A stretch of 64,000 nt of DNA from Amycolatopsis jiangsuensis (GTDB lineage Bacteria > Actinomycetota > Actinomycetes > Mycobacteriales > Pseudonocardiaceae): the NCBI RefSeq assembly GCF_014204865.1, contig NZ_JACHMG010000001.1, positions 7,218,501 through 7,282,500 of the forward strand. Reading direction: 5' to 3'. A program made the position numbers and the translations under genes. The notes beneath the pieces are model-generated. The model did not search any database, was not told the DNA's origin, and was given only the letters and a program-made list of their open reading frames with translations. Shown here piece after piece: positions 1 to 64,000 of the stretch. The stretch's first letter is position 1; every line of letters begins with the position of its first letter.

Positions 1-298
1 CGGTTGCCGGAAGGATTCCATCCCTGCCCGGTACCCACCGCGGAACCGGGTAACCGGCGCGGCGCGACCCGGCGCAGCACCGTCCACTGTGGATTACCGA
101 CGAGTTCGGACAGCACCCGGTCAGGGCTTCTCCGCGCCGAACCGCTGGCGTTCGGCGGACAGGGCGGCTACGGTCATAGTGCGGTCAAGCAGCAGGCTGC
201 ACCTGATCTTCCTGCATCCGGGTGTCAGTCGTCGCGCGCCGCTATCGCGCGATCGCGCTTCAGCCCGGGCCCGGGTGCGGCTGACGAAAGGCGCCACC
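1..298. other. Leading region without a recognisable gene
   Basis: I see no convincing coding sequence here. Open frames cross it on both strands but show no family resemblance and no ribosome binding site. A GGGTAA hexamer lies at 48-53 but has no good upstream -35 partner at the usual distance. The last 15 bases carry the ribosome binding site of the STAS gene that follows. Confidence 0.5.
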
Positions 299-667
299 GT
301 GAGAAACGCCGTAGACGAACTTCATTCCAGCACCCTCGGGCAACCCCATCCACTCCACATGGGCACTGACCGTCCCACGTCCGACACGGTCGTCCTCCGG
401 GTCGGTGGCGACGTGGACTACGCGAGCACGCCGCGGCTGCACCAGCAGCTCCAGGACCGGTTGCACGGCACGATCAGCACGCTGGTGATCGACCTGACGG
501 ACGTGTCCTTCCTGGGCTCGGCCGGGCTGCGCGCGCTCGAATTGGCGTACCTGCTGGGCCGGGAGCGTGGCGTCCGGGTCAGCGTCCGCCCGCCCGCGGC
601 CCCGACCGTCCGCCGCGTGATCCGGATGTTCCCGATGCAGTTCGCCACGGCGATCGAACCCGCCTGA
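299..667 (+). CDS. STAS-domain anti-sigma factor antagonist
   Basis: A 122-residue protein, nearly all one STAS domain (about residues 25-118), the fold of SpoIIAA/RsbV anti-anti-sigma factors that bind and release anti-sigma kinases. The usual phosphorylation signature is visible as DLTDVSFLGSAGL (residues 65-77), with Ser74 the expected phospho-acceptor. I chose the GTG at 299 because GAAAGG lies 8-13 bases upstream; an in-frame ATG at 89 would add 70 residues of unrelated, poorly coding sequence. It stands alone and is followed by a long inverted repeat. With the other STAS, PP2C and ANTAR proteins of this window it suggests a partner-switching circuit for a stress sigma factor. The partner kinase is not identifiable from sequence. 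Confidence 0.85.
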   Translation: MRNAVDELHSSTLGQPHPLHMGTDRPTSDTVVLRVGGDVDYASTPRLHQQLQDRLHGTISTLVIDLTDVSFLGSAGLRALELAYLLGRERGVRVSVRPPAAPTVRRVIRMFPMQFATAIEPA

Positions 668-688
668 GGCGGGCGGAGGCAGAGAGGT

Positions 689-757
689 GAGGGTGGCCCG
701 TCCCGATCTTCCGGCGACAGGGTCGGGATCCCGGCCGTCCCGGTCCGAGCCACCCTC
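689..757. terminator. Long stem-loop after the STAS gene, likely terminator
   Basis: A perfect 9-base outer stem, GAGGGTGGC at 689-697 and GCCACCCTC at 749-757, encloses inner complementary stretches (CCCGA and TCGGG). There is no T-tract, so it could act on both strands as a structural terminator or be a structured leader or antisense RNA. Confidence 0.45.
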
Positions 758-813
758 CGCGTGGGCGGTCGCAGCGCGATGACTTCCACCTGCGCGCCCG
801 CCCGGCTGCCCGT

Positions 814-879
814 TCACCGCCGAGCCGCGACCCGGTCCGTGGCGGCGAGCACACAGCCAGGCCACTTCGGGGTGTGCAT
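814..879 (-). CDS. Possible 21-residue small protein
   Basis: A short frame begins at an ATG (877-879 on the reverse strand) preceded by an excellent ribosome binding site, GAGGAGG, about 6 bases upstream, and ends with TGA at 814-816. The predicted peptide is MHTPKWPGCVLAATDRVAARR in outline, with one Cys and no domain. A promoter of the local sigma-B type (ACAC/CTACCC on the plus strand, 945-948 and 924-929) lies upstream. The pairing of promoter and strong binding site is the only support. Alternatively the site is fortuitous, or the transcript is an antisense RNA to the STAS gene. Confidence 0.3.
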   Translation of the reverse strand: MHTPKWPGCVLAATDRVAARR

Positions 880-923
880 GGCGTCCTCCTCACCGGGCTC
901 GGTCTCGCTGCGGTCGACTCCGG

Positions 924-948
924 CTACCCCCTGACCGGACAGCTACAC
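924..948 (-). promoter_or_regulatory. Sigma-B-type promoter, leftward
   Basis: Read on the minus strand: GTGT (948-945), 15 bases, GGGTAG (929-924). It points to the small frame at 879 and matches the pattern seen before many genes in this window. Confidence 0.45.
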
Positions 949-995
949 CGGAAACGCGCGTTTCACCCTTCCGTGCGGGCGAGAAGAACTTCGGT

Positions 996-1020
996 GATTG
1001 ACCCCGGGCAGAGCGGGTAT
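996..1020 (+). promoter_or_regulatory. Sigma-B-type promoter before the AraC regulator
   Basis: GATT (996-999), 15 bases, GGGTAT (1015-1020). The start codon of the AraC-family gene is 39 bases downstream, leaving a short leader with a ribosome binding site. Confidence 0.5.
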
Positions 1021-1058
1021 CCGCCGCGCGCTGCTCGCGCGTTCGATGAGGTGATCCT

Positions 1059-2024
1059 GTGGCACACCAAGCGGGCGATCTGGTCACCCGGAGCAGCTTC
1101 CAGACGGAAGATCCTCAGCTCGCCGGGCAGTTCCTCGCCGAGGCCTACGCCGACAACGCGATGCGCGTGCGGGGTGTACCGCAGCGGTTCCGGCTGCGGC
1201 AGGTGCGGTATTCCGCCGGCACTGTGTGGCTCGACGACTACCGCAACACCATGGACGTCGCCTACCGCACCGAGCCGCTCGGGCACCTGCTCGTGGCGCA
1301 GGTGTCGGCCGGCCGGTTCGAGCGTTCGACGGAGGGGGTCACCGAACAGTACGGTCCCGGTGACGTGTTCCTGCTCGCCGAGCCCGACCTGCCGCACAGC
1401 TGCCGGTCCGAGGACGCCCAGGTGAAGCTGGTCGGGCTCGCCCCCTCGACCGCGGAGCTGGCCCGCCCCGACGGCGTGCCCCGGCCCCGGCTGACCGGCA
1501 TGCAGCCGCGCACCGCCGCGGACCGCCGTTCGTGGCGGCGCGGGGTGCAGTACCTGCAGGCCGTGCTCGCGGACGAGAACGCGACTGCCAGCCCGCTCGT
1601 GGTCGGCAACGCCACTCGCTTCGTGACCGAGCTTTTCCTGGCCACCTTCCCGCACACCGCAGTCGAAGAACCTTCGGTCACGGAACGGCACGACGTGAAT
1701 CCGGTGACAGTGCGCCGCGCGATGGCTTACCTCGAAGAGCATGCCCACGAACCCGTCAGCCTCACTGAGCTCGCCTTCGCGGTCGGGATGACCCCGCGCG
1801 GCTTGCAGCACGCCTTCCGCCGGCATCTCGGCACCACGCCGATGGCCTGCCTGAAACGGATCCGGCTCGCCGCGGCACACCGGGACCTGGTGAATGCGGA
1901 CCCGGACCGGGGAGACACCGTCACGCGGATCGCCTCCGGCTGGGGCTTCGCGCACCTGAGCCGCTTCGCCGCCGACTACCGCACCGCCTACGGCAGGCAT
2001 CCCGGCCGCACGCTGGCGAGCTGA
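1059..2024 (+). CDS. AraC-family transcriptional regulator
   Basis: A 321-residue DNA-binding regulator. The first about 190 residues resemble the AraC_binding_2/cupin-like ligand domain of NahR/FeaR-like activators; the C-terminal about 100 residues form two helix-turn-helix motifs, including PVSLTELAFAVGMTPRGLQ and the typical second-helix end GFAHLSRFAADYRTAYGRHP, which AraC members keep as F-x(3)-Y-x(3)-F/Y-G-x-x-P. GTG at 1059 was chosen because GAGGTGATC lies just upstream; no better in-frame start follows. It is monocistronic and preceded by a GATT-N15-GGGTAT promoter. The ligand and target genes cannot be read from sequence. Confidence 0.85.
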   Translation: MAHQAGDLVTRSSFQTEDPQLAGQFLAEAYADNAMRVRGVPQRFRLRQVRYSAGTVWLDDYRNTMDVAYRTEPLGHLLVAQVSAGRFERSTEGVTEQYGPGDVFLLAEPDLPHSCRSEDAQVKLVGLAPSTAELARPDGVPRPRLTGMQPRTAADRRSWRRGVQYLQAVLADENATASPLVVGNATRFVTELFLATFPHTAVEEPSVTERHDVNPVTVRRAMAYLEEHAHEPVSLTELAFAVGMTPRGLQHAFRRHLGTTPMACLKRIRLAAAHRDLVNADPDRGDTVTRIASGWGFAHLSRFAADYRTAYGRHPGRTLAS

Positions 2025-2112
2025 TCAGCCCTGAGCTGGTCGTTTTGCGGATAGCCGACAGCCGCGCGCAGGGGCACTGTGGATCTTCGGACGGTCCGGA
2101 CGGGGGAGCGAG

Positions 2113-3225
2113 ATGCGGCGATGGGAGGCACGCGCCGAGCCGGTGGCCGGCGAGCGGATGCCCCGGCCCGTGCTGATCGTGGTCCGCGGGGACATCGACG
2201 GGGCGAACTGTGCCGACTGGGGACACCGGCTGCGTGAGCTGGCCGCGTCGTCCGGTTCGGACGTCCTGATCGACCTCTCCGGCCTGACTTTGCTGACCGC
2301 CTCCGGTGGCCGGGTGCTGGCTCACCTCGCCGAGCAGTGGGGTGCGGCCGGTCGCCGGACGCGGATCGTGGTGGGCGCCAACCCGGTGGTCGCCCGGGTC
2401 GTCGAGATCGCGGAAGCCAGGGTGGTGCTGACCGTGCACGAGTCCGTGGCCGCCGCGCTGTCGGCACCCGATCGGCCGGCGTCCCTGCCGGACAGCTGGT
2501 TCGTGATCCGGGAAGCGGTGCGGCAGCTGCAGGAGCAGTACGGGCTGTCCGACGCCGGGCCCGCGGTCAGCCTGCTCCAGTCGGTGGCGCGTGAGCACCG
2601 GATCCGGGTCCACCGGCTCGCGGCCGCCGCGGCCGGCCCGGCGTTCCCGGGGCAGCCGGCCGCCGGGGAGGCGGCCGAACCGATCCTCCCGTTCCCGGTG
2701 GGCGCCGTCGCCGCGCCGAAATTCGTGACGGTGCTCGACCACGCGCTGAGAGCTGCCCTGCGCGCGACGGAGACTCCGGCCGGCTACGCCCAGCTCGTGG
2801 CAGGCGGTTTCCTGCGGATGGCCAGCGCCCACGGGATCGGCCGGGACCTGCGGCGTTACCTCGGACAGCCGGGGCACGAGTCGACCCCCTGCGCCCGTGC
2901 GGCCCGCGGCGGAACCAGGGTGACCGTCGGCGACGTCCGCGAGGACGTGCCGCTCGCCGGGACGCCCGCGCTGGACATGCTGCGCGCGGAAGGCATTCTG
3001 TTCGCGTGCAGCACACCGGTCGTCGACGGGGAAGGCCGGTCCTGCCGTGCGGTCCTGTCCCTTGTGGACGGTCGTGCCGGACGTGGCCTCACCTACGCCC
3101 AGGCCGACGAGCTCGACCGGATCGCCGAGGCAGTGAGCCGCTGGGCCCAGTGGGACGACGACCGGCGCGTCCGCACCGCCGTGTCCGACCTGCACGCCGC
3201 TCTGGCTGCCGGAACGCCTTCCTGA
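2113..3225 (+). CDS. STAS-ANTAR-sensor regulator
   Basis: A 370-residue three-part protein. Residues about 20-115 form a STAS domain (VLIDLSGLTLLTASGGRVLAH region, with Thr/Ser at the usual phospho-acceptor turn). Residues about 125-180 (REAVRQLQEQYGLSDAGPAV and following) have the pattern of an ANTAR RNA-binding domain, in which short hairpins in nascent mRNA are bound to prevent termination. The remaining C-terminal half resembles a GAF-like sensor. ANTAR usually sits at the C-terminus after GAF, so this order is unusual. ATG at 2113 follows GGGGGAGCGAG. It lies just upstream of the PP2C multidomain gene in the same direction, so the two may be functionally linked. The domain reading is by pattern, not by profile search. 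Confidence 0.7.
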   Translation: MRRWEARAEPVAGERMPRPVLIVVRGDIDGANCADWGHRLRELAASSGSDVLIDLSGLTLLTASGGRVLAHLAEQWGAAGRRTRIVVGANPVVARVVEIAEARVVLTVHESVAAALSAPDRPASLPDSWFVIREAVRQLQEQYGLSDAGPAVSLLQSVAREHRIRVHRLAAAAAGPAFPGQPAAGEAAEPILPFPVGAVAAPKFVTVLDHALRAALRATETPAGYAQLVAGGFLRMASAHGIGRDLRRYLGQPGHESTPCARAARGGTRVTVGDVREDVPLAGTPALDMLRAEGILFACSTPVVDGEGRSCRAVLSLVDGRAGRGLTYAQADELDRIAEAVSRWAQWDDDRRVRTAVSDLHAALAAGTPS

Positions 3226-3252
3226 CCCATCCGTTCGGCCGCACCGCGGCAG

Positions 3253-3277
3253 GTGTGGTCCGGGGAATACGGGGTAG
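3253..3277 (+). promoter_or_regulatory. Sigma-B-type promoter before the PP2C gene
   Basis: GTGT (3253-3256), 15 bases, GGGTAG (3272-3277), about 50 bases before the GTG start at 3329. Confidence 0.5.
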
Positions 3278-3328
3278 CCGCCCTCGACGGGCAGCCCGGC
3301 CGATTCGCCGGAGGGTGGTGAGGCGGAC

Positions 3329-5344
3329 GTGGCCGACGAGGCGGACGAACGAATCGGTGACGCGCGGACCGTCCGGGACCGGTTCGAGTCACTGGGGCTG
3401 ATGGCGATCTCCTATCACGGACCGGAACTTCGCGTCGTCGCGGCCAATGCGGCGTTCCGCGCGTTCGCCGGCAACCAGCACCTGGTCGGGCACACCATCC
3501 GGGAGCTGTTCCCGGAATGGGAGGGACAACAGCTGATCCAGGTTCCCGAGCACGTTCTGCGCACCGGGGAAAGCCGGATCGGCCGGGAATGGCGCATCCA
3601 GGTCGAACGCGAGGACACCGGGCAAGTGCGCGAGTGCTTCGTGGACTACTTCGCCGAGCCCTACCGGGACACTGACGGCACTGTCGTGGGCGTCAACGGC
3701 TACTGCATCGACGTGAGCGAGCAGGTCCGTCGCCGCCAGGAAGAACAGCACCGCGCCACACATGCCGAACAGCGCTACGAACAGGCCCGTGAAGTCGTCA
3801 CCGAACTGCAGCGGCGGCTGCTGCCCTCGGGACTGCCGGTGCTGCCGTCCGCACAGGTCGCCGGCAGCTACCTCCTCGTGGACGTCGAGAACGCGGCCGG
3901 CGGCGACTGGTTCGACGCGATCCCGGTGTCCGCCGACCGCGTCGCGCTGGTCGTCGGTGATGTCGTCGGGCACGGGGTGGCCGCGTCCGCGGCGATGGGG
4001 CAGCTGCGCGCGGTCCTGCAGGACCGCCTCGACGAGACCGGTGATGTGCTCACCGCGGTCCGTGCGGCCGACCGGGTGGCGGACCGCGTTGCCGAGGCGA
4101 GCGCGGCGACCGTCTGCGCCGCGCTCGTCGACCTCGCCGACGGTACGGTGACCTGCTGCAGCGCCGGGCATCCGCCGCCGCTCCTGGCCGGCGCGGACTC
4201 CGCCCGGTACCTGCCCGCCTCCGGCAACGGGCCGCTGGGCACCGGCTCCGACTACAGCGTCGTGACCGACCGGCTCGATCTCGGCCAGGTGGTCCTGCTC
4301 TACAGCGACGGGATCCTCGAACGGCCCGGTCGCGAGCCCGCCGCCGCGACCGCCGAACTGGCCAGGACGGTGGCCGACGCCGTCGCCGGACGGGGTCTCG
4401 CCGACCACGAGCTGTCCGCGGTCGACCGGGCCTGCACGCACACCCTGGAACTCCTGGTCCGCCTGACCGGGCACACCGACGACATCACGTTGCTCGCCGC
4501 GCAGCGCCGTACCCCTTCCGCTCCGCTGCGCCTGTGCATGCCCACCGGACCGGACGCGATCGGCACCGCACGGCGGGACCTGGATTCCTGGCTGCGCAAC
4601 CAGGAAGCCGGCGACGAGGACCGGTCCGCGCTCGCGCACGCGGTGTCCGAACTGGTCACCAACGCCGTCGAGCACGGTCATCCCGACAGCACCGCCGGCA
4701 CCATCACGATCAGCGCCGACCTGGACGCCGGTGGTGTGGTCCGCGTCGTGGTCGCCGACGACGGGCAGTGGCGCGAACGCAGCCGTCCCGGTGACGAATC
4801 CTTCCGCCGCGACCACGGTCTCGGGCTCGCGATGACCGCCAGGTTCGTCGACGCCCTCGACCTCGACCACGACGAGAGCGGCACCACTGCGATCCTGCGT
4901 CACCGGTTGTCCCGTCCGGCGCGCCTGCTCACGACCGGGCAGCTCAGCGACGGCGTCCCGGTCCGGGGCCCCGACGAACTCCGCGAGCTGACTCTGGTCC
5001 TCGACCAGCCACACGCCCCGGGCAACCGGATCGCCGTGTACGGCCCGCTCGACGCGACGAACATCGACCACGTCGCCGCCGAACTCGATCGGTTCACCCT
5101 CGGCGGCACCCACGACCTGACCGTCGACCTCACCGCGGTCACCCACCTGGCGAGTACCGCGGTCAAACTGCTCTCGCCCGTCAGCGCGCCCGGCGACGGC
5201 CACCGCCGTCCGCCGCTGTGCCTCTATGCCCCGCTCGGCAGCGTCGCGCACCAGGTCCTGACCCTGGTCGCGGTGCCGCACACCACGACCGATCCCGATG
5301 TCGCCCCAGGCGCAGGGGGTTTCGGCGCACCACCGGACGGGTAG
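3329..5344 (+). CDS. PAS-PP2C phosphatase-HATPase-STAS multidomain protein
   Basis: A 671-residue soluble regulator combining a full partner-switching module. Order: PAS-like sensor (about 20-130), short coiled coil (about 135-165), SpoIIE/RsbU-type PP2C phosphatase (about 175-385; metal-binding Asp residues in GGDWFDA, VVGDVVGHG and GHTDDITLL), an RsbW-like GHKL kinase domain (about 390-515; N-box ELVTNAVEHG, G-box DHGLGLAMT), and a C-terminal STAS domain (about 555-665). PP2C domains dephosphorylate STAS antagonists, and the kinase re-phosphorylates them, so opposing activities and a possible substrate occur in one chain. GTG at 3329 follows GGAGGGTGGTGAGG. It probably sets the activity of a sigma-B-type factor, in line with the many such promoters around it. 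Confidence 0.85.
   Translation: MADEADERIGDARTVRDRFESLGLMAISYHGPELRVVAANAAFRAFAGNQHLVGHTIRELFPEWEGQQLIQVPEHVLRTGESRIGREWRIQVEREDTGQVRECFVDYFAEPYRDTDGTVVGVNGYCIDVSEQVRRRQEEQHRATHAEQRYEQAREVVTELQRRLLPSGLPVLPSAQVAGSYLLVDVENAAGGDWFDAIPVSADRVALVVGDVVGHGVAASAAMGQLRAVLQDRLDETGDVLTAVRAADRVADRVAEASAATVCAALVDLADGTVTCCSAGHPPPLLAGADSARYLPASGNGPLGTGSDYSVVTDRLDLGQVVLLYSDGILERPGREPAAATAELARTVADAVAGRGLADHELSAVDRACTHTLELLVRLTGHTDDITLLAAQRRTPSAPLRLCMPTGPDAIGTARRDLDSWLRNQEAGDEDRSALAHAVSELVTNAVEHGHPDSTAGTITISADLDAGGVVRVVVADDGQWRERSRPGDESFRRDHGLGLAMTARFVDALDLDHDESGTTAILRHRLSRPARLLTTGQLSDGVPVRGPDELRELTLVLDQPHAPGNRIAVYGPLDATNIDHVAAELDRFTLGGTHDLTVDLTAVTHLASTAVKLLSPVSAPGDGHRRPPLCLYAPLGSVAHQVLTLVAVPHTTTDPDVAPGAGGFGAPPDG
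5319..5344 (+). promoter_or_regulatory. Sigma-B-type promoter inside the end of the PP2C gene
   Basis: GTTT (5319-5322), 16 bases, GGGTAG (5339-5344); it overlaps the PP2C gene's stop codon. It could drive the DUF2188 and alcohol dehydrogenase genes. Confidence 0.55.
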
Positions 5345-5374
5345 GCCGGGCTTTCCGGGAGAGGAGGGCGCCCG

Positions 5375-5602
5375 ATGGAGGGCGACGTCGAGACGGTGTA
5401 CGAGAACGGGCTGTGGAAGAACCGGGTGGACGGTCACCAGCGCGCTTCGAACGTGGCAAAGACCCGCGAAGAGGCCGTGCGGACCGGGCGGCACATGGCG
5501 AAGGCCCGCCACGTCGTCCATTGCGTCCGCGGCGAGAACGGCGAAGTCGTCAGCCGCGACGACTACCGGGCCAGCCCGCGCGGAGTGCCGCTCCCACCGT
5601 GA
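5375..5602 (+). CDS. DUF2188-family small protein
   Basis: A 75-residue protein with the DUF2188 pattern: an N-terminal strand with W-x-N-x-V (LWKNRVDG), a basic helix with repeated Ala/Arg (REEAVRTGRHMAKARH) and a closing HVVHCVRGENGEV strand. DUF2188 proteins are small, often found among general-stress genes; their biochemical role is unknown. ATG at 5375 follows GAGAGGAGGG. The gene sits between the PP2C regulator and an alcohol dehydrogenase, with its own upstream GTTT-N16-GGGTAG promoter, so stress-induced expression is likely. Confidence 0.75.
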   Translation: MEGDVETVYENGLWKNRVDGHQRASNVAKTREEAVRTGRHMAKARHVVHCVRGENGEVVSRDDYRASPRGVPLPP

Positions 5603-5639
5603 ATCCCGGTGAAGATCCCCGAAAACAGGAGGAGAACCG

Positions 5640-6839
5640 GTGAAAGCAGTGGTGTGGCACGGAGTCGGCGACATCCGGCTCGACGAGGTGCCCGATCCGA
5701 AGATTCTCGAACCGAGCGACGCCATCGTCGCGATCACCCGCAGTGCGATCTGCGGGACCGATCTGCATCTCGTCCGGGGCACGATGCCCGGCATGGTGCA
5801 GGGAACGGTACTCGGTCACGAAGCGGTGGGCGTCGTCCAGGACGTCGGCCCCGCGGTGCGGGGCTTCGCACCAGGCGACCGGGTGGTGATCCCGTCCACG
5901 ATCGGCTGCGGCACCTGTTCCTACTGCCGTGCCGGGTACTACGCGCAGTGCGACCGAGCGAATCCGAACGGCCCGTCGGCGGGAACCTGCTTCTTCGGCG
6001 GCCCAGAGGGCACCGGACCGGTCGACGGGCTGCAGGCGGAGTACGCGCGGGTGCCGTTCGCGATGACCTCGCTGGTGCGGATCCCCGACGAGGTGACCGA
6101 CGACCAGGCGATCTTGCTGTCCGACATCTTTCCGACGGCGTGGTTCGGTGCGCGGCTGGCGGAGGTCGGCGAGGGGGACAGCGTGCTCGTTCTCGGCGCC
6201 GGCGTGGTGGGTCAGTTCGCGATCGCCTCGGCGAAACGGCAGGGGGCCGGCCGGGTGTTCGTGGTCGACCGGCTCGCGTCCCGGCTGGAGAAGGCGCGTG
6301 CGCAGCAGGCCGAACCGGTGAACTTCGACGAGGACGATCCGGTCGCGCTGGTGCGGGAGCTGACCGGCGGGATCGGTGTGGACCGGGTCATCGACGCGGT
6401 CGGCGTCGACGCGCAGCGGCCGTCTTCGGGGCCCGCCGCCGGAAAGTCGGCGGAGCAGGCCGCCCAGTTCGAACAGGAGCGGGTGGCCGAGGCACCGGAC
6501 AGCGACACCTGGGTGCCCGGCAACGCGCCGAGCCAGGCCGCGCGCTGGGCGGTGGATGCGGTGGCCAAGGCGGGCACGATCGGCGTGATCGGGGTGTACC
6601 CGCCGACGTTCGACGCCTTCCCGTTCGGCGCCGCGATGAACAAGAACCTGACGCTGCACATGGGCAACTGCAACCACCGGCGGTACCTGCCGGAACTGCT
6701 CGACCTGGTGCACACCGGCGTGGTGGACCCGCTGACGTTCGTGACCCAGCACGAGGCGCCGACGTCGGCGATCGAGGCGTACGAGACGTTCGACCGCAGG
6801 GAAGAGGGCTGGCTCAAGACCGTGCTCGACGTGGCCTGA
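5640..6839 (+). CDS. Zinc-dependent alcohol dehydrogenase, formaldehyde-dehydrogenase-like
   Basis: A 399-residue medium-chain dehydrogenase of the glutathione-independent formaldehyde dehydrogenase-like group. The GroES-like domain holds the catalytic zinc ligands (ICGTDLH and GHEAVG) and the structural zinc cluster C-x2-C-x2-C-x7-C (CGTCSYCRAGYYAQC). The NAD-binding core has VLGAGVVGQFA. An insert of about 40 residues after VIDAVGVDAQ is typical of this subgroup. GTG at 5640 is preceded by AGGAGAACC. It most likely oxidises formaldehyde or other short aldehydes or alcohols with NAD; a related enzyme lies at 34044-35234. Likely co-transcribed with the DUF2188 gene 37 bases upstream. Confidence 0.85.
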   Translation: MKAVVWHGVGDIRLDEVPDPKILEPSDAIVAITRSAICGTDLHLVRGTMPGMVQGTVLGHEAVGVVQDVGPAVRGFAPGDRVVIPSTIGCGTCSYCRAGYYAQCDRANPNGPSAGTCFFGGPEGTGPVDGLQAEYARVPFAMTSLVRIPDEVTDDQAILLSDIFPTAWFGARLAEVGEGDSVLVLGAGVVGQFAIASAKRQGAGRVFVVDRLASRLEKARAQQAEPVNFDEDDPVALVRELTGGIGVDRVIDAVGVDAQRPSSGPAAGKSAEQAAQFEQERVAEAPDSDTWVPGNAPSQAARWAVDAVAKAGTIGVIGVYPPTFDAFPFGAAMNKNLTLHMGNCNHRRYLPELLDLVHTGVVDPLTFVTQHEAPTSAIEAYETFDRREEGWLKTVLDVA

Positions 6840-6880
6840 TCAAGCGGCCCAGGACGGCTGGGTACCCGTTCTGTGGCCAG

Positions 6881-6905
6881 GTTTAACGGCGAATCCACGG
6901 GCTAT
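6881..6905 (+). promoter_or_regulatory. Sigma-B-type promoter close to the glycosyltransferase start
   Basis: GTTT (6881-6884), 15 bases, GGCTAT (6900-6905). Only 9 bases separate the -10 box from the ATG at 6915, so the transcript is probably leaderless. A separate GGGTAC is at 6860-6865 without a good -35. Confidence 0.45.
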
Positions 6906-6914
6906 GAATCAGGC

Positions 6915-7850
6915 ATGAGGATCCTGCTCTGGCACGTGCACGGCGCGTGGACCGACGCCTTCGTCCGCGGCCGGCACGAGTACTTCGTCCCGGTGAGCGC
7001 CGAGGGCGCGCCGTGGGGACTGGGCCGGGCGGGGAGGCCGTGGCCGTCGGTGACGGAAGTTCCGCTCGAGCGGCTGGCCTCGGCCCAGCCGGACGTGGTG
7101 GTGCTGCAACGGCCGGAGGAGATCCCGATCGTCCGGCGGCAGCTGGGTTCCCGGGTGCCCGCGGTGTACGTCGAGCACAATGCGCCCCGGGACACCGCCG
7201 CGGGATCACGTCATCCGCTGGCCGGACAGGACGTGGTGCGCCTGGTGCACGTCACGCACTTCAACGCGCTCATGTGGGACAACGGGATCGCACCGGTGGA
7301 AGTGGTTCCGCACGGCATCCCGGACCCCGGGGAGCGCTACACCGGCGAACTCGCGGCAGGCGCGACGATGATCAACGAGCCGGTGCGCCGCGCCCGGGTC
7401 ACCGGGGCCGACCTGCTGCCCGGGTTCCGGGAGATCGCGCCGGTGCACGTTTTCGGCATGGGAACGGGGCAGCTGCCCGGCGGCCAGGGGGACGTGCCGC
7501 CGCCCCGGCTGCACGACGAGCTGGCGCGGCGGCGGGTCTACCTGCATCCGGCGCGCTGGACCTCGCTCGGGCTGTCCCTGCTGGAAGCCATGCACCTGGG
7601 CATGCCGGTGGTGGTCGCGGCGGCCACCGAGGCGCCGTCGACGGTCCCGCCCGAGGCCGGCGTCGTGTCCGCGGACGTGTCCGTACTCGCGCGCCGGTTC
7701 CGCGAACTGATCCACGAACCGGATTTCGCCGTGCTGGCAGGGAAAGCCGCTCGCGAACACGTGCTGCGTCACCACGGTCTCGGTGCCTTCCTGGCGCGGT
7801 GGGACCACCTGCTCGACGAGACCGTCCCTGCCCTGGAAGGAGCCCGATGA
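6915..7850 (+). CDS. Glycosyltransferase (GT4-like)
   Basis: A 311-residue GT-B fold glycosyltransferase. The N-terminal strand [12 protein letters not shown] begins a Rossmann-like domain; the C-terminal half has the donor-binding pattern [25 protein letters not shown], with the E-x7-E-like acid in [11 protein letters not shown] at 6915 was preferred to an in-frame GTG at 6873 because the domain begins there and a promoter -10 lies 9 bases upstream; there is no ribosome binding site, which fits a leaderless message. Its stop overlaps the next gene's ATG (ATGA), so the two enzymes are translationally coupled. The sugar transferred is unknown. Confidence 0.8.
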
Positions 7851-9058
7851 AGATCGCCATGGTGTCCGAGCACGCCAGTCCGCTCGCCGCACTCGGCGGT
7901 GCGGACGCGGGCGGCCAGAACGTGCACGTCGCCGAGCTGTCCGCGGCGTTGACCCGGCTCGGGCACGACGTGACCGTCTACACGCGACGGGACGACAAGA
8001 GGGCCCCTGCGCAGGTGCAGACCCCAGCGGGCTACCGGGTGCGGCACGTGCCCGCCGGTCCGCCGCGCGTGCTGCCGAAGGACGAACTGCTGCCGCACAT
8101 GGGGGAGTTCGGCAGCCGGCTGCGCGACGACTGGGTGGACGCTCCGCCGGATCTCGCGCACGCGCACTTCTGGATGTCCGGTCTGGCCACCGCGCTGGCC
8201 GCCGGCGAGCACGGAATCCCGACCGTGCAGACGTTCCACGCCCTCGGCGTGGTGAAGCGCCGCTACCAGGGCAAGGCCGACACCAGCCCGGCGGACCGGA
8301 TCCGGCTCGAGCGGATGATCGGCAGGCAGGCCGGCCGGATCGTCGCGACCTGTTCGGAGGAGGTGCTCGAACTGGCCCACCAGGGGGTGCCGCGGCACCG
8401 GATGTCGATCGTGCCGTGTGGTGTCGATCTGAGCCGGTTCGACGTGGACGGCCCTGCCGCGCCGCGGACCGCGGCGCGGCGGCTGGTCGCGGTCGGACGG
8501 CTGGTGCCGCGCAAGGGATTCGACCTCGCGATCGCCGCACTGCCCTTGGTGCAGAACACCGAACTGGTGATCGCGGGCGGACCGGACTCGGACGCCTTCG
8601 AGGCGGATCCCGAGGTGCAGCGGCTGCGCCGGCTGGCCGAGCGGCTGGGGGTGGCCGACCGGGTGCACCTGGTGGGGCAGGTGGCCCGCGACGACATGCC
8701 GGCCCTGCTGCGTTCCGCGGACGCGGTGGTGTGCACGCCGTGGTACGAACCGTTCGGCATCGTGCCGCTGGAGGCGATGGCCTGCAGCGTGCCCGTGGTG
8801 GCGACCGCGGTCGGCGGTCTCACCGACACCGTGGTCGACGGGGTGACCGGCCGGCTGGTCCCGCCCCGGTCACCGAAGAAGCTGGCCACGTGCCTGCGGG
8901 AGCTGCTCGCCGAACCGGCCGAGGTGGAAGCCTTCGGCGCGGCGGGGCAGGAACGCGTGCACGCACGGTACTCCTGGGACCGCGTCGCGGAGGAGACCTT
9001 GCGGGCCTACCAAGCGGTGCTCCCCACCGGGGAGCTGAGCCACGTCGGCGGACGCTGA
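7847..9058 (+). CDS. Glycosyltransferase family 4 protein
   Basis: A 403-residue retaining GT-B glycosyltransferase. The start [32 protein letters not shown] is the GT4/sucrose-synthase-like acceptor motif (GG-x-A-GGQ-x-VHV), and the donor domain has [18 protein letters not shown] and the E-x7-E motif in [24 protein letters not shown] at 7847 overlaps the stop of the preceding glycosyltransferase. The stop codon lies within a 54-base perfect palindrome that separates it from the convergent cluster. GT4 members use nucleotide sugars such as UDP- or GDP-sugars; the product is probably the same glycan as that of its neighbours. Confidence 0.88.
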
Positions 9059-9107
9059 CCGGGTCCGGGTAACGGCGTACGTACGCCGTTACCCGGACCC
9101 GGTCAGC
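9054..9107. terminator. 54-base perfect palindrome, bidirectional terminator
   Basis: Both arms of 27 bases match perfectly with no spacer (centre between 9080 and 9081, GCGTAC|GTACGC). The palindrome contains the TGA of the rightward glycosyltransferase (9056-9058) and, symmetrically, the TGA of the leftward one (9105-9103). It has no T-tract but would form a very stable hairpin in either transcript. Confidence 0.8.
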
Positions 9108-9999
9108 CGACGTAGCGGCGGGCGGCCGAGTTCCGCTGGGGTTCTTCGAGAAGCCGTAACCCGCGTTCGACCTCGGCCGGTACGACGGAACGTTCCCGCA
9201 GCACCCAAGGCAGGCCGCGCAGGCTTTCGGCCACCGCGGCCAGCGTCGTGCGGTCCCGGGGTGCGCTGGCGAGAACGGCGGCGGCCCGGCGGAGGACCGA
9301 CGGCCACGGCCGCCGCAGCATCAGCGTCCACAAGGTGTTCCGGATGCCCAGCGCCCGGCGTCGTCGGGCATCGCGCACGCGCGACGGGGCGTGGTGAATC
9401 ACGACGTCCTCCCGCCAGCACATCCACCAGCCGCGCGCGGCCAGGTCCAGCGCCAGCAGTTCTTCTTCGCCGCCCAGCCAGAACCGCGGCGAGAACCCGC
9501 CCACTTCCCGGAACGCGCTCACCCGGAAGGTGCTCAGCCCGGCCATGATGCCCAGCAACGCCGGACCGGGCAGCCAGTCCGGCGCGGGCACGGGCGAATA
9601 CCGCATCTCCGGGGTGATCGGGTCCTCCCGCAGCTCGGGTTCGACGAGGCAGCGTCCGGTGACGGAGGCCAGTTCGGGATTCGCGTCGAGGACGTCGGAG
9701 GCGCGGGTGAGCGCGCCGGGCTGCCAACGGGTGTCGTCGTCGCAGAACGCCACGTACGGCGTGGTCACCTCCTGGACCGCCAGATTGCGGCCCACCGCAC
9801 CGAGGTTGCGCGACGAACGCAGCAGCCGCACAGCGGGAAACTCGCGGGCGACCAGGTCCGCTGTACCGTCCTCGGAAGCATTGTCCACCACGAAGATCGG
9901 CGGCTGTTCGGGAAGCGCGGTGAGCTGCGTGAGCGTTTCCCGCAGCTGCTCTCGCCGGTTGTGCGTGATCATCACGAACGAGGCGCGGTGCACGTTCAT
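9103..9999 (-). CDS. Glycosyltransferase family 2 protein (A)
   Basis: A 298-residue GT-A inverting glycosyltransferase. The N-terminus FVMITHNRREQLRETL, the nucleotide-binding VVDNASEDGT and the metal-binding FCDDD triad (near residue 95) are classical GT2 features; LGGEEELLALDLAARGW marks the acceptor-side E-D motif. ATG at 9999 overlaps the stop of the upstream GT2 gene (ATGA). It resembles that neighbour closely in motifs and length, so the pair probably arose by duplication and may add successive sugars to the same chain. Last gene of the leftward three-gene operon, ending in the shared palindrome. Confidence 0.85.
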   Translation of the reverse strand: MNVHRASFVMITHNRREQLRETLTQLTALPEQPPIFVVDNASEDGTADLVAREFPAVRLLRSSRNLGAVGRNLAVQEVTTPYVAFCDDDTRWQPGALTRASDVLDANPELASVTGRCLVEPELREDPITPEMRYSPVPAPDWLPGPALLGIMAGLSTFRVSAFREVGGFSPRFWLGGEEELLALDLAARGWWMCWREDVVIHHAPSRVRDARRRRALGIRNTLWTLMLRRPWPSVLRRAAAVLASAPRDRTTLAAVAESLRGLPWVLRERSVVPAEVERGLRLLEEPQRNSAARRYVG

Positions 10000-10856
10000 C
10001 CCTCCAGCGTCCGGGCTTGCTGTTCCACGGAGTCGGGCAGTACCCGTCGTCGGGCGAGTGCGCGTGGGAGCCGGAGCAACGCCGTGGGCAAGGCGCCGAG
10101 CAACGAGGGCTCGTGTCCGGCGCTTCGCGCGAAGTGCCGGAGCTGGGTGGCACATACCGCGCCGGGCCGGCGCAGCCAGCCGATCAGCAGCTGGTTGCGG
10201 GCCTCCGCCCGGTGTCGCCAGCTCGCCGACGGGCGGGACGGCGACGGATGGTGGTGCGCGACCACGTCCGGCACGTAGCACAGCTGCCAGCCCGCGGCGG
10301 CCAGGTCGTAGGCCAGAAGTTGTTCCTCGGCCCCGAAATGCAGCATCGAACTGAATCCGCCGGCTTGCAGGAACGCGGTGCGGCGCACGACCGCCGAACA
10401 GGCGAGGAACCCGAGCACCAGGGGGCCGGGCGCGTCCGCCGGAGTCCCGAGTGGACTGTGTTCGAGTGCCGGGGTCACGGGATCCTCGCGCTCGTCCGGA
10501 CCGACGAGCGTACGGCCGGCGATCAGCGCGAGTCCGGGATGGGCGTCGAACAGGTTCTCCGCCCGTGGCAACGCGTCCGCGGCCCACCACGAGTCGTCGT
10601 CGCTGAACGCCACGTACGGTGTCCGGGCTGCGATGACCCCCTGCGTACGGGCGGCGGCGCCGTGGTTGCGGGGGCTGCGGATCACCCGGACGCCTTCGCC
10701 TTCGTATGAAGCGGCGACCCGGGCGGTCTCGTCGACAGAACCGTTGTCGAGCACGATGACCGGTGGCTTCGGGTCCATTGTGGTCAGTCGATGCAGGGTG
10801 CGATCCAGTTCGCCGGCCCGGTTACGGGTGGCGACGACGACGGTGGTGCGGCTCAC
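9996..10856 (-). CDS. Glycosyltransferase family 2 protein (B)
   Basis: A 286-residue GT2 enzyme, paralogue of the downstream gene. Motifs: VVVATRNRAGELDRTL at the start, VLDNGSVDET, the FSDDDSWW metal site, and FGAEEQLLAYDLAAAGWQL. The GTG at 10856 overlaps the stop of the pyruvyl-transferase-like gene (GTGA) and its own stop overlaps the next ATG, so all three genes are coupled. A long upstream open frame continues in phase but consists of non-homologous sequence. Predicted cytoplasmic or membrane-peripheral, building an exported glycan. Confidence 0.85.
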   Translation of the reverse strand: MSRTTVVVATRNRAGELDRTLHRLTTMDPKPPVIVLDNGSVDETARVAASYEGEGVRVIRSPRNHGAAARTQGVIAARTPYVAFSDDDSWWAADALPRAENLFDAHPGLALIAGRTLVGPDEREDPVTPALEHSPLGTPADAPGPLVLGFLACSAVVRRTAFLQAGGFSSMLHFGAEEQLLAYDLAAAGWQLCYVPDVVAHHHPSPSRPSASWRHRAEARNQLLIGWLRRPGAVCATQLRHFARSAGHEPSLLGALPTALLRLPRALARRRVLPDSVEQQARTLEG

Positions 10857-11719
10857 GACAGTCCTTTCAGCTCGCCGACGAGTTCGCCCAGCGGTCCCGG
10901 AAACGGGTGCTCCCCGGCAGCCCTTGCCCGGGCTTCGGCGCAGCAGCACCAGTCGAGCCGGGCGGTGAGATCGTCCGGGGTGGAGTCGGCGGGCAGCACC
11001 GGCCAGTCGAGCACGGCTCCTTGCGCACTCACCTTCCCGCCACCTGCGATCGGGTCGACGGCGAGCACCGGGATGCCCGCCTTGAGTCCGAGGACGAGGC
11101 CGTGCAGCCGCGTGCTGACCACCACGTCCACCCGGGACAGCACGGCGACGAACTGGTCCGGTGTCGCGCAGTGCCGCCAGTCGTCGGTGGCCAGCCGGGT
11201 GTCGAGCGGGATCCGTCCGCAGTCGACCGAACGCAGCCACTCGGTGAGTGTGTCGTGCACCGCCGAATGCCGGCGTGCGTCGCCGTATTCCGGCTGGTCC
11301 GGCGCGAGGACCACGGCCACCACGGGCGGCGAGCCGACCCGGCCGGCCAGGGAGAGGTCGGCGCTGCGGGCGTCGCCGTCGTCGCGGGGGAACACCGCGT
11401 CGAAACCGGTCGCCGCGGGGTCGGCCGGATCCGGTACGGAGACGCCGACGGCGATTCGGGCGCAGCCCGCGTACCGTTCGTGCAGCTCCCGGACCTGGTC
11501 GCCGTGCAGGGGCCCGCAGGCGAACACGAGGTGGGTGAAGTCCTCCGGGGGACAGTCGTCGAGCGACGGTTCGCCGGGGAGGAATCCGGGACTCCACGCG
11601 GTCACGTGGGCGATCCCGGCCTCGGTGAGGGTGTCGCTCACCGCGTGCAGGCTCAGCACGTCGCCCGCGGAGGCTTCACCGCGGGTGAATCCGGCCCAGC
11701 CGGTCAGCAGTACTCGCAT
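10853..11719 (-). CDS. Polysaccharide pyruvyl transferase family protein
   Basis: A 288-residue protein of the PS_pyruv_trans/CsaB fold. It starts MRVLLTGWAGF, followed by an Asp/Gly segment (SAGDVLSLHAV) and, in the C-terminal half, VDVVVSTRLHGLVLGLKAGIPVLAVDP, the family's strongest motif (S-x-R-L-H-x-x). Family members transfer pyruvate from phosphoenolpyruvate to sugars of exopolysaccharides or cell-wall polymers; distant members may act as glycosyltransferases. No ribosome binding site precedes the ATG at 11719, and the -10 box is only 9 bases upstream, pointing to a leaderless transcript. It heads the leftward operon and diverges from the epimerase gene. Confidence 0.75.
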   Translation of the reverse strand: MRVLLTGWAGFTRGEASAGDVLSLHAVSDTLTEAGIAHVTAWSPGFLPGEPSLDDCPPEDFTHLVFACGPLHGDQVRELHERYAGCARIAVGVSVPDPADPAATGFDAVFPRDDGDARSADLSLAGRVGSPPVVAVVLAPDQPEYGDARRHSAVHDTLTEWLRSVDCGRIPLDTRLATDDWRHCATPDQFVAVLSRVDVVVSTRLHGLVLGLKAGIPVLAVDPIAGGGKVSAQGAVLDWPVLPADSTPDDLTARLDWCCCAEARARAAGEHPFPGPLGELVGELKGLS

Positions 11720-11728
11720 GACAACCGG

Positions 11729-11753
11729 TTACCCGGGCAGGCCCCCGGTTAAC
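11729..11753 (-). promoter_or_regulatory. Sigma-B-type promoter, leftward arm of a divergent pair
   Basis: Minus strand: GTTA (11753-11750), 15 bases, GGGTAA (11734-11729), then 9 bases to the ATG at 11719. Its -35 lies in GTTAAC (11748-11753), which the rightward promoter also uses. Confidence 0.55.
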
Positions 11754-11771
11754 TGCCGGGTAGGCGGGTAC
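11748..11771 (+). promoter_or_regulatory. Sigma-B-type promoter, rightward arm of a divergent pair
   Basis: GTTA (11748-11751), 14 bases, GGGTAC (11766-11771), then 10 bases to the ATG at 11782. The -35 boxes of both promoters overlap in one six-base palindrome. Confidence 0.55.
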
Positions 11772-11781
11772 TCGCTGTCGC

Positions 11782-12756
11782 ATGGTCTTCTCCCACGCGG
11801 TCGTCACAGGCGGTGCTGGATTCGTGGGTGCGCGGCTGTGCGCGCAATTGCTCGACGAAGGATGTGCGGTGACCGCCGTGGACAACTTCGTCACCGCTCT
11901 GCCCGGTGCGCTGGACGAACTGGCCGGGCGTTCCGGATTCACGGTGCTGGAACACGACGTGACCGAACCGATTCCCGTCGCGGACGCCCCGGACGTGGTC
12001 TTCCACCTGGCGTCACCGGCGTCCCCGCGGGACTACCTCGACCGGCCGGTGGAAACGCTGCGTGCCGGGGCGCTCGGCACCGAGCACGCGCTCGCTCTCG
12101 CGGCCGGAGCCCGGTTCGTGCTCGCCTCCACGAGCGAGGTCTACGGCGATCCGCTGGAACATCCGCAGCGCGAAACGTACTGGGGCAACGTCAATCCGAT
12201 CGGTCCGCGCAGCGTGTACGACGAGGCGAAGCGCTACGCCGAAGCGCTGACGTTCGCGATGCGCCGCAGCCGGGGCGCGAACACCGGCGTCGCCCGCATC
12301 TTCAACACTTACGGCCCCGGCATGCGTCCCGGGGACGGCCGGATGATCCCGGCGTTCCTGACCCAGGCGCTGAGCGGGCAGCCGCTGACCGTGGCCGGTA
12401 CCGGGGCGCAGACGCGGTCGTTGTGCTACGTCGACGACACTGTGCGTGGTTTGCTGGCGCTGGCGTCCTCGGCGCATTCCGGCCCGGTCAATCTCGGCAA
12501 TCCACACGAAATGTCCGTCCGGGAGATCGCCGAGTACGTCATCGCGCTCACCGGATCCAGGTCGTCGATCGTGCACGTCGCGGCGGCCGTCGACGATCCG
12601 CACCGGCGTTGCCCGGACATCACGCTGGCGCGCCGCGTGCTCGGCTGGGCACCCACGGTGGCGGCCGGGGAAGGCTTGCGCCGCACCGCGGACTGGTTCG
12701 CCGCTGCGGTGAGTAGCGACGTCCTGGGGTTTCCGGCCCAATCCGTTTATCCGTGA
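11782..12756 (+). CDS. NAD-dependent epimerase/dehydratase, UDP-xylose-synthase-like
   Basis: A 324-residue extended SDR. It has the NAD-binding VTGGAGFVGARL (about residues 8-19), HLASPASP typical of UDP-glucuronate decarboxylases, catalytic STSEVYGD and YDEAKR, and NTYGPGMRPGDGRM. This subgroup converts UDP-glucuronate to UDP-xylose; the UDP-glucose dehydrogenase at 18074-19375 would supply UDP-glucuronate. GDP-mannose or dTDP-glucose dehydratases are less likely alternatives. The ATG at 11782 has no ribosome binding site and sits 10 bases after a -10 box, suggesting leaderless expression. It begins the long rightward glycan operon. Confidence 0.8.
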   Translation: MVFSHAVVTGGAGFVGARLCAQLLDEGCAVTAVDNFVTALPGALDELAGRSGFTVLEHDVTEPIPVADAPDVVFHLASPASPRDYLDRPVETLRAGALGTEHALALAAGARFVLASTSEVYGDPLEHPQRETYWGNVNPIGPRSVYDEAKRYAEALTFAMRRSRGANTGVARIFNTYGPGMRPGDGRMIPAFLTQALSGQPLTVAGTGAQTRSLCYVDDTVRGLLALASSAHSGPVNLGNPHEMSVREIAEYVIALTGSRSSIVHVAAAVDDPHRRCPDITLARRVLGWAPTVAAGEGLRRTADWFAAAVSSDVLGFPAQSVYP

Positions 12757-12769
12757 CTTCGCCGGGTAG
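12745..12769 (+). promoter_or_regulatory. Sigma-B-type promoter before the carbamoyltransferase
   Basis: GTTT (12745-12748), 15 bases, GGGTAG (12764-12769); the -35 overlaps the last codons of the epimerase gene. The start codon is 53 bases downstream with its own ribosome binding site. Confidence 0.65.
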
Positions 12770-12822
12770 CGCTTCTCCGACGGCGGGCCGCAGTGGCCCG
12801 CACGGGCGAGAAGAGGTGAGCG

Positions 12823-14454
12823 GTGCGTTTCCTGGGCATCAACGCGGTGTTCCACGACCCCGCGGCGGCACTCGTGGTCGACGGGCGGATCGTGGCAGCG
12901 GCCGAGGAGGAGCGATTCAGCCGCCGCAAGCACGGCAAGCAGGCAGTGCCCTTTTCCACGTGGGAACAACCCGCGCAGGCGGCACGCTGGTGCCTGGCGC
13001 AAGCCGGGCTGACCGCGGCCGACGTCGATGCTGTCGGGTTCTCCTACGATCCCGATCTGGTGGAGCCCGGGCTGGCCGGGCACGACCCGAGCGGTGAGCA
13101 GCTGCGGACGGATTTCGCCCGCCGGGCACCGCTGTTCCTGCGGAGCGAACTTCCCGGACTCGACCCGTCCTCGGTGCGGTTCGTCCGGCACCACGTCGCG
13201 CACGCGGCTTCGGCGGCCTTGGCGGCACCGTTCGGCGACTGCGCGGTCCTGGTGGCCGACGGCCGCGGCGAGAGCACGTCGTACCTGGCCGGCGAATACC
13301 GCGAAGGCCGGTTCAAAGAACTTGCCGCACAACGGCTTCCGTATTCACTGGGGTTGTTCTACGAGGACCTCACCGAGCACCTGGGATTCGCCCGCTCCAG
13401 CGACGAGTACAAGATCATGGCGCTGGCCTCCTACGGCGCGCCGGTCTACCTGGACTACCTGACCGAACGCGTGCATGCCACGGGTGACGGCGGTTTCCGC
13501 ACCGAGCCGATCGACTGGGCCGCGCTCGCCCCGCACCGGCCCGCCGGCGAGGAACTGACCCGTCGGCACGCCGACCTGGCGGCGAGTGTGCAGCGGGTCG
13601 TGGAGAACGTGCTGCTGGACCTCGCCGGCTGGCTGCACGAACGCACCGGCCAGCAGAACCTCGCTCTGGCCGGTGGGATCGCGTTGAACTGCGTGGCCAA
13701 CACCCGCCTGCACGACGAAGGGCCGTTCGACCGGGTCTGGGTGCAGCCCGCGGCCGGAGACGCCGGTACCGCACTCGGCGCCGCACTGCAGCTGGCGGCC
13801 GACGCCGGTGACCAGGTCGAGCCGATGGGCGACGCCGGGCTGGGTCGCGAGTGGACCGACGAAGAGCTGGAAACCGTGCTGCGCGAGGCGGATCTGTCCT
13901 ACGAACGTCCCGAGGACGTCGCGGACGTGGTGGCGGAGGCGCTGGCCGAAGACCGGATCGTGGCCTGGTTCCAGGGCCGCGCCGAGTTCGGCCCGCGCGC
14001 CCTCGGCCATCGTTCGCTGCTCGCGCACCCGGGGCGCGCCCGGAATCTGGAGCGGCTGAACGACGTCAAGGGCCGGGAGCAGTTCCGCCCGGTCGCGCCG
14101 ATGGTGCTCGCCGGACGAGCCGGGGAGATCTTCACCCGTGGCCCGTTGCCCAGCCCGTACATGCTGTTCGTGCACGACGTCGCGCCGCGGTGGCGGGACC
14201 GGCTGCCGGTGGTGACCCATGTGGACGGTACCGCCCGCGTGCAGACCGTCGATCCCGCCACCGATCCCCGCACCGCCCGGATGCTGTCCGGATTCGCCGG
14301 CCGCACCGGGCTCCCGGTCGTGGTCAACACGAGTTTCAACACCGCGGGCCGCCCGATGGCCGATTCGCCGCGCGACGCGCTCGAATGCTTCGGTTCGGCG
14401 CCGGTGGACCTGCTGGCGCTCGGGCCGTTCGTGCTCCGGCGCCACCGCTGCTGA
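12823..14454 (+). CDS. Carbamoyltransferase, NodU/TobZ family
   Basis: A 543-residue O-carbamoyltransferase. The N-terminal Kae1-like ATPase part carries the metal-binding HHVAHA motif (near residue 123) and GGIALNCVAN; the C-terminal part has EFGPRALGHRSLLAHP and VVNTSFNTAGRPM, all typical of NodU/TobZ/NovN enzymes, which make carbamoyl-adenylate from carbamoyl phosphate and ATP and move the carbamoyl group to a sugar hydroxyl. GTG at 12823 follows GAAGAGG. Among heptose and glycosyltransferase genes it most likely carbamoylates a sugar of the encoded glycan; carbamoylated heptose is known in some lipopolysaccharides. First gene of a unit that continues to 19975. Confidence 0.88.
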   Translation: MRFLGINAVFHDPAAALVVDGRIVAAAEEERFSRRKHGKQAVPFSTWEQPAQAARWCLAQAGLTAADVDAVGFSYDPDLVEPGLAGHDPSGEQLRTDFARRAPLFLRSELPGLDPSSVRFVRHHVAHAASAALAAPFGDCAVLVADGRGESTSYLAGEYREGRFKELAAQRLPYSLGLFYEDLTEHLGFARSSDEYKIMALASYGAPVYLDYLTERVHATGDGGFRTEPIDWAALAPHRPAGEELTRRHADLAASVQRVVENVLLDLAGWLHERTGQQNLALAGGIALNCVANTRLHDEGPFDRVWVQPAAGDAGTALGAALQLAADAGDQVEPMGDAGLGREWTDEELETVLREADLSYERPEDVADVVAEALAEDRIVAWFQGRAEFGPRALGHRSLLAHPGRARNLERLNDVKGREQFRPVAPMVLAGRAGEIFTRGPLPSPYMLFVHDVAPRWRDRLPVVTHVDGTARVQTVDPATDPRTARMLSGFAGRTGLPVVVNTSFNTAGRPMADSPRDALECFGSAPVDLLALGPFVLRRHRC

Positions 14455-14488
14455 CCCGTCCTGGCCGATTCACCGAGGAGGTGCCGTC

Positions 14489-15049
14489 ATGGCAGATCAT
14501 TTCGCCGAACTCAGCCTGGCCGCCGAACGTCTGCGCTTCGCCGTCCCGCGGATCACCGCGTGGGGCGAGCGGCTCGCCGGAGTCTTCGCGGCCGGCGGCC
14601 GCGTGCTTTCCTGCGGCAACGGAGGAAGCGCCGCGGAAGCTCAGCACCTGACCGGCGAGCTCGTCGGCCGGTTCCGGCGCGAACGCCGCCCGCTCTCGGC
14701 GATCGCCCTGCACGCCGACACCTCGGCGCTGACCGCGATCGGCAACGACTACGGCGCGCACGAACTGTTCGCCCGCCAGGTCCACGCGCACGGCCGCCCC
14801 GGCGACGTCCTGATCTGCCTGTCCACCAGTGGCACCAGCCAGAACGTGGTCGCCGCGGCGAAGGCCGCGCACGAGCTGGGGGTCCGGACCTGGGCGCTCA
14901 CCGGCCCCGCGCCGAACCCGCTCGCCGCGCTGTGCGACGACGCCGTGGCGGTCGATGAGGCGAGCGTCGCCACCGTGCAGGAACTGCACCTCGCCCTCGT
15001 GCACGCGTTGTGCGAAGCACTCGACGACGCGCTGGGGGTGCCGGCGTGA
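14489..15049 (+). CDS. gmhA: Sedoheptulose-7-phosphate isomerase, SIS domain
   Basis: A 186-residue SIS-domain protein matching GmhA, which turns sedoheptulose 7-phosphate into D-glycero-D-manno-heptose 7-phosphate, the first step to activated heptose. Phosphate-binding motifs are CGNGGSAAEAQH (residues 42-53) and STSGTSQNV (112-120); IGNDYG is also conserved. ATG at 14489 follows GAGGAGG. Its stop overlaps the GTG of the next gene (GTGA), which supplies the following kinase and adenylyltransferase. Length and motifs are complete. Confidence 0.87.
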   Translation: MADHFAELSLAAERLRFAVPRITAWGERLAGVFAAGGRVLSCGNGGSAAEAQHLTGELVGRFRRERRPLSAIALHADTSALTAIGNDYGAHELFARQVHAHGRPGDVLICLSTSGTSQNVVAAAKAAHELGVRTWALTGPAPNPLAALCDDAVAVDEASVATVQELHLALVHALCEALDDALGVPA

Positions 15050-16410
15050 AGCCGCTGGTCGTGGTCGGGGACACGTTCCTCGACGTGGACGCGGAAGGCA
15101 CCGCGGACCGGCTGTGCCCGGACGCGCCGGTGCCGGTGGTGGATGTGACCCGGCAGTGGCTCAGGCCGGGCGGCGCGGGCCTGGCCGCGGTGCTCGCCGC
15201 GCGGTCCACTTCGGACGTCGTGCTGGTGACCGCCCTCGGCGACGATCCGGCCGGGCGGACGCTCGCCGAACTGCTCGGCTGTGAAGCGACGGTGGCGGCA
15301 CTTCCGCTGGAGGGCGGCACCGTCTCGAAGACCCGGGTCCGTGCCGCCGGACAGTCCTTGCTGCGCATGGATTCCGGAGACGGCATCGCTTCGGCGGCAC
15401 CGCTGCCGAGCCGGGTGAAGCGGACGTTGCGTGGTGCGGGCGCGATCTTGGTTGCCGACTACGGCCGCGGGCTCACCCGCAATCCGAGCTTGCGCGCGCT
15501 GCTGACCGAACTGGCCGGGGAAGTCCCGATCGTATGGGACCCGCATCCCCGCGGCGCCGCACCGGTCCCGGGCGTCCGGTTGGTGACGCCGAACTCGAGC
15601 GAGGCCGAGACCATCGTGCCCGAGGCAGGTGAACCGGTCGAGCTGGCGCGGAAGTTGCGGGGGCACTGGAGTTCCGAGGCGGTCGCGGTGACCCTCGGCC
15701 ACCAGGGCGCGGCGCTGCACGACGACGGATCCGGCGGACGGGTCATCCCGGTACCGGAAACCGCGCGGGTCACCGGAAAGGCCACCCCGGACACGTGTGG
15801 TGCCGGGGACCGCTTCGCAGCGGCCGCCGCGGCCACGTTGCTGGATGGTGCGACCGCCGACGAGGCAGTGCGTGCCGCTGTGGAGGCCGCGGCGCGCTTC
15901 GTCGCCGCTGGCGGTGCCGGAGCGTTGTCCGTCGAGGACGTCCGCGTGCCGATGCCGGCCGGTGACGCTTTCGCCCTCGCCGCGCAGGTGCGGGCCTCGG
16001 GTGGTCAGCTCGTGGCGACAGGCGGTTGTTTCGACCTGTTGCATCCCGGGCACATCAGCTTGCTGCGCCAGGCTCGTGCGCTCGGCGACGCGTTGGTGGT
16101 GTGCCTCAACTCCGACCGCTCGGTGAGCCGGTTGAAAGGCCCGGGCCGGCCGCTGCTGGCCGCCGAGGACCGGGCCCGGCTGCTCAGTGAACTGTGCTGT
16201 GTGGACGCTGTGGCGGTGTTCGACGAACCGTCCCCGGCCGCGATGCTGGAACGGCTGCGGCCCCAGGTCTGGGTCAAGGGCGGTGACTACGCCGACGTGG
16301 CCATGCCCGAACGGGAAGTGGTGGCACGCCACGGCGGCGAGGTCGTCCTGGTCCCGACCCTGCCCGGCTACTCCACGACCCGGCTGGTCGCCGCGGCCGC
16401 CGGGCAGTGA
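15046..16410 (+). CDS. hldE: Bifunctional heptose-7-phosphate kinase/heptose-1-phosphate adenylyltransferase
   Basis: A 454-residue fusion with the domain order of proteobacterial HldE. Residues 1-300 are a PfkB/ribokinase-type kinase with DTCGAGDRF (near residue 248), which makes heptose 1,7-bisphosphate. Residues about 322-454 are a nucleotidyltransferase with GGCFDLLHPGHIS (near residue 326), which joins heptose 1-phosphate to a nucleotide, ADP in HldE. Between the two steps a GmhB phosphatase is needed and is encoded at 25150-26613. GTG at 15046 overlaps the gmhA stop. The nucleotide used (ATP, GTP or CTP) cannot be fixed from sequence. Confidence 0.87.
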   Translation: MKPLVVVGDTFLDVDAEGTADRLCPDAPVPVVDVTRQWLRPGGAGLAAVLAARSTSDVVLVTALGDDPAGRTLAELLGCEATVAALPLEGGTVSKTRVRAAGQSLLRMDSGDGIASAAPLPSRVKRTLRGAGAILVADYGRGLTRNPSLRALLTELAGEVPIVWDPHPRGAAPVPGVRLVTPNSSEAETIVPEAGEPVELARKLRGHWSSEAVAVTLGHQGAALHDDGSGGRVIPVPETARVTGKATPDTCGAGDRFAAAAAATLLDGATADEAVRAAVEAAARFVAAGGAGALSVEDVRVPMPAGDAFALAAQVRASGGQLVATGGCFDLLHPGHISLLRQARALGDALVVCLNSDRSVSRLKGPGRPLLAAEDRARLLSELCCVDAVAVFDEPSPAAMLERLRPQVWVKGGDYADVAMPEREVVARHGGEVVLVPTLPGYSTTRLVAAAAGQ

Positions 16411-16453
16411 AACCACACGACCCCCCACACGAACCCCCCGACGAAGGAGACCG

Positions 16454-17140
16454 ATGCGAACCCTCGGCAACATCCTGATCACCGGCGGAGCTTCCGGCCT
16501 CGGCGCCGCGACCGTCGACGCGGTCCGCGCTGCCGGTGGCACGCCGTACGTCCTCGACCTGGCGCGGCCCGCGGCCGACGTCGAGTTCGCCCAGGCCGAC
16601 CTCGCCGATTCCTCGGCCGCCGAAGAAGCGGTGCGTACCCTCGCCGAACGCGCCGGCGGACTCGACGGAGTGGTGACTGCCGCCGGAATCGACTCCTGCG
16701 GTCCACTCGGCGAGGTTCCGGCCAAAGACTGGGAACGCGTCGTACACGTCAACCTGCTCGGCACGGCCGCGGTAGTGCGCGCGGCGTTGCCCTACCTGGA
16801 ACGCAGTCAGGGCACCGTGGTCACGGTCGCCTCCACCCTGGGCATCAAAGCAGTGGGCGACGCGACGGCTTACTGCGCTTCGAAGTTCGGCGTGGTCGGC
16901 TTCTCGCGTGCACTGGCCGCGGAACTGGCCGGACGCGTCGGCGTGACGATGCTCGTGCCCGGCGGCATGTGGACGCACTTCTTCGACGACCGCACCGAAC
17001 AGTACCGGCCACCAGCCGACGCGAAACTCAACCAGCCCGAACATGTCGCGGACACCGTGGTGTTCGCCCTTTCGCAGCCGCTCGGCGCGGAGGTGCGGGA
17101 GCTGGTCGTGTGTGCGTCGGAAGAAGGGTCCTGGCCATGA
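16454..17140 (+). CDS. Short-chain dehydrogenase/reductase
   Basis: A 228-residue classical SDR: cofactor motif TGGASGLG (about residues 10-17), catalytic S in VASTLG and Y-x3-K in AYCASKFG. It ends shortly after the catalytic region and has a GMWTHFF segment in the substrate loop. ATG at 16454 follows GAAGGAGA. Its stop overlaps the GT9 gene start (ATGA). Set in a heptose and glycan operon, it may modify a sugar nucleotide, for example by oxidoreduction or epimerisation, but it is not of the HldD epimerase type, which is an extended SDR. Substrate unknown. Confidence 0.75.
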   Translation: MRTLGNILITGGASGLGAATVDAVRAAGGTPYVLDLARPAADVEFAQADLADSSAAEEAVRTLAERAGGLDGVVTAAGIDSCGPLGEVPAKDWERVVHVNLLGTAAVVRAALPYLERSQGTVVTVASTLGIKAVGDATAYCASKFGVVGFSRALAAELAGRVGVTMLVPGGMWTHFFDDRTEQYRPPADAKLNQPEHVADTVVFALSQPLGAEVRELVVCASEEGSWP

Positions 17141-18081
17141 GCAGCGGCGTGCTGGTGCTGCGGGCGCTCGGTATCGGCGATCTGCTCACCGCGGTCCCCG
17201 CCTTGCGCGGCCTGCGCCAGGCGTATCCGGACGAACGCCTCGTGCTCGCCGCGCCGGAATGGCTGCGGGACCTGGTGGAGCTGGTCGACGCGGTGGACGA
17301 GCTGCTGCCCACGCCGGGACTCGGCGCGTTGCGCTGGCCCGGTCCGCCGCCCCGGCTCGCGGTGAACCTGCACGGCCGCGGACCGGAGAGCATCCGCGAT
17401 CTGCGGGCCACCCGGCCGGCCGGGCTGCTCACCCATCGGCACCCGGCCGTGCCCGAAGTACCGGGCCCGGACTGGGATCCCGACCGGCACGAGGTCGACC
17501 GCTGGTGCCGTCTTCTCGAATACGGGCACGTCGCAGCGGGCCGCGGTGACCTGCATCTGCCGCCGCCGCCCGGTCCGAGCCCGGCGCCGGGTGCCGTCGT
17601 CATCCACCCCGGCGCGGCCTATCCGGCACGGCGCTGGCCGCCGGAACGGTTCGCCGCGGTGGCGAAGGCACTCGCGGCCGAAGGCCATCGCGTCGTGCTG
17701 ACCGGTGGTGAGTCCGAGAAGGACTTGGCACAGGAGGTCGCCGCGGCGGCGGGACTCGGCGCCGACACGGTGCTCGCCGGGACAACGGGACTCGCGGACC
17801 TGGCCGCGCTGGTGTCCGGAGCCGCGTTGGTCCTTTGTGGAGATACGGGACTGGGCCACCTCGCCACCGCGTTCGGCACGCCGTCGGTACTGCTGTTCGG
17901 ACCGACCCCACCGCGACGCTGGGGCCCGCCGCCGGACGCTTCGCAACACGTGGTCCTGTGGGTCGGCGACGTGGGCGACCCGCACGGTGCGGAACCGGAC
18001 GCCGGACTGCTGTTGCTCGGCGAGGAAAACGTTCTGTCGGCGGTGCGTTCGGGGTTGCGGGAGGAGGTACGGCATGGGTGA
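17137..18081 (+). CDS. Glycosyltransferase family 9 (heptosyltransferase family), first copy
   Basis: A 314-residue GT-B protein of the GT9 family, whose known members transfer heptose from ADP-heptose to lipopolysaccharide. Features: LVLRALGIGDLLTAVPALRGLR at the start, which gives the family's GD-x-L motif, VVIHPGAAYPARRWP at the donor domain, and LCGDTGLGHLATAFGTPSVLLFGPTPPRRW, the strongest GT9 signature. ATG at 17137 overlaps the SDR stop. It lies directly after gmhA-hldE, so ADP-heptose as donor is the natural guess. A second GT9 gene is at 26903. Confidence 0.85.
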   Translation: MSSGVLVLRALGIGDLLTAVPALRGLRQAYPDERLVLAAPEWLRDLVELVDAVDELLPTPGLGALRWPGPPPRLAVNLHGRGPESIRDLRATRPAGLLTHRHPAVPEVPGPDWDPDRHEVDRWCRLLEYGHVAAGRGDLHLPPPPGPSPAPGAVVIHPGAAYPARRWPPERFAAVAKALAAEGHRVVLTGGESEKDLAQEVAAAAGLGADTVLAGTTGLADLAALVSGAALVLCGDTGLGHLATAFGTPSVLLFGPTPPRRWGPPPDASQHVVLWVGDVGDPHGAEPDAGLLLLGEENVLSAVRSGLREEVRHG

Positions 18082-19375
18082 GCGGATCGGAGTGGTCGGA
18101 GCCGGGTACGTCGGCCTGACCAGTGCCGCCTGCCTGGCCCGGCTGGGCCATCGCGTGTCCTGTGTGGACACCGACGCGGCCAAGGTCGGGCGGCTCCGCG
18201 CCGGCGAGGTGGACCTCGCCGAGCCGGACCTGGCCGAGCTCGTCGCGGAAGGGCTCGCCGCGGGCACGCTCGCGTTCGGCACGGATCCCGAAGTCCTCGC
18301 CGACGCGGAGCTGGTGGTGCTTTGCCTGCCGACCCCACCCGGCGTGAACGGGGAGCCGGACCTGGACATGCTCCGGTCGTCGCTCGCCCGGCTGGGCCCG
18401 GTGCTGGCTCCGGACGCGGTCGTCGTGACCAAGTCGACCGTGCCGGTGGGCACCGCGCCGCGGATCCCCGGCTACCTCGGACGTCCGGACATCGCCGTGG
18501 TGAGCAATCCGGAGTTCCTGCGGGAAGGCCGTGCGGTACGGGACTTCCTGCACCCGGACCGGATCGTGCTCGGTGCCGACCCACCGGATTCCCCGGCCGC
18601 CCACCGCGTCGCAAACCTGTACGCACCGACCGGCGCACCCGTCGTGCGGACCGGAACCGCGAGTGCCGAGCTGGCGAAGTACGCCAGCAACGGGTTCCTC
18701 GCGGTGAAGGCGTCCTATGTGAACGTTCTCGCGGAGCTGTGCGAACACTGCGGCGCCGACGTCCACGACGTCACCGCGGTGATGGGGATGGACGAGCGGA
18801 TCGGCTCGGCCTTCCTCGCCCCCGGACCGGGCTGGGGCGGCTCGTGCCTGCCCAAGGACACCAGTGCACTCGCGTATGCCGCCGAGGAGGCGGGCGTCGA
18901 CTTCGCCCTCCTCCGCGAGGCGGTCCGGGTGAACGACCGGCAGCGGACGCGGATGGTCCGCGCGGTGCGGCTCGCGGCCACCGGCCGTCCGGACGGCGAG
19001 CTGTCCGGCGTGCGGATCGGTGTGCTGGGCCTGGCTTTCAAGGCCGGTACCGGCGACCTGCGTGATTCGCCCGCGGTCGCGGTCGCCACCGCCCTGGCTC
19101 GCCACGGCGCCGAAGTGACCGCCTACGACCCTGCGGTGCGGTCCGGTGTGGACGGAGTGCAGGTCGTGGACGATCCGTACCTGGTCGCGAAGGACGCCGC
19201 GGCCTGCGTGGTGCTCACCGAATGGCCGGAATTCCGCGAACTGGACTGGCGGCGGCTCGCCGCGTCCGTCGACCGGCGGGTGGTCGTGGACGCCCGCAAC
19301 CTGCTCGACCCGCAGTCCCTCGCCGGCGCCGGGTTCACCCGGATCGGCGTGGGCACGACTCCCAGGAGGCCCTGA
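18074..19375 (+). CDS. ugd: UDP-glucose 6-dehydrogenase
   Basis: A 433-residue nucleotide-sugar dehydrogenase that oxidises UDP-glucose to UDP-glucuronate with two NAD. N-terminal GAGYVGLTSAACLA binds NAD; KSTVPVGT, SNPEFLREG and the catalytic GSCLPKD (Cys258) follow, then the C-terminal UDP-binding domain with LGLAFKAGTGDLRDSPA. ATG at 18074 overlaps the GT9 gene by eight bases and follows GAGGAGG. Its product would feed the UDP-xylose-synthase-like enzyme at 11782. GDP-mannose dehydrogenase is the main alternative, but the motif spacing favours UDP-glucose. Confidence 0.87.
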   Translation: MGERIGVVGAGYVGLTSAACLARLGHRVSCVDTDAAKVGRLRAGEVDLAEPDLAELVAEGLAAGTLAFGTDPEVLADAELVVLCLPTPPGVNGEPDLDMLRSSLARLGPVLAPDAVVVTKSTVPVGTAPRIPGYLGRPDIAVVSNPEFLREGRAVRDFLHPDRIVLGADPPDSPAAHRVANLYAPTGAPVVRTGTASAELAKYASNGFLAVKASYVNVLAELCEHCGADVHDVTAVMGMDERIGSAFLAPGPGWGGSCLPKDTSALAYAAEEAGVDFALLREAVRVNDRQRTRMVRAVRLAATGRPDGELSGVRIGVLGLAFKAGTGDLRDSPAVAVATALARHGAEVTAYDPAVRSGVDGVQVVDDPYLVAKDAAACVVLTEWPEFRELDWRRLAASVDRRVVVDARNLLDPQSLAGAGFTRIGVGTTPRRP

Positions 19376-19975
19376 ATGCGTGTTCTCGCGCTCGTGTGCA
19401 CCTTGAAACCGTCCCCGGCGCGTTCCAGCAGTGACCTGATCGCACGGCAGCTGCTCGACCAGTTCGCCGAACGGAAGGTGACCGGCGAGGTCGTGCGCGT
19501 GGTGGACCACGACGTGCGGCCTGGCGTCGAAGCCGACATGGGTGAGGGGGACCAGTGGCCGGACATCCGCCGCAAGGTCCACGACGCGGACATCCTGCTG
19601 ATCACCACGCCCACCTGGGTGGGGCATCCGTCCAGCGTGGCGCAACGGGTGCTGGAGCGGCTGGACGCGGAGCTGTCCGAAACCGACGACGAAGGCCGCC
19701 CCGGGCTGTTCGGCAAGGTCGCGGTCGCCGCGGTGGTCGGCAACGAGGACGGCGCGCACAAGATCATCGCCGACCTCTTCCAGGCCCTCAACGACACCGG
19801 GTTCAGCATTCCGGCGCAGGGCGCCACGTACTGGAACGGCGAGGCCATGCAGGGTGGCGACTACCAGGACCTCGACGAGACCCCGGAGCCGGTCGCCTCG
19901 ACGAACGCCACGCTGGTGCGGAACGCGGTGCATCTGGCGGAGGTACTGAGCCGCGCGCAGTACCCGGCGTCGTGA
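19376..19975 (+). CDS. Flavodoxin-family FMN reductase
   Basis: A 199-residue flavodoxin-like protein of the NADPH-dependent FMN reductase type. The FMN phosphate loop is near residues 9-19 (LKPSPARSSSD), and TTPTWVGHPSS gives the second flavin-binding loop. ATG at 19376 directly follows the stop of the dehydrogenase gene, with AGGAGG upstream, so it is the last gene of the unit beginning at 12823. Such proteins supply reduced flavin or reduce quinones. Its tie to glycan synthesis is not obvious; it may serve the stress response. Confidence 0.78.
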   Translation: MRVLALVCTLKPSPARSSSDLIARQLLDQFAERKVTGEVVRVVDHDVRPGVEADMGEGDQWPDIRRKVHDADILLITTPTWVGHPSSVAQRVLERLDAELSETDDEGRPGLFGKVAVAAVVGNEDGAHKIIADLFQALNDTGFSIPAQGATYWNGEAMQGGDYQDLDETPEPVASTNATLVRNAVHLAEVLSRAQYPAS

Positions 19976-19982
19976 TCGGCTG

Positions 19983-20008
19983 GGGGCGCCGGTTCAGCCC
20001 GGCGCTCC
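19983..20008. terminator. Hairpin between convergent genes
   Basis: GGGGGCGCCGG, a 5-base loop TTCAG, then CCCGGCGCTCCC: a GC-rich stem of at least seven pairs between the flavodoxin gene and the end of the phosphoesterase gene, partly inside the latter's coding sequence. Confidence 0.45.
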
Positions 20009-20725
20009 CGCCGGCTGCGGGGCGAGGGAGTACGTCGCGTAGGCCGCTCGGATGACCGGTTGCGCCACATTGCGCACGCGCACCCCGCCCGGGGTCACGC
20101 CGTGCTCGCAGCCGAAGTGCGCGTGGCCGTGCAGCGCGAGGTCGGCAGGAAGGGCGTCGATGGGCTCGCACAACAGGTAGGAACCCAGGAACGGGTGGAT
20201 CTCCGGTGGTTCGCCGTGCAGGGTGCCGGCGATGGGTGAGTAGTGCGTCAGTGCCACCACGACGTCGGTGTCCAGCTCGGCCAGCGCCTCGCGCAGCCGG
20301 TCGGCGGAGGCCATCGTGTGCTCCACGAAATCCTTCATCTCGCGTTCGCCGAAGCGGCTGGCGCATTTGCCCGCGAAGCCGCCGCCGAAGCCCTTGACCC
20401 CCGCCACGCCCAGGGTGCCGCCGGGCAGCTCGAAAGTGGCCGAACCGCCCTCCAGCACGGTCACGCCGGTGTCGGTGAGCAGTGCGGCGATGTCGTCCTG
20501 GCGGTCGCTGTGGTGATCGTGGTTGCCCAGCACCGCGGCGACCGGCACCGGCAGCCCGGAGAACTCGTCCGCGACCACCCGGGCCTCGGACAGGCTGCCG
20601 TGCCGGGTCAGATCACCGGCGAGCAGCAGCACGTCGGCGTGCTCGGCGAGGCGCAGCAGGGCGGGCCGGAGCATCCCCTGGGAATCCTCGCCGAGGTGGA
20701 TGTCGCCGACCGCGGCGATCCTCAT
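19994..20725 (-). CDS. Calcineurin-like metallophosphoesterase
   Basis: A 243-residue phosphoesterase with all metal-binding motifs: GDIHLG (residues 7-12), GDLTRHG, GNHDHH, a His in ALTHYSPI and HGHAH near the C-terminus. Members hydrolyse phosphomonoesters or diesters, from nucleotides to lipids and nucleic acids; this one most resembles small stand-alone bacterial enzymes of unknown substrate. ATG at 20725 overlaps the stop of the nucleotidyltransferase-BON gene (ATGA). The pairing of a nucleotide-transferring and a phosphate-removing enzyme could mean opposing modification activities, but this is inference. Confidence 0.82.
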   Translation of the reverse strand: MRIAAVGDIHLGEDSQGMLRPALLRLAEHADVLLLAGDLTRHGSLSEARVVADEFSGLPVPVAAVLGNHDHHSDRQDDIAALLTDTGVTVLEGGSATFELPGGTLGVAGVKGFGGGFAGKCASRFGEREMKDFVEHTMASADRLREALAELDTDVVVALTHYSPIAGTLHGEPPEIHPFLGSYLLCEPIDALPADLALHGHAHFGCEHGVTPGGVRVRNVAQPVIRAAYATYSLAPQPAGAPG

Positions 20726-21531
20726 CGGTCCAGCTCCTCCGCGTGCACGGGTTCCCGCAGGTCTGCCACGCGTACGTCGTTGCGCACCAGTTCGCCGTGC
20801 AGGTGCTCGGCCACCACCCGGTCCAGCTCGGCGCGCCGTGCCGCGCAGGCGACCTCGCCGATCAGGTGCACCTGATCACCGCGCACGGTCACGTGCACGC
20901 CGAGTTCCGCGGTCCGCGGATCCTCCGCGAGTGCCCGGCCGAGCCGGGCGACCAGGTACTGGGGTGCTTCGAGCATGGCAGTCTCCTTGCCGTCGATCAC
21001 GGACAGTCCGGTCAGCAACGCCAGGAACGCCCGTGCGTAGGGCGATCCGGCGGTCTGCGTGGCCACCTCGGGCCAGTCGACCTGCTCACGCAGATCCCGC
21101 GCGGTGGCCAGGAGCGGGCCGAGGTCGCAGCGGTGCGCGTCGAGCACCAGCAGTTTGTCGGTCATCAGGTCGGTGCCGGACACCACCGCGGCGGCGGTCG
21201 GGCCGATCCGCATCCGCTCCGCCCGGTCGAGCAGCGCGTCGGTGACCGGACGGTGGTTCGGCCGGAACACCAGGTCCACCAGCCGATCGCCGTCGTAGAC
21301 CTTGGTCAGCCAGTCCTCCGGCGGATCGACCGGCCGCATGCCCGCCTCGGTGAGGACCTGCCGGGCACGCAGCGCGTCGCGCGGTTTCAGGAACAGGTCC
21401 ACGTCGTGTTCCGACGGCGGTCCGCCGCGGGCGTACACCGCGAGCCCACCTGCCACGGCGAACCGGAGGTCAGTGGCGGACAGCGCCGTCACCACCCGGG
21501 TGAGGCTCTGTAGCAGCGCGTCGATGTCCAC
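20722..21531 (-). CDS. Nucleotidyltransferase fused to a BON domain
   Basis: A 269-residue protein of two parts. Residues about 1-170 have the minimal nucleotidyltransferase pattern of AbiEii-like or aminoglycoside-type enzymes: FAVAGGLAVYARGG, then HDVDLFL with the paired metal-binding Asp, and a later Asp in DRLVDLVF. Residues about 195-262 look like a BON domain (ALAEDPRTAELGVHVTVRGD, then HLIGEV and a closing RNDVRV strand), usually a membrane or phospholipid interaction module. GTG at 21531 is three bases from the stop of the upstream epimerase. I know of no well-described protein with this fusion. What it nucleotidylates is unknown. Confidence 0.65.
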   Translation of the reverse strand: MDIDALLQSLTRVVTALSATDLRFAVAGGLAVYARGGPPSEHDVDLFLKPRDALRARQVLTEAGMRPVDPPEDWLTKVYDGDRLVDLVFRPNHRPVTDALLDRAERMRIGPTAAAVVSGTDLMTDKLLVLDAHRCDLGPLLATARDLREQVDWPEVATQTAGSPYARAFLALLTGLSVIDGKETAMLEAPQYLVARLGRALAEDPRTAELGVHVTVRGDQVHLIGEVACAARRAELDRVVAEHLHGELVRNDVRVADLREPVHAEELDR

Positions 21532-21533
21532 GA

Positions 21534-22583
21534 TCAGGGCCGTTGGCCGACACCAGTGGCGATCTCGTGTGCGCGGTGCTCGTCCGGGGCCAGTGGTGGG
21601 GTGCCGCCGCCCGCGCCGCGGCGCAGCCCGCGCAGGAACTCGCTCAGGGTTTCCTGCGCGGTCAGCGTGGACCGCCAGTCCAGTTCGGACTGGGCGCGGG
21701 AGGTGTCCATCACCGGCAGCCGCAACACTGCGTCGAACAATCCGGGCGTCGCGGGGACCAGGTGCATGCGCCAGGCCGTGGCCAGCAGCGGCTTCACCAG
21801 GCTCGGCGGTACCGGCACCCGGCGCGCGTGCAGTAGTCCGGCGAGTGTGCCGGAATCGACCACCGGGTCGGTGGCCACGTTGAACGCGCCGAAGACCGGC
21901 CGCAGTACGCACCGGCGGATCGCGTCGGCGAGATCGTTGCTGTGCACCACCTGGAACCGCAGGCCCGGGATGTCCGGGAACACCGGAAGCAAGCCGGGGC
22001 GGACGAGACTGCCGGGGATCAGCGGTCCGCCGAAGAGCCGCCGCTGTTCGGTCGCCGCACTCCGTTGGAACACGAAACCCGGCCGCACCCGGACCACCCG
22101 CATGGCCGGATGGGCGCGTTCGAAGGCGTCGAGACACCGCTCCACGTAAGCCTTTTCCCGGGTGTAGGCGGCACCGGGCCAGCCGTGGGTCGGCCAGTCC
22201 TCGGCGACCGGACGGTCACCGGCGGCCGGCGAGTACGCGCCGACCGACGACGCGTAGACGACCGCGGGCACGCCGGCCTCCGCGGCCGCCTCGAACACCC
22301 GGATGGACCCGAGCGCGTTCGCCTCCCAGGTGCGGTCGGGCCGGTGCGTCGGCTGGAAGAGCCACGCGAGGTGCACGACGGCGTCGGCACCGCGCAGAGC
22401 GGCGGTGAGGGAGTCGCGGGCCACGTCCGCCCGGACGTACTCGGTCTTCGGTGGCGGATCCCCGGCCGGGCGCCGGACCAGCCCGGTGATGGCGCCGACG
22501 GCGGGATCCGCGGCGAGTGCGCGGACCACGGCGGTGCCGATGTTGCCGGTCGCGCCGGTCACGACGATCCGTTGCGCGTTCAT
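21534..22583 (-). CDS. NAD-dependent epimerase/dehydratase family protein
   Basis: A 349-residue extended SDR with VTGATGNIGTAVV (about residues 8-20), ADAVVHLAW, YASSVGAYSP and Y-x3-K in AYTREKAY. It is closest in pattern to the atypical reductases of nucleotide sugars or lipids rather than to a specific epimerase. No ribosome binding site precedes the ATG at 22583; a -10 box ends 9 bases upstream, so expression is probably leaderless. It leads the three-gene leftward unit with the nucleotidyltransferase-BON and phosphoesterase genes. Confidence 0.75.
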   Translation of the reverse strand: MNAQRIVVTGATGNIGTAVVRALAADPAVGAITGLVRRPAGDPPPKTEYVRADVARDSLTAALRGADAVVHLAWLFQPTHRPDRTWEANALGSIRVFEAAAEAGVPAVVYASSVGAYSPAAGDRPVAEDWPTHGWPGAAYTREKAYVERCLDAFERAHPAMRVVRVRPGFVFQRSAATEQRRLFGGPLIPGSLVRPGLLPVFPDIPGLRFQVVHSNDLADAIRRCVLRPVFGAFNVATDPVVDSGTLAGLLHARRVPVPPSLVKPLLATAWRMHLVPATPGLFDAVLRLPVMDTSRAQSELDWRSTLTAQETLSEFLRGLRRGAGGGTPPLAPDEHRAHEIATGVGQRP

Positions 22584-22592
22584 GCCGCCGGG

Positions 22593-22616
22593 CTACCCGC
22601 CGTGGGTCGGCTCAAC
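22593..22616 (-). promoter_or_regulatory. Sigma-B-type promoter before the epimerase unit
   Basis: Minus strand: GTTG (22616-22613), 14 bases, GGGTAG (22598-22593), then 9 bases to the ATG at 22583. Confidence 0.5.
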
Positions 22617-23688
22617 CGTCGTCGAGTTGCTGGAGCAGCCGCCGGGCAGGCAGGGCCATCGCGCCGAGACCCAGCGTGGCGGTGACGCCGCGGTCGGACG
22701 AGACGAGGTGGTCTTCCACCTGGTCCAGCAGCTCGCGGCAGCGGTCGAGGTCAAGGGTCGTGCCCGGTGTGCCCGCGCTCCGGATGGCGGTGGCGAATTC
22801 GAGCAGCAGCTCCGCGAGGGCGTCGCGGGCCTGCGGCCACGGATACCGGAACGGCTCCCGGCCCTGCGACGCCGTGCGCACGGAATTCACCAGCTGCTCG
22901 ACCGGCGGCCACAGCCCACGCAGAGCCCGGAGCGGACGGTCGTGGCGCAGGCCGGTGTGCCTGCTGCGGCGTCGCAGGTTCAGGAACCGCCCTTCGCGGG
23001 TCATCCTGTCCGCTTCCTCGGCTTCGCGGGCCATGCTGCGCACGTCGCGGATGCTGCGCAGCCAGTCCTCGATCTCCGCCTCCGGTTCGTCGGTGCGGAC
23101 CAGTTCGGCGGTGTCCTCCAGCAGCCCGGCCATCTTCGCAGCCAGCCGGTCGCCGGCCACGGCGAGCCGTTCGCCGTAGAGCGGCGGGACGATGAGCATG
23201 TTGACCGCCAGCCCGATCGCCGCTCCCAGCGCGGTCTCCAGCAGCCGGTCACCGAGCAGTTCGGAGTTGCCCGCGTTGCCGTAGGTGATCAGCAGCATGC
23301 CGGTCACCCCGGCCCACACTCCCGAGCTTCCGAAGCGGTACCAGGAGCCGATCAGCAGGCCGGCGAACAGCACGACGGCGAGCACCACCGTCTGCTCCGG
23401 GATTACCAGCGTGGCGAGCGCGGCCAGCACCACCCCGGTGGCGACCGCGCCGACCTGCTGCACCCAGCCGTACAGACTCCGGTACACCGTCGATTCGACC
23501 AGGAACACCGCCGCGTAGGGCGCCAGGAACGGTTGCGGCAGGCCGATGACCTGCGTGGCGAGCAACCAGGACGCCACGGCGGCGAAGGTCGCCTTGGCCG
23601 TCTGCACCAGGGTGCGGCGTTCCCGGCCGGGGGTGCGCAACGCACGGGCGATCCAGCCGATCGGTGTCCGGTCCAGCCGAGAATTCAC
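22612..23688 (-). CDS. FUSC-family aromatic-acid-exporter-like membrane protein
   Basis: A 358-residue membrane protein. About six hydrophobic segments fill residues 25-170 (for example LAPYAAVFLVESTVYRSLYG and AVVLFAGLLIGSWYRFG), followed by a long charged cytoplasmic half rich in Arg and Glu. This is the half-FUSC arrangement of the aromatic acid exporter (YgaH/ArAE) family. GTG at 23688 overlaps the stop of the aldehyde dehydrogenase gene (GTGA), so both are made together. Export of an organic acid formed by that dehydrogenase is a reasonable guess. Confidence 0.78.
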   Translation of the reverse strand: MNSRLDRTPIGWIARALRTPGRERRTLVQTAKATFAAVASWLLATQVIGLPQPFLAPYAAVFLVESTVYRSLYGWVQQVGAVATGVVLAALATLVIPEQTVVLAVVLFAGLLIGSWYRFGSSGVWAGVTGMLLITYGNAGNSELLGDRLLETALGAAIGLAVNMLIVPPLYGERLAVAGDRLAAKMAGLLEDTAELVRTDEPEAEIEDWLRSIRDVRSMAREAEEADRMTREGRFLNLRRRSRHTGLRHDRPLRALRGLWPPVEQLVNSVRTASQGREPFRYPWPQARDALAELLLEFATAIRSAGTPGTTLDLDRCRELLDQVEDHLVSSDRGVTATLGLGAMALPARRLLQQLDDG

Positions 23689-25052
23689 GCGGGGCCCGGT
23701 GGCGAGAGGTGGACGAGTTTCGTCTGGGTCATCTCGTCGAGCAGTTCCGGGCCGTAGCCGTAGCCCGTACCGCTGCGCCGCCGCGGATGCGCCGCCCCAC
23801 CGGGAGCGCCGCCGAACACCGCGTTGATCTTCACCGTGCCGACCGCCAGTTCGCGCCAGGCGTGCTGGGCGTGCGTCATCGACGGGGTGAGCACCGTCGC
23901 GGCGAGCCCGTATTCATCGTCGGCCGCTTCGGCGAGTCCCTGTTCGAAGGTGTCCACCACCCGCACCGGCGCTACCGGGCCGAAGGTCTCCTCGTGCAGC
24001 ACCCGCATTCCTTTGGCGCAGCCGGTGAGCACCGTCGCCGGGTAGTGCGCGCCCGGGCCGGACGGGATTTCGCCCCCGGTCCGCGCTGTCGCGCCACGGG
24101 ACACTGCGTCCTCGACCTGGGAATGGACGTCGCTACGGTGGCGGGTGTCGACCAGCGGCGGAGTGTCGTGGCTGCGTGCCTGCTCCACCAGCGCCTCGAT
24201 GAACGGTTCCGCGACTGCCTGGTGCACGTAGATCCGTTCCACCGCAACGCAGATCTGGCCCGCGTTGGCGAACGAGCCGAGGGCGGCCTGCTCCGCGGCC
24301 CAGCGCGGATCCACCCCTTCGTCCACGACGAGCGGATCGTTGCCACCGTTCTCCAGCAGCACTTTCGCCCCGGTCGCCGCCGCGCTCGCGGCAATCGATC
24401 GCCCGGTCGCGGTACTGCCGACGTGCGCGATGAGGTCGAAGTCGTCTCGCGCGGCCAGCGCCGCGCCGACCCGGCCGTCACCGTGCAGGGTCTGGAGAAC
24501 GCCGTCGGGGAACGTGCCGGCGAGCACCTCGCCGAGCAGCCCGCCGGTCCGCGGGCAGCGTTCGCTGGGCTTGTACACCACCGTGTTCCCGGTGACCACC
24601 GCGGCGCCCAGCAGCCCGCACGCCACGGCGACCGGGTCGTTCCACGGCGTCAGCGCGACCACCACCCCGCGCGGCTCCGGCACCATCAGGTCGGTCGCCG
24701 CGAAGTCGCCGAGCAGGCTGCGCCCGCGGTGCACCGGCCCCAGCTCGGCGTACTGCTCGAGCGTCGCAGCGCCGGCCAGCGCACCTTCCCTGGCCTCTTC
24801 GCGTGGCTTGCCGGTCTCACTGCGGTTGAGATCGGCCAGTTCGTCGGCGTGGGCGCGCAACCGCACGGCCGCGTTGCGCAGCATCGAACCCCGCTCGCCC
24901 GCCGGGGTCCGTGCCCAGACCGGCTGGGCGCGGTGGGCGAAAGTGAAGGCGGCACTGATCTCGTCCCGGCTCGAGACCGGGACCGAGCCCACCGGGCGGC
25001 CGTCCACCGGACTGACGATTTCGAGCACGGCTGTCTGGTCCACCGCGGTCAT
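23685..25052 (-). CDS. NAD(P)-dependent aldehyde dehydrogenase
   Basis: A 455-residue aldehyde dehydrogenase with Asn138 in TPWNDP, Glu234 in LLENGGNDPL and nucleophile Cys268 in NAGQICVAVER, all expected catalytic positions. It resembles benzaldehyde or succinate-semialdehyde-type enzymes and oxidises an aldehyde to its acid. I start at the ATG at 25052, with GAGGAGG five bases upstream; a GTG at 25058 would lie inside that binding site. Coupled to the FUSC membrane protein. A promoter with GTAT-N15-GGGTAA lies upstream, so it belongs to the stress set, probably as aldehyde detoxification. Confidence 0.87.
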   Translation of the reverse strand: MTAVDQTAVLEIVSPVDGRPVGSVPVSSRDEISAAFTFAHRAQPVWARTPAGERGSMLRNAAVRLRAHADELADLNRSETGKPREEAREGALAGAATLEQYAELGPVHRGRSLLGDFAATDLMVPEPRGVVVALTPWNDPVAVACGLLGAAVVTGNTVVYKPSERCPRTGGLLGEVLAGTFPDGVLQTLHGDGRVGAALAARDDFDLIAHVGSTATGRSIAASAAATGAKVLLENGGNDPLVVDEGVDPRWAAEQAALGSFANAGQICVAVERIYVHQAVAEPFIEALVEQARSHDTPPLVDTRHRSDVHSQVEDAVSRGATARTGGEIPSGPGAHYPATVLTGCAKGMRVLHEETFGPVAPVRVVDTFEQGLAEAADDEYGLAATVLTPSMTHAQHAWRELAVGTVKINAVFGGAPGGAAHPRRRSGTGYGYGPELLDEMTQTKLVHLSPPGPA

Positions 25053-25084
25053 CCGCACCTCCTCGAGTTCACTCGGAAATCCGG

Positions 25085-25109
25085 TTACCCCGTATGCCGC
25101 CGGGCATAC
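25085..25109 (-). promoter_or_regulatory. Sigma-B-type promoter before the aldehyde dehydrogenase
   Basis: Minus strand: GTAT (25109-25106), 15 bases, GGGTAA (25090-25085); the start codon is 32 bases away with a ribosome binding site between. Confidence 0.5.
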
Positions 25110-25114
25110 GTGCC

Positions 25115-25139
25115 GTTTGCCACGCCCGCGGAAGGGTAA
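25115..25139 (+). promoter_or_regulatory. Sigma-B-type promoter before the GT2-phosphatase fusion
   Basis: GTTT (25115-25118), 15 bases, GGGTAA (25134-25139), then 10 bases to the GTG at 25150. Confidence 0.65.
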
Positions 25140-25149
25140 TCCGGGCCGG

Positions 25150-26613
25150 GTGAGTACTTCGCCCGCTTACACGGTCGTCATTCCCACGACCGGCCGCCCC
25201 GCACTGTTTCCATTGCTGGAGACGCTGGTGAGTTCGTCCGTGCCGGTGGTGGTCGTCGACGACCGCCCGGAGCCGGACGGGCTCGACGTGCCACCCGGAG
25301 TCCGGGTGCTGCGCTCGCACGGCAGGGGGCCGGCCGCCGCGCGCAACGTCGGCTGGCGTGCCGCGGACACCGAGTGGATCGCGTTCGTGGACGACGACGT
25401 GGTGCTGGCGCAGGACTGGCCCGCGCGACTGGCCGCGGATTTGGCACGACTGCCTTCGGAAGTGGCCGCGTCCCAGGCCCGCATCACCGTGCCGCTGCCC
25501 GGCGGCCGGAAGCCGACGGACGACGAACGGGGCACCGCCGGGCTGGAAACCGCGCGGTGGATCACCGCGGACATGGCCTACCGCCGGTCCGCGCTGGTGG
25601 AATCGGGCGGTTTCGACGAACGGTTCCCCCGCGCGTTCCGGGAAGACGCCGACCTCGCGCTGCGAGTGACGCTCGAGGGGCACCGCATCGACCGCGGCGA
25701 GCGGGTCACCGTGCACCCCGCGCGGCGGTCCGGGTTCTTCGCGAGCGTGCGTGCGCAGCGCGGCAACGCCGACAACGCGTTGATGCGGTACAAGCACGGA
25801 GTGTTGTGGCGGCAGCGGACTGGTGCCGGGCAAGGGCGGCTCGGCAAGCACGCACTCACCGTGGCCGCCGGGGTGGTGGCGCTCGGTGCGTCGGCGGTGG
25901 GGAAACGCCGGCCTGCGTTGGCAGCCGCCGCGGTGTGGGCAGGCCTGACCGGGGAGTTCGCTGCCCGCCGGATCGCGGCCGGTCCCGCGGCGCCGGGGGA
26001 GCTGGCCCGGATGGCCGTGACGAGTGTGCTCATCCCGCCCGCGGCCTGTTTCCACCGGCTCCGTGGCGAGATCAGCGCGCGTCGCCGTCCGGTACGGGCG
26101 GTGCTTTTCGACCGCGACGACACCCTCATCCACGACGTGCCGTACCTGGCGGATCCGGCGCAGGTGCGGCCGATCGACGGCGCGGTGGACCTGGTGGCGG
26201 CGTTGCGTGGCCGGGGTGTCCGCGTGGGGGTGGTCAGCAACCAGTCCGGTGTCGCGAAAGGACTCATCGCGCCGGACCGGCTGGCCGCGGTGAACGCCCG
26301 CGTCGACGAGCTGTTCGGCCCGTTCGCGACCTGGCAGGTCTGCCCGCACGACGACGGTGACGGCTGCACGTGCCGCAAACCCGCTCCCGGTCTGGTGTTC
26401 AGAGCCGCGGAGGAGCTTTCCGTGCACCCACGCGACTGCGTCGTCATCGGAGACACCGGAGCGGACCTCGACGCAGCACTCGCCGCCGGCGCGCGCGCCG
26501 TGCTGGTGCCGACTGCGCGGACCCGCCCGGAGGAAGTCGTCCGCGCGCGAGAGACGGCACTGGTAGCGGCCGACCTCACCGAGGCAGTCCGGTTGGCAGG
26601 GGTGACCGGATGA
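25150..26613 (+). CDS. GT2 glycosyltransferase fused to a GmhB-like HAD phosphatase
   Basis: A 487-residue two-enzyme protein. Residues 1 to about 300 are a GT2 glycosyltransferase (VVIPTTGRPALF, metal site FVDDDVV at 80-85, FREDADLALRVTLEG). Residues about 315-487 are an HAD-IIIA phosphatase of the heptose 1,7-bisphosphatase (GmhB) type: nucleophile motif FDRDDT with Asp321 and Asp323, VVSNQSGVAKG, the zinc-loop pattern C-x-H-x7-C-x-CRKPAPG, and GDTGADLDAAL. GmhB removes the C7 phosphate between the two HldE steps. The normal motif is DRDGT; here the Gly is Asp. No ribosome binding site precedes GTG at 25150, fitting leaderless expression. It begins the unit with the second GT9. Confidence 0.85.
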   Translation: MSTSPAYTVVIPTTGRPALFPLLETLVSSSVPVVVVDDRPEPDGLDVPPGVRVLRSHGRGPAAARNVGWRAADTEWIAFVDDDVVLAQDWPARLAADLARLPSEVAASQARITVPLPGGRKPTDDERGTAGLETARWITADMAYRRSALVESGGFDERFPRAFREDADLALRVTLEGHRIDRGERVTVHPARRSGFFASVRAQRGNADNALMRYKHGVLWRQRTGAGQGRLGKHALTVAAGVVALGASAVGKRRPALAAAAVWAGLTGEFAARRIAAGPAAPGELARMAVTSVLIPPAACFHRLRGEISARRRPVRAVLFDRDDTLIHDVPYLADPAQVRPIDGAVDLVAALRGRGVRVGVVSNQSGVAKGLIAPDRLAAVNARVDELFGPFATWQVCPHDDGDGCTCRKPAPGLVFRAAEELSVHPRDCVVIGDTGADLDAALAAGARAVLVPTARTRPEEVVRARETALVAADLTEAVRLAGVTG

Positions 26614-26906
26614 CGCGGGTTTGGTTGGGGTGCAACGGGAATCGCGAGGAGGTAGGCACGGGCCGGGTTGCCGGAAGGACGGTGGTCATGCCGGCTGGTG
26701 CCCGCGGGCCTGCGGTGTTCGCGGCGGGTGGTTCCGGTGAGGCTGTGGTGTTTGTGGCGGGTGGTTGCGCTGGGCCTGTGGTCACGGCGGCTGGCGCCGC
26801 AGGGGTCGCGGACGTGGTGGCTGGTTCCGTTGGGTCCGCGGTGTCAGCCGCACTCGGCCAGGCCAGACCCGCCGGCCCGCTGTCCTCGAAGGCGGTTGCG
26901 GCATGA
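26610..26906 (+). CDS. Small Ala/Gly/Val repeat protein, uncertain
   Basis: A 98-residue frame coupled on both sides: its ATG overlaps the stop of the GT2-phosphatase gene and its stop overlaps the next ATG. After a charged start the sequence is hydrophobic with about four degenerate 11-residue repeats (PAVFAAGGSGE, AVVFVAGGCAG, PVVTAAGAAGV, ADVVAGSVGSA; 26709-26840). Its first 12 bases, ATGACGCGGGTT, are identical to the first 12 of the GT9 gene downstream. No family is recognised. It could be a small membrane-associated protein, or spacer DNA from a local duplication with expanding repeats. Its T-rich, G-ending codons differ from its neighbours. Confidence 0.4.
   Translation: MTRVWLGCNGNREEVGTGRVAGRTVVMPAGARGPAVFAAGGSGEAVVFVAGGCAGPVVTAAGAAGVADVVAGSVGSAVSAALGQARPAGPLSSKAVAA
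26709..26840 (+). repeat. Degenerate 33-base tandem repeats
   Basis: About four imperfect 33-base units, with the core GCGGGTGGTT in two of them, encode the 11-residue repeats of the small frame at 26610-26906. Confidence 0.5.
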
Positions 26907-27904
26907 CGCGGGTTCTGGTCGCTCGCCAGGACAACCTCGGGGACGTGTTGCTCTCCGGTCCGTGTGTGCGTGCGGTCGCGGCTCACGTCGAGCACGTCAC
27001 CTTCCTGGCCGGGCCACGGGGCCGCGCGGCCGCCGAGCTGCTTCCGGGGGTCGACGAGGTACGGACCTGGTGTGCGCCGTGGATCGACCCGGAACCGCCG
27101 CCGGTGACCGGGGACAGTGTGCTGGAGCTGGCGGCGAGCCTGCGCGGGTTCGACGCCGCGCTCGTGCTCACCTCCTTCCACCAGTCGCCGCTTCCGCTGG
27201 CCCTCGTGCTGCGGATGGCCGGCGTGCCCTGGATCGGCGCGGTGTGCGACGACTACCCGGGTAGCCTGCTCGACCTGCGTCACCGCGTCGACGGCGATCC
27301 GCCGGAGGCGCTGCGGATGCTTTCGCTCGCCGAAGCCGCTGGATACCCCCTGCCTCCGGGTGACGACGGCCGGCTGGCGGTCCGCCGTCCGCTGCCTGAG
27401 GTCTCCGGCCTCGTCGGCGCCGGCCGCTACGTGGTGGTGCATCCGATGGCGTCGGTACCGGCCCGCCAGCCCTCGACTGTCCACACCGGACGCATCGTGC
27501 AAGCGCTCGTGGCGGCTGGACATCACGTCGTGGTCACCGGTTCCCCGGCCGACAAGCAGGTGACGGCCGAGGTGTCCGGGGAGGTCGCCACCGATCTCGG
27601 TGGCCGCACCGGGCCTGCCGAGCTGGCCGCGGTGCTGGCCGGTGCGGACGTGGTGGTCGCTCCCAACACCGGCCCGGCGCACCTGGCCGTGGCGGTCGGC
27701 ACGCCGGTGGTTTCGCTGTTCGCGCCCGTGGTGCCTGCCGCACGATGGGCCCCCTTCGGCGTGCCCGCGGCCCTCCTCGGAGACCAGCACGCGCCCTGCC
27801 GCGGTAGCCGGGCCCGCACCTGCCCGGTGCCCCGGCATCCGTGTCTCGACGGCATCGAGCCGGCGGAGGTCGTGGAGGCGGTGGCCGGGCTCCGCGCCGG
27901 CTAG
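26903..27904 (+). CDS. Glycosyltransferase family 9 (heptosyltransferase family), second copy
   Basis: A 333-residue GT9 enzyme: VLVARQDNLGDVLLSGPCVRAV at the start with the family D-x-L-GD-x-L pattern, VVVHPMASVPARQPS at the donor domain, and VVVAPNTGPAHLAVAVGTPVVSLFAPVVPAARW. A Cys-rich tail near residue 305 (CRGSRARTCPVPRHPC) is also seen in other GT9 members. ATG at 26903 overlaps the stop of the small repeat frame. The same unit supplies the GmhB-type phosphatase, so ADP-heptose or a related heptose nucleotide is the likely donor. It differs clearly from the first GT9 and probably makes another linkage. Confidence 0.86.
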   Translation: MTRVLVARQDNLGDVLLSGPCVRAVAAHVEHVTFLAGPRGRAAAELLPGVDEVRTWCAPWIDPEPPPVTGDSVLELAASLRGFDAALVLTSFHQSPLPLALVLRMAGVPWIGAVCDDYPGSLLDLRHRVDGDPPEALRMLSLAEAAGYPLPPGDDGRLAVRRPLPEVSGLVGAGRYVVVHPMASVPARQPSTVHTGRIVQALVAAGHHVVVTGSPADKQVTAEVSGEVATDLGGRTGPAELAAVLAGADVVVAPNTGPAHLAVAVGTPVVSLFAPVVPAARWAPFGVPAALLGDQHAPCRGSRARTCPVPRHPCLDGIEPAEVVEAVAGLRAG

Positions 27905-27907
27905 GAG

Positions 27908-28303
27908 CTAGGAGCGTGCCGGCTCGGCGACCTCCGTCAGCCACCTCCAGGCCTGCTCGCGGTCGCGGTGCAGCCGGAGCACCCGGCCGAGGCCGAGCTT
28001 CTCGAACGGACGGAGGACGGCCCGCTGCGACGACACGATGGCGAACGGCACCCCGCATTCGTGTGCGTGGCCGCCCGCGTCGAGGAGGGCGGCGAACCCG
28101 GGGGCGCAGCAGAAGCCGACGTCCTCCAGGTCGACCAGCAGTGCCGTGGGTTGCAGGTCCACTTCGACCTGCAGCTGCCCGATGAGCCGTGCGGCTGCGG
28201 GCCGGTCGAGTTCGCCGGAGACCCGCAGGACGGTGCCCTCGGCGCGGGTCACCACCTCGAATCCCGCGACGGAATGGCTGCTGGATTCGGTGACGTCGAT
28301 CAT
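27908..28303 (-). CDS. STAS-domain anti-sigma factor antagonist
   Basis: A 131-residue protein with one STAS domain (about residues 15-115). The usual phospho-acceptor turn reads VDLEDVGFCCAPGFAAL, with Cys-Ala where Ser is normally found, so it may not be phosphorylated by an RsbW-type kinase; Thr/Ser are absent at this exact spot. ATG at 28303 follows GGAGGCC at a good distance; an in-frame extension to 28456 lacks coding character. It converges on the GT9 gene with three bases between. A GGGTAA box lies at 28425-28420 upstream. An anti-sigma antagonist locked in one state is possible but unproven. Confidence 0.78.
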   Translation of the reverse strand: MIDVTESSSHSVAGFEVVTRAEGTVLRVSGELDRPAAARLIGQLQVEVDLQPTALLVDLEDVGFCCAPGFAALLDAGGHAHECGVPFAIVSSQRAVLRPFEKLGLGRVLRLHRDREQAWRWLTEVAEPARS

Positions 28304-28460
28304 GACTGGCCTCCAGTTGCGGAACCGGAGGACGAGGACCACCTCGCGGCAGCTCGTCACACCGGCCCGGGAAGGGCAATGGGCGACCGGCTGCAGTCTC
28401 AACCGCGCTACCGGTGAACTTACCCGGTTTCGGCGGATCTGACACTGCCGTACCACTACC

Positions 28461-28946
28461 GTGGCTGATTACACTCGGGCAGTGGCCGAGCGAACGGGCG
28501 AGACGCGCAACCAGCAGCTCACCCGGAACGTGGGGGAACTGCTGCAGGAAATGCGCGTCGCGCAGGCCGGGGTGCAGATCCTGTTCGGCTTCCTGCTCTC
28601 GGTGGTCTTCACCAGCCAGTTCCGCGAGGCCAGCGGCTTCGAGAAGGGACTGCACCTGTCCGCGGTGCTGCTGGCGGTCGCCTCCACCGCCCTGCTCACC
28701 GCGCCCGCGGCCTGGCACCGGCTGCTGTTTCGCACTGGCGCCCGCGACCGGATCCTCCAAGCGGGTAACCGGGTCGTTGTCGCCGGGTTGGCGTGCCTCG
28801 CGCTCGCCATCACGCTGACCGTGTCGCTGATCGCGAAAGTCGTCTACGGGGCGACGGCCATGGCGGTGGTCGGCGTCTTCTCCCTGCTGCTGTTCGGTTC
28901 GCTCTGGCTGCTGGTGCCGCGGCGGCTGCGCCCACGGCAGGAGTGA
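28461..28946 (+). CDS. DUF6328 family membrane protein
   Basis: A 161-residue protein with a polar N-terminus (QLTRNVGELLQEMRVAQAGVQ) and about four transmembrane segments (LFGFLLSVVF, LLAVASTALLTAPAAW, VVAGLACLALAITLTVSLI, VVGVFSLLLFGSLWLL), as in DUF6328 proteins of actinobacteria. The motif ELLQELRV-x-Q-x-G-x-Q-x-L-FGF-L is the family hallmark. Function unknown. GTG at 28461 was taken as start; GTG at 28482 is an alternative. It converges with the zinc-ribbon gene, six bases apart. Confidence 0.75.
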   Translation: MADYTRAVAERTGETRNQQLTRNVGELLQEMRVAQAGVQILFGFLLSVVFTSQFREASGFEKGLHLSAVLLAVASTALLTAPAAWHRLLFRTGARDRILQAGNRVVVAGLACLALAITLTVSLIAKVVYGATAMAVVGVFSLLLFGSLWLLVPRRLRPRQE

Positions 28947-28952
28947 CGCGGG

Positions 28953-29141
28953 TCAGGCCGCCGGGCGCGGGCTCGGCACGGTGCTCTGGTGCCGGCGCGG
29001 AGTGCAGGTCGTGCACACCATGGTGTGACTGACCGGAGTGCCGTCTTCCCGGACGAGCCGGGCGACGTGCAGGGTCGACCGGCCACAGCGTTCGCACGGC
29101 ACAGTGGCGCTTTTCGGATCGAGCTGGATGCGGGTGCTCAC
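28953..29141 (-). CDS. Small zinc-ribbon protein
   Basis: A 62-residue protein with two Cys pairs, CERC and CTTC, spaced about 27 residues apart, the pattern of a small zinc ribbon, plus a Thr/Pro-rich tail. No catalytic domain is visible. GTG at 29141 follows GAAGGAG eight bases upstream, a strong reason for this start; the longer frame to 29387 lacks coding character. CTACCC (29188-29193) upstream is the complement of GGGTAG and may be its -10 box. A nucleic-acid or protein-binding role is likely. Confidence 0.6.
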   Translation of the reverse strand: MSTRIQLDPKSATVPCERCGRSTLHVARLVREDGTPVSHTMVCTTCTPRRHQSTVPSPRPAA

Positions 29142-29262
29142 GGCGGCTACTCCTTCGTGCTGTGGATCTCGGATACTCCGGGTACGGCTACCCAGGGCCG
29201 TACGGGTTACCCACGCGACGTCCGTCATCACCCGTACAGGGGTATACGTCCCTTGTTCCCGC

Positions 29263-29287
29263 GTTTCCGGACCCTCTCGCCGGGTAG
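29263..29287 (+). promoter_or_regulatory. Sigma-B-type promoter before the ChaB gene
   Basis: GTTT (29263-29266), 15 bases, GGGTAG (29282-29287), with the ATG 38 bases downstream. Confidence 0.65.
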
Positions 29288-29325
29288 GCCGGAAGCCGGG
29301 GGCCAGCGAGGACCGTGGAGGACCG

Positions 29326-29724
29326 ATGCCCGGACGTGAAGATCTGCCCGCCACTCTGCGGCGTTCACCCCGCAAGGCGCAGGACACCTGGGTCGCCGCG
29401 CACGATTCCGCGCTGGAGACCTACGGCCCCGGCCGCCGCGCGCAGCAGACCGCGTACTCGGCGCTCAAACACACCTTCGAAAAGGTCGGGGACCACTGGG
29501 AGGAGAAGCCCGAGCGCGGACCGTCGGATGCTCAGGCCGAGCGCGGTGCCGGGCAGCCGGTGACCGAGACGGCCGGGGGAGTGGACGCCAACGCCAGCTG
29601 GGCGCACCTCTACGGGCGGGCCCGGCAGCTCGGCGTCCGCGGCCGGTCCCGGATGTCGAAGAGTGAACTGATCACCGCGCTGCAGAAGGAGAACAACCGC
29701 GCCACCGCGCGGGCCCGCCGCTGA
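29326..29724 (+). CDS. ChaB-family protein with SAP/Rho-N-like C-terminus
   Basis: A 132-residue basic protein. Residues about 6-60 match ChaB (LPATLRRSPRKAQDTWVAAHDSALE... pattern with Y/H-x-AL at the end). The C-terminal about 40 residues (LYGRARQLGVRGRSRMSKSE then LITALQ) form the helix-extended-helix of SAP or Rho-N motifs that bind nucleic acid. ChaB proteins are small stress-associated proteins of uncertain function; joined to a SAP-like motif they are probably DNA or RNA binding. ATG at 29326 follows GTGGAGG. A promoter of the sigma-B type precedes it, and the SDR gene follows 24 bases later. Confidence 0.8.
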   Translation: MPGREDLPATLRRSPRKAQDTWVAAHDSALETYGPGRRAQQTAYSALKHTFEKVGDHWEEKPERGPSDAQAERGAGQPVTETAGGVDANASWAHLYGRARQLGVRGRSRMSKSELITALQKENNRATARARR

Positions 29725-29748
29725 CCGCACAGGAAGAGGAGTACGACC

Positions 29749-30573
29749 GTGGCCGATCCAGCACCGCTGCCCGGGGAAACCGACGGACCCCGCACCGCGA
29801 TCGTGACCGGTGCCGATTCCGGGATCGGGCGGGCGGTCGCCGTCGCACTCGCCGGCGGGGGCCTCGACGTGGGCATCACCTACCACTCCGACGAACAGGG
29901 CGCCGAGGACACCGCCGCCGAAGCACGCGAGGCGGGGGTGTCCGCATGCGTACGGAAGCTCGACCTCACCGACCTGCCCACCGCCACCGGTGCGATCGAC
30001 GAGCTCGCCGGCGAACTCGGCGGCGTGGACGTGCTCGTCAACTGCGCCGGGACCGGCAGCTCCGAACTCGTCATGGACATGGACTTCGACACCTGGCGCC
30101 AGGTCGTCGACGTCGACCTGCACGGGGTGTTCCTGTGCGCCCAGCGGGCGGCGCGGCGGATGATCGCCGCAGGCCGCGGCGGCCGCATCATCACCATCAC
30201 CAGCGTGCACGAGCACGTGCCGCGGGTCGGCGCCGCGCCGTACTGCGCGGCCAAGGCCGGCGCAGGCGCGCTCACCAAGGTGCTCGCCCTGGAGCTGGCC
30301 GAGCACGGCATCACGGTCAATTCCGTCGCCCCTGGCGAGATCTCGACCCCGATGACCGGCCAGACCGACGCCGACCCGCGAGAGCAGCGCCGTCCCGGTG
30401 TCCCGCTGGGGCGCACCGGCGACGCCCGCGAGGTGGCCGCCGCGGTGGCGTTCCTCGCGACTCCGGCGGCCGGATACATCACCGGAGCGTCGCTGGTGGT
30501 CGACGGCGGGTTGATCCAGATGGGCGCTCAGGCCGGTACCGCTTTTCCGGACGACAGCTGGCGTCGCCCCTGA
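29749..30573 (+). CDS. Short-chain dehydrogenase/reductase
   Basis: A 274-residue classical SDR like glucose 1-dehydrogenase and 3-oxoacyl reductase: VTGADSGIGRAVA (about residues 21-33), NCAGTGSS, catalytic Ser in TITSVHEH and Y-x3-K in PYCAAKAG. It ends with the usual C-terminal TGASLVVDGG. GTG at 29749 follows GGAAGAGGAG. Probably co-transcribed with the ChaB gene. SDRs of this kind are frequent in general-stress regulons; the substrate is unknown. Confidence 0.82.
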   Translation: MADPAPLPGETDGPRTAIVTGADSGIGRAVAVALAGGGLDVGITYHSDEQGAEDTAAEAREAGVSACVRKLDLTDLPTATGAIDELAGELGGVDVLVNCAGTGSSELVMDMDFDTWRQVVDVDLHGVFLCAQRAARRMIAAGRGGRIITITSVHEHVPRVGAAPYCAAKAGAGALTKVLALELAEHGITVNSVAPGEISTPMTGQTDADPREQRRPGVPLGRTGDAREVAAAVAFLATPAAGYITGASLVVDGGLIQMGAQAGTAFPDDSWRRP

Positions 30574-30591
30574 CCGCGCGCACCGAACGGA

Positions 30592-30611
30592 CCCCGCCTT
30601 TCCCGGCGGGG
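30592..30611. terminator. Bidirectional hairpin terminator
   Basis: CCCCGCC, a loop of TTTCCC, GGCGGGG. It lies between the convergent SDR and catalase genes. Confidence 0.6.
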
Positions 30612-30625
30612 CCCGTCCTGTGTCG

Positions 30626-32728
30626 TCACGCGGGTACGGAGTCGGTCCTGCGTTCCCATGCACGGTGATCGGCCAGCGCGGCCAGCAGTGACGCGCCGAA
30701 TTCCTCCGGCAGATCACCGGCCGAGGCGCCGGTGGTCACCACGCCCTGGCTGAACTCCGTTTCGGTGCCCTCCGCGAGCTGTTCCTGCACCCCGGCCCGG
30801 CGCAGCACGTCCCGGCCGGAGCCGAAAGCCGCGACCGGCTTGGCGTGCTTGTATGCCTCCGCCACGAAGTGCACCGCGTACCCGTCCTGCTCCAACGTGC
30901 GGGCGCTGTCCGGTCCGCACGGCACGACGACCGCGTCGTAGAGCACCGACGCCATGGTGTTGAGCTGCTTGTCCACCTTGACCGGCTCGCCGTCCGAACC
31001 CGGCCGCAGGGTGCCGTCCGCGGGCGCCAGCACCTCGACGTCGACCTCGGCCGCGTCGAGGGCGGACACCAGCCGCTGCACACCGACCGCGTCGACGCCG
31101 TCCGCGGCGAGGATCGCGACCTTCCGGCCGTGCGGGGTGAGATTCGGCTGGTTCAGCTGCGAAAGGGCCGCCGAACGCCGCCCGTGGTTCGGCGGGCCGG
31201 CCGGCGGTTCGGTGACGCCGACCCCGGCGGCGACCCGCACCGCCAGGTCGTGGTCGACCTGGTTCAGGTGCCCCACCACGGTCTCCCGCACCGGATGCGC
31301 CTCCACCTTGCCCAGCTCGAACCGGAACGCCGCCACGATGTGCTCGCGCTCCACGTCGCTCATGCTGTTCCAGAAGAGCGTGGCCTGGCTGTAGTGGTCC
31401 TGGAAGCTCTCGCTGCGCTCCCGGATCTTCTTCCCGGACACGGCTTCGGTGTAGTTGTGGAACGCACCCGAGTCCGCCAGCGCGGGGCAACCACCGCCGA
31501 GGGTGTTGCGGAAGTAGCTGGTGTGTCCCTGGTGGATGTCCTGCTGCCCGTAGCCGTCCCGCTGGTTGGTGGCCACGCGGGCGATCGGCCGGTTGACCGG
31601 CAGCTGCGAGAAGTTCGGGCCGCCGAGCCGGATCAGCTGGGTGTCCAGATAGGAGAAGTTGCGGGCCTGCAGCAGCGGATCGTTGGTGAAATCGATGCCC
31701 GGCACCACGTTGGCGGTGTGGAACGCGATCTGCTCGGTCTCGGCGAAGAAGTTCTCCGGGTTGCGGTCGAGCACGAGCCGCCCGACCGGCAGCACCGGCA
31801 CGTCCTCCTCCGGGATGATCTTCGTCGCGTCGAGCAGGTCGTAGCCGAAGTCGTGCTCCGCGGACTCGTCGACCAGCTGCACCCCCAGCTCCCACTCCGG
31901 GTACCGGCCCGCCTCGATCGAGTCCCACAGGTCGCGGCGGTTGAAGTCGGGGTCCTTGCCGGCGATCTTCTGCGCCTCGTCCCACACCAGGGAATGGCTG
32001 CCGGCGACCGGCTTCCAGTGGAACTTCACGAAGGTGCCCTTGCCCTCGCCGTTCACCAGCCGGAACGTGTGCACGCCGAAGCCCTGCATCATCCGGTAGC
32101 TACGCGGGATGGCGCGGTCGGACATCAGCCACAGCATCATGTGCATGGTTTCCGGCTGCTGGCCGACGAAGTCCCACAGCGTGTCGTGCGCGGACTGGGC
32201 CTGCGGGATCTCGTTGTGCGGTTCGGGTTTCACCGCGTGCACGAAATCGGGGAACTTGATGCCGTCCTGGATGAAGAACACCGGCATGTTGTTGCCGACG
32301 AGATCGTAGTTGCCCTGGCGGGTGTAGAACTTCGTCGCGAAGCCTCGTACGTCCCGCACGGTGTCCGCGGATCCCCGCGAACCGGCGACGGTGGAGAATC
32401 GCACGAACACCGGGATACGCTCGCCGCTGGTGAGGAATTCGGCCGTGGTGTAGCGGGAAAGCGAGTCGTCGTAGGCCTCGAAGTAGCCGTACGCGCCGGC
32501 ACCGCGGGCGTGCACCACGCGTTCGGGAATACGCTCGTGGTCGAAGTGGGTGATCTTCTCCCGCGTGTGGAAGTCCTCCAGCAACGTCGGCCCGCGTGCG
32601 CCGGCGCTGAGGGAATCATCGTCGTGTCCGACGCGCACGCCCTGCTGCGTGGTCAGTTCGGTGTTCGCGGGATCGACCCGGACCTCGTCCAGCTGGCGGT
32701 GCTTGGCGTCTTCTCGCCGGTCTGTCAC
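30626..32728 (-). CDS. katE: Large-subunit catalase HPII type
   Basis: A 700-residue clade 2 catalase that breaks hydrogen peroxide to water and oxygen. Core motifs: [12 protein letters not shown] with the catalytic His73, the distal Asn in [11 protein letters not shown] (145/146), and the haem ligand Tyr359 in [10 protein letters not shown]. Residues about 535-700 are the flavodoxin/GATase-like C-terminal domain found only in large catalases ([13 protein letters not shown] and the following DAVVVPCG). GTG at 32728 overlaps the P450 stop (GTGA) and follows AGGAAGGA. It is the third gene of an alcohol dehydrogenase-P450-catalase operon, so the catalase may protect or feed on peroxide linked to the P450. 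Confidence 0.93.
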
Positions 32729-34047
32729 GGTGGTGGTCCTTCCTGTTCGGGAGTGTGCGTGGTGAAGCGCAGGTGGAAGGGATCGAGGCTGGCCGGCAAC
32801 GGTCCTGCCCCGGAAAGCCCGGCCCCGGAAAGCTCTGCTCCGGAAAGCTCTGCTCCGGAAAGCCGGTAGTCCCGGTCCCGCAGCAGCTCGGCCAGCAGCG
32901 TGCTGACGGTGAACAGCACCAGATCGCGTCCGGGGCAGATCGCCGGGCCAGCGGAGAAGGGCACGAGCGCGGGTTGCGCGGCCGCCCGCCCGTCGAGCCA
33001 GATCGACGGCACGAAACTGTCCGCATAGGACATCCGGGTGGGATCGCGGTGGAAGAACGGGGTGAACACGAGAATCGTCGTACCGGCCCGGCCCCATTCG
33101 GTCTGTTCCGTCGTTTCGCGCAGCAGCATCGGCGTGGTCGGCCACAGCCGCACCGACTCGAGCGCGCACGCACGGAGGAACTGCAGCTCAGGGGACTGGT
33201 CGGCCCGCGCCGTGCGGGCCGCCTCCGGATGGCTCGCCAGCAGCGCGAGGGTGCGGAAAGTGACGATAGCCGCGGCGTCGTAAGCGAAAAGCCAGTGCGC
33301 CACTTGATCGGCAGCGGGAGTGGTGCCGTCCACCTCGGCGATCGTCGCGGCGAGACTGCCGGGTTCCGCTCGGTCCAGGTGTGCTTGCAGGCGCTGGGTG
33401 AATTCCCGCCGGGCATCGTCGCGGCGAGGATGCAGGTACGCCCAGTTCGCGTCGAGGCGAAGCCGCGCGAGCAGATCGGTGACCCGGTCGTCGTCACGCG
33501 CCGACGCGCCCAGCACCTGCCGCCGGACCAGCCGCCACCAGGACCGGGCGAACCGATCCCAGTCCAGCACCGGGCTTTCCCGAAGCCGGCCGGCCTCCTC
33601 GGCGACGGCCTCGGCGAACGGACCGGCCAGTTCGTGCAGTGCGTGCCCCGGCTCCAGCACCTCTTCGTTGAAGCGGCGTCGCTGCTCCCGTTGCTCCGGA
33701 GGGGAGACGAGCACCCCGTGCGGCTGGAAGTGCCCGAGTGCGGCTCGCTTCTCCACAGTGGACGGGCTGAACGGTATCGGCGCGCCGGCGAGCACCGTCC
33801 CCACGTCGTCGGCCGACAGCGCGAGCGCGACCGACCGCCCGGGGACCCGCAGCCGCAACGGTCGTCCGTCGTACTTGTCCCGCAGCTGCGTGACGACCCG
33901 GACCGACGGCCGGTCGAGCTGCAGCCGCTGCGCCAGTTGCATGACCGCCGGACGGCGTTTGATGACGCCGCCGGCCAGCGTGGGCAGCAGGACGCCGCCG
34001 GCGACCTTGGCCGTCTCGGTGACTGTCGCCGTCCTCGCTGCCGTCAT
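32725..34047 (-). CDS. Cytochrome P450 with altered I-helix and C-terminal LSGA repeats
   Basis: A 440-residue P450. The haem-ligand motif FSAGPAICPG has Cys371, and the K-helix E-x2-R is ALESVR (297-300). The I-helix reads FAYDAAAIVTF: the acid Asp257 is kept but the Thr that normally follows to donate protons for oxygen cleavage is Ala, which in other P450s weakens the oxygen route and favours peroxide use. A fourfold LSGA(E/G) repeat fills residues 396-415. ATG at 34047 overlaps the dehydrogenase stop, and the stop overlaps the katE start. No ferredoxin or reductase gene is nearby. Peroxygenase activity is my inference; a fatty acid or hydrocarbon substrate is possible. Confidence 0.82.
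   Translation of the reverse strand: MTAARTATVTETAKVAGGVLLPTLAGGVIKRRPAVMQLAQRLQLDRPSVRVVTQLRDKYDGRPLRLRVPGRSVALALSADDVGTVLAGAPIPFSPSTVEKRAALGHFQPHGVLVSPPEQREQRRRFNEEVLEPGHALHELAGPFAEAVAEEAGRLRESPVLDWDRFARSWWRLVRRQVLGASARDDDRVTDLLARLRLDANWAYLHPRRDDARREFTQRLQAHLDRAEPGSLAATIAEVDGTTPAADQVAHWLFAYDAAAIVTFRTLALLASHPEAARTARADQSPELQFLRACALESVRLWPTTPMLLRETTEQTEWGRAGTTILVFTPFFHRDPTRMSYADSFVPSIWLDGRAAAQPALVPFSAGPAICPGRDLVLFTVSTLLAELLRDRDYRLSGAELSGAELSGAGLSGAGPLPASLDPFHLRFTTHTPEQEGPPP
32803..32862 (-). repeat. Four tandem 15-base repeats within the P450 gene
   Basis: Units related to CCGGAAAGCTCTGCT on the plus strand encode LSGAE, LSGAE, LSGAG, LSGAG. The central two units are almost identical, so the repeat looks recent and may vary in copy number. 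Confidence 0.8.
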
Positions 34048-35234
34048 GCGGAAGGCTCCAACAGGATTTTCTGGGCGCCGTCGAGCTTCTTCTGGAAGAT
34101 CTCGTAAGCGTGCGGTGCTTGGGCCAGCGGCATCTTGTGCGTCGCGAAGCCTTCCACGCCCAGGGGATCGCCGTCCGCGGTGAGCACCGGCATGATGTCG
34201 TCCAGCCAGTGGCGTACGTTCGCCTGTCCCATGTGGAGCCGGATCTGCTTGTCGAACAGCTCCAGCATCGGCATCGGGTCGACCATCCCGCCGTACACCC
34301 CCGACAGCGAGATCGTTCCGCCGCGGCGCACGCTGTCGATCGCCGCGTACAGCACGCTCATCCGGTCGATCCCGGACTTCTGCATCGCCATCTGGCCGAG
34401 CTGTTGCGGGAGAAGGCCGACCAGGGTGTGCGCGAGCTTGCCGCCGGGCGCGCCATGGGCTTCCATCCCCACGGCGTCGATCACCGAGTCCGCTCCGCGG
34501 CCTTCGGTGAGGTCCCGGATCGCGTCGCCGATCTTGTCGTGGTCCCGCAGGTCCACAGTGGTCGCCCCGTGTGCGCGTGCCCGGGCCAGCCGTTCCGGCA
34601 CGAGGTCGACGCCGATCACCTTGCCCGCGCCGCGGTGCTGCGCGATCCGGGCGGACATCTGGCCGATCGGGCCGAGCCCGAAGACGACCACGGAACCGCC
34701 CTCGGGGATGTCCGCGTAGGAAACCGCCTGCCACGACGTCGGAACCACGTCGGAGAGGTAGACGAACCGTTCGTCGGGTGGCCCATCGGGCACCTTGATC
34801 GGTCCGTACTGCGCCTGCGGCACGCGCAGGTATTCGGCCTGGCCGCCGGGAACCTGGCCGTAGAGCTTCGTGTAGCCGAACAGCGCCGCGCCCTTGCCCT
34901 GCTCCTTCACCTGCGTGGTCTCGCATTGCGACTGGAGCCCGCGATCGCACATCCAGCAGTGGCCGCAGGCGATGGTGAACGGCACCACCACGCGGTCACC
35001 CGGCTTGAGCGAGGTGACGCCCTTGCCGACCTCCTCGACCACGCCCATCGGCTCGTGCCCGAGGACGTCGCCTTCGGACAGGAACGGTCCCAGCACCTCG
35101 TAGAGGTGCAAGTCCGATCCGCAGATCCCGCTGGAGGTGATCCGCACGATGGCGTCGGTGGGCTCTTCGATCGTCGGGTCCGGGACGGTGTCGACGCGAA
35201 CGTCCCGCTTGCCGTGCCACGTCACTGCCTTCAT
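34044..35234 (-). CDS. Zinc-dependent alcohol dehydrogenase, formaldehyde-dehydrogenase-like
   Basis: A 396-residue medium-chain dehydrogenase related to the enzyme at 5640. Catalytic zinc motifs ICGSDLH and GHEPMG, structural zinc cluster in CGHCWMCDRGLQSQC, and NAD-binding VFGLGPIGQMSA are intact. Like its relative it has the insert after VIDAVGMEAHG typical of the glutathione-independent formaldehyde dehydrogenase group. ATG at 35234 has no ribosome binding site; a GTTT-N15-GGGAAA promoter ends 10 bases upstream, so a leaderless message is likely. First gene of the coupled operon with P450 and catalase. Substrate unknown; aldehydes formed under oxidative stress are plausible. Confidence 0.85.
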   Translation of the reverse strand: MKAVTWHGKRDVRVDTVPDPTIEEPTDAIVRITSSGICGSDLHLYEVLGPFLSEGDVLGHEPMGVVEEVGKGVTSLKPGDRVVVPFTIACGHCWMCDRGLQSQCETTQVKEQGKGAALFGYTKLYGQVPGGQAEYLRVPQAQYGPIKVPDGPPDERFVYLSDVVPTSWQAVSYADIPEGGSVVVFGLGPIGQMSARIAQHRGAGKVIGVDLVPERLARARAHGATTVDLRDHDKIGDAIRDLTEGRGADSVIDAVGMEAHGAPGGKLAHTLVGLLPQQLGQMAMQKSGIDRMSVLYAAIDSVRRGGTISLSGVYGGMVDPMPMLELFDKQIRLHMGQANVRHWLDDIMPVLTADGDPLGVEGFATHKMPLAQAPHAYEIFQKKLDGAQKILLEPSA

Positions 35235-35244
35235 GGCGGCCGGG

Positions 35245-35269
35245 TTTCCCCGTGAGCGTCCGGGCAAAC
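35245..35269 (-). promoter_or_regulatory. Sigma-B-type promoter of the dehydrogenase-P450-catalase operon
   Basis: Minus strand: GTTT (35269-35266), 15 bases, GGGAAA (35250-35245), then 10 bases to the ATG at 35234. The -10 differs from GGGTAN by one base. Confidence 0.5.
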
Positions 35270-35278
35270 GTGCCGAGG

Positions 35279-35899
35279 TCAGCCGAGGACGCGCAGGTCG
35301 GCGACGAAAGCGTCGTACGCCGTGTCCCGCTCCGGCGCCCGCAGCACCGCGGACGGGTGCACGGTCGCCACGGCGGACGTGAACAGCCCGGCGAAGTCCT
35401 CGGGCGGATCCAACGGTTCACCGCGACGCTGGGTCAGCCGGAAACCCGTGCCGTACAGCGACTGGGCTGCCGTGGCACCCAACAGCAGTATCTGACGGGG
35501 ACCGACTGCCTGGAGTTCGGACAGCAGCCACGGACGGCAGGCGACGACCTCGGACCGCGCGGGTTTGTCGTGGATGCGGCGCTTACCGCGCAGCTTGAAC
35601 TTGAAGTGCTTGACCGCGTTGGTCAGGTACAGCGAGTCCCGGTCGAGGCCCGCGTCGCCGAGTGCGCGATCGAGCAGCCGCCCGGCCGGTCCGACGAACG
35701 GTTCACCCTGACGGTCCTCATGGTCGCCGGGTTGCTCGCCGAGGGCAAAAATCCGCGCTTCGCGCGGGCCGGCACCGAACACCGTGTCCGTCGCGTCGCG
35801 GTACAGCCCGCACCCGCGGCATTCGCGTGCGGCCTCCCGCAACGCGGTCAGGTCCGTGGTGTCCGGTGGTTCCGCTCCCGGTTCCCGGCGCGCGGCCAT
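35279..35899 (-). CDS. UdgX-family uracil-DNA glycosylase
   Basis: A 206-residue protein of the UdgX group, which excises uracil from DNA and stays covalently attached through a His. Hallmarks are GEQPGD (residues 54-59), the KRRIH loop (106-110) with His110 as expected attachment residue, and the C-terminal HPSAVLR motif. Cys27, Cys30 and Cys121 are visible; His98 in VKHFK stands where related type 4 enzymes have a fourth iron-sulphur Cys. ATG at 35899 lies right beside the stop of the small frame upstream. UdgX is found mainly in actinobacteria. Here it sits in an operon with a stress-type SDR. Confidence 0.88.
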   Translation of the reverse strand: MAARREPGAEPPDTTDLTALREAARECRGCGLYRDATDTVFGAGPREARIFALGEQPGDHEDRQGEPFVGPAGRLLDRALGDAGLDRDSLYLTNAVKHFKFKLRGKRRIHDKPARSEVVACRPWLLSELQAVGPRQILLLGATAAQSLYGTGFRLTQRRGEPLDPPEDFAGLFTSAVATVHPSAVLRAPERDTAYDAFVADLRVLG

Positions 35900-36067
35900 T
35901 CAGTCCGTTTCCGGCCGCTGCTGCTCGCGTCCGGCGCGCTGCGCGGCGATCCGGATCTCGTCACCGACCTCCTGCCAGTTCTGGTCGGTCGGATCGCCCT
36001 GGTCGAGCCGGGTGCGCCACGGATTCGCCGTGGCGGCGTCCGGCCGGTGCTCGACTTCTTGGGTCAT
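35900..36067 (-). CDS. Small hypothetical protein
   Basis: A 55-residue hydrophilic, acidic protein rich in Asp, Gln and Arg, with no recognised domain. ATG at 36067 follows GGAGG five bases upstream, which is strong support. It lies between the SDR (14 bases) and UdgX (adjacent), in the same direction, so it is probably co-translated with UdgX. No Cys or membrane segment is present. Confidence 0.6.
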   Translation of the reverse strand: MTQEVEHRPDAATANPWRTRLDQGDPTDQNWQEVGDEIRIAAQRAGREQQRPETD

Positions 36068-36080
36068 GATGTCCTCCGTT

Positions 36081-36932
36081 CTAACCCGGTGTCGTCTCGC
36101 CGCCGAGTGGCGCGATGACTTCACCGCTGTAGTACGACGAGAGCCGGTTGGCCGCCAGGAACACATAGGACGGTGCGAGGTCGTCCGGGTGCGCGGCTCG
36201 TTCGAACGGCACCTGCAGACCGAACTTCTCCACCTTCTCCGGCGGGAACGTCGACGGGATCAGCGGTGTCCACACCGGACCCGGTGCCACGCAGTTGATC
36301 CGTACACCGCGCTCGGCCAGCGCCTGCGCCATGGAGTAGGTCCAGGCGTGGATGGCACCCTTGGTCGCGGAGTAGTCGATCAAAGACTTGTTGCCGCGCA
36401 ACCCGTTCACCGAACCGGTGTTGATGATCGCGGCACCTTCGCCGAGATGGGTAAGCGCGGCCTGGGTGACCCGGAAGTAGCTGTGCATGTTCACGTCGAA
36501 GGTGTGCATCCACTGCTCTTCGGTCAGGTCCTCCGGCCGGTCGACCGGCCACTGCGTCGCCGCGTTGTTCACCAGCAGGTCGAGCCCGCCGAGGTGCTGC
36601 ACGGTCTCGCTGACGACGTCCTTGCAGTGCTGCGCCTTCGCGAGGTCGCCAGGCAGCAGCACACACTTCCGGCCGGCCGCTTCGACCTGTTCCCGGGTGT
36701 ACTCGGCGTCGTTGTGTTCCTCGAGGTAGGCGATGGCGACGTCGGCGCCTTCCTTGGCGAAAGCGATCGCCGTCGCGCGGCCGATGCCGGAGTCGCCACC
36801 GGTGATCAGCGCGCGCTTGCCTTCGAGCAGCCCACGTCCCTCGTAGTCGTCCATCGTGTCACGCGGACGGGGCTGCATCCGGCCGGTCGTGCCCGGGGGC
36901 TCCTGCTGCTGCGGCGGTTGCTGCTGCGCCAC
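36081..36932 (-). CDS. General-stress-type SDR oxidoreductase
   Basis: A 283-residue SDR with a Gln/Pro-rich N-terminal extension before the fold, like Bacillus YdaD/YhxC and YhdF, which are sigma-B-controlled stress genes. Motifs: ITGGDSGIGRATA (about residues 43-55), NNAATQWP, catalytic Ser in NTGSVNG and Y-x3-K in DYSATKGA, and PGPVWTPLIPSTF in the substrate loop. GTG at 36932 follows GAAGGAGACC. A promoter GATT-N15-GGGTAA precedes it, matching stress control. Its substrate is unknown. Confidence 0.84.
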   Translation of the reverse strand: MAQQQPPQQQEPPGTTGRMQPRPRDTMDDYEGRGLLEGKRALITGGDSGIGRATAIAFAKEGADVAIAYLEEHNDAEYTREQVEAAGRKCVLLPGDLAKAQHCKDVVSETVQHLGGLDLLVNNAATQWPVDRPEDLTEEQWMHTFDVNMHSYFRVTQAALTHLGEGAAIINTGSVNGLRGNKSLIDYSATKGAIHAWTYSMAQALAERGVRINCVAPGPVWTPLIPSTFPPEKVEKFGLQVPFERAAHPDDLAPSYVFLAANRLSSYYSGEVIAPLGGETTPG

Positions 36933-36965
36933 GGTCGGTCTCCTTCGTCGGGTTCGGGGGTCCGG

Positions 36966-36990
36966 TTACCCGCAACGCCGGCGGATAATC
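36966..36990 (-). promoter_or_regulatory. Sigma-B-type promoter before the stress SDR
   Basis: Minus strand: GATT (36990-36987), 15 bases, GGGTAA (36971-36966). On the plus strand GGGTTA (37001-37006) ends 10 bases before the MFS start, so divergent control is possible. Confidence 0.5.
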
Positions 36991-37016
36991 GCCGTCGCGC
37001 GGGTTACCCGTGGTGC

Positions 37017-38441
37017 ATGAGCGAGATGGTGGAAACGTCGGTCCCCGCCCGCCTCGACCGGCTTCCGTGGTCGTCCTGGCACTGGATGGTGCTGGTGGGG
37101 CTCGGCACGGTCTGGATCCTCGACGGGCTCGAGGTCACCATCGTGAGCGCACTGTCCGAGCGGCTCACCGAACCGGGCAGCGGATTGTCGCTGTCCGACA
37201 CCGAGATCGGCTTGGCCACCTCCTGCTACGTCGCGGGCTCGGTGCTCGGCGCGCTGCTCTTCGGCTACCTGACCGACCGCTGGGGCCGCAAACGGCTCTT
37301 CCTGGTCACCCTCGGCCTGTACCTGCTCGCGACCGTGCTCACCGCGTTCTCGTTCGCTCCCTGGTGGTTCTTCGTGCTCCGGTTCCTGACCGGCGCCGGC
37401 ATCGGCGGCGAGTACGCGGCGATCAACTCCGCGATCGACGAACTGGTACCTGCCCGCGTCCGCGCCACGGTGAGCCTTTCGGTGAACGGGTCCTACTGGC
37501 TCGGCGCCGCCGGGGGAGCGGCGCTGAGCCTGGTGCTGCTGAATCCCGGCCTGCTGCCCGCCTGGCTCGGCTGGCGGCTCGCGTTCGGCCTCGGCGCGGT
37601 GCTCGGGCTGCTGATCTTCGTCGTCCGCCGGAGGGTCCCGGAAAGCCCGCGCTGGTTGTTCACCCACGGCCGCACCGAAGAGGCCGACGCGGTCGTCACC
37701 GGCATCGAGAACCAGGTCCGGGAGAAAACCGGGCAGGAACTGGACGAACCGGGCGACAGCCTGCGCGTGCGGCGGCGTGACCGCACCAGTCTGCTGGAGG
37801 TGGCCCGCACGCTCGCCACGACCTATCCGCGCCGCACGACGCTCAGCCTGGCGCTTTTCGTGGGGCAGGCGTTCCTGTACAACGCGGTGTACTTCACCCA
37901 GGGGCTCGTACTCGGCCGGTTCTTCGGCGTGCCCAGCTCGATGACCGGTGCCTACCTGATCCCGCTCGCCCTCGGCAGTTTCCTCGGACCGGTCGTGCTC
38001 GCGCGGTTCTTCGATTCGGTCGGCAGGCGGCCGATGATCATCACCAGCTTCCTCGGCTCCGGAGTCCTGCTGGTCGGCACCGGAATACTCTTCGAGGGCG
38101 GTGCTTTCTCCGCGGTGACCCTGACGATCGCCTGGTGCGCGGTGTTCTTCTTCGCCTCGGCGGGGGCGAGCTCGGCGTACCTCACCGCGTCGGAGGTGTT
38201 CCCGCTGGAGGTGCGGGCGCTGGCGATCGCGGTGTTCTACGCGGTGGGCACCGGACTCGGCGGCATCATCGGACCGCTGCTGTTCAGTTCCCTGGTCGAG
38301 ACGGGCAATGCGGGCAATGTCGCCACCGGCTACTACATCGGCGCGGCCGTGATGATCGTCGGCGGCCTTGCGGAGGTCTTCCTCGGGGTGGCCGCGGAAC
38401 GACGATCGCTGGAGGCGATCGCGAAACCGCTGTCGGCGTGA
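37017..38441 (+). CDS. MFS transporter, metabolite:H+ symporter type
   Basis: A 474-residue permease with about 12 transmembrane segments and a central cytoplasmic loop. The MFS signature after segment 2 is GYLTDRWGRKRLF, and PESPRW follows segment 6, as in the sugar or aromatic-acid symporter families; the second-half repeat is DSVGRRPMI. The N-terminus LDGLEVTIVSALSERL has the Asp of sugar-porter-like members. ATG at 37017 lacks a clear ribosome binding site and lies 10 bases after a GGGTTA box. It diverges from the stress SDR and ends at a strong hairpin. Substrate unknown. Confidence 0.84.
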   Translation: MSEMVETSVPARLDRLPWSSWHWMVLVGLGTVWILDGLEVTIVSALSERLTEPGSGLSLSDTEIGLATSCYVAGSVLGALLFGYLTDRWGRKRLFLVTLGLYLLATVLTAFSFAPWWFFVLRFLTGAGIGGEYAAINSAIDELVPARVRATVSLSVNGSYWLGAAGGAALSLVLLNPGLLPAWLGWRLAFGLGAVLGLLIFVVRRRVPESPRWLFTHGRTEEADAVVTGIENQVREKTGQELDEPGDSLRVRRRDRTSLLEVARTLATTYPRRTTLSLALFVGQAFLYNAVYFTQGLVLGRFFGVPSSMTGAYLIPLALGSFLGPVVLARFFDSVGRRPMIITSFLGSGVLLVGTGILFEGGAFSAVTLTIAWCAVFFFASAGASSAYLTASEVFPLEVRALAIAVFYAVGTGLGGIIGPLLFSSLVETGNAGNVATGYYIGAAVMIVGGLAEVFLGVAAERRSLEAIAKPLSA

Positions 38442-38444
38442 GCA

Positions 38445-38477
38445 CGTCCACGGCACCGGCTCGCGGTGCCGTGGACG
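38445..38477. terminator. Bidirectional hairpin terminator
   Basis: A perfect 14-base stem (CGTCCACGGCACCG and its complement) with a 5-base loop, immediately after the MFS stop and before the convergent ferritin-like gene. Confidence 0.7.
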
Positions 38478-38484
38478 GTGCCGG

Positions 38485-39504
38485 TCAGCCGGCGGCGCTG
38501 GTGTTCACGTCGCCGTTCACGCCCTTCGGGAAGAACCCGCCGGAGGTCGCGGCCTTGTTGGTCAGGTAGACGATGTTGAGCACCTGACCGGGACTGCGGC
38601 TGTAGGCGATGCCGTTCTCGTCCGAGGGCACGATGTTGGCGTTGCCGTGCTCGTCGATCACGCCCTGGTCGTCGTCGGCCGCACCGTCGAGGCTGTCGCG
38701 GGCGTCGGACAGCTTGACCGAGGCCTTGCGCAGGTCGGAGCTGAACAGCCCGCTGCCGAGCAGCCCGCCGCCGCGCTGGTAGAGGGCGCTGCGGATGTTG
38801 CCGGCGTGGTAGGCCTCCACGGCGAGGATCCCGGCCGCGGCTTCGAGGTAGGTCTTGTTGCTGATCAACGGGGCCGCGCCCTTGTAGGCGGTCACCCCCA
38901 CGTCCTCGAACAGGTACGCCGCGAGCAGGAAGTTCTCCTCGCAGGCGAACGCGTCGAAGCTGTGTCCCTTCTTCACGATGCCCGCGGCCTGCGCGGCGGC
39001 GGTGAAGCTGGACTGCAGGTCGATCTGCGGGCGGGCCACGGCGGCCGAACCGAGCGCGCTGCGCAGGAAGGCGACGTGGGCTTGTTCGTCGCCGGCGATC
39101 TCCTTGGCGTACTGGCGCGCGGCTTTGGTCTCGAACCGCACCGCACGGCCGCCGGTGACGCCACCTTGCGTGCCGGTGCCGGTGGCCATCGAGTCGGACA
39201 GCCCGTGGCCGGTGACCGCGTGCAGGTAGAACTCGGCTTCGAGGTATTCGAGGTTGAGCGCGAAGTTGAGCACGGCGCCGTCGCTGACCTCGGCGGCCTC
39301 GGCTTCCTGGGTGCCGGTGGCCATCGGGGCGGCCGAGCGGACCGACGCGGACGCCGTACCCGCGCCGAGCGCGCCGGTGCCCAGTGCTCCGGCACCCACC
39401 GCCCCGAGGCCGGTCATCCCCGCCGCCCGCAGAAAGCGGCGGCGGTCCTGGTCGTTCTCCGCGCTCCGGTTGATCATCGACGCGGCATAGCGTTTGCCAA
39501 ACAC
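38485..39504 (-). CDS. Tat-exported ferritin-like domain protein
   Basis: A 339-residue secreted protein. A twin-arginine signal (DRRRFLRAAGMTGLGAVGAG, residues about 21-40) ends at Ala-Ser-Ala near residue 54. The rest is a ferritin-like four-helix bundle of the desiccation-related type: NLEYLEAEFYLHAV, the E-x2-H-style GDEQAHVAFLR, CEENFLLAAYLFEDVG and VEAYHAGNIRSALY hold the acidic and His residues expected for a metal site. GTG at 39504 follows GAAGGAGAA. Related proteins are induced by desiccation or oxidative stress; metal or radical handling outside the membrane is likely. A GTTT-N16-GGGTAG promoter lies about 190 bases upstream. Confidence 0.83.
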   Translation of the reverse strand: MFGKRYAASMINRSAENDQDRRRFLRAAGMTGLGAVGAGALGTGALGAGTASASVRSAAPMATGTQEAEAAEVSDGAVLNFALNLEYLEAEFYLHAVTGHGLSDSMATGTGTQGGVTGGRAVRFETKAARQYAKEIAGDEQAHVAFLRSALGSAAVARPQIDLQSSFTAAAQAAGIVKKGHSFDAFACEENFLLAAYLFEDVGVTAYKGAAPLISNKTYLEAAAGILAVEAYHAGNIRSALYQRGGGLLGSGLFSSDLRKASVKLSDARDSLDGAADDDQGVIDEHGNANIVPSDENGIAYSRSPGQVLNIVYLTNKAATSGGFFPKGVNGDVNTSAAG

Positions 39505-39827
39505 CGACGTTCTCCTTCCCGCCCGCACGCGTACGGCGGGCGTCACCCGCTCGCCGGGCTCCCCGACGGCGGGGCGGATTCTTCGTGGACAGTGCGCATT
39601 CGGTGCCGACGCCGTTCCGGATGGGTCGTTTCCCCGATCCGGTCGCGGTTTTTCGAGCCCGGGTAAATCCGCTGCCGGAGTGAAAACCGGCTGGTCTACC
39701 CGTTACCCACAGGTAGTAAACACGTTCTGCGGAAAGAAAAAACCTGGAATTACGCCCAATCCGGTGAGCCAGGTTGTCCCGAATGACAACCGACGGTGAA
39801 GACCACACCCGAAAGGGGGTGAGATGA
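39505..39827. other. Intergenic region between divergent genes
   Basis: About 320 bases without a gene. It holds the leftward promoter at 39696-39721, a second GGGTAA at 39659-39664 in plus orientation, an AT-rich patch near 39715-39750, an inverted repeat AACCTGG/CCAGGTT (39741-39747 and 39769-39775), and the ribosome binding site of the gene at 39828. Confidence 0.6.
39696..39721 (-). promoter_or_regulatory. Sigma-B-type promoter for the ferritin-like gene
   Basis: Minus strand: GTTT (39721-39718), 16 bases, GGGTAG (39701-39696). It would give a leader of about 190 bases. Confidence 0.45.
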
Positions 39828-40784
39828 ATGGATACTTCCCTGTCGGACGACGGACCGGCCCGGCATCCGGTACTGCTCCGGATGCTGGTGGTAGCCGGAA
39901 CGTTGTTCGGTTTCACCCTGCTGGCGCTGCTCGCGTCGCACACCGCGGACGCCTCCGAACGGCCACGGCCGCCGGATCGCCCCGGTGCACTCGCCGGCAC
40001 CGGACAAGCACTGCACGACGTGCTCGAACCCGGCGAGCAGGCAACACGCTCAGCCGCAGAGCCGGCGCACGCAGTGTCGTCCCGAGTGGCGGCAGCGGCG
40101 AAGCCGGTGGCGCGAATTGCCGAGCCGGCGGTCGAGTCGGTGGCGGAGGCCGTGGGGCCGGTGGTCAAGCCGGTGGCGAAGGTTGCCGATCCGGTGGCGA
40201 AGGCTGCCGGGCCGGTGACGCGGGTTGCCGAACCGGTGGTCAAGCCGGTGACGCAGTCGGCCGAGCCGGTGCTGTCGGCCTTGCGGCCGGTGACCCGTCC
40301 CGTAGTGGGCTCGCTCGATCCGGTGACCCGGCCGATACTGCGGGTCACGGATCCGGTGACCGGTCCGGTGCTGGGTGCGGACGAGGGCGGTGGCCAAACG
40401 GCTCCGCCGGCGCCGCAGTCACGTCCGGATCAGGCGGTGGCAGGTTCAGCCGATCGAACCGTGGCGCTGGTGGACAAGGTGCAACGGCATCACACCGGTG
40501 CGGCATCCGTGGTGTCCCGGCACGAGTCCGCCTCGGCGGGTGCGGAGCCGGCGTTCGTGCCGGAACCGATGTCCGGTTCCGGTGGCGGCGGTGGCGTGCC
40601 GGTGGGTTCGACCGGGGTCAGCGGTGCCGTGCCGGCGAGTGGCGGTGGTGCGCACGGTGGCGAGTACGCCGTGGCGCCTTCGGGCTCGCAGGAGATCGGT
40701 ACGAGCCGTGCCTGGCGGGCACCGCCGGGCGGCCCTCCGTCGCTGTACTGGCTGGTCTCCTACGGAAACGACCATCCGAGCTGA
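39828..40784 (+). CDS. Membrane-anchored Pro/Val repeat protein
   Basis: A 318-residue protein of unknown family. A single hydrophobic helix (about residues 17-37, LRMLVVAGTLFGFTLLALLA) near the start is a signal anchor or signal peptide. Residues about 85-185 are a chain of PV-containing repeats such as AEPVVKPV, DPVTRPI and GPVVKPVAKVADPV, with periods near 7-11. The C-terminal third is Gly/Ser-rich and ends with SLYWLVSYGNDHPS. ATG at 39828 follows GAAAGGGGGTGAG. Such extended repeats span cell walls. The next gene, a secreted repeat protein 59 bases away, is probably its partner. Confidence 0.7.
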   Translation: MDTSLSDDGPARHPVLLRMLVVAGTLFGFTLLALLASHTADASERPRPPDRPGALAGTGQALHDVLEPGEQATRSAAEPAHAVSSRVAAAAKPVARIAEPAVESVAEAVGPVVKPVAKVADPVAKAAGPVTRVAEPVVKPVTQSAEPVLSALRPVTRPVVGSLDPVTRPILRVTDPVTGPVLGADEGGGQTAPPAPQSRPDQAVAGSADRTVALVDKVQRHHTGAASVVSRHESASAGAEPAFVPEPMSGSGGGGGVPVGSTGVSGAVPASGGGAHGGEYAVAPSGSQEIGTSRAWRAPPGGPPSLYWLVSYGNDHPS

Positions 40785-40843
40785 CCCGCCCTTTCCGACC
40801 TTCACAAATCCACAATGGACACGATGGTGAGGAAAGGGAAGTC

Positions 40844-42223
40844 ATGCACAAGTACGTGCGACGCAGTTTGACCGCCGCGGTCATCTCCGGCGGGTTCGTC
40901 CTGCTGGGCAGCGCGGTGGCCAATGCGGACACCGGAAGTCAGGGCGGGCTCGGCGACACCGTGCAGTCGGTGGTGTCCGGCAGCTCGTCGGGCACCGGCG
41001 AAGGTGGCGACGGCGGAACCTCGGGCTCCGGCGGAAACGCGAGCAGCGGTAACACCGCGGTGAGCGGGAACTCCGGCGACTCGGGCAACTCCGGGGCCAC
41101 CGGGCACAACAGCGCTTACGGCGCCTGCGTGCTCGCGAAGTGCACCACTTCGGTGTCTTCGGGCGATTCCGGGAACACCGGCGCGACCGGTTCCACCGGG
41201 AACGCCGCGAACACCAGCACCACCACCGGCGGTGCTTCCGGCAACGCCGGAAACGGCGGCTCCGGTACCGCGGTGTCGACCGGCACCAGCACCGCCGGAA
41301 ACGGCGGCAACGGCACCGCGGCGTCGACCGGCACCACCGCCGGCGCACAGGGCGGCCACTCCTCGCGGGGCGGCGTGCTCGGTGCGCTGGGTTCGGTGAC
41401 CGGCACGGCGAAGGGCGGCAACGGTGGCGATTCCGGCGACGCCGGCAACGCCACCAGCGGCAACTCCGCGGTGACCGGCGACTCGGGCGGCTCCGGCAAC
41501 TCCGGTGCCACGGGCGGCAACAGCGCCTACGGCCTGTGTGTGCTGGCCGAATGCGCCACCTCGGTGTCGTCGGGTGATTCCGGCAGCACCGGTGTCACCG
41601 GCACGACGGGTGACGCGGCGAACGCCGGCACCACGACCGGCGGTACTTCCGGTACCGCGGGCAACGGTGGTGACGGTACTGCGGTCGGCGGTGGCAGCAA
41701 CTCGGCCAGCGGTGCGCAGGGCGAGAGCCGTCACGAGCAGGGCTGGAGCGAGGGCTGGAACCGTCACGAGCAGGGCTGGAACCGGGATCACCGGGGCTGG
41801 AACCGCCACGACGGGAACCGGGACGGCCAGAGTGGCCGTACCGGAGTTCTGGGCACCGTGACCGGTACTGCGACCGGTGGTGACGGTGGCGATTCCGGTG
41901 ACGCCGGGAACGCCACCAGTGGCAACGAGGCCGTGACCGGTACGTCCGGCGACTCGGGCGACTCGGGTTCGACCGGCGGCAACACCGCCGTCCAGTCGAC
42001 CCGCGGGTCCGGGCAGCAGGGCCACCACGGCCGGGACAACGGAGACGCGTCGTCGGCCACTTCGGTGACCTCGGGCGACTCCGGTGCCACCGGCACCACC
42101 GGCTCGACCGGTGACGCCGGGAACATCAGCAGCACCGACGGTGGCGCCTCCGGCGACGCGGGCAACGGCGGCGACGCCGGCGTCCTCGCCACCGGCTGGA
42201 ACACCGTCGCGCACGCCGTCTGA
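40844..42223 (+). CDS. Secreted Gly/Ser/Thr/Asn-rich triple-repeat protein
   Basis: A 459-residue protein with a Sec signal peptide (cleavage after AVANA, near residue 28). The mature part has three long repeats, residues about 53-145, 190-282 and 344-446, each built of short G-D/N-S-G and T-G-T-T-G steps. Repeats 1 and 2 end with SAYG(A/L)CVLA(K/E)C (Cys95/Cys100 and Cys232/Cys237); repeat 3 lacks the Cys pair. A charged Trp/His linker (RHEQGW, NRHDGN, residues 296-327) precedes repeat 3. No sortase motif. ATG at 40844 follows GAAAGGGAAG. A structural surface or hydrophobin-like coat protein is possible; function unknown. A strong terminator follows. Confidence 0.75.
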   Translation: MHKYVRRSLTAAVISGGFVLLGSAVANADTGSQGGLGDTVQSVVSGSSSGTGEGGDGGTSGSGGNASSGNTAVSGNSGDSGNSGATGHNSAYGACVLAKCTTSVSSGDSGNTGATGSTGNAANTSTTTGGASGNAGNGGSGTAVSTGTSTAGNGGNGTAASTGTTAGAQGGHSSRGGVLGALGSVTGTAKGGNGGDSGDAGNATSGNSAVTGDSGGSGNSGATGGNSAYGLCVLAECATSVSSGDSGSTGVTGTTGDAANAGTTTGGTSGTAGNGGDGTAVGGGSNSASGAQGESRHEQGWSEGWNRHEQGWNRDHRGWNRHDGNRDGQSGRTGVLGTVTGTATGGDGGDSGDAGNATSGNEAVTGTSGDSGDSGSTGGNTAVQSTRGSGQQGHHGRDNGDASSATSVTSGDSGATGTTGSTGDAGNISSTDGGASGDAGNGGDAGVLATGWNTVAHAV

Positions 42224-42243
42224 TCCAGTACGCGGCGAGCACG

Positions 42244-42282
42244 AAGCGGGGCATCGGGAGCACTCCCGGTGCCCCGCTTTTT
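42244..42282 (+). terminator. Rho-independent terminator
   Basis: A 17-base stem beginning AAGCGGGGCA, a two-base loop, and a T-tract of five; one T-G mismatch in the stem. It ends the surface-protein transcript. Confidence 0.88.
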
Positions 42283-42447
42283 CACGCTCTCCGACGAAGG
42301 CCGGACCGCCCGACACGGGCGGGCGGCGGGAGCCGGGCGCGTTAGGATCGTGCCGCTGCGGCGCGGCCGGGCGAGGGGCGGATACCGTGCACCCGAAGGC
42401 ACGGACAGTGGTGCCGGGCAGCGGTTCGGCGAGGAGACTGCGACACG

Positions 42448-43470
42448 ATGGTGGATCCGGGGCGCCGCCCCACGGTCAAGGATGTCGCTCGGGCGGCCGG
42501 GGTTTCGGCGAGCACAGTGTCCAACGTGCTCCACGATCACCCGTACGTGACCGAGGAGAAGCGGCAGCGGGTGACCGACGCGATCGAGCGGCTCGGGTAC
42601 GCGCCGTCGCTGGTGAGCCGTCAGCTGCGGGCGGGGCGATCGCAGGTCCTGGCGCTCGCGGTACCGGACATCACCTCACCGTATTTCGCGCACCTGGCAC
42701 ATGTGGTGATCGACGAGGCGCGACGTCGTTCGCTCACCCTGTTCATCGACGAGACGGGTGGTGGCGCGGCGCAGGAACGCACGATCGCCGAGGGGTACCT
42801 CAGCCGCGGCGTCACCGGCGTGCTGTTCTGCCCGGTCGAGCTCGCGCCCGCGGAACTGGAGCGGCTCAAGAGCGACGTCCCGACGGTCCTGCTCGGGGAG
42901 TACGTACCGGGGGGATCGTTCGACCACATCGCGATCAACAGCAGACGTTCCGCGGTCGAGGCGACCGAGCACCTGCTCTCGCGTGGCCGACGGCGGCCGG
43001 CGTTCGCCGGGATGCGCCTGGACCGGCAGGCGGGACCGGCCTACGAGCGCCTGCGCGGAGTCCGGGAAGCGTTGCGCGCCACCGGCGTCGACGTCGACGC
43101 GGACCTCGTTTTCGACGTCGCGGACCACAGCCGGGAGGAAGGCGCCCGCGTCGCCCGCGAACTCGTGCGGCGCCGCTCGGACTGTGACGCGCTGATCTGC
43201 GCGGCCGACCTGCTCGCGGTCGGCGCACTCTCGGCGTTGCGCGAAGCAGGAGTCGCGGTCCCCGCCGACATCGCACTGCTCGGCTGGGACGACGCACCCG
43301 AGGTGCGCTACACCGCGCCGCCGCTGACCTCGATCGCTCACGACATGACCGGACTGGCACAACAGGCGATCGACGCGATCCTCGCCCGCCAGGCCGATCC
43401 CACCCGCCCGGCCGAGCACCTGCTCGTCGGACACCGCCTGATGGTGCGGGAGTCGACCGGCGCCGGGTGA
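42448..43470 (+). CDS. LacI-family transcriptional regulator
   Basis: A 340-residue repressor. The N-terminal helix-turn-helix and hinge are clear (TVKDVARAAGVSASTVSNVL, then LGYAPSLVSRQLRAGRS), followed by a periplasmic-binding-protein-like sugar sensor (about 60-335; GYLSRGVTGVLFCPV, ALICAADLLAVGAL). ATG at 42448 follows GAGGAGACTGCGACACG. It precedes the GH2-sulfatase-permease operon, and a 14-base LacI-type operator lies just before that operon. It probably represses the operon until a sugar from the substrate glycan is bound. Confidence 0.87.
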   Translation: MVDPGRRPTVKDVARAAGVSASTVSNVLHDHPYVTEEKRQRVTDAIERLGYAPSLVSRQLRAGRSQVLALAVPDITSPYFAHLAHVVIDEARRRSLTLFIDETGGGAAQERTIAEGYLSRGVTGVLFCPVELAPAELERLKSDVPTVLLGEYVPGGSFDHIAINSRRSAVEATEHLLSRGRRRPAFAGMRLDRQAGPAYERLRGVREALRATGVDVDADLVFDVADHSREEGARVARELVRRRSDCDALICAADLLAVGALSALREAGVAVPADIALLGWDDAPEVRYTAPPLTSIAHDMTGLAQQAIDAILARQADPTRPAEHLLVGHRLMVRESTGAG

Positions 43471-43651
43471 ACCTCGGCCTCGGTGGGCGACTTTTGGGGA
43501 CGCGGTTCCGGCGTGACTCACGATGACTGCGAGCAGAATCCGCCTGCGGGGGATGCACCTCACCACCGCCGCATCTGACAAGCCCCCTCCGGCCCAGCGA
43601 CCGATCAAACCCGGCCCGCGATCCCGTCGGACGGGAAATCCGGCGGAGGTC

Positions 43652-43665
43652 TTGCAACGTTGCAA
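43652..43665. promoter_or_regulatory. LacI-type operator
   Basis: TTGCAACGTTGCAA, a perfect palindrome with the central CG expected for LacI-family repressors, 46 bases before the GH2 start. The likely ligand is the regulator at 42448. Confidence 0.7.
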
Positions 43666-43711
43666 CATCCCTCCTACGGTGTGCGCACCAGCGATGCGAC
43701 GGGAGCCGGCG

Positions 43712-45673
43712 ATGGAGCGGGACGAGATCAGCAGAGCGACATTCCTGCGGGGCGCGGCCGGTGCGGCCGGTCTGGGCGCGCTGTGGGCGATGGGGTCGCC
43801 CGGCGCGGCCTCGGCGGCTCCGGCCGGGAATCCGGCCGCGCCCGGTCCGGGGAGCGGGCAGCCCGCGGAATCCGGCTGGTCACCGAAGAAGCCAAGGCTG
43901 AGCACGCCGTGGACCGACCAGGTTTCCCCGCGGAACGCCCGGTTCGAGTACCCGCGTCCGCAGCTGCGGCGCGAGCGGTGGGTCAGCCTCAACGGCGTCT
44001 GGCAGTTCGCCGCGGCCGGGGCGGACGAGCGGCCGGTGCCGGGCCAGACCCTGGACGAGCGCATTCTCGTCCCGTATCCGGTCGAGTCGGCGTTGTCCGG
44101 GATCATGCGCCACGAACCGCGGATGTTCTACCGCCGGCGGTTCGTGGTCCCGCGTTCGTGGCGGATCGGTTCGCACGCCAACCGGTTGCTGCTGCATCTG
44201 GACGGCGTCGATCACCGTGCCGAGGTGCTCGTCAACGGCCACTCGCTCGGGGTCCACGAAGGCGCCTACGACCGGTTCTCGGTGGACGTGACCGAGGCAC
44301 TGCTTCCTGGGGCCAGAACCGAGCAGGAACTCGTGGTCGTGGTGGACGATCCGACCGAGAACGGCGACCAGCCGCTCGGCAAACAGCGGGTCGCGGCCCT
44401 CGATCCGGAGGCGCCGCACAACAACCTGTACTACCAGCCGTGCTCGGGGATCTGGCAGCCCGTGTGGCTCGAACCGGTGCCCCGGGCGTATGTCGAAGAC
44501 CTGGTCGTGGTGCCGGACATCGACGCGGGCACGGCGACGGTGACCGCGCACGTGGCCGGGGACGCCGGCGCGCAGGTGCGGCTGAGCCTGTACCACGGCG
44601 ACCGCCGCGTGGCGTCCGCTTCCGGGCCGGCCGGCACCGAGCTGGAACTGCCGGTCCACCGGCCGACCCTGTGGTCGCCGGACAATCCGTTCCGCTACCG
44701 GCTCGAGGCCGAGGTCGACGGCGGCGACCGGGTCAGCCACCTGTTCGGCATGCGGTCGGTCCGGATCGGGCAGGCAGGCGGGGTGCCGCGGCTGCTGCTC
44801 AACGGGGAGTTCGTGCCGCAGATCAGCTGTCTGCAGCAGGGTTACTGGCCCGACGGCCTCTACACCGCCGCCACCGACGACGCCCTGCGCTTCGACGTCG
44901 AGGAGGCGAAGAAGCTCGGGTTCACCACCATCCGCAAGCACATGAAGACCGAGCCCGACCGCTGGTACGACTGGGCGGACCGGCTCGGCGTCCTGGTGTG
45001 GCAGGACATGCCCGCCACCGCGACCGGCAGGCAGCCACCGAACCAGGACGAACCCTCGGATCCGCCCGCGGCCGGCAAGGCGCGGTTCGAACATGAGCTG
45101 GAACGGGTGGTGCGGCAGCTGCGGTCGTTCACCTCGATCGTCATGTGGATCCCGTTCAACGAGGGCTGGGGTGCCTACGATCTGGCGCGGGTCGCCGAGC
45201 GGGTCCGTGGCTGGGATCCGACCAGGGTGGTCAACGAGATGAGCGGCACGAACGTGGCCGACTACGCCGAGGGCGGCGGCCAGGTCGCCGACCTGCACAA
45301 CCTCGGACAGCACTATCCCGGGCCGGCACCGCACCCGGACGACGGCCGGGTGGCCGTGATCGGCGAGTTCGGTGCCTTCGGATACGCGCCGGCGGGACAC
45401 GAGTGGGTGGCCGGCGGCAGCCAGCCCAACCAGAAGGTCTCCGGCGCGCGGGAACTGACCGACTGTTACGTCGAAGCGCTCGGCATCGTCGCCGGTTTCG
45501 TCCGCGACGAGGGCCTCAGCGCGGCGAACTACAACCTCTTCGAGGACGCGGAACTCCAGGTCAACGGTCTCTACAGCTATGACCGGCGGGTGTTCAAGGC
45601 CGCCGACCGCGCCCGCGTGATCGCGGCGAACCGCGCGGTGGTGGCCGCCGCCCGCGGCCTCGACGGAAAGTGA
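43712..45673 (+). CDS. Glycoside hydrolase family 2 protein, exported
   Basis: A 653-residue GH2 enzyme (beta-galactosidase/glucuronidase/mannosidase fold). Sugar-binding and immunoglobulin-like domains (WVSLNGVWQF, MFYRRRFVVP, VLVNGHSLGVHEGAYDRF) precede a TIM barrel with the acid/base Glu484 in WIPFNEGWGAYD and nucleophile Glu552 in AVIGEFGAFG. The N-terminus (ISRATFLRGAAGAAGLGAL) resembles a Tat signal but has one Arg plus Ala where RR is normal, so the export route is uncertain. ATG at 43712 follows GGGAG; ATG at 43694 is an alternative. Its stop overlaps the sulfatase start. The exact sugar is not predictable. Confidence 0.84.
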   Translation: MERDEISRATFLRGAAGAAGLGALWAMGSPGAASAAPAGNPAAPGPGSGQPAESGWSPKKPRLSTPWTDQVSPRNARFEYPRPQLRRERWVSLNGVWQFAAAGADERPVPGQTLDERILVPYPVESALSGIMRHEPRMFYRRRFVVPRSWRIGSHANRLLLHLDGVDHRAEVLVNGHSLGVHEGAYDRFSVDVTEALLPGARTEQELVVVVDDPTENGDQPLGKQRVAALDPEAPHNNLYYQPCSGIWQPVWLEPVPRAYVEDLVVVPDIDAGTATVTAHVAGDAGAQVRLSLYHGDRRVASASGPAGTELELPVHRPTLWSPDNPFRYRLEAEVDGGDRVSHLFGMRSVRIGQAGGVPRLLLNGEFVPQISCLQQGYWPDGLYTAATDDALRFDVEEAKKLGFTTIRKHMKTEPDRWYDWADRLGVLVWQDMPATATGRQPPNQDEPSDPPAAGKARFEHELERVVRQLRSFTSIVMWIPFNEGWGAYDLARVAERVRGWDPTRVVNEMSGTNVADYAEGGGQVADLHNLGQHYPGPAPHPDDGRVAVIGEFGAFGYAPAGHEWVAGGSQPNQKVSGARELTDCYVEALGIVAGFVRDEGLSAANYNLFEDAELQVNGLYSYDRRVFKAADRARVIAANRAVVAAARGLDGK

Positions 45674-47118
45674 GCAGCATGAGCAGGCCCAACATTCTCT
45701 GGATCTGCACCGACCAGCAGCGGTGGGACACCCTCGGCTCGGCGGGCAGCAGCTGGACCAGCACGCCGAACCTGGACGCACTGGCCGCGGGCGGCACGGT
45801 GTTCGAGGCGGCCTACACCCAGAGTCCGGTGTGCACGCCGTCGCGGGCGAGTTTCCTCACCGGTCGCTACCCGCGCACCACCGGTGCGCGCCAGAACGGC
45901 CAGTCGCTGCCCGGGCACGAGGCCCTGGTCACCCGCACGCTGGCCGAATCCGGGTACGTCTGCGGGCTCGCCGGGAAACTGCACCTCTCCGCCGCGCATT
46001 GGTCGGTCTCCCCGGGCACCGAGCCCCGCCTGCCCGATGGCTACTCCGAGTTCCACTGGTCGCACCATCCGGACCCGGACTGGCCGACGAACGAGTACGT
46101 GCACTGGCTGCGCGAACGCGGCGCGACCTACCGCACGCCGCCGCGGGAAGGCTCCCGGTACGTGCTGCGGGGCATGCCGGAGGAGCACCACCAGACGACC
46201 TGGTGCGCCACGAAGGCCGTCGACTTCATCGAGGCGCACGAGGAGTTCGCCAATCCCTGGCTGTTCTCGGTCAACATCTTCGACCCGCACCACCCCTTCG
46301 ATCCGCCCGAGGAGTACCTGCGGCCCTACCTCGACCGGCTCGACGAGATCCCGCTGCCCGACTACGTCGAGGGCGAGCTGGCGGACAAGCCGGTGTTCCA
46401 GCGGATCGACCACGCCGGGGCCTACGGCGGCAACGAGGACTTCGGTTACCCGGAGATGACCGAGCGCGACCACCGGCTGATCCGCGCCGCCTACTGGGCG
46501 ATGTGCGATCTGATCGACGTGCAGGTGGGCCGGATGCTCGACGCGCTGGACCGTACCGGCCAGCGGGAGAACACCATCGTCGTCTTCTCCACCGATCACG
46601 GCGAGATGCTCGGCGACCACGGGATCTACCTGAAGGGCCCGTACTTCTACGAGGAGGCGGTGCGCGTCCCGCTGATCATCTCCTGTCCCGGCCGGGTCCG
46701 GGCAGGACAGCGGGAGAGCGCGCTGGTGGAGCTGGTCGATCTCGCGCCCACGCTGCTGGACGCCGCGGGACTGCCGCGTACCGAGGGCATGCAAGGACAA
46801 TCGCTCTGGCCCCTGCTCACCGGTGAAGGCAGTGCCCCGCCGCGCGAGGACGTGTACTGCGAGTACTACAACGCCATGCCGTGGCACGCCGATCCGGCGC
46901 CGCAGGCCACGATGATCCGCACCGTGGACCACAAACTGGTGGCCTTCCACGGACTGGGCACCGGTGAGCTCTACGACCTGCGGGCCGACCCCGGGGAGCA
47001 CGTCAACCTGTGGGACTCCCCGGAGCACCACGCCGTCAAGACCGAGCTGCTGGTCCGACTCACCGACCGGATGGCCTGGACCGTGGACCCGCTGCCCGCA
47101 CGGACCGCCAGCTTCTGA
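45670..47118 (+). CDS. Type I sulfatase
   Basis: A 482-residue alkaline-phosphatase-fold sulfatase. The formylglycine signature is CTPSRASFLTG, with Cys55, plus metal ligands in ICTDQQRWDTLG and STDHGEMLGDHG. It removes sulfate esters from a sugar, phenol or choline; GTG at 45670 overlaps the GH2 stop (GTGA), and an ATG at 45679 is an alternative start. No signal peptide is seen, so it probably acts in the cytoplasm after uptake or is exported by an unusual route. With the GH2 and permease it suggests breakdown of a sulfated glycan. A formylglycine-generating enzyme is not in this window. Confidence 0.86.
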   Translation: MSSMSRPNILWICTDQQRWDTLGSAGSSWTSTPNLDALAAGGTVFEAAYTQSPVCTPSRASFLTGRYPRTTGARQNGQSLPGHEALVTRTLAESGYVCGLAGKLHLSAAHWSVSPGTEPRLPDGYSEFHWSHHPDPDWPTNEYVHWLRERGATYRTPPREGSRYVLRGMPEEHHQTTWCATKAVDFIEAHEEFANPWLFSVNIFDPHHPFDPPEEYLRPYLDRLDEIPLPDYVEGELADKPVFQRIDHAGAYGGNEDFGYPEMTERDHRLIRAAYWAMCDLIDVQVGRMLDALDRTGQRENTIVVFSTDHGEMLGDHGIYLKGPYFYEEAVRVPLIISCPGRVRAGQRESALVELVDLAPTLLDAAGLPRTEGMQGQSLWPLLTGEGSAPPREDVYCEYYNAMPWHADPAPQATMIRTVDHKLVAFHGLGTGELYDLRADPGEHVNLWDSPEHHAVKTELLVRLTDRMAWTVDPLPARTASF

Positions 47119-47140
47119 ATCCCCGGGAAGGGGGCGCACG

Positions 47141-48535
47141 GTGGAGGCTTCACGTACCGGCTCCGGCGGGCCGAGGATCGGCCGGGGCAGCCATGTCATG
47201 GGCGCGCTCGGCGGTGCGATCCGGGGATACGAGCTCGGCGTGGTGTCGGCGGCGCTGCTGGCGGCCAAGCCCGTGCTCGGCCTGGACGCGGTGACCACGG
47301 GCTGGATCGTCAGCTCCGCGCTGATCGGGTCCCTGTTCGGTTCGCTGGGCGCCGGTCCGCTCGCCGACCGGTTCGGCAGGCGGGCGATGCTCGCGCTGGG
47401 CGCCGTCCTCTACAGCGCCGGCATCCTCGTCGCCGCGTTCGCGCCCACCGCGGGGGTGCTGATCGTCTCCCGCATCGTGCTCGGGCTGGCGGTCGGGATC
47501 GCCACCGCGATGATTCCGGTCTACCTCAGCGAAATCGCGCCGGCGCCGCGGCGGGGCACCTTCGCCGGGCTGTTCCAGGTCATGATCACCATCGGGGTGC
47601 TGGCGGCGAGCCTGATCGGCCTCGCCTTCACCCCGAGTGGCGGCTGGCGCTGGATGTTCGGGCTCGGTGTGGTGCCCTCGATCGTCATGCTCCTCGGTTC
47701 CCTGCGGCTGCCGGAAAGCCCGCGATGGCTGGTCGAACACGGCCGGGAGGACGAAGCCCGTGCCGTGCTGGCCGGGTCGCGGTCACCGGACGAAGTGCAG
47801 CGTGAGATCGCGGAGATCCGCGCGGTCAGCACCGGGCAACGGCGGCGCGCCAAGCGGACCACCACCCGGCTCCGCTCCCGGAAAACGGTGCGGTTGCTGG
47901 TGATCGGCTCCGTGCTCGGCATCCTGCAGCAGCTGATCGGCATCAACGCGATCACCTACTACGCCCCCACCGTGTTGAAGGGCATCGGGTTCAGCGACAC
48001 CGCCGCGGTCACCGCCAACGTCGGGCTGTCCCTGCTCGGGCTGCTCGCCACCGTGGTGATGGCCTACTTCGTGGCCGACCGGGTCGGCCGCCGCATCCCG
48101 CTGCTGTGGGGAGCGCTCGCGATGGCGCTGAGCATGGTGGTCCTCGCGGTGGTCTTCCTCGGCACCGGGGACGGCCGGGTGTCCGGCGCCGCCGGGTACC
48201 TGGCCGTGGGCGGGCTGGCCGTCTTCCAGATCGCGTTCGCCCTGAGCTGGGGCGGCATCGTCTGGATCGTGCTGGGGGAGATGTTCCCGCTGGCGGTGCG
48301 GGGGCTGGCGATGGGGATCGCCACCTTCCTGACCGAACTCGCCAGCGTGGTGGTCAGCCTGGTCTTCCCGTCCCTGCTCGAGGCGGGTGCGCCGACCGTC
48401 TTCTTCGGCTTCGCCGCGATGGGTGTCCTGGCCTTCGCCTGGACCCTGTTCATGATCCCGGAAACGAAGAACCGCAGCCTCGAGCACATCGAGGAACGGC
48501 ACGCGCGCGACCGGGAAACCGCCACCGGGCTCTGA
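47141..48535 (+). CDS. MFS sugar transporter
   Basis: A 464-residue member of the sugar porter family with 12 predicted transmembrane segments. Signatures: GPLADRFGRRAML after segment 2, PESPRWLVEHGR after segment 6, QQLIGINAITYYAPTVLKGIGF in segment 7 (the QQ-x-x-G-x-N-x-x-x-YYA sugar-binding motif) and PETKNRSLE at the end. GTG at 47141 follows GGGAAGGGGG. Last gene of the LacI-controlled operon, likely importing the mono- or oligosaccharide freed by the GH2 enzyme. Confidence 0.88.
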   Translation: MEASRTGSGGPRIGRGSHVMGALGGAIRGYELGVVSAALLAAKPVLGLDAVTTGWIVSSALIGSLFGSLGAGPLADRFGRRAMLALGAVLYSAGILVAAFAPTAGVLIVSRIVLGLAVGIATAMIPVYLSEIAPAPRRGTFAGLFQVMITIGVLAASLIGLAFTPSGGWRWMFGLGVVPSIVMLLGSLRLPESPRWLVEHGREDEARAVLAGSRSPDEVQREIAEIRAVSTGQRRRAKRTTTRLRSRKTVRLLVIGSVLGILQQLIGINAITYYAPTVLKGIGFSDTAAVTANVGLSLLGLLATVVMAYFVADRVGRRIPLLWGALAMALSMVVLAVVFLGTGDGRVSGAAGYLAVGGLAVFQIAFALSWGGIVWIVLGEMFPLAVRGLAMGIATFLTELASVVVSLVFPSLLEAGAPTVFFGFAAMGVLAFAWTLFMIPETKNRSLEHIEERHARDRETATGL

Positions 48536-48572
48536 AGCCCGGATGCACGAACGGACCTCAGCGGAACGGCTC

Positions 48573-48599
48573 GTTGTAAACTCGCGGACCTGCGGGTAC
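48573..48599 (+). promoter_or_regulatory. Possible sigma-B-type promoter before the GAF-ANTAR gene
   Basis: GGGTAC (48594-48599) with GTAA (48576-48579) 14 bases upstream, or GTTG (48573-48576) 17 bases upstream. Confidence 0.4.
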
Positions 48600-48634
48600 C
48601 CGACATGGTGAGTGTTGAGAAGGGGAGCACCACC

Positions 48635-49336
48635 ATGAGCTACTCCGAGCGCGCCGGCGACGCCGCCGGTCTGGCCGAGGTGCTCAGCGACATCGCCCGG
48701 ACGTTGCAGGCCGAGCCGGATGTCGAGACCACGCTCGGTGCGATCGTGAAGTCCGCTGTCAGCCACGTCGATGGGGCCGAGTACGCCGGGATCTCGCTCG
48801 TGGAACGCAAGGGCCGCATCCGCACTGTCGTGCCGACGGACGAGCTGGTCATCCAGATCGACAAGCTGCAGTACCTCTACCATGAGGGCCCGTGCGTGGA
48901 CTCGATCGCCGAGCACGAGACCCACCGCACCAGCGATCTGGCCACCGAGAGCCGCTGGCCCCGGTTCGCGCCCGCGGCGACCGGGATGGGGGTTCGGTCG
49001 ATGCTGTCCTACCGGCTGTTCGTCTCCGCCACCACTCTCGGTGCCCTGAACATGTACTCCATCCGGCCGGACGCGTTCACCGAGGAGACCGAACAGAACG
49101 GCCGGATGTTCGCCACGCACGCCGCGATCGCGCTGGTCGGCGCCCAGACCGAGGCCCAGCTGCACGCGGCGCTCGAACACCGGGACCTGATCGGCATGGC
49201 CAAGGGCATCCTGATGCACCGCCACGACATCGACGCGGTGCACGCGTTCCGGATGCTCACCGAAGCGTCCCAGCACAGCAACATGAAGCTGCGCGACGTG
49301 GCCGGCTGGCTGGTCGAGCACCGCGCAAACCTCTGA
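48635..49336 (+). CDS. GAF-ANTAR transcription antitermination regulator
   Basis: A 233-residue protein: GAF sensor (about residues 15-160; EGPCVDSIAEHETHRTSDL is characteristic of this actinobacterial group) and a C-terminal ANTAR domain (about 170-230; HRDLIGMAKGILMHRHDIDA and AFRMLTEASQHSNMKLRDVA). It is thought to bind paired hairpins in nascent RNA and stop premature termination. I chose ATG at 48635 because GAAGGGGAGC lies upstream; an ATG at 48605 would sit five bases from the -10 box. Its target leaders are not known; none was found with confidence here. Confidence 0.86.
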   Translation: MSYSERAGDAAGLAEVLSDIARTLQAEPDVETTLGAIVKSAVSHVDGAEYAGISLVERKGRIRTVVPTDELVIQIDKLQYLYHEGPCVDSIAEHETHRTSDLATESRWPRFAPAATGMGVRSMLSYRLFVSATTLGALNMYSIRPDAFTEETEQNGRMFATHAAIALVGAQTEAQLHAALEHRDLIGMAKGILMHRHDIDAVHAFRMLTEASQHSNMKLRDVAGWLVEHRANL

Positions 49337-49462
49337 AGCGGCCGGATCCACAGGGTTAGCCGCCGGGAGACGGGTAGCCCGCACGTGGCGGCCGGGCGGT
49401 TGAGCAGCAAGCCGGCCGGTCGCCCCGGACAGCGCCGCGAATGTCGCTGACGGACGCCGCTG

Positions 49463-50074
49463 TCACTCGCGTGCTTCGCTGCGCAAACGCAGGCCGTCGA
49501 TGAGCAGGCCGGTCATGCGCCTGCCGTATCCGGGTTCCTGTCCCGGAAGTGGCCGGCACAGCAGGGCGATCGCGTGGATCAGCTCTTCGGCTTCGAAGTC
49601 CTTCCGGATCGCGCCCTCGCGGGCTGCCGCGTCGAGCAGGGCGGCGAGAGTGGGGGCGAGCCGGTCCAGGAAGTAGCCCGGTAGGTCCGCGAACGCCGGA
49701 TCGCCTGAGTGCAGTGCCGAGGCGAGACCCCGTTTGGTGCCGAGCAGTTCGACGAACCGGTCGATCCAGCCGGTCAGGGCCGGCATCGGTGCGCGGGTCG
49801 CGGCCAGTTCGGTCCCGGCGGCGGCGACCGCGTCGATCCCGGTCTGCACCACGGCTTTGACCAGGTCCGAACGCAGCGGGAAATGCCGGTAGAGGGTGCC
49901 GACGCCGACCCCGGCCAGGTCGGTGATCTCCTTCGCCGGAGCGTCCACGCCGGACGTCGCGAAAACCGTCCGCGCGGCCTCGACCAGTGCGTCGAGGTTG
50001 CGTTGCGCGTCCGCCCGTCGCCGGCGCGGCGGGTGCTCGCCGGTACCGGACGGCGGAGTCGGGTGCTGGGCCAC
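49463..50074 (-). CDS. TetR-family transcriptional regulator
   Basis: A 203-residue repressor. The helix-turn-helix is in residues about 20-65 (TSGVDAPAKEITDLAGVGVGTLYRHF pattern, shown in part: AGVGVGTLYRHFP), and the C-terminal helices resemble the SBP-like ligand pocket of TetR_C_33 proteins. GTG at 50074 follows GAGGATGG; a longer frame to 50158 is possible. It diverges from the aldo/keto reductase, and inverted repeats lie between them, so it probably represses that gene and itself. Confidence 0.83.
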   Translation of the reverse strand: MAQHPTPPSGTGEHPPRRRRADAQRNLDALVEAARTVFATSGVDAPAKEITDLAGVGVGTLYRHFPLRSDLVKAVVQTGIDAVAAAGTELAATRAPMPALTGWIDRFVELLGTKRGLASALHSGDPAFADLPGYFLDRLAPTLAALLDAAAREGAIRKDFEAEELIHAIALLCRPLPGQEPGYGRRMTGLLIDGLRLRSEARE

Positions 50075-50120
50075 GGGACCATCCTCGTCTCGGCCGCGGG
50101 ACCGGCCGGGTTGCATAACC

Positions 50121-50147
50121 GGAAAGACTTTCCGTATAGTTCCGGAA
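50121..50147. promoter_or_regulatory. Likely TetR operators between divergent genes
   Basis: Two palindromes lie between the regulator and the aldo/keto reductase: GGAAAGACTTTCC (50121-50133) and TTCCGGAA (50140-50147). They overlap the area where the divergent promoters must lie. Confidence 0.5.
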
Positions 50148-50214
50148 AAGCATTCCACTTAGGGTCACGGTACGTCGCCCGCACCGCGCCCGCCAGTACA
50201 CCAGGAGCGAACCC

Positions 50215-51237
50215 ATGCGGTACCGCACACTCGGCCGGACCGGGATCAAGGTCAGTCCCTACGCGCTCGGCGCGATGATGTTCGCCACCCGCTTCGGCAA
50301 TCCCGATCCCGAGGACTCGGCGCGGATCATCCACAAGGCACTCGACGCCGGCATCAACTTCATCGACACCGCCGACGCCTACGGTGACTCCGAGGAGGTG
50401 GTCGGCAACGCCTTGCGCGGCCGCAGGGACGACGTCGTGCTCGCCACGAAGTTCGCCCGCCCGATCGGTGAGGACCCCAACCGCCGGGGAGCCTCGCGCC
50501 GGCACATCTTCGCCGCCGTGGAGGGTTCGCTGCGCCGGCTGCGGACCGACTATCTCGACCTGTACCAGGTGCACCGTGCCGATCCCACCACGGACATCGA
50601 GGAGACGCTGTCCGCGTTGACAGACCTGCTCGCCAGCGGCAAGGTACGGGCGATCGGCACGTCCCAGACGCTTGCCTCGGACATCGTCGATGCCCAGTGG
50701 ACGGCCGAGCGGCGCGGACTGGCCCGGTTCCGCAGCGAGCAGGTCGCGTACTCCCTTCTCACTCGCGGGCCCGAACGCGAGGTGCTGCCGGCCGCGCAGC
50801 GCTTCGGCATGGGCACGATGATCTGGGGACCGCTCGGCCAGGGTATGCTGACCGGGCGCGTCAGCCGGGGGCGGGAGAACGACCTGCGCCGCACGCACCT
50901 GCTCCGGCACCTCAGCGACGATCGCCGCATTGACGCGGTGGAGCGGCTGATCCCGCTGGCCGCCGAAGCCGGCCTGTCGCTGACGCATCTGGCCATGTCG
51001 TTCGTGATCGCCCATCCCGGGGTGACCAGCGCGCTGCTCGGCCCGCGCACCATGGAGCAGTTCGACGACCTGCTGGCAGGCGCCGAGGTCACGCTCACCG
51101 ACGACGTGCTCGACCGGATCGACGAGATCGTGCCGCCGGGTACCGACGTGAGCCCGCTGGACCAGGATTACCGCCCGCCGGCGCTGGACGATCCGGACCT
51201 GCGCCGCCGTCCGGCCGCCCAGCGCGCCGCGGCCTGA
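50215..51237 (+). CDS. Aldo/keto reductase
   Basis: A 340-residue TIM-barrel NADPH-dependent aldo/keto reductase. The catalytic tetrad is visible: Asp and Tyr in FIDTADAYGDSEEVVG, Lys in VLATKF and His in YQVHRAD. ATG at 50215 follows CAGGAGCG. It reduces aldehydes or ketones of unknown identity. The divergent TetR regulator and intergenic palindromes suggest control by a small molecule, perhaps its substrate. Confidence 0.87.
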   Translation: MRYRTLGRTGIKVSPYALGAMMFATRFGNPDPEDSARIIHKALDAGINFIDTADAYGDSEEVVGNALRGRRDDVVLATKFARPIGEDPNRRGASRRHIFAAVEGSLRRLRTDYLDLYQVHRADPTTDIEETLSALTDLLASGKVRAIGTSQTLASDIVDAQWTAERRGLARFRSEQVAYSLLTRGPEREVLPAAQRFGMGTMIWGPLGQGMLTGRVSRGRENDLRRTHLLRHLSDDRRIDAVERLIPLAAEAGLSLTHLAMSFVIAHPGVTSALLGPRTMEQFDDLLAGAEVTLTDDVLDRIDEIVPPGTDVSPLDQDYRPPALDDPDLRRRPAAQRAAA

Positions 51238-51296
51238 GCGCCGGGCATCGTGCCGCCGCTGCGAGAACACGGACGCACGCGCCGGACTTCTTGACC

Positions 51297-52096
51297 GTGC
51301 GGGCAGCGGTGGTGCAGTCGTCCGGGGAAGTGCGGGTCGCCGAGGTGGCGGAACCGGCGCCCGGTCCCGGTGAGGTGCTGGTCGAGGTCGAGGTGGCCGG
51401 TGCGGGATACGTGGACCTCATGCTCCGGCGAGGCGAGTACCGGGGAATATCGCCGGCCGGGTCCTGCCCGTGCCGGAGGGTGCGGACGCGGCCGAGGTGG
51501 TCGCGCTCGGCCTGAACGCCCTCGTCGCCGAGAGTGCGGTGGACCGGGTGGGAGTCGCCGCGGGCGATCGGGTCGTGGTCCGCGGCGCGGGTGGCGGAAT
51601 CGGTGTACTGGCCACGCAGATCGCGCATGCGCGGGGCGCCGAGGTCACCGCGGTCACGTCCTCGCCCTCCCGTGGCGACCGGTTGCTTGACCTCCGCGCG
51701 GCACGGATCGTCGACCGGACCGCCGCCGTCCCCGGTGAGGACTTCGACGTGGTCGTGGACCCGGTCGCGGGCGCGGAGATGGGCAGGTATCTGAAGCGGC
51801 TGCGGGACAACGGTCGTTACGTGCTCTGTGGTTCCGCGGATGGCCCGCCTGCGCCGGACTTCTTCGAAGTAATGCTGCGCGACTACCACAAATCACCCAC
51901 GGTCTTTGCGTTCAGCCTGAATTCGGTGACCCCTGCCGGCCTGCGGCGCTCGTGGCGTGCGGTGACCGACTGGTGGGGGAAGGGACTGCTCGCGCCGGTA
52001 CTGGACCTCAGCGTGCCGCTCGCCGAAGCCGAGCAGGTGCTGGGCTTGCTGGAGCGCGGGGCGCCGTTCGGCAAGGTGGTACTGCTGCCTGGTTAA
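51297..52096 (+). pseudogene. Quinone oxidoreductase-like gene with deletion and frameshift
   Basis: Remains of an MDR-family NADPH:quinone or zinc-free alcohol dehydrogenase. The start (GTG 51297; VRAAVVQSSGEVRVAEVAEP, then GAGYVDLMLRRGEYRG) is in one frame up to about 51445. The rest, from about 51455, is in another frame (AGRVLPVPEGADAAEVVALG, GAGGGIGVLATQIA with the Rossmann motif, ending GKVVLLPG). Relative to the family about 50 residues of the catalytic GroES-like domain are missing at the junction, so no active enzyme is expected. The C-terminal piece could be translated from GTG at 51470 but lacks half the active site. A sequencing or assembly fault could mimic the shift but not easily the lost segment. 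Confidence 0.75.
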
Positions 52097-52109
52097 GCTG
52101 GGAGGCGTG

Positions 52110-52718
52110 ATGGCACGCCGGCGAGACGAGCGCATCGACCAGGCCGTGCTGGCCGCGGTGTCCGCGCTGCTGCGCGAGGTGGGCTACTCGGCGCTGACCA
52201 TGGAAGCCATCGCCGCTCGCGCGGGCACCACCAAGCCCGCGATCCGCCGCCGGTGGAAGAACCAGCAGCAGCTGGTGGTCGCGGCCATGGCCCACGACCG
52301 GATCGGCGTCGTGGAGATCGACACCGGCTGTGTGCACTGCGACCTCGTCGCGCACCTGGAAGCACTGCGGGAGGGCATGGACGATCCGGCCCTCAGCCGA
52401 GTACTACCGGGCCTGCTGGCCGACCTCGCCGACGACCCGCAGCTGCGTGCGGAATTCCTTGCCGTGGTGTGGGAACCGCGGCGACAGGCCTGCCTGGTCA
52501 CCCTGCGCACAGCGCAGCAGCGCGGCGAGGTGAGCCTCGCCGACGCCGACTTCGTCATCGACCTGTTCGCCGCGCCGATTGTCTTCCGGGCGCTGTTCCG
52601 GCACGCCGAAATGGGACCCGGATTCGCCGAGAAGGTCACGGACGCCGTACTGGGCGGGGTCGGTGCCGCCGATGCGCGCCGGTGCCGGCGGGCGGGAAGC
52701 GGTCCCGCGGCCTCGTGA
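52110..52718 (+). CDS. TetR-family transcriptional regulator
   Basis: A 202-residue repressor with the helix-turn-helix at residues about 10-55 (EVGYSALTMEAIAARAGTTK, then AIRRRWKNQQQL) and a TetR_C_11-like ligand domain. ATG at 52110, with GGGAGG four bases upstream, is a better start than the overlapping GTG at 52107. It is 13 bases after the broken oxidoreductase gene in the same direction, so it probably regulated that gene, now lost. Confidence 0.82.
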   Translation: MARRRDERIDQAVLAAVSALLREVGYSALTMEAIAARAGTTKPAIRRRWKNQQQLVVAAMAHDRIGVVEIDTGCVHCDLVAHLEALREGMDDPALSRVLPGLLADLADDPQLRAEFLAVVWEPRRQACLVTLRTAQQRGEVSLADADFVIDLFAAPIVFRALFRHAEMGPGFAEKVTDAVLGGVGAADARRCRRAGSGPAAS

Positions 52719-52795
52719 GCCTTGCGGCCGTGAGTATCCTGCGGCACAACAAGTCTTTCGTCGCCGCGAACGGGCTCTGACCGCCTGAGATGTCC

Positions 52796-52823
52796 CGAAA
52801 GTACTGGCGTGCGAGTACTTTCG
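52796..52823. repeat. Perfect inverted repeat
   Basis: CGAAAGTACT and AGTACTTTCG flank an 8-base spacer. It could be a terminator for the TetR gene, or an operator for the following secreted-protein gene. Confidence 0.55.
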
Positions 52824-52906
52824 CGCAGCGGTCCGGAGTGATCCTGCTGGTGCGGCGTGGATCCGGCCGCGAGCGGAACCGGACAGCAACCGGACAGCCT
52901 GCCAGA

Positions 52907-52920
52907 AAAGTCTAGACCAT
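52907..52920. promoter_or_regulatory. Partial DasR-like site
   Basis: GTCTAGACCA (52910-52919) equals the right side and core of the dre consensus, but the left TG is AA. It lies about 60 bases before a secreted protein gene. DasR governs aminosugar use in actinomycetes; a match this incomplete is only suggestive. Confidence 0.25.
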
Positions 52921-52979
52921 TGTCCGCGTGCCTCCGCAGAATCGGGGACCAGTTGACTCCCTGGTCCCCGGAGGTCCCC

Positions 52980-53822
52980 ATGCGTAAGTCTTTTCTCGCT
53001 TTTTCCCTGGCGGCAGCAGGATTGGCAGTGCTCCCGGCCACCGCCGTCGCCCAGTCCCCGGCACAGTCGGAACACGGCGTGATCGGCGCGGTCGACGGCA
53101 CCACGGCCGTCGCGGCCGCCGACCGGTTCCGGGAGATCCGCACCGCGGAAGTCTCCGGTTCCTCGATCGAGGGCGACATCCACGACGACTGGGGTGTCTA
53201 CACCAGTGGTACCGCGGTGACCGGACAGGACGCCGTGCAGTCGGTCTACAGTGACCTCGCGATTTCGAACGACACCCTGTACGCGCCCACGATGAAGGCG
53301 CCCGGTTCGTGTGTCGAGCTCGTCACGGCCTACTTCAGTGGCGCCGCACAGGTGTGGGCGTGGGACTGGTGCGACGGCGTCAAGGTGGCCAAATCGGTGA
53401 CCGTCGACGGAAGTTTCCGGGACAACTACGGCACCTCGGTCAACGGCCACGATTCCTACCGGGGCAAGGTCGAGCAGACCGACTCGTCGAACAACACCTG
53501 GACCGCCTCGTTGTTCAACTACCGCACCGGCAGCTGGGATTCCTTCTACTCCCAGTCCGGTACCGACCAGTCGCACGAGGACCGCAGCTGGAACATCTTC
53601 GAGATCTACGCCAGTGGCGACCAGACCGCCGAATACTGTTCGGCGCTCGGCGGCCGGGCGATCGAAAGCACCGGCTACCAGATCAAACTCGACGGCGGCT
53701 GGCACGCGGCCGACGGCGGGAACACCTCGGTGCGATCGAACTCCTCGGCCGAGGATTTCCTCTGCCCGGGCCTGAGCCGCACAGTCCTGCACGAGAACGA
53801 CCAGTGGAGCGTCCGGCACTGA
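52980..53822 (+). CDS. Secreted protein of unknown function
   Basis: A 280-residue protein with a Sec signal peptide (residues 1-25, MRKSFLAFSLAAAGLAVLPA then TAVAQ). The mature part is rich in Ser, Asp, Tyr and Trp with short beta-like blocks (DDWGVYTSGTAV, AAQVWAWDWCDGVKVAKSV, WTASLFNYRTGSWDSFY) and four Cys, probably two disulphides. No catalytic motif or family is recognised. ATG at 52980 follows CCCCGGAGG. It stands alone, convergent with a secreted esterase across a perfect hairpin. A carbohydrate-binding or envelope role is possible. Confidence 0.68.
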   Translation: MRKSFLAFSLAAAGLAVLPATAVAQSPAQSEHGVIGAVDGTTAVAAADRFREIRTAEVSGSSIEGDIHDDWGVYTSGTAVTGQDAVQSVYSDLAISNDTLYAPTMKAPGSCVELVTAYFSGAAQVWAWDWCDGVKVAKSVTVDGSFRDNYGTSVNGHDSYRGKVEQTDSSNNTWTASLFNYRTGSWDSFYSQSGTDQSHEDRSWNIFEIYASGDQTAEYCSALGGRAIESTGYQIKLDGGWHAADGGNTSVRSNSSAEDFLCPGLSRTVLHENDQWSVRH

Positions 53823-53841
53823 CCGCGCGTACCGCGCGAAA

Positions 53842-53875
53842 CCGGGGGTGACCACAGCTGTGGTCACCCCCGGTC
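53842..53875. terminator. 34-base perfect palindrome, bidirectional terminator
   Basis: 17-base arms without spacer (centre CAG|CTG at 53858/53859) between two convergent secreted-protein genes. Confidence 0.75.
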
Positions 53876-53882
53876 TCACCTT

Positions 53883-54713
53883 TCACAGCACGGATTCGAT
53901 CAGCTGCGCGGCGCCGAGCATGCCGGCTTCGTTGGGGTGATACGTGACCCGGCCCGCGGGCGCGGTGTACTTCTCGACCCACGGTTCGGCCGCGCACGCA
54001 CTGTGGTCGCGGCTGGCCCCGGCGAGGTCGACCAGCTCCGCACCGGTCGCGCCGGCCGCGTCGGCGGTGACGGTGGCCAGCCGGTCGGCGATGCTGTGTT
54101 CGTAGCCGAGCTGATCGTCGGTGAGCGGCACCCCGTCGCACGCGCCCGATGGCGGAAGCAGGCTGAAGTAGCTGACCACGAGGATCCTGGCCGAGGGCGC
54201 CTTCTCCCGGATGCGGTTCACCACGTCGCGCATCCGGCCGGGAAGCTCGCCGAAGGCCTGGTCGATGGCCGCGGTGTCGACGCTGCCGCAGTCGGAGCCG
54301 CCGCTGGTCTGGCACGAGTAGGTGTTGATGCTGCCCAAATAGTTGACGTCGTTCCCGCCGATGGTGACCGTGACGAGGGTCGTGTCCGCGGTGACCGCGT
54401 CCACCTGTGGGGGCTGGCCGGCCTGCCCGGTGGTGACTACGTTGGCCGTGGTGGCGCCGCTGCAGCTGGCGTCGGTGTGCCCCAGGCCGCGGTCGCGGGC
54501 CAGCACGCTGGCGTAGTTGTTGGTCGAGCGTCCGCACGCGGACGGAGAACCCGGCTGGAGGTCGGGGATCCCCGGCCCCGCGGCGAACGAACTGCCGAGC
54601 GAAACGTAGTCGGCCGGTCCGGTTTCGGCCGCGCCTGCCGCAGTGGCGTGCACGAGCCCGAACCCGGTGGCAGTCAGTGCCGCGATCAGCCACGGCGTGA
54701 GTTTTCTCCGCAT
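53883..54713 (-). CDS. Secreted SGNH-hydrolase/GDSL-like lipase
   Basis: A 276-residue esterase with a Sec signal peptide (about residues 1-28). SGNH blocks: nucleophile Ser in YVSLGSSFAAGPG (the block I motif is GSS rather than GDS), Gly in block II, Asn in VTIGGNDVNY and the Asp/His pair near the end in VTYHPNEAG. Six Cys would form disulphides, as in Streptomyces-type extracellular lipases of this group. ATG at 54713 follows AAGGAGGG. Predicted to cleave lipid or acyl esters outside the cell. Confidence 0.85.
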   Translation of the reverse strand: MRRKLTPWLIAALTATGFGLVHATAAGAAETGPADYVSLGSSFAAGPGIPDLQPGSPSACGRSTNNYASVLARDRGLGHTDASCSGATTANVVTTGQAGQPPQVDAVTADTTLVTVTIGGNDVNYLGSINTYSCQTSGGSDCGSVDTAAIDQAFGELPGRMRDVVNRIREKAPSARILVVSYFSLLPPSGACDGVPLTDDQLGYEHSIADRLATVTADAAGATGAELVDLAGASRDHSACAAEPWVEKYTAPAGRVTYHPNEAGMLGAAQLIESVL

Positions 54714-54847
54714 CGGCCCTCCTTTGGACCTTCGGTGACAGCCAAGATCGACTGTTGGCCCGTGCCATGCCGATGTCAATCCTTGCCCGGTGTTCTGTCC
54801 GGTCGACAGTTCAGGCTTCTTTCCTCGTGGTGCTGGTCCGAAGCGGT

Positions 54848-54924
54848 TGAGGAAGCTAGAACGTTCGGTCTTGACTTCCCGGCACCGACTTGCCATGCTG
54901 AGGAAGAGAGAACGTTCGGTCTTG
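54848..54924. repeat. Pair of 26-base direct repeats before ohr
   Basis: 54848-54873 and 54899-54924 match at 24 of 26 positions, sharing TGAGGAAG and AGAACGTTCGGTCTTG; offset 51 bases, about five helical turns. The embedded AACGTT is palindromic. Probably regulator-binding sites; a TTGACT-N17-CATGCT promoter spans 54871-54899. Confidence 0.65.
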
Positions 54925-54963
54925 CACCTGGGAAGATTCCAGTGCGTACGGAAGGAATCGACT

Positions 54964-55392
54964 GTGAACAAGCCTCTGTATCTCGGTATCGCCACCTCCA
55001 CCGGGGACGGCAGGGCGGGTGGTCGGGCTCGGAGTGACGACGGCCTGCTCGACCTCTCCCTCGCGATCCCGAAGGAGATGGGCGGCCCCGGCGGCGCGAC
55101 CAACCCGGAACAGCTGTTCGCGGCGGGCTGGGCTTCTTGCTTCCACTCGGCGCTGAAAGCTGTTGCCGCACAGGAAAAGGTGCAGTTCGCCGACTCCGCG
55201 GTCGTGGCCGAGGTTCAGGTCCACCCGACGCCGGAGGGCGGGTTCAGCCTCGGCGCGGCTCTGCACGTCGAGCTGTCCGGCCTCGACCAGGCCGCGGCCG
55301 ACAAGCTCGTCGAAGCGGCGCACGGGGTCTGTCCCTATTCGAATGCGACCCGCGGCAACATCCCGGTGACGCTCGAGGTGACCGTCGCCTGA
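54964..55392 (+). CDS. ohr: Organic hydroperoxide resistance protein
   Basis: A 142-residue Ohr/OsmC protein, which reduces organic hydroperoxides with two Cys. Cys59 in AAGWASCFHSAL and Cys123 in GVCPYSNATRGN are the active pair; ATNPEQLFAAG is the family block. GTG at 54964 follows GGAAGGAA. A normal OhrR repressor gene is not adjacent, but two direct repeats lie in its upstream region and may be the binding sites of a regulator encoded elsewhere. Confidence 0.92.
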   Translation: MNKPLYLGIATSTGDGRAGGRARSDDGLLDLSLAIPKEMGGPGGATNPEQLFAAGWASCFHSALKAVAAQEKVQFADSAVVAEVQVHPTPEGGFSLGAALHVELSGLDQAAADKLVEAAHGVCPYSNATRGNIPVTLEVTVA

Positions 55393-55438
55393 TGCCGGTG
55401 GCCGGCCGGTCGTGCACCTTGCTTATCCTCGGCAGCGT

Positions 55439-55456
55439 TGTAGAGTGAGCGCTACA
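55439..55456. promoter_or_regulatory. Inverted repeat, likely operator of the aromatic operon
   Basis: TGTAG, 8 bases, CTACA, 22 bases before the start of the first operon gene. GntR- or IclR-type regulators use similar sites; no regulator gene is adjacent. Confidence 0.45.
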
Positions 55457-55477
55457 TACAGAGGATGGGAAGGCACC

Positions 55478-56293
55478 GTGACGAACACCGGAGATGTCGG
55501 GGACACGCGGCTGGCCTACACCGAGACCGGGACGGGCGCGCCGGTCGTGTGGCTGCACGGCTCGGGGCCGGGTGCCACCGGGATGAGCAACTTCGGCGGG
55601 AACCTGGCCGCGTTCGGCGACCACCGCAACATCGTGGTCGACCTGCCGGGCTGGGGTGCCTCCCCGCGCCCGGAGACCGCGGAACCGCTGATCTTCCACG
55701 CAGCCGAACAGGTGTGCCGGACGATGACCTCGCTCGGGATCGAGCGGGCCCATCTGGTCGGCAACTCCTACGGCGGTGGGGTGGCGATGCGGATCGCCAC
55801 CCGGTACCCGGAGCGGGTGGACCGGCTGGTGCTCATGGCGCCAGGAGGAGTCCTGCCCGCGGACGCGCCGCCCTGGCCGGTCGGGCTCGAGCGGCTCTTC
55901 GGCTACATGGCCGCGGACGAGCCCTCGCGCGAGGCGATGGCGGAATTCGTGCGGCTCATGGTCTACGACGAGACGCTGGCGACCGCGGAGCTCATCGACG
56001 AGCGCTACGAATCCAGCCTCCGGGTGCATCCCGAGTTGCCGATTCCGCCGAACTTCGGTGACCTGACCCCGGACCTGTCCCGGATCGACGCGCCCACGCT
56101 GCTGGTGTGGGGGCGGGAGGACCAGACCGTTCCGCTCACCTGGGCGCCGAAGCTTCTCGCCGGTATCCCGAACGCCGAACTGCGCGTGCTCCCGCACTGC
56201 CGGCACTGGGTCCAGTACGAGCGGGCGCCCGAGTTCAACCACCTCGTCCGCGAGTTCCTGCGCGGCGGCGCGGCCGCGGCATCGGAGGGATGA
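55478..56293 (+). CDS. Alpha/beta hydrolase, meta-cleavage-product hydrolase type
   Basis: A 271-residue hydrolase similar to BphD/HsaD enzymes that cut the C-C bond of ring-cleavage products. The oxyanion region WLHGSGPGATGMSNF, the nucleophile Ser97 in GNSYGGG, Asp in WGREDQTVP and His in HCRHWVQYE form the expected set. GTG at 55478 follows GGGAAGG. It precedes an extradiol dioxygenase, the enzyme that would make its substrate, so ring cleavage followed by hydrolysis is the evident pathway. Confidence 0.87.
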   Translation: MTNTGDVGDTRLAYTETGTGAPVVWLHGSGPGATGMSNFGGNLAAFGDHRNIVVDLPGWGASPRPETAEPLIFHAAEQVCRTMTSLGIERAHLVGNSYGGGVAMRIATRYPERVDRLVLMAPGGVLPADAPPWPVGLERLFGYMAADEPSREAMAEFVRLMVYDETLATAELIDERYESSLRVHPELPIPPNFGDLTPDLSRIDAPTLLVWGREDQTVPLTWAPKLLAGIPNAELRVLPHCRHWVQYERAPEFNHLVREFLRGGAAAASEG

Positions 56294-56297
56294 CCAC

Positions 56298-57557
56298 ATG
56301 GGTATCCGGAAGCTGGGGTACGTCGGCCTGAACGTCACCGACGTCGGCGCCTGGACCGAGCTGCTCGGCCGCACGCTGGGCATCGGCGTCACCCGCGTCT
56401 CGTCCGCCGCCGGTGAGGTGGTGCTGGCCGAACTCGACGAGTTCAAGTACCGCGTCGCCCTCTATTCCTCCACAGTGGACGCTCCGCGTGAGGTGGGGTG
56501 GATCGTCGACTCGCCACGGGAGCTCGACCGGCTGACCGGGCGGCTCACCGAAGCCGGCTTCACCGTCGCGGAGGCAACTCCGGACGAGCGGGAGCTGCGC
56601 GGGGCCACCCGGCTGCGCTGGTTCACCGATCCCGTCGGCTACCGCGTGGAGCTGGCGGTCGGTCAGGCCAAGGCCGGTACCGGCGTGGCCCGGCCGTCCG
56701 GGACCACCGGTCTCGGCCACCTCGTCCTGGCGAGCCCGAAGCTCGCCGAACTGCGTGAGCTGTACGAGTCCGTGCTCGAATTCGAGCTGACCGACTACCG
56801 CGCCCCCGGCCTGTTCTTCTTCCGCTGCAACGCCGCGCACCACAGCATCGCGCTCGCGAACGCGGAGACGCCGTCCATCCACCACCTCGAGTTCGAGCAC
56901 GGTTCGATCGACGACGTCGGGCGCGCCTACGACCGGGCCAAGGCCGACGGCGCGCCGATCTCGATCAGCCTCGGCCGGCACATGAACGACAAGGCCATCT
57001 CGTTCTACCTGCGCAACCCCAGCGGGTTCCACCTCGAGATCGGATGCGGCGGGATCGAGGTCGGCCCGGACTGGATCCCGCACGACTTCGGGGTTTCCGA
57101 TGGGGCCACCACCACGCCGAAGCCAACCCGTTCGCCTCGCCGAAATCGTGACCAGCTTCGACCCGCGCCTGAGCGGCTGCCGCGCCATGGTCACCGGCGC
57201 GGCGAGCGGAATCGGCGCCGCCGTCGCGACCCGGCTCGCGGAACTCGGCGCGCACGTGGTGGTGTGCGACATCGACGAAGCAGGCGCGGCGCGTACGGCC
57301 GAGCGGATCGGCGGCGAGCCGCTGGCCATCGACCTCAGCGAAACCGCCGAGCTGGCCGACCGGCATCCACGGTCTGCGCGCCAGCGCGTACAAATCCGCC
57401 TACGTCAGTGCCGAACACGGACTCCTGGGGCTCTCGAAGGTCCTCGCGGTGGAAGGTGCGGCCCGCGGCGTCACCAGCAACTGCGTGTGCCCGGGCTACG
57501 TTCGCACGCCGCTGGTCGAGAACCAGCTGGCCGACCAAGCCGCAGTGCACGGGGTGA
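56298..57557 (+). CDS. Extradiol (catechol-type) ring-cleavage dioxygenase with C-terminal frameshift
   Basis: A two-domain VOC-fold dioxygenase (BphC/HsaC type) that opens a dihydroxylated aromatic ring. Metal ligands are His141 (GLGHLVL), His195/196 (SIHHLEFE) and Glu247 (GFHLEIG), with catalytic His181 in NAAHHSIAL. After [13 protein letters not shown] the frame runs on for about 150 residues of nonsense to 57557. In a neighbouring frame from 57101 the sequence reads [16 protein letters not shown] and stops at 57149-57151, exactly the family's normal tail. One base lost near 57100 therefore explains the extension. The active site is intact; whether the altered tail is tolerated is unknown. 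Confidence 0.8.
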
Positions 57558-57720
57558 GTACCGCGAAGTGCTTGCCGACGTACTGCTCGCGCGATCGGCG
57601 GTGAAGCGTCTGATCGAACCGGCGGAAGTGGCCGAAGCGGTGGCGTACCTGTGCTCGCCGGCCGCGGCGTGGGTCACGGGTACCGAGTTGACTCTCGACG
57701 GGGGATGGAGCGCGTCGTGA
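57148..57720 (+). pseudogene. 3-Hydroxybutyrate-dehydrogenase-like SDR remnant
   Basis: An SDR related to 3-hydroxybutyrate dehydrogenase, broken. GTG at 57148 overlaps the natural dioxygenase stop (GTGA). The first frame gives [17 protein letters not shown] and [10 protein letters not shown] up to [14 protein letters not shown] second frame gives [20 protein letters not shown] and [19 protein letters not shown], and the first frame returns for [19 protein letters not shown] and TGTELTLDGGWSAS. About 65-70 residues including the NAG motif and catalytic Ser are missing, with two frame changes. Inactive. Confidence 0.78.
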
Positions 57721-57745
57721 ACACGGCGGCGGAAGGCAGGTGGGC

Positions 57746-58372
57746 ATGAGCAGTTCCGTGATCGACGTGGAGCGCACCGCGCTCCTCGTCATCGACATGC
57801 AGAACGACTTCGTCGAAGAGGGGGCGCCGCTGGAGTTTCCCGAAGGCCGGGGCGTCATTCCGGCCATCCAGCAGGTTCTCGAAGCCGCGCGTGCCCGGGA
57901 CCTGCCGGTGGTCTACGCCGCGCACGTCCACCGTCACGGCGGGGCGGACATGGGCATCCACCGTGAGCTGTATCCGCCGGTCGCGGCGGGAGAGGCGCTC
58001 GTGGACGGCGGACGCGGAGCGGACATCCATCCCTCGCTCACGCCGCGGCCGGGCGAGCCGGTGATCAAAAAGCACCGCTACAACTCGTTCTACGCCACCG
58101 ATCTGGAGATCATCCTGCGTGGGCTCGGCGTGGAAACTGTGGTGCTCACCGGAATGACGACCGAGTGCTGTGTACTCGGAACGGCACGCGGGGCCCTGGA
58201 ACGCGGATTCCGTTCCGTCGTCCTCTCGGACGCCTGCGCCTCGTGTGACTACCCCGATCTGGGCGCCGGTCCGATGTCCGCCACCGAAATGCACCGGGCC
58301 GCGTTGCGGGTGATGTCGCTGACTTCGTCGCAGCTGTCCGGCACCGACGAGTTCCTCGCCCGGTTGCCGTGA
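57746..58372 (+). CDS. Isochorismatase-family amidohydrolase
   Basis: A 208-residue cysteine hydrolase. Catalytic triad: Asp17 in VIDMQNDF, Lys108/109 in PVIKKHRYNSF and Cys141/142 in TGMTTECCVLGTA. Members include isochorismatase, nicotinamidase, N-carbamoylsarcosine amidase and maleamate amidase. Beside hydantoinase genes and ring-cleavage enzymes, hydrolysis of an open-chain amide or carbamoyl intermediate is most likely. ATG at 57746 follows GGAAGG. Confidence 0.85.
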   Translation: MSSSVIDVERTALLVIDMQNDFVEEGAPLEFPEGRGVIPAIQQVLEAARARDLPVVYAAHVHRHGGADMGIHRELYPPVAAGEALVDGGRGADIHPSLTPRPGEPVIKKHRYNSFYATDLEIILRGLGVETVVLTGMTTECCVLGTARGALERGFRSVVLSDACASCDYPDLGAGPMSATEMHRAALRVMSLTSSQLSGTDEFLARLP

Positions 58373-58388
58373 CGCGACGGAGGATCCG

Positions 58389-59171
58389 ATGAGGAGGCAG
58401 CAGGTGTCGGCCACAGCTCAGAAGGGCGCCGGTCCGGTTCTCGTGCTGCTCCACGGCGGCGGGCCGGGAGTGGACGCCGCGAGCAACTGGGCTCCGGTGT
58501 TTTCCCGGTTCTCCGCCGGGTTTCGCTGCCTCGCCCCGGATCTGCTCGGCTTCGGCACGCAGATCGCCGCCGCGGGCACCGAAGGGCTCCGTGGGCCGCG
58601 GGCGTGGGCGCGGGCTCGCGCACAGCAGGTCCTGGAACTGCTCGATCGTCACGAGCTGGAGCGGGTGCACGTGCTGGGCAACTCGGCCGCGGGAGGGGCG
58701 GCGGCGTTGGCGCTGCTGGCCGCCGCGCCCGAACGAGTCGAGCGTGCGGTCCTCATGGGCGGCGCGGGTACCGGCCCGCCGCCCCGCGCCGTCCCCTTCT
58801 ACGACGAGCCGACCCGGGAATCCATGCGAGCCACCCTGGGGCGGCTGGTCGCGGACGAGAGCGCGCACGCCGGGCTCCTCGACGAACTCACGGATCTCCG
58901 GCTGGGGCAGGCTTTGCGGCCGGGCGCGGAGACGGCGTTCCGGTCGATGTTCACCGACGGCACAGAGCCGGTCGATCCGGCGACCGTCCGCACGCCGGTC
59001 CTGGCCCTGCACGGAGAACGGGACCGGGTCTCGCCGGTCGAGGTTTCCCGTCGGCTGGCCGGCGCGCTGCCCGAGGGCCGCCTCGAGGTGGTGGCGGGAG
59101 CCGGGCACTGGATCCACGTCGACCGGCCGGCCGAATTCTGCCGCCTGACAGGGGAGTTCCTGAACGCATGA
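58389..59171 (+). CDS. Alpha/beta hydrolase
   Basis: A 260-residue hydrolase with LLHGGGPGVDAASNW (oxyanion region like meta-cleavage hydrolases), nucleophile Ser99 in GNSAAGG, Asp in HGERDRVSP and His in GAGHWIHVD. It is a second, divergent copy of the type at 55478. ATG at 58389 follows ACGGAGG. Its stop overlaps the ATG of the monooxygenase gene (ATGA). Probably acts in the same degradation route on another intermediate. Confidence 0.83.
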   Translation: MRRQQVSATAQKGAGPVLVLLHGGGPGVDAASNWAPVFSRFSAGFRCLAPDLLGFGTQIAAAGTEGLRGPRAWARARAQQVLELLDRHELERVHVLGNSAAGGAAALALLAAAPERVERAVLMGGAGTGPPPRAVPFYDEPTRESMRATLGRLVADESAHAGLLDELTDLRLGQALRPGAETAFRSMFTDGTEPVDPATVRTPVLALHGERDRVSPVEVSRRLAGALPEGRLEVVAGAGHWIHVDRPAEFCRLTGEFLNA

Positions 59172-60787
59172 CACCGCGACCCAGCAGCCCCGCGGACCCG
59201 GCCGCGGTGGTGATCGCCGGCGCCGGGCCCACCGGACTGACCCTCGCCATCGACCTCGCCCGCCGCGGCGTGCCGTGCCACGTCGTGGAGGCCGCGCGGG
59301 AGCCGGCCGGCAATCCGCGCTGCAACACCACTTCCGCCCGGTCGATGGAGATCTACCGGCGGCTCGGGCTGGCCGGCGACATCCGGCGGGCCGGTCTGCC
59401 CGCGGACCACCCGACGTCCGTCCAGTACCGGACGACGTTGCGGGGCGAGGAGATCTTCCGCATCGACCTGCCCTCCGCGGGGGAGGTGCTGGCCGGTGCC
59501 GGCCGGCAGGAGTGGCCCACCCCGGAGCCACAGCACCGGATTTCGCAGCTGTACCTGGAACCCATCCTCGAGCGGCACGCGAACCGGCTGCCGGGACTGA
59601 CGGTGGAGCGCGGGACCCGTCTGGTCGAGGTGCGGCAGTTCGAGGACCACGCCGAGGCCGTGGTGGAGACCGCGGGCGTGCGCCGGAGCCTGCGGTGCGC
59701 CTACGTCGTCGGGTGCGACGGGCCGCACAGCGTGGTCCGCCGGGGCCTCGGGATCCGCTACGAGGGCGTCGACGCGATCCGGCAGTTCGTCTCGACCTTC
59801 GTCCGTTCTCCCGAGCTGGGGCGGCTGGCCGCGCGCGACCGGGCGTGGACGTACTGGACCTACGGCCGCGGTCAGGCTTCGCTGATCGCGATCGACGGCG
59901 GCGAACTGTGGCTCAATCACGTGGCTTTCGGCCCGGACCACGACACCGCGGGAGAAGACCCCGAACAGCTGCTGACCGAAGCCGTGGGCGGTCCTGTCGA
60001 GCACGAAGTGCTCGGCGTGGTGCGCTGGACCGGGCGCCGGCTGGTGGCGCAGCGGTACCGGGAAGGCCGCGTGTTCCTGGCCGGGGACGCCGCGCACCTG
60101 TGGATCCCGGTCGGCGGATTCGGGATGAACGCGGGGATCCAGGACGCGGCGACGCTCGGCTGGATGCTCGCGGCGGTGCACCACGGGTGGGCACCACCGA
60201 ATCTGCTGGATGCCTACGAACTCGAACGCAAACCGGTGGGGGAGCAGTTCGCCGACGCGGTGAATGCGGCCGCGCACCGGTCGCTCGCGGAGGTTCCGCC
60301 GGACATCCATCTGCCGGGCCCGGCAGGAGAACGGGCCCGCACCGAGCTCGCCGAACGGCTCGCCGTCACCGAGCCGCACCGGTACTCGCCCGACGGGTTC
60401 AGCTTCGGCTACCACTACGCGGGTTCCCCACTGGTCGTCGGCGGCCAGGAGCAGCCCGAGATCACCCTCGGCGGCCACCGGGACACGCCACAGGTGGGGT
60501 TCCGGCTGCCGCATGTCTGGCTGGACGACGGTCAGCCGGTGCTCGACGTGCTCGGGCCGGACTTCACCGTGCTGCGGACCGATCCCGCGGCCGACGTCCT
60601 GCCGTGGCTCGGCGCGGCCCGCGCGCTCGGGGTCCCGCTCACCGTCGCCGAGGCACCCGGCCGCTACCCGGCCCCGCTGCTGCTCGTCCGCCCGGATCAG
60701 CACATCGCGTGGATGGGCGGCGCGCAGGCCCGTCCCCGCGAGGTGCTGCGGACCGTCACCGGGCGCGTCGCCGTCCACCCCAGGTAA
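59168..60787 (+). CDS. FAD-dependent aromatic monooxygenase
   Basis: A 539-residue class A flavin hydroxylase (MhpA/PgaE-like). FAD-binding GAGPTGLTLAIDLARRG (about residues 18-34), the DG motif in VGCDGPHSVVRR and GDAAHLWIPVGGFGMNAGIQDA are all present; the C-terminal thioredoxin-like domain of the larger family members is included. It adds a hydroxyl group to an aromatic ring using NAD(P)H and oxygen, preparing a substrate for the dioxygenase. ATG at 59168 overlaps the hydrolase stop. Confidence 0.87.
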   Translation: MTPRPSSPADPAAVVIAGAGPTGLTLAIDLARRGVPCHVVEAAREPAGNPRCNTTSARSMEIYRRLGLAGDIRRAGLPADHPTSVQYRTTLRGEEIFRIDLPSAGEVLAGAGRQEWPTPEPQHRISQLYLEPILERHANRLPGLTVERGTRLVEVRQFEDHAEAVVETAGVRRSLRCAYVVGCDGPHSVVRRGLGIRYEGVDAIRQFVSTFVRSPELGRLAARDRAWTYWTYGRGQASLIAIDGGELWLNHVAFGPDHDTAGEDPEQLLTEAVGGPVEHEVLGVVRWTGRRLVAQRYREGRVFLAGDAAHLWIPVGGFGMNAGIQDAATLGWMLAAVHHGWAPPNLLDAYELERKPVGEQFADAVNAAAHRSLAEVPPDIHLPGPAGERARTELAERLAVTEPHRYSPDGFSFGYHYAGSPLVVGGQEQPEITLGGHRDTPQVGFRLPHVWLDDGQPVLDVLGPDFTVLRTDPAADVLPWLGAARALGVPLTVAEAPGRYPAPLLLVRPDQHIAWMGGAQARPREVLRTVTGRVAVHPR

Positions 60788-60809
60788 CCCGATCACCAGG
60801 AGAACGCAC

Positions 60810-62912
60810 ATGCCATACGCACTGGGCATCGACGTGGGCGGCACGTTCACCGACGCGGTCGCCTCCGACGGCGCCGGCCGGATCGTGTCGGCCAAGACGC
60901 CGACGACCCCGCCGAACCGGGAGGCCGGCGTCCTGCGTGCCATCGAGGAGCTCGCCGCCGAGCTGGGCATCGGGTTCGGCGAACTGCTGTCGCGGACCGA
61001 CTACATCGCGCACGGCACGACCGCGTCGATCAACGCGCTCGTCCAGGGCCGGGTGGCCGACGTCGGGCTGATCGCGACCAAGGGCCACCGGGACGCGATC
61101 TACATCATGAACGCCGAGGGCCGCACCCTCGGCCGGTCGGCGCACGAGGTCCAGGACACCCTGCGCCAGCGCAAACCCGAGCCGCTGATCCCGAAGTACC
61201 GGGCATTGGAGGTCACCGAACGGATCGACCACGCCGGTCAGGTGCTGGTGCCGCTCGACGAGGACGAGGTCCGCCGCGTCGCGCGCGAGCTGGTGGACCA
61301 GGGGGTCGAGGCGATCGCGGTGAGCCTGCTGTGGTCGTTCAAGAACGGCGCGCACGAACGACGGATCCGGGAGCTGGTCCACGAGATCGCCCCGGACCTG
61401 TACGTCACGCTCTCCAGCGAGGTCAGCCCGCGCATCCGCGAGTTCGCACGGACGTCCACGACCATCATGAACGCCCAGGTGGGGCCCCGGCTGCGCACGT
61501 ACCTGGCGCCGCTGCGCAAGCAGCTCGAGGCAGGCGGTCTCACCGGTCCGCTGCTGGTGATGCAGAGCGAGGGCGGCACGATCACCGCCGACCGCGCCCC
61601 GGAACACGCCATCACCACGGTCGGTTCGGTGCTCTCCGGTGGCGTGATCGGCGGGCTGCGCCTGGCCGGGCAGCTCGGGCACCGCAACGTGATCACCACC
61701 GACGTCGGCGGCACGACCTTCCTGGCCGGGCTGATCGTCGACGGCGAGCCGATCATGGCGCCGGGATCGGTGGTGAACCAGTACCCGATCAACGCCGCGA
61801 CCATCCGCGTGCACACCATCGGTTCCGGCGGCGGCGCGCTGGCTTCGGTGGACGCGGGCGGGAACCTGCGGCTCGGCCCGCAGAGCGCCGAGGCCGTGCC
61901 CGGTCCCGCCTGCTACGGCAACGGCGGGACCCGGCCCACGAACACCGACGCCAACCTGGTGCTCGGAATCCTGAGCGAACGCGGGCTGCTCGGCGGCCGC
62001 AAACGCTTGCGGATGGATCTGGCGAGGGAAGCGATCCGCGAACACGTGGCCGAGCCGCTCGGGCTCACCGTCGAGGAGGCGGCGATCGCCATCCACGAGG
62101 TGCAGAACGCGCAGGCCGCGGATCTGCTGCGGCGGGCCGTCGTACAGGCCGGTTACGACCCCCGCGATTTCGTCGCCTACGCCTTCGGCGGCGCCGGGCC
62201 CGCGCACTGCGCCGGGTACTGCCAGGACCTCGGGGTCCGCGAGGTCGTCGTGCCGCTCGGCCCGGTCGCCTCCGCCTTCTCGGCCTACGGGCTCGCCGCC
62301 TCGGACGTCGTGGTGAGCGCCGAACTGTCCGATCCGTCCTCCTTCCCGGTCGGGCCGGCCGTGTTCGAAGCCCACTACGGCAGGCTGGAAGCCGAACTGC
62401 AGCGGGCACTCGACCGGCAGCAGGTGAAGTTCCACGACGTGACCGTGCAGCGGGAACTCGACCTGCGGTATTCGATGCAGGTCACCGAACTCGCCACCGC
62501 CGTTCCGGACACGAAGTTCACCGAGCGCACCGGCGAGGAGATCCTCGACCGCTTCGAGGAACAGTACGAGCGCATCAACGGCAGTGGCGCCGGCTACCGC
62601 GAGGCAGGCGTGCAGGCGATCACCTACCGCGTGCGGGCGAAAGCGAGCCTCGGCTTCCCCGTCCAGCTCCCGGAAGTCCCGCGAGCCGCGAGTGCGGACC
62701 CTGACGAGGCGCTGGTCGGGCAGCGGTCCGTCTGCCTCGATTCGCAGCTCGGCTTCGTACGCACGCCCGTCTACGACTACGCCCGGCTGCGCGCGGGTCA
62801 CGAGCTGACCGGGCCGGCGATCGTGGAGGTGCCGACCACGGTGGTCGTCGTCCCCGCCGGCGTCACCGGCCGCGTCGACCGGCTCGGCAACCTCGTGCTC
62901 GGCTACCAGTGA
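60810..62912 (+). CDS. Hydantoinase/oxoprolinase A-type subunit
   Basis: A 700-residue protein of the HyuA family: ATP-dependent N-methylhydantoinase, 5-oxoprolinase and acetone carboxylase alpha/beta types. Nucleotide-binding motifs GIDVGGTFTDAVA (residues 6-18), HGTTASINAL and TTDVGGTTFLAGL are present. ATG at 60810 follows ACCAGGAGAA. It works with the B-type subunit encoded next, 11 bases later. In this operon ATP-driven opening of a cyclic amide or imide is likely. Confidence 0.9.
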   Translation: MPYALGIDVGGTFTDAVASDGAGRIVSAKTPTTPPNREAGVLRAIEELAAELGIGFGELLSRTDYIAHGTTASINALVQGRVADVGLIATKGHRDAIYIMNAEGRTLGRSAHEVQDTLRQRKPEPLIPKYRALEVTERIDHAGQVLVPLDEDEVRRVARELVDQGVEAIAVSLLWSFKNGAHERRIRELVHEIAPDLYVTLSSEVSPRIREFARTSTTIMNAQVGPRLRTYLAPLRKQLEAGGLTGPLLVMQSEGGTITADRAPEHAITTVGSVLSGGVIGGLRLAGQLGHRNVITTDVGGTTFLAGLIVDGEPIMAPGSVVNQYPINAATIRVHTIGSGGGALASVDAGGNLRLGPQSAEAVPGPACYGNGGTRPTNTDANLVLGILSERGLLGGRKRLRMDLAREAIREHVAEPLGLTVEEAAIAIHEVQNAQAADLLRRAVVQAGYDPRDFVAYAFGGAGPAHCAGYCQDLGVREVVVPLGPVASAFSAYGLAASDVVVSAELSDPSSFPVGPAVFEAHYGRLEAELQRALDRQQVKFHDVTVQRELDLRYSMQVTELATAVPDTKFTERTGEEILDRFEEQYERINGSGAGYREAGVQAITYRVRAKASLGFPVQLPEVPRAASADPDEALVGQRSVCLDSQLGFVRTPVYDYARLRAGHELTGPAIVEVPTTVVVVPAGVTGRVDRLGNLVLGYQ

Positions 62913-62923
62913 GGACCGCTTCC

Positions 62924-64000
62924 ATGACTGCCAGGATCCCCGGCGCGGACGAGTTCACCAGCCGCCCGATGCCCCGCGAAGAGCTGCTGCGGCAGATCTC
63001 GCCTTCCCTGTCCCTGCACCAGGTCGGCGACGCCGGCGTCGACGCGCTGACCTACGAGGTGATCCGGCACCGGCTCTGGGCGATCACCCAGGAGATGGGG
63101 GAAACGCTGCGGCGGATGTCCGGCTCCCACGTGGTCACCGAGTCCAACGACTTCAACTTCTCCATCTGCGACGAACTCGGCGAGCAGGTCCAGGTCGGCA
63201 TGTACAACATCGGCCTGATCGGCTCGATGGACCTCGCCATCACCTGGACGCTGCGTCATCGCAGCGACAATCCGGGGATCGCCGAGGGCGACATGTTCCT
63301 GTGCAACGACCCGTGGATCGGCGGCGGGCTGCACCAGAACGACGCCGCGGTCCTGGCGCCGATCTTCCACGAGGGCAAGCTGTTCGGCTGGACGACGGCG
63401 ATCGCGCACCAGGTCGACCTCGGCGGCCCGCGGCCCGGTTCGTTCAGCCCGTCGGCACAGGACGTGTTCGGCGAAGCGGTCCCGACCCCGCCGATGAAGG
63501 TCGTGCGGGACGGGGTGCTGCAGCGCGATGTCGCCGACGCCTGGGTTCGCCGGTCCCGGCTCCCGCACCTGGTCGGGCTCGACCTGCGCGCGAAGATCGC
63601 GGCGAACAAGAACGCGGCCGAGCAGATCCTGCGGCTGATCACGAAATACGGCGCGGACACCGTCAAGGCCGTGATGCACCGGATGATGGACGACGCCGAA
63701 CAGCGCCTGCGTGCCAAACTCGAGACCCTGCCGGACGGGACGTGGACCGCGGTCGGCTACCAGGAGCAGTCGCGAACCGGCGACCGCGGGCTGCACCCGA
63801 TCAAGGTCGCGATGACCAAGGAGGCCGACCGGCTCGTCTTCGACTTCCGCGGCACCGCGGGGCAGACCGGCATCATCAACTGCCCCTACCCGGGACTGCG
63901 CGCGGGGATCGTCTTCACGATGCTTCCGTTGCTGGCCGGGGACATTCCGTGGGCGGCAGGCGGATTGATGCGCTGCTTCGAGATCATCACCGAAGAGGAC
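62924..64000 (+). CDS. Hydantoinase/oxoprolinase B-type subunit, cut by window edge
   Basis: At least 359 residues of a HyuB protein (normally about 550-600); no stop is reached. Family blocks are LTYEVIRHRLWAITQEMGE near residue 45, FLCNDPWIGGGLHQND and HQVDLGGPRPGS, then KAVMHRMMDDAEQRLR. ATG at 62924 follows GAGGACCGC. It forms the enzyme with HyuA upstream. The remainder lies to the right of this window. Confidence 0.9.
   Translation, partial: MTARIPGADEFTSRPMPREELLRQISPSLSLHQVGDAGVDALTYEVIRHRLWAITQEMGETLRRMSGSHVVTESNDFNFSICDELGEQVQVGMYNIGLIGSMDLAITWTLRHRSDNPGIAEGDMFLCNDPWIGGGLHQNDAAVLAPIFHEGKLFGWTTAIAHQVDLGGPRPGSFSPSAQDVFGEAVPTPPMKVVRDGVLQRDVADAWVRRSRLPHLVGLDLRAKIAANKNAAEQILRLITKYGADTVKAVMHRMMDDAEQRLRAKLETLPDGTWTAVGYQEQSRTGDRGLHPIKVAMTKEADRLVFDFRGTAGQTGIINCPYPGLRAGIVFTMLPLLAGDIPWAAGGLMRCFEIITEED

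Follow-up and report, generated by a model that had tools for sequence, protein, structure and literature searches.

Candidate SigF-type promoters form an island that takes in an ADP-heptose-type glycan cluster in Amycolatopsis jiangsuensis

We analysed a 64,000-nucleotide stretch of the Amycolatopsis jiangsuensis genome (positions 7,218,501 to 7,282,500 of contig NZ_JACHMG010000001.1; 'the window' below, with contig coordinates prefixed C1), in which genes for stress defence and regulation lie beside genes for glycan synthesis. The boxes below follow the pattern GTTT-N15/16-GGGTA, and the fractions after them give the orthologues in relatives that have the box.

996-1019, plus strand: GATT-N15-GGGTA box, one mismatch, 39 bp before an AraC-type regulator gene (start 1059)
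2113-3225, plus strand: STAS protein with a weak GAF match (Pfam)
3253-3276, plus strand: GTGT-N15-GGGTA box before the Rv1364c-like gene
3329-5344, plus strand: Rv1364c-like protein with PAS, SpoIIE phosphatase, RsbW-like kinase and STAS domains (Pfam)
5319-5343, plus strand: exact GTTT-N16-GGGTA box, 31 bp before a DUF2188 gene (start 5375), overlapping the end of the preceding gene
6881-6904, plus strand: GTTT-N15-GGCTA box, 10 bp before ATG 6915
6915-9058, plus strand: two glycosyltransferase genes (Pfam) belonging to the glycan cluster, with orthologues in 19/20 and 20/20 genus loci
9103-11719, minus strand: two GT2 genes and a polysaccharide-pyruvyl-transferase-like gene (Pfam), with orthologues in 17-19 of 20 loci
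11730-11753, minus strand: GTTA-N15-GGGTA box, 10 bp before ATG 11719 of the pyruvyl-transferase-like gene (15/17)
11747-11770, plus strand: GGTT-N15-GGGTA box, 11 bp before ATG 11782 (17/17)
11782-12756, plus strand: NDP-sugar epimerase/dehydratase family gene, all NCBIfam equivalogs under cut-off
12745-12768, plus strand: exact GTTT-N15-GGGTA box, 54 bp before the carbamoyltransferase-GmhA-HldE run (19/19)
12823-14454, plus strand: carbamoyltransferase, NodU/CmcH type (family match)
14489-15049, plus strand: GmhA-like sedoheptulose-7-phosphate isomerase (SIS), best models below curated cut-off
15046-16410, plus strand: HldE-like bifunctional heptose kinase/adenylyltransferase, 258 bits against a curated cut-off of 521
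17149-18081, plus strand: GT9 heptosyltransferase-like gene (family match)
18074-19375, plus strand: UDP-glucose/GDP-mannose dehydrogenase family gene (family match)
22594-22617, minus strand: GGTT-N15-GGGTA box, 10 bp before ATG 22583 of an epimerase gene (6/8)
25086-25109, minus strand: GTAT-N15-GGGTA box before an aldehyde dehydrogenase gene (start 25052; 12/16)
25115-25138, plus strand: exact GTTT-N15-GGGTA box, 11 bp before GTG 25150 (13/15)
25150-26613, plus strand: GT2 fused to a GmhB-like HAD phosphatase (family match)
26903-27904, plus strand: second GT9 heptosyltransferase-like gene (family match)
28421-28445, minus strand: candidate GTGT-N16-GGGTA box, one mismatch, 117 bp before a STAS gene (27908-28303)
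29263-29286, plus strand: exact GTTT-N15-GGGTA box before a ChaB gene (start 29326) and an SDR gene
30626-35234, minus strand: catalase (30626-32728), cytochrome P450 and zinc alcohol dehydrogenase genes
35246-35269, minus strand: GTTT-N15-GGGAA box, 11 bp before ATG 35234 of the preceding run
36967-36990, minus strand: GATT-N15-GGGTA box before an SDR gene (start 36932), with a UDG-superfamily gene (35279-35899) downstream
39697-39721, minus strand: exact GTTT-N16-GGGTA box, doubtful, 192 bp before a ferritin-like gene (38485-39504)

Matches to the GmhA, HldE and GmhB families are encoded together, all three under the NCBIfam curated equivalog cut-offs, and HldE homologues in Amycolatopsis relatives bear heptose names. 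Judged by its gene families, the set probably builds a heptose-containing surface sugar. It shares GmhA, HldE, GmhB and heptosyltransferase families with the ADP-heptose pathway of Gram-negative lipopolysaccharide, but differs in its sub-cut-off scores, in the fusion of GmhB to GT2 and in the added carbamoyltransferase and pyruvyl-transferase-like genes. Since their reading frames overlap, the catalase, P450 and alcohol dehydrogenase genes presumably form one operon.

The protein encoded at 3329-5344 resembles Rv1364c of Mycobacterium tuberculosis, in which a PAS domain, a PP2C-type phosphatase, an RsbW-like kinase and a STAS domain are joined in one chain. It matches the PDB entries 3ke6 (299.5 bits), 3kx0 and 3k3c, and its STAS match (21.2 bits) falls just under the Pfam cut-off of 22.6. 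Unlike Rv1364c, the gene here stands behind a SigF-type box, and its product may act as a modulator. Rv1364c-like genes occur in four of 80 genus genomes, own included, and the three other copies examined have no box with at most one mismatch (two to three mismatches at best); we therefore rejected feedback through this protein as a general feature. The AraC-type regulator has no orthologue within the 20-kb loci of 20 relatives, nor does the STAS gene at 27908-28303 in the 20 genus loci.

The original prediction had placed stress-sigma boxes before at least 14 starts, and a core with at most one mismatch indeed lies within 220 bp of all 14 starts that it named (the STAS box at 28421-28445 is additional). 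Five of these cores are exact and nine have one mismatch; the spacer is N15 in 12 and N16 in two. The box assigned to start 39504 is exact, but its distance of 192 bp makes the assignment doubtful. The exact pattern occurs five times in the window against 0.14 expected, a number reached in 0 of 100 shuffles, so that the predicted enrichment over shuffled sequence was borne out. Across the whole 8.05-Mb genome it occurs 71 times, compared with 11 matches to the reversed pattern used as a control; two of the 71 fall within 16S rRNA and a third consists of the same letters. The predicted spacer range of 14-16 stood for N15 and N16, with 39 of 57 placed exact sites ending at most 120 bp before a called start. 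N14 was rejected, because of its eight placed exact sites five fall within called genes, one of them across a start, and not one has a called start in the 115 bp after its end.

We then counted near-exact boxes (at most one mismatch) in upstream regions, defined as the 150 bp before first genes, and computed Poisson and Fisher statistics for enrichment and clustering. Genes were called with a purpose-built finder biased to starts with a Shine-Dalgarno box. Fifteen exact sites lie within 84 kb (C1:7173792-7258221), of which the window holds only part. In this island 29 of 51 upstream regions have a near-exact box, compared with 4 of 143 in twelve other 20-kb stretches. The proportion is 12/25 in window positions 1-49 kb, 17/26 in the 45 kb to the left of the window and 1/18 further left; the island thus extends about 45 kb leftward beyond the window. 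The right third of the window (49.4-64 kb) is free of near-exact boxes, as predicted (0/8 upstream regions). The right flank has 3/21, somewhat above background, and the right border is therefore not perfectly sharp. The reversed pattern gave 0 in every upstream set except for 1/143 in the other stretches. On the opposite strand, boxes with at most one mismatch were found in 11/26 regions in the 45 kb to the left, 10/25 in window positions 1-49 kb and 3/143 elsewhere, in keeping with many divergent promoters. Taken as part of the whole account given below, a regulon island roughly 85 kb long, ending near window position 37-40 kb, is strongly favoured.

In about one third of the promoters, 10-11 bases separate the end of the box from the start codon, and leaderless mRNAs would be expected from these. 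The contrast between 0/14 and 23/27 in the start-offset analysis is partly built in by the Shine-Dalgarno-favouring gene finder, a bias that does not affect the simple tally of ATG/GTG at each offset. In the pair 11719/11782 the divergent -35 boxes overlap in GGTTAAC, and in the pair 25052/25150 they are 5 bp apart; both pairs are kept in relatives. Two polymerases probably could not sit together at such pairs, because the -35 boxes share bases or almost touch. Exact divergent pairs in this genome have gaps of 2, 3, 3, 10, 10 and 26, and 20 pairs from other genomes (part of those listed) have gaps of 2-25. A strict preferred divergent spacing was rejected genome-wide, the conservation being locus-specific only.

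Near HldE, boxes were found in 108 of 173 upstream regions of 20 genus relatives (1/230 in control stretches) and in 107 of 285 of 30 genomes from 25 other genera of the family (7/129 in controls). The genus loci come from 20 of 52 further genus members that gave a match in a search of 80 genomes, own included, and the family loci from 30 of 94 non-genus genomes with a match among 200 searched, own included; the control stretches (20 genus, 10 family) were set at round coordinates, and the relatives do not count as independent samples. The boxes are retained while the spacer sequence drifts, as seen in footprint rows chosen for at most one mismatch. ChaB relatives in family loci have a box in 2/5 cases, and outside the genus the box of the GT2-GmhB gene is missing in 18/18. 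Five heptose loci outside the family (one Nakamurella, one Micromonospora and three streptomycete) gave two near-exact boxes in 50 units, and a spread of this wiring beyond the family was rejected.

These comparisons bear on the proposal that glycan synthesis and stress defence share one regulon. Conservation backs it for the carbamoyltransferase, epimerase, pyruvyl-transferase-like and GT2-GmhB genes (19/19, 17/17, 15/17 and 13/15) and for the stress SDR, whose box is present in 27 of the best 30 of 41 loci, own included, and absent in three. It did not hold for the glycosyltransferase gene at 6915, whose box is weakly conserved (3/19). The glycan cluster might alternatively be a mere resident of a stress-regulon island, driven mainly by housekeeping promoters and gaining little from its boxes. 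The 16 of 19 relatives without a box at gene 6915 fit this reading, yet it is an unlikely one given the near-complete retention in the main glycan run, the drift of spacers around kept boxes and the occurrence of the boxes in other genera of the family. Membership of the ADP-heptose-type cluster in the stress-sigma regulon, taken as part of the whole account, is very probable.

The motif fits published promoters of the predicted SigB/SigF type, as described in sections of three reports: GGWWT-N16-17-GGGTAY in mycobacteria (PMC7693655), GTTT-N(14-19)-GGGTA in a study of Mycobacterium smegmatis sigF (PMC4694148) and GTTT or GNNT with GGGTA in Streptomyces coelicolor (PMC8346170). Of the two models predicted, mycobacterial SigF is the closer, because a search of a single named Streptomyces genome showed no enrichment of the motif (13 matches, six of them 16S letters, compared with 20 for the control); the HldE locus of that genome has no box in 14 units. 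According to parts of the M. smegmatis literature, its SigF regulon likewise has GTTT-N15/16-GGGTA promoters, partner switching and a sigma gene that follows the gene for an RsbW anti-sigma factor (PMC4694148, PMC7693655), targets that include ChaB, catalases, P450 and aconitase, a dense block of SigF genes (MSMEG_1766-1804) and, by our count in the portion of Table 1 considered, 14 targets in which the motif and the start codon are 8-11 bases apart (PMC4694148). It differs in that heptose genes are absent from the portion of Table 1 targets considered (PMC4694148). The S. coelicolor SigB regulons, in the part of the report covering them, share the GGGTA -10 element, a similar -35 element and genes for osmotic stress and development, but involve nine homologues (PMC8346170), compared with two over the family cut-off here.

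The two loci of this genome with TIGR02980 above its cut-off are:

C1:862383-863234: S1, the likely sigma gene, with sigma-70 regions 2, 3 and 4 (Pfam)
C1:4812784-4813437: S2, a second SigB/F/G-type sigma gene (TIGR02980)

The gene directly before S1 matches HATPase_c_2 at 33.4 bits (cut-off 27.4) and would encode an RsbW-like anti-sigma factor; the match before S2 (20.8 bits) is below the cut-off. GTGT-N16-GGGTA precedes the anti-sigma gene of the S1 operon in all of the best 30 loci compared, own included. At E up to 1e-40, S1 has a match in 80/80 genus genomes, own included, at least 61% identical in 79; the sole match listed in the remaining genome (G084) is 52% identical and may be of the S2 type. 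On the contig 6.4 Mb separate S1 from HldE, which puts it far from the island, whereas the M. smegmatis block adjoins sigF in the section describing it; nevertheless, 13 of 29 genomes compared (own included, a subset of all 53) have a sigma gene from the S1 search no more than 60 kb away from HldE.

S2, alone mainly or in alternation with S1, might instead read these promoters, making the island developmental rather than a general-stress one. Such a reading draws on the presence of a second SigB/F/G-type gene and on the cross-recognition of promoters by S. coelicolor SigB-family factors, reported in a section of PMC8346170, and S2 could read some GTTT-N15/16-GGGTA promoters. As the main explanation it is improbable: the S2 operon has divergent GTTT-N16-GGGCA boxes of its own, whereas in the S1 locus together with the two clusters N15 spacers (37) outnumber N16 spacers (eight), mostly with GGGTA, the promoter of S1 is of the GGGTA type in 30/30 loci, and sigma genes from the S1 search recur near HldE. 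N16 takes a larger share in the HldE loci of relatives (75 N15, 38 N16). S2 might read GGGCA boxes, although the enrichment of GTTT-N14-17-GGGCA is only 109 to 46 among the genome matches listed. Coincidence, with the eye picking box-like matches out of GC-rich DNA, has practically no probability as an explanation, for although nine of the 14 have a mismatch and relaxed patterns do arise by chance (with up to two mismatches, 31/143 control upstream regions have a match), boxes with at most one mismatch occur in 12/25 regions against 4/143, with 0/25 and 1/143 for the reversed control, and are conserved in relatives.

The motif, with its clustering, enrichment and conservation, and the gene families are direct observations; we infer S1 as the reader, stress as the trigger and the heptose-containing nature of the glycan. 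At rest, the RsbW-like anti-sigma factor from the gene directly ahead of S1 would sequester S1. Under stress, partner-switching proteins, such as the Rv1364c-like protein, would free S1, and S1-RNA polymerase would read the GTTT-N15/16-GGGTA promoters of its own operon, of the stress enzymes (catalase operon, SDRs, ChaB) and of the heptose cluster, which would make ADP-heptose and then assemble the envelope glycan. We hold this full account, with the boxes as promoters of one SigF/SigB-type stress sigma factor, with high confidence.

A broader proposal, which we consider evenly balanced, is that throughout the Pseudonocardiaceae an ADP-heptose glycan of the envelope is under the direct control of a SigF of mycobacterial type, partly via divergent pairs whose -35 boxes overlap or lie at most 6 bp apart and are kept despite sequence turnover (palindrome GGTTAAC, GTGT/GTTT 1-2 bp apart, or crossed GTTTCACAC). 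Leaderless transcripts would be frequent among the outputs, and cells would lay down the glycan as a surface layer under stress, solely on release of SigF. The SigF/SigB promoter class is already known; our literature search found no published description of the glycan wiring or of the divergent-pair architecture. Also favouring the main account, part of one report on Frankia CcI6 describes salt as raising the expression of both a heptosyltransferase gene and a sigma gene with a SigF domain (PMC5563000). Since NDP-heptoses are reported to be immune agonists in vertebrates (title of PMC11573728), the timing of their production in actinobacteria may be of wider interest. If true, the proposal would provide a conserved example of superimposed divergent promoters for a single alternative sigma factor, and would widen the SigF regulon, so far described chiefly in mycobacteria and Streptomyces, by linking SigF with the sugar chemistry of the envelope: throughout a large family of soil actinobacteria, a heptose-containing surface glycan would be switched together with the general stress response.

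Each of the 14 starts within 48 kb that the original prediction had placed behind a GTTT/GGGTA box, the core of a SigF/SigB-type promoter, has such a box when scored individually (five exact, nine with one mismatch). The spacer had been put at 14–16 bases; it is 15 in 12 starts and 16 in two, and N14 is unsupported. The exact pattern occurs five times in the window, against 0.14 expected, and 71 times in the 8.05 Mb genome, where the reversed pattern occurs 11 times. Gene context was assigned for 65 of the 71 sites, using called genes from a gene finder that favours starts with a Shine-Dalgarno box. Of the eight N14 sites, five lie within called genes and none ends up to 115 bp before a called start, whereas 39 of the 57 N15/N16 sites end up to 120 bp before one; the true spacers are therefore 15 and 16. 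The letters GTTTACAGCGTGGACTACCAGGGTA occur at three genome sites, at least two of them in 16S rRNA. GTTT-N16-GGGTA matches a conserved 16S rRNA stretch, which is a trap for genome-wide motif counts, and all but one of the letters of that stretch were found again in several other genomes.

The 48-kb run of boxes is real, but box counts to the left of the window show that the island extends further in that direction and that the run is only its right-hand portion. This 84-kb island (C1:7173792-7258221 of the source contig, on which the window spans C1:7218501-7282500) holds 15 exact sites, against 0.71 expected if 68 sites were spread uniformly over the genome. We counted boxes with at most one mismatch (near-exact) within 150 bp before the first genes of presumed transcription units. 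They precede 17/26 such genes in the 45 kb left of the window, 12/25 in window 1-49 kb, 0/8 in 49-64 kb, 3/21 in the right flank and 1/18 further left than the island; twelve other 20-kb stretches gave 4/143. The opposite strand of the island regions also scored high (11/26 left of the window, 10/25 in window 1-49 kb), as would be expected with many divergent regions. A second cluster has eight exact sites, including three divergent pairs, and near-exact boxes before 8/36 first genes. At the right island edge, two genes called in window 39828-42223, with products of 318 and 459 aa, have no match in Pfam. The genes concerned include:

Left part of the island, genes behind boxes: molybdopterin oxidoreductase, ClpC-like ATPase, SDR, FUSC protein, TPP enzyme
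C1:1709980-1761543 (52 kb), second cluster: photolyase, DUF4383 protein, polyketide-cyclase-like protein, luciferase-like monooxygenase
Window 6.9-27.9 kb, glycan cluster: glycosyltransferases, carbamoyltransferase, sugar dehydrogenases, epimerases
Heptose-type genes within the glycan cluster: GmhA-, HldE- and GmhB-like enzymes, two GT9 heptosyltransferase-like proteins

A heptose product is likely for the glycan cluster, but no more than likely, because its heptose enzymes score lower than the curated cut-offs set for LPS equivalogs. Relatives of the HldE-like kinase/adenylyltransferase (window 15046-16410) were found in 53/80 genus and 102/200 family genomes searched, own included in both, and its best named homologues are from Amycolatopsis, which points to an Amycolatopsis-like species of the Pseudonocardiaceae.

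Around HldE the box wiring is conserved. In 20 genus genomes a box precedes 108/173 first genes (53 exact), against 1/230 (0 exact) in 20 control stretches of the same genomes; the reversed pattern gave 2/173 and 4/230. The 30 genomes examined from 25 other genera gave 107/285 (32 exact) around HldE and 7/129 (2 exact) in control stretches, with 2/285 and 0/129 for the reversed pattern, and 29/30 loci have at least one box. By gene, in the genus and in other genera respectively, the box stands before the carbamoyltransferase in 19/19 and 14/19, an epimerase in 17/17 and 12/16, the pyruvyl-transferase-like gene in 15/17 and 7/12, and GT2-GmhB in 13/15 and 0/18. Within the genus it precedes the aldehyde dehydrogenase in 12/16, a second epimerase in 6/8 and the glycosyltransferase gene starting at 6915 in only 3/19 orthologues; the stress SDR of 36932 has it in 27/30 loci (the best 30 of 41, own included). 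Column identity in genus rows, picked for at most one mismatch, is 0.88-1.00 in the boxes, 0.54-0.83 in spacers and 0.59-0.76 in flanks.

Exact back-to-back box pairs occur in 24/80 genus genomes (own included), with the highest number, six, in the source genome; a control pattern gave no such pair among the 80. Between the starts at 11719 and 11782, both -35 boxes share the palindrome GGTTAAC. Both boxes are present in 15 of 16 genus relatives with the divergent genes, three showing the same overlap and 12 having the boxes 1-2 bp apart, and in 7/9 cases in other genera (gaps 6, 6 and 1, crossed in four). For 25052/25150, both boxes are present in 11/13 genus relatives (gap 2-5), and no divergent pair of these genes was found in the other genera examined. 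Two polymerases probably exclude each other at both sites.

Some outputs are predicted to be leaderless. After GGGTA in 55 intergenic boxes of the source genome, from the two clusters and the S1 sigma locus, ATG/GTG stands at offset 10 in 13 and at 11 in eight, and at every other offset (0-9 and 12-21) in 0-3 each. Called genes start at offsets 10-11 in 14 cases, at 12-21 in none and at 20-70 in 27. In 20 relatives (131 boxes), an ATG/GTG is at offset 10 in 31 and at 11 in 23. In a SigF table for M. smegmatis (PMC4694148), at least 14 rows place the motif 8-11 bases away from the start, and 24% of transcripts in this species are reported as leaderless (PMC6448022); the class is thus already known, and its share here is a prediction.

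Work on M. smegmatis has already described this promoter class, partner switching, and a SigF regulon whose genes cluster (PMC4694148, PMC7693655), and the same promoter class is known for Streptomyces (PMC8346170). None of the open-access papers that our search turned up links SigF to heptose genes for Amycolatopsis or other members of its family; in Frankia, salt is reported to raise both a heptosyltransferase gene and a sigma gene with a SigF domain (PMC5563000).

Two genes of the source genome pass the SigB/F/G family cut-off, S2 (C1:4812784-4813437) and

C1:862383-863234, S1 sigma gene: follows a gene whose product has an RsbW-type ATPase domain

An aconitase-family gene (Pfam; C1:863653-865605) lies directly upstream of the S1 operon and carries a box of its own, 10 bases ahead of the start; a putative aconitase is among the SigF targets given for M. 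smegmatis (PMC4694148). Besides the Rv1364c-like gene at window 3329-5344, the genome has a second one (C1:452270-454219; 48% identical), which is without a near-exact box. A sigma gene from the S1 search lies up to 60 kb from HldE in 13/29 genomes compared, and in two relatives, G011 (HldE C43:147152) and G065 (HldE C80:17088), a SigB/F-type paralogue is only 4-5 kb away. S1 has a match at E up to 1e-40 in 80/80 genus genomes (own included), at least 61% identical in 79/80. In the source genome GTGT-N16-GGGTA stands at the start of the RsbW-type gene, 10 bases ahead of its ATG; the box lies ~410-495 bp before the sigma match in all 30 S1 loci examined (the best 30, own included). At S2, in contrast, the boxes on either side of its divergent start read GTTT-N16-GGGCA, and S1, whose operon has kept its GGGTA box, is thus the likely reader of the island boxes.
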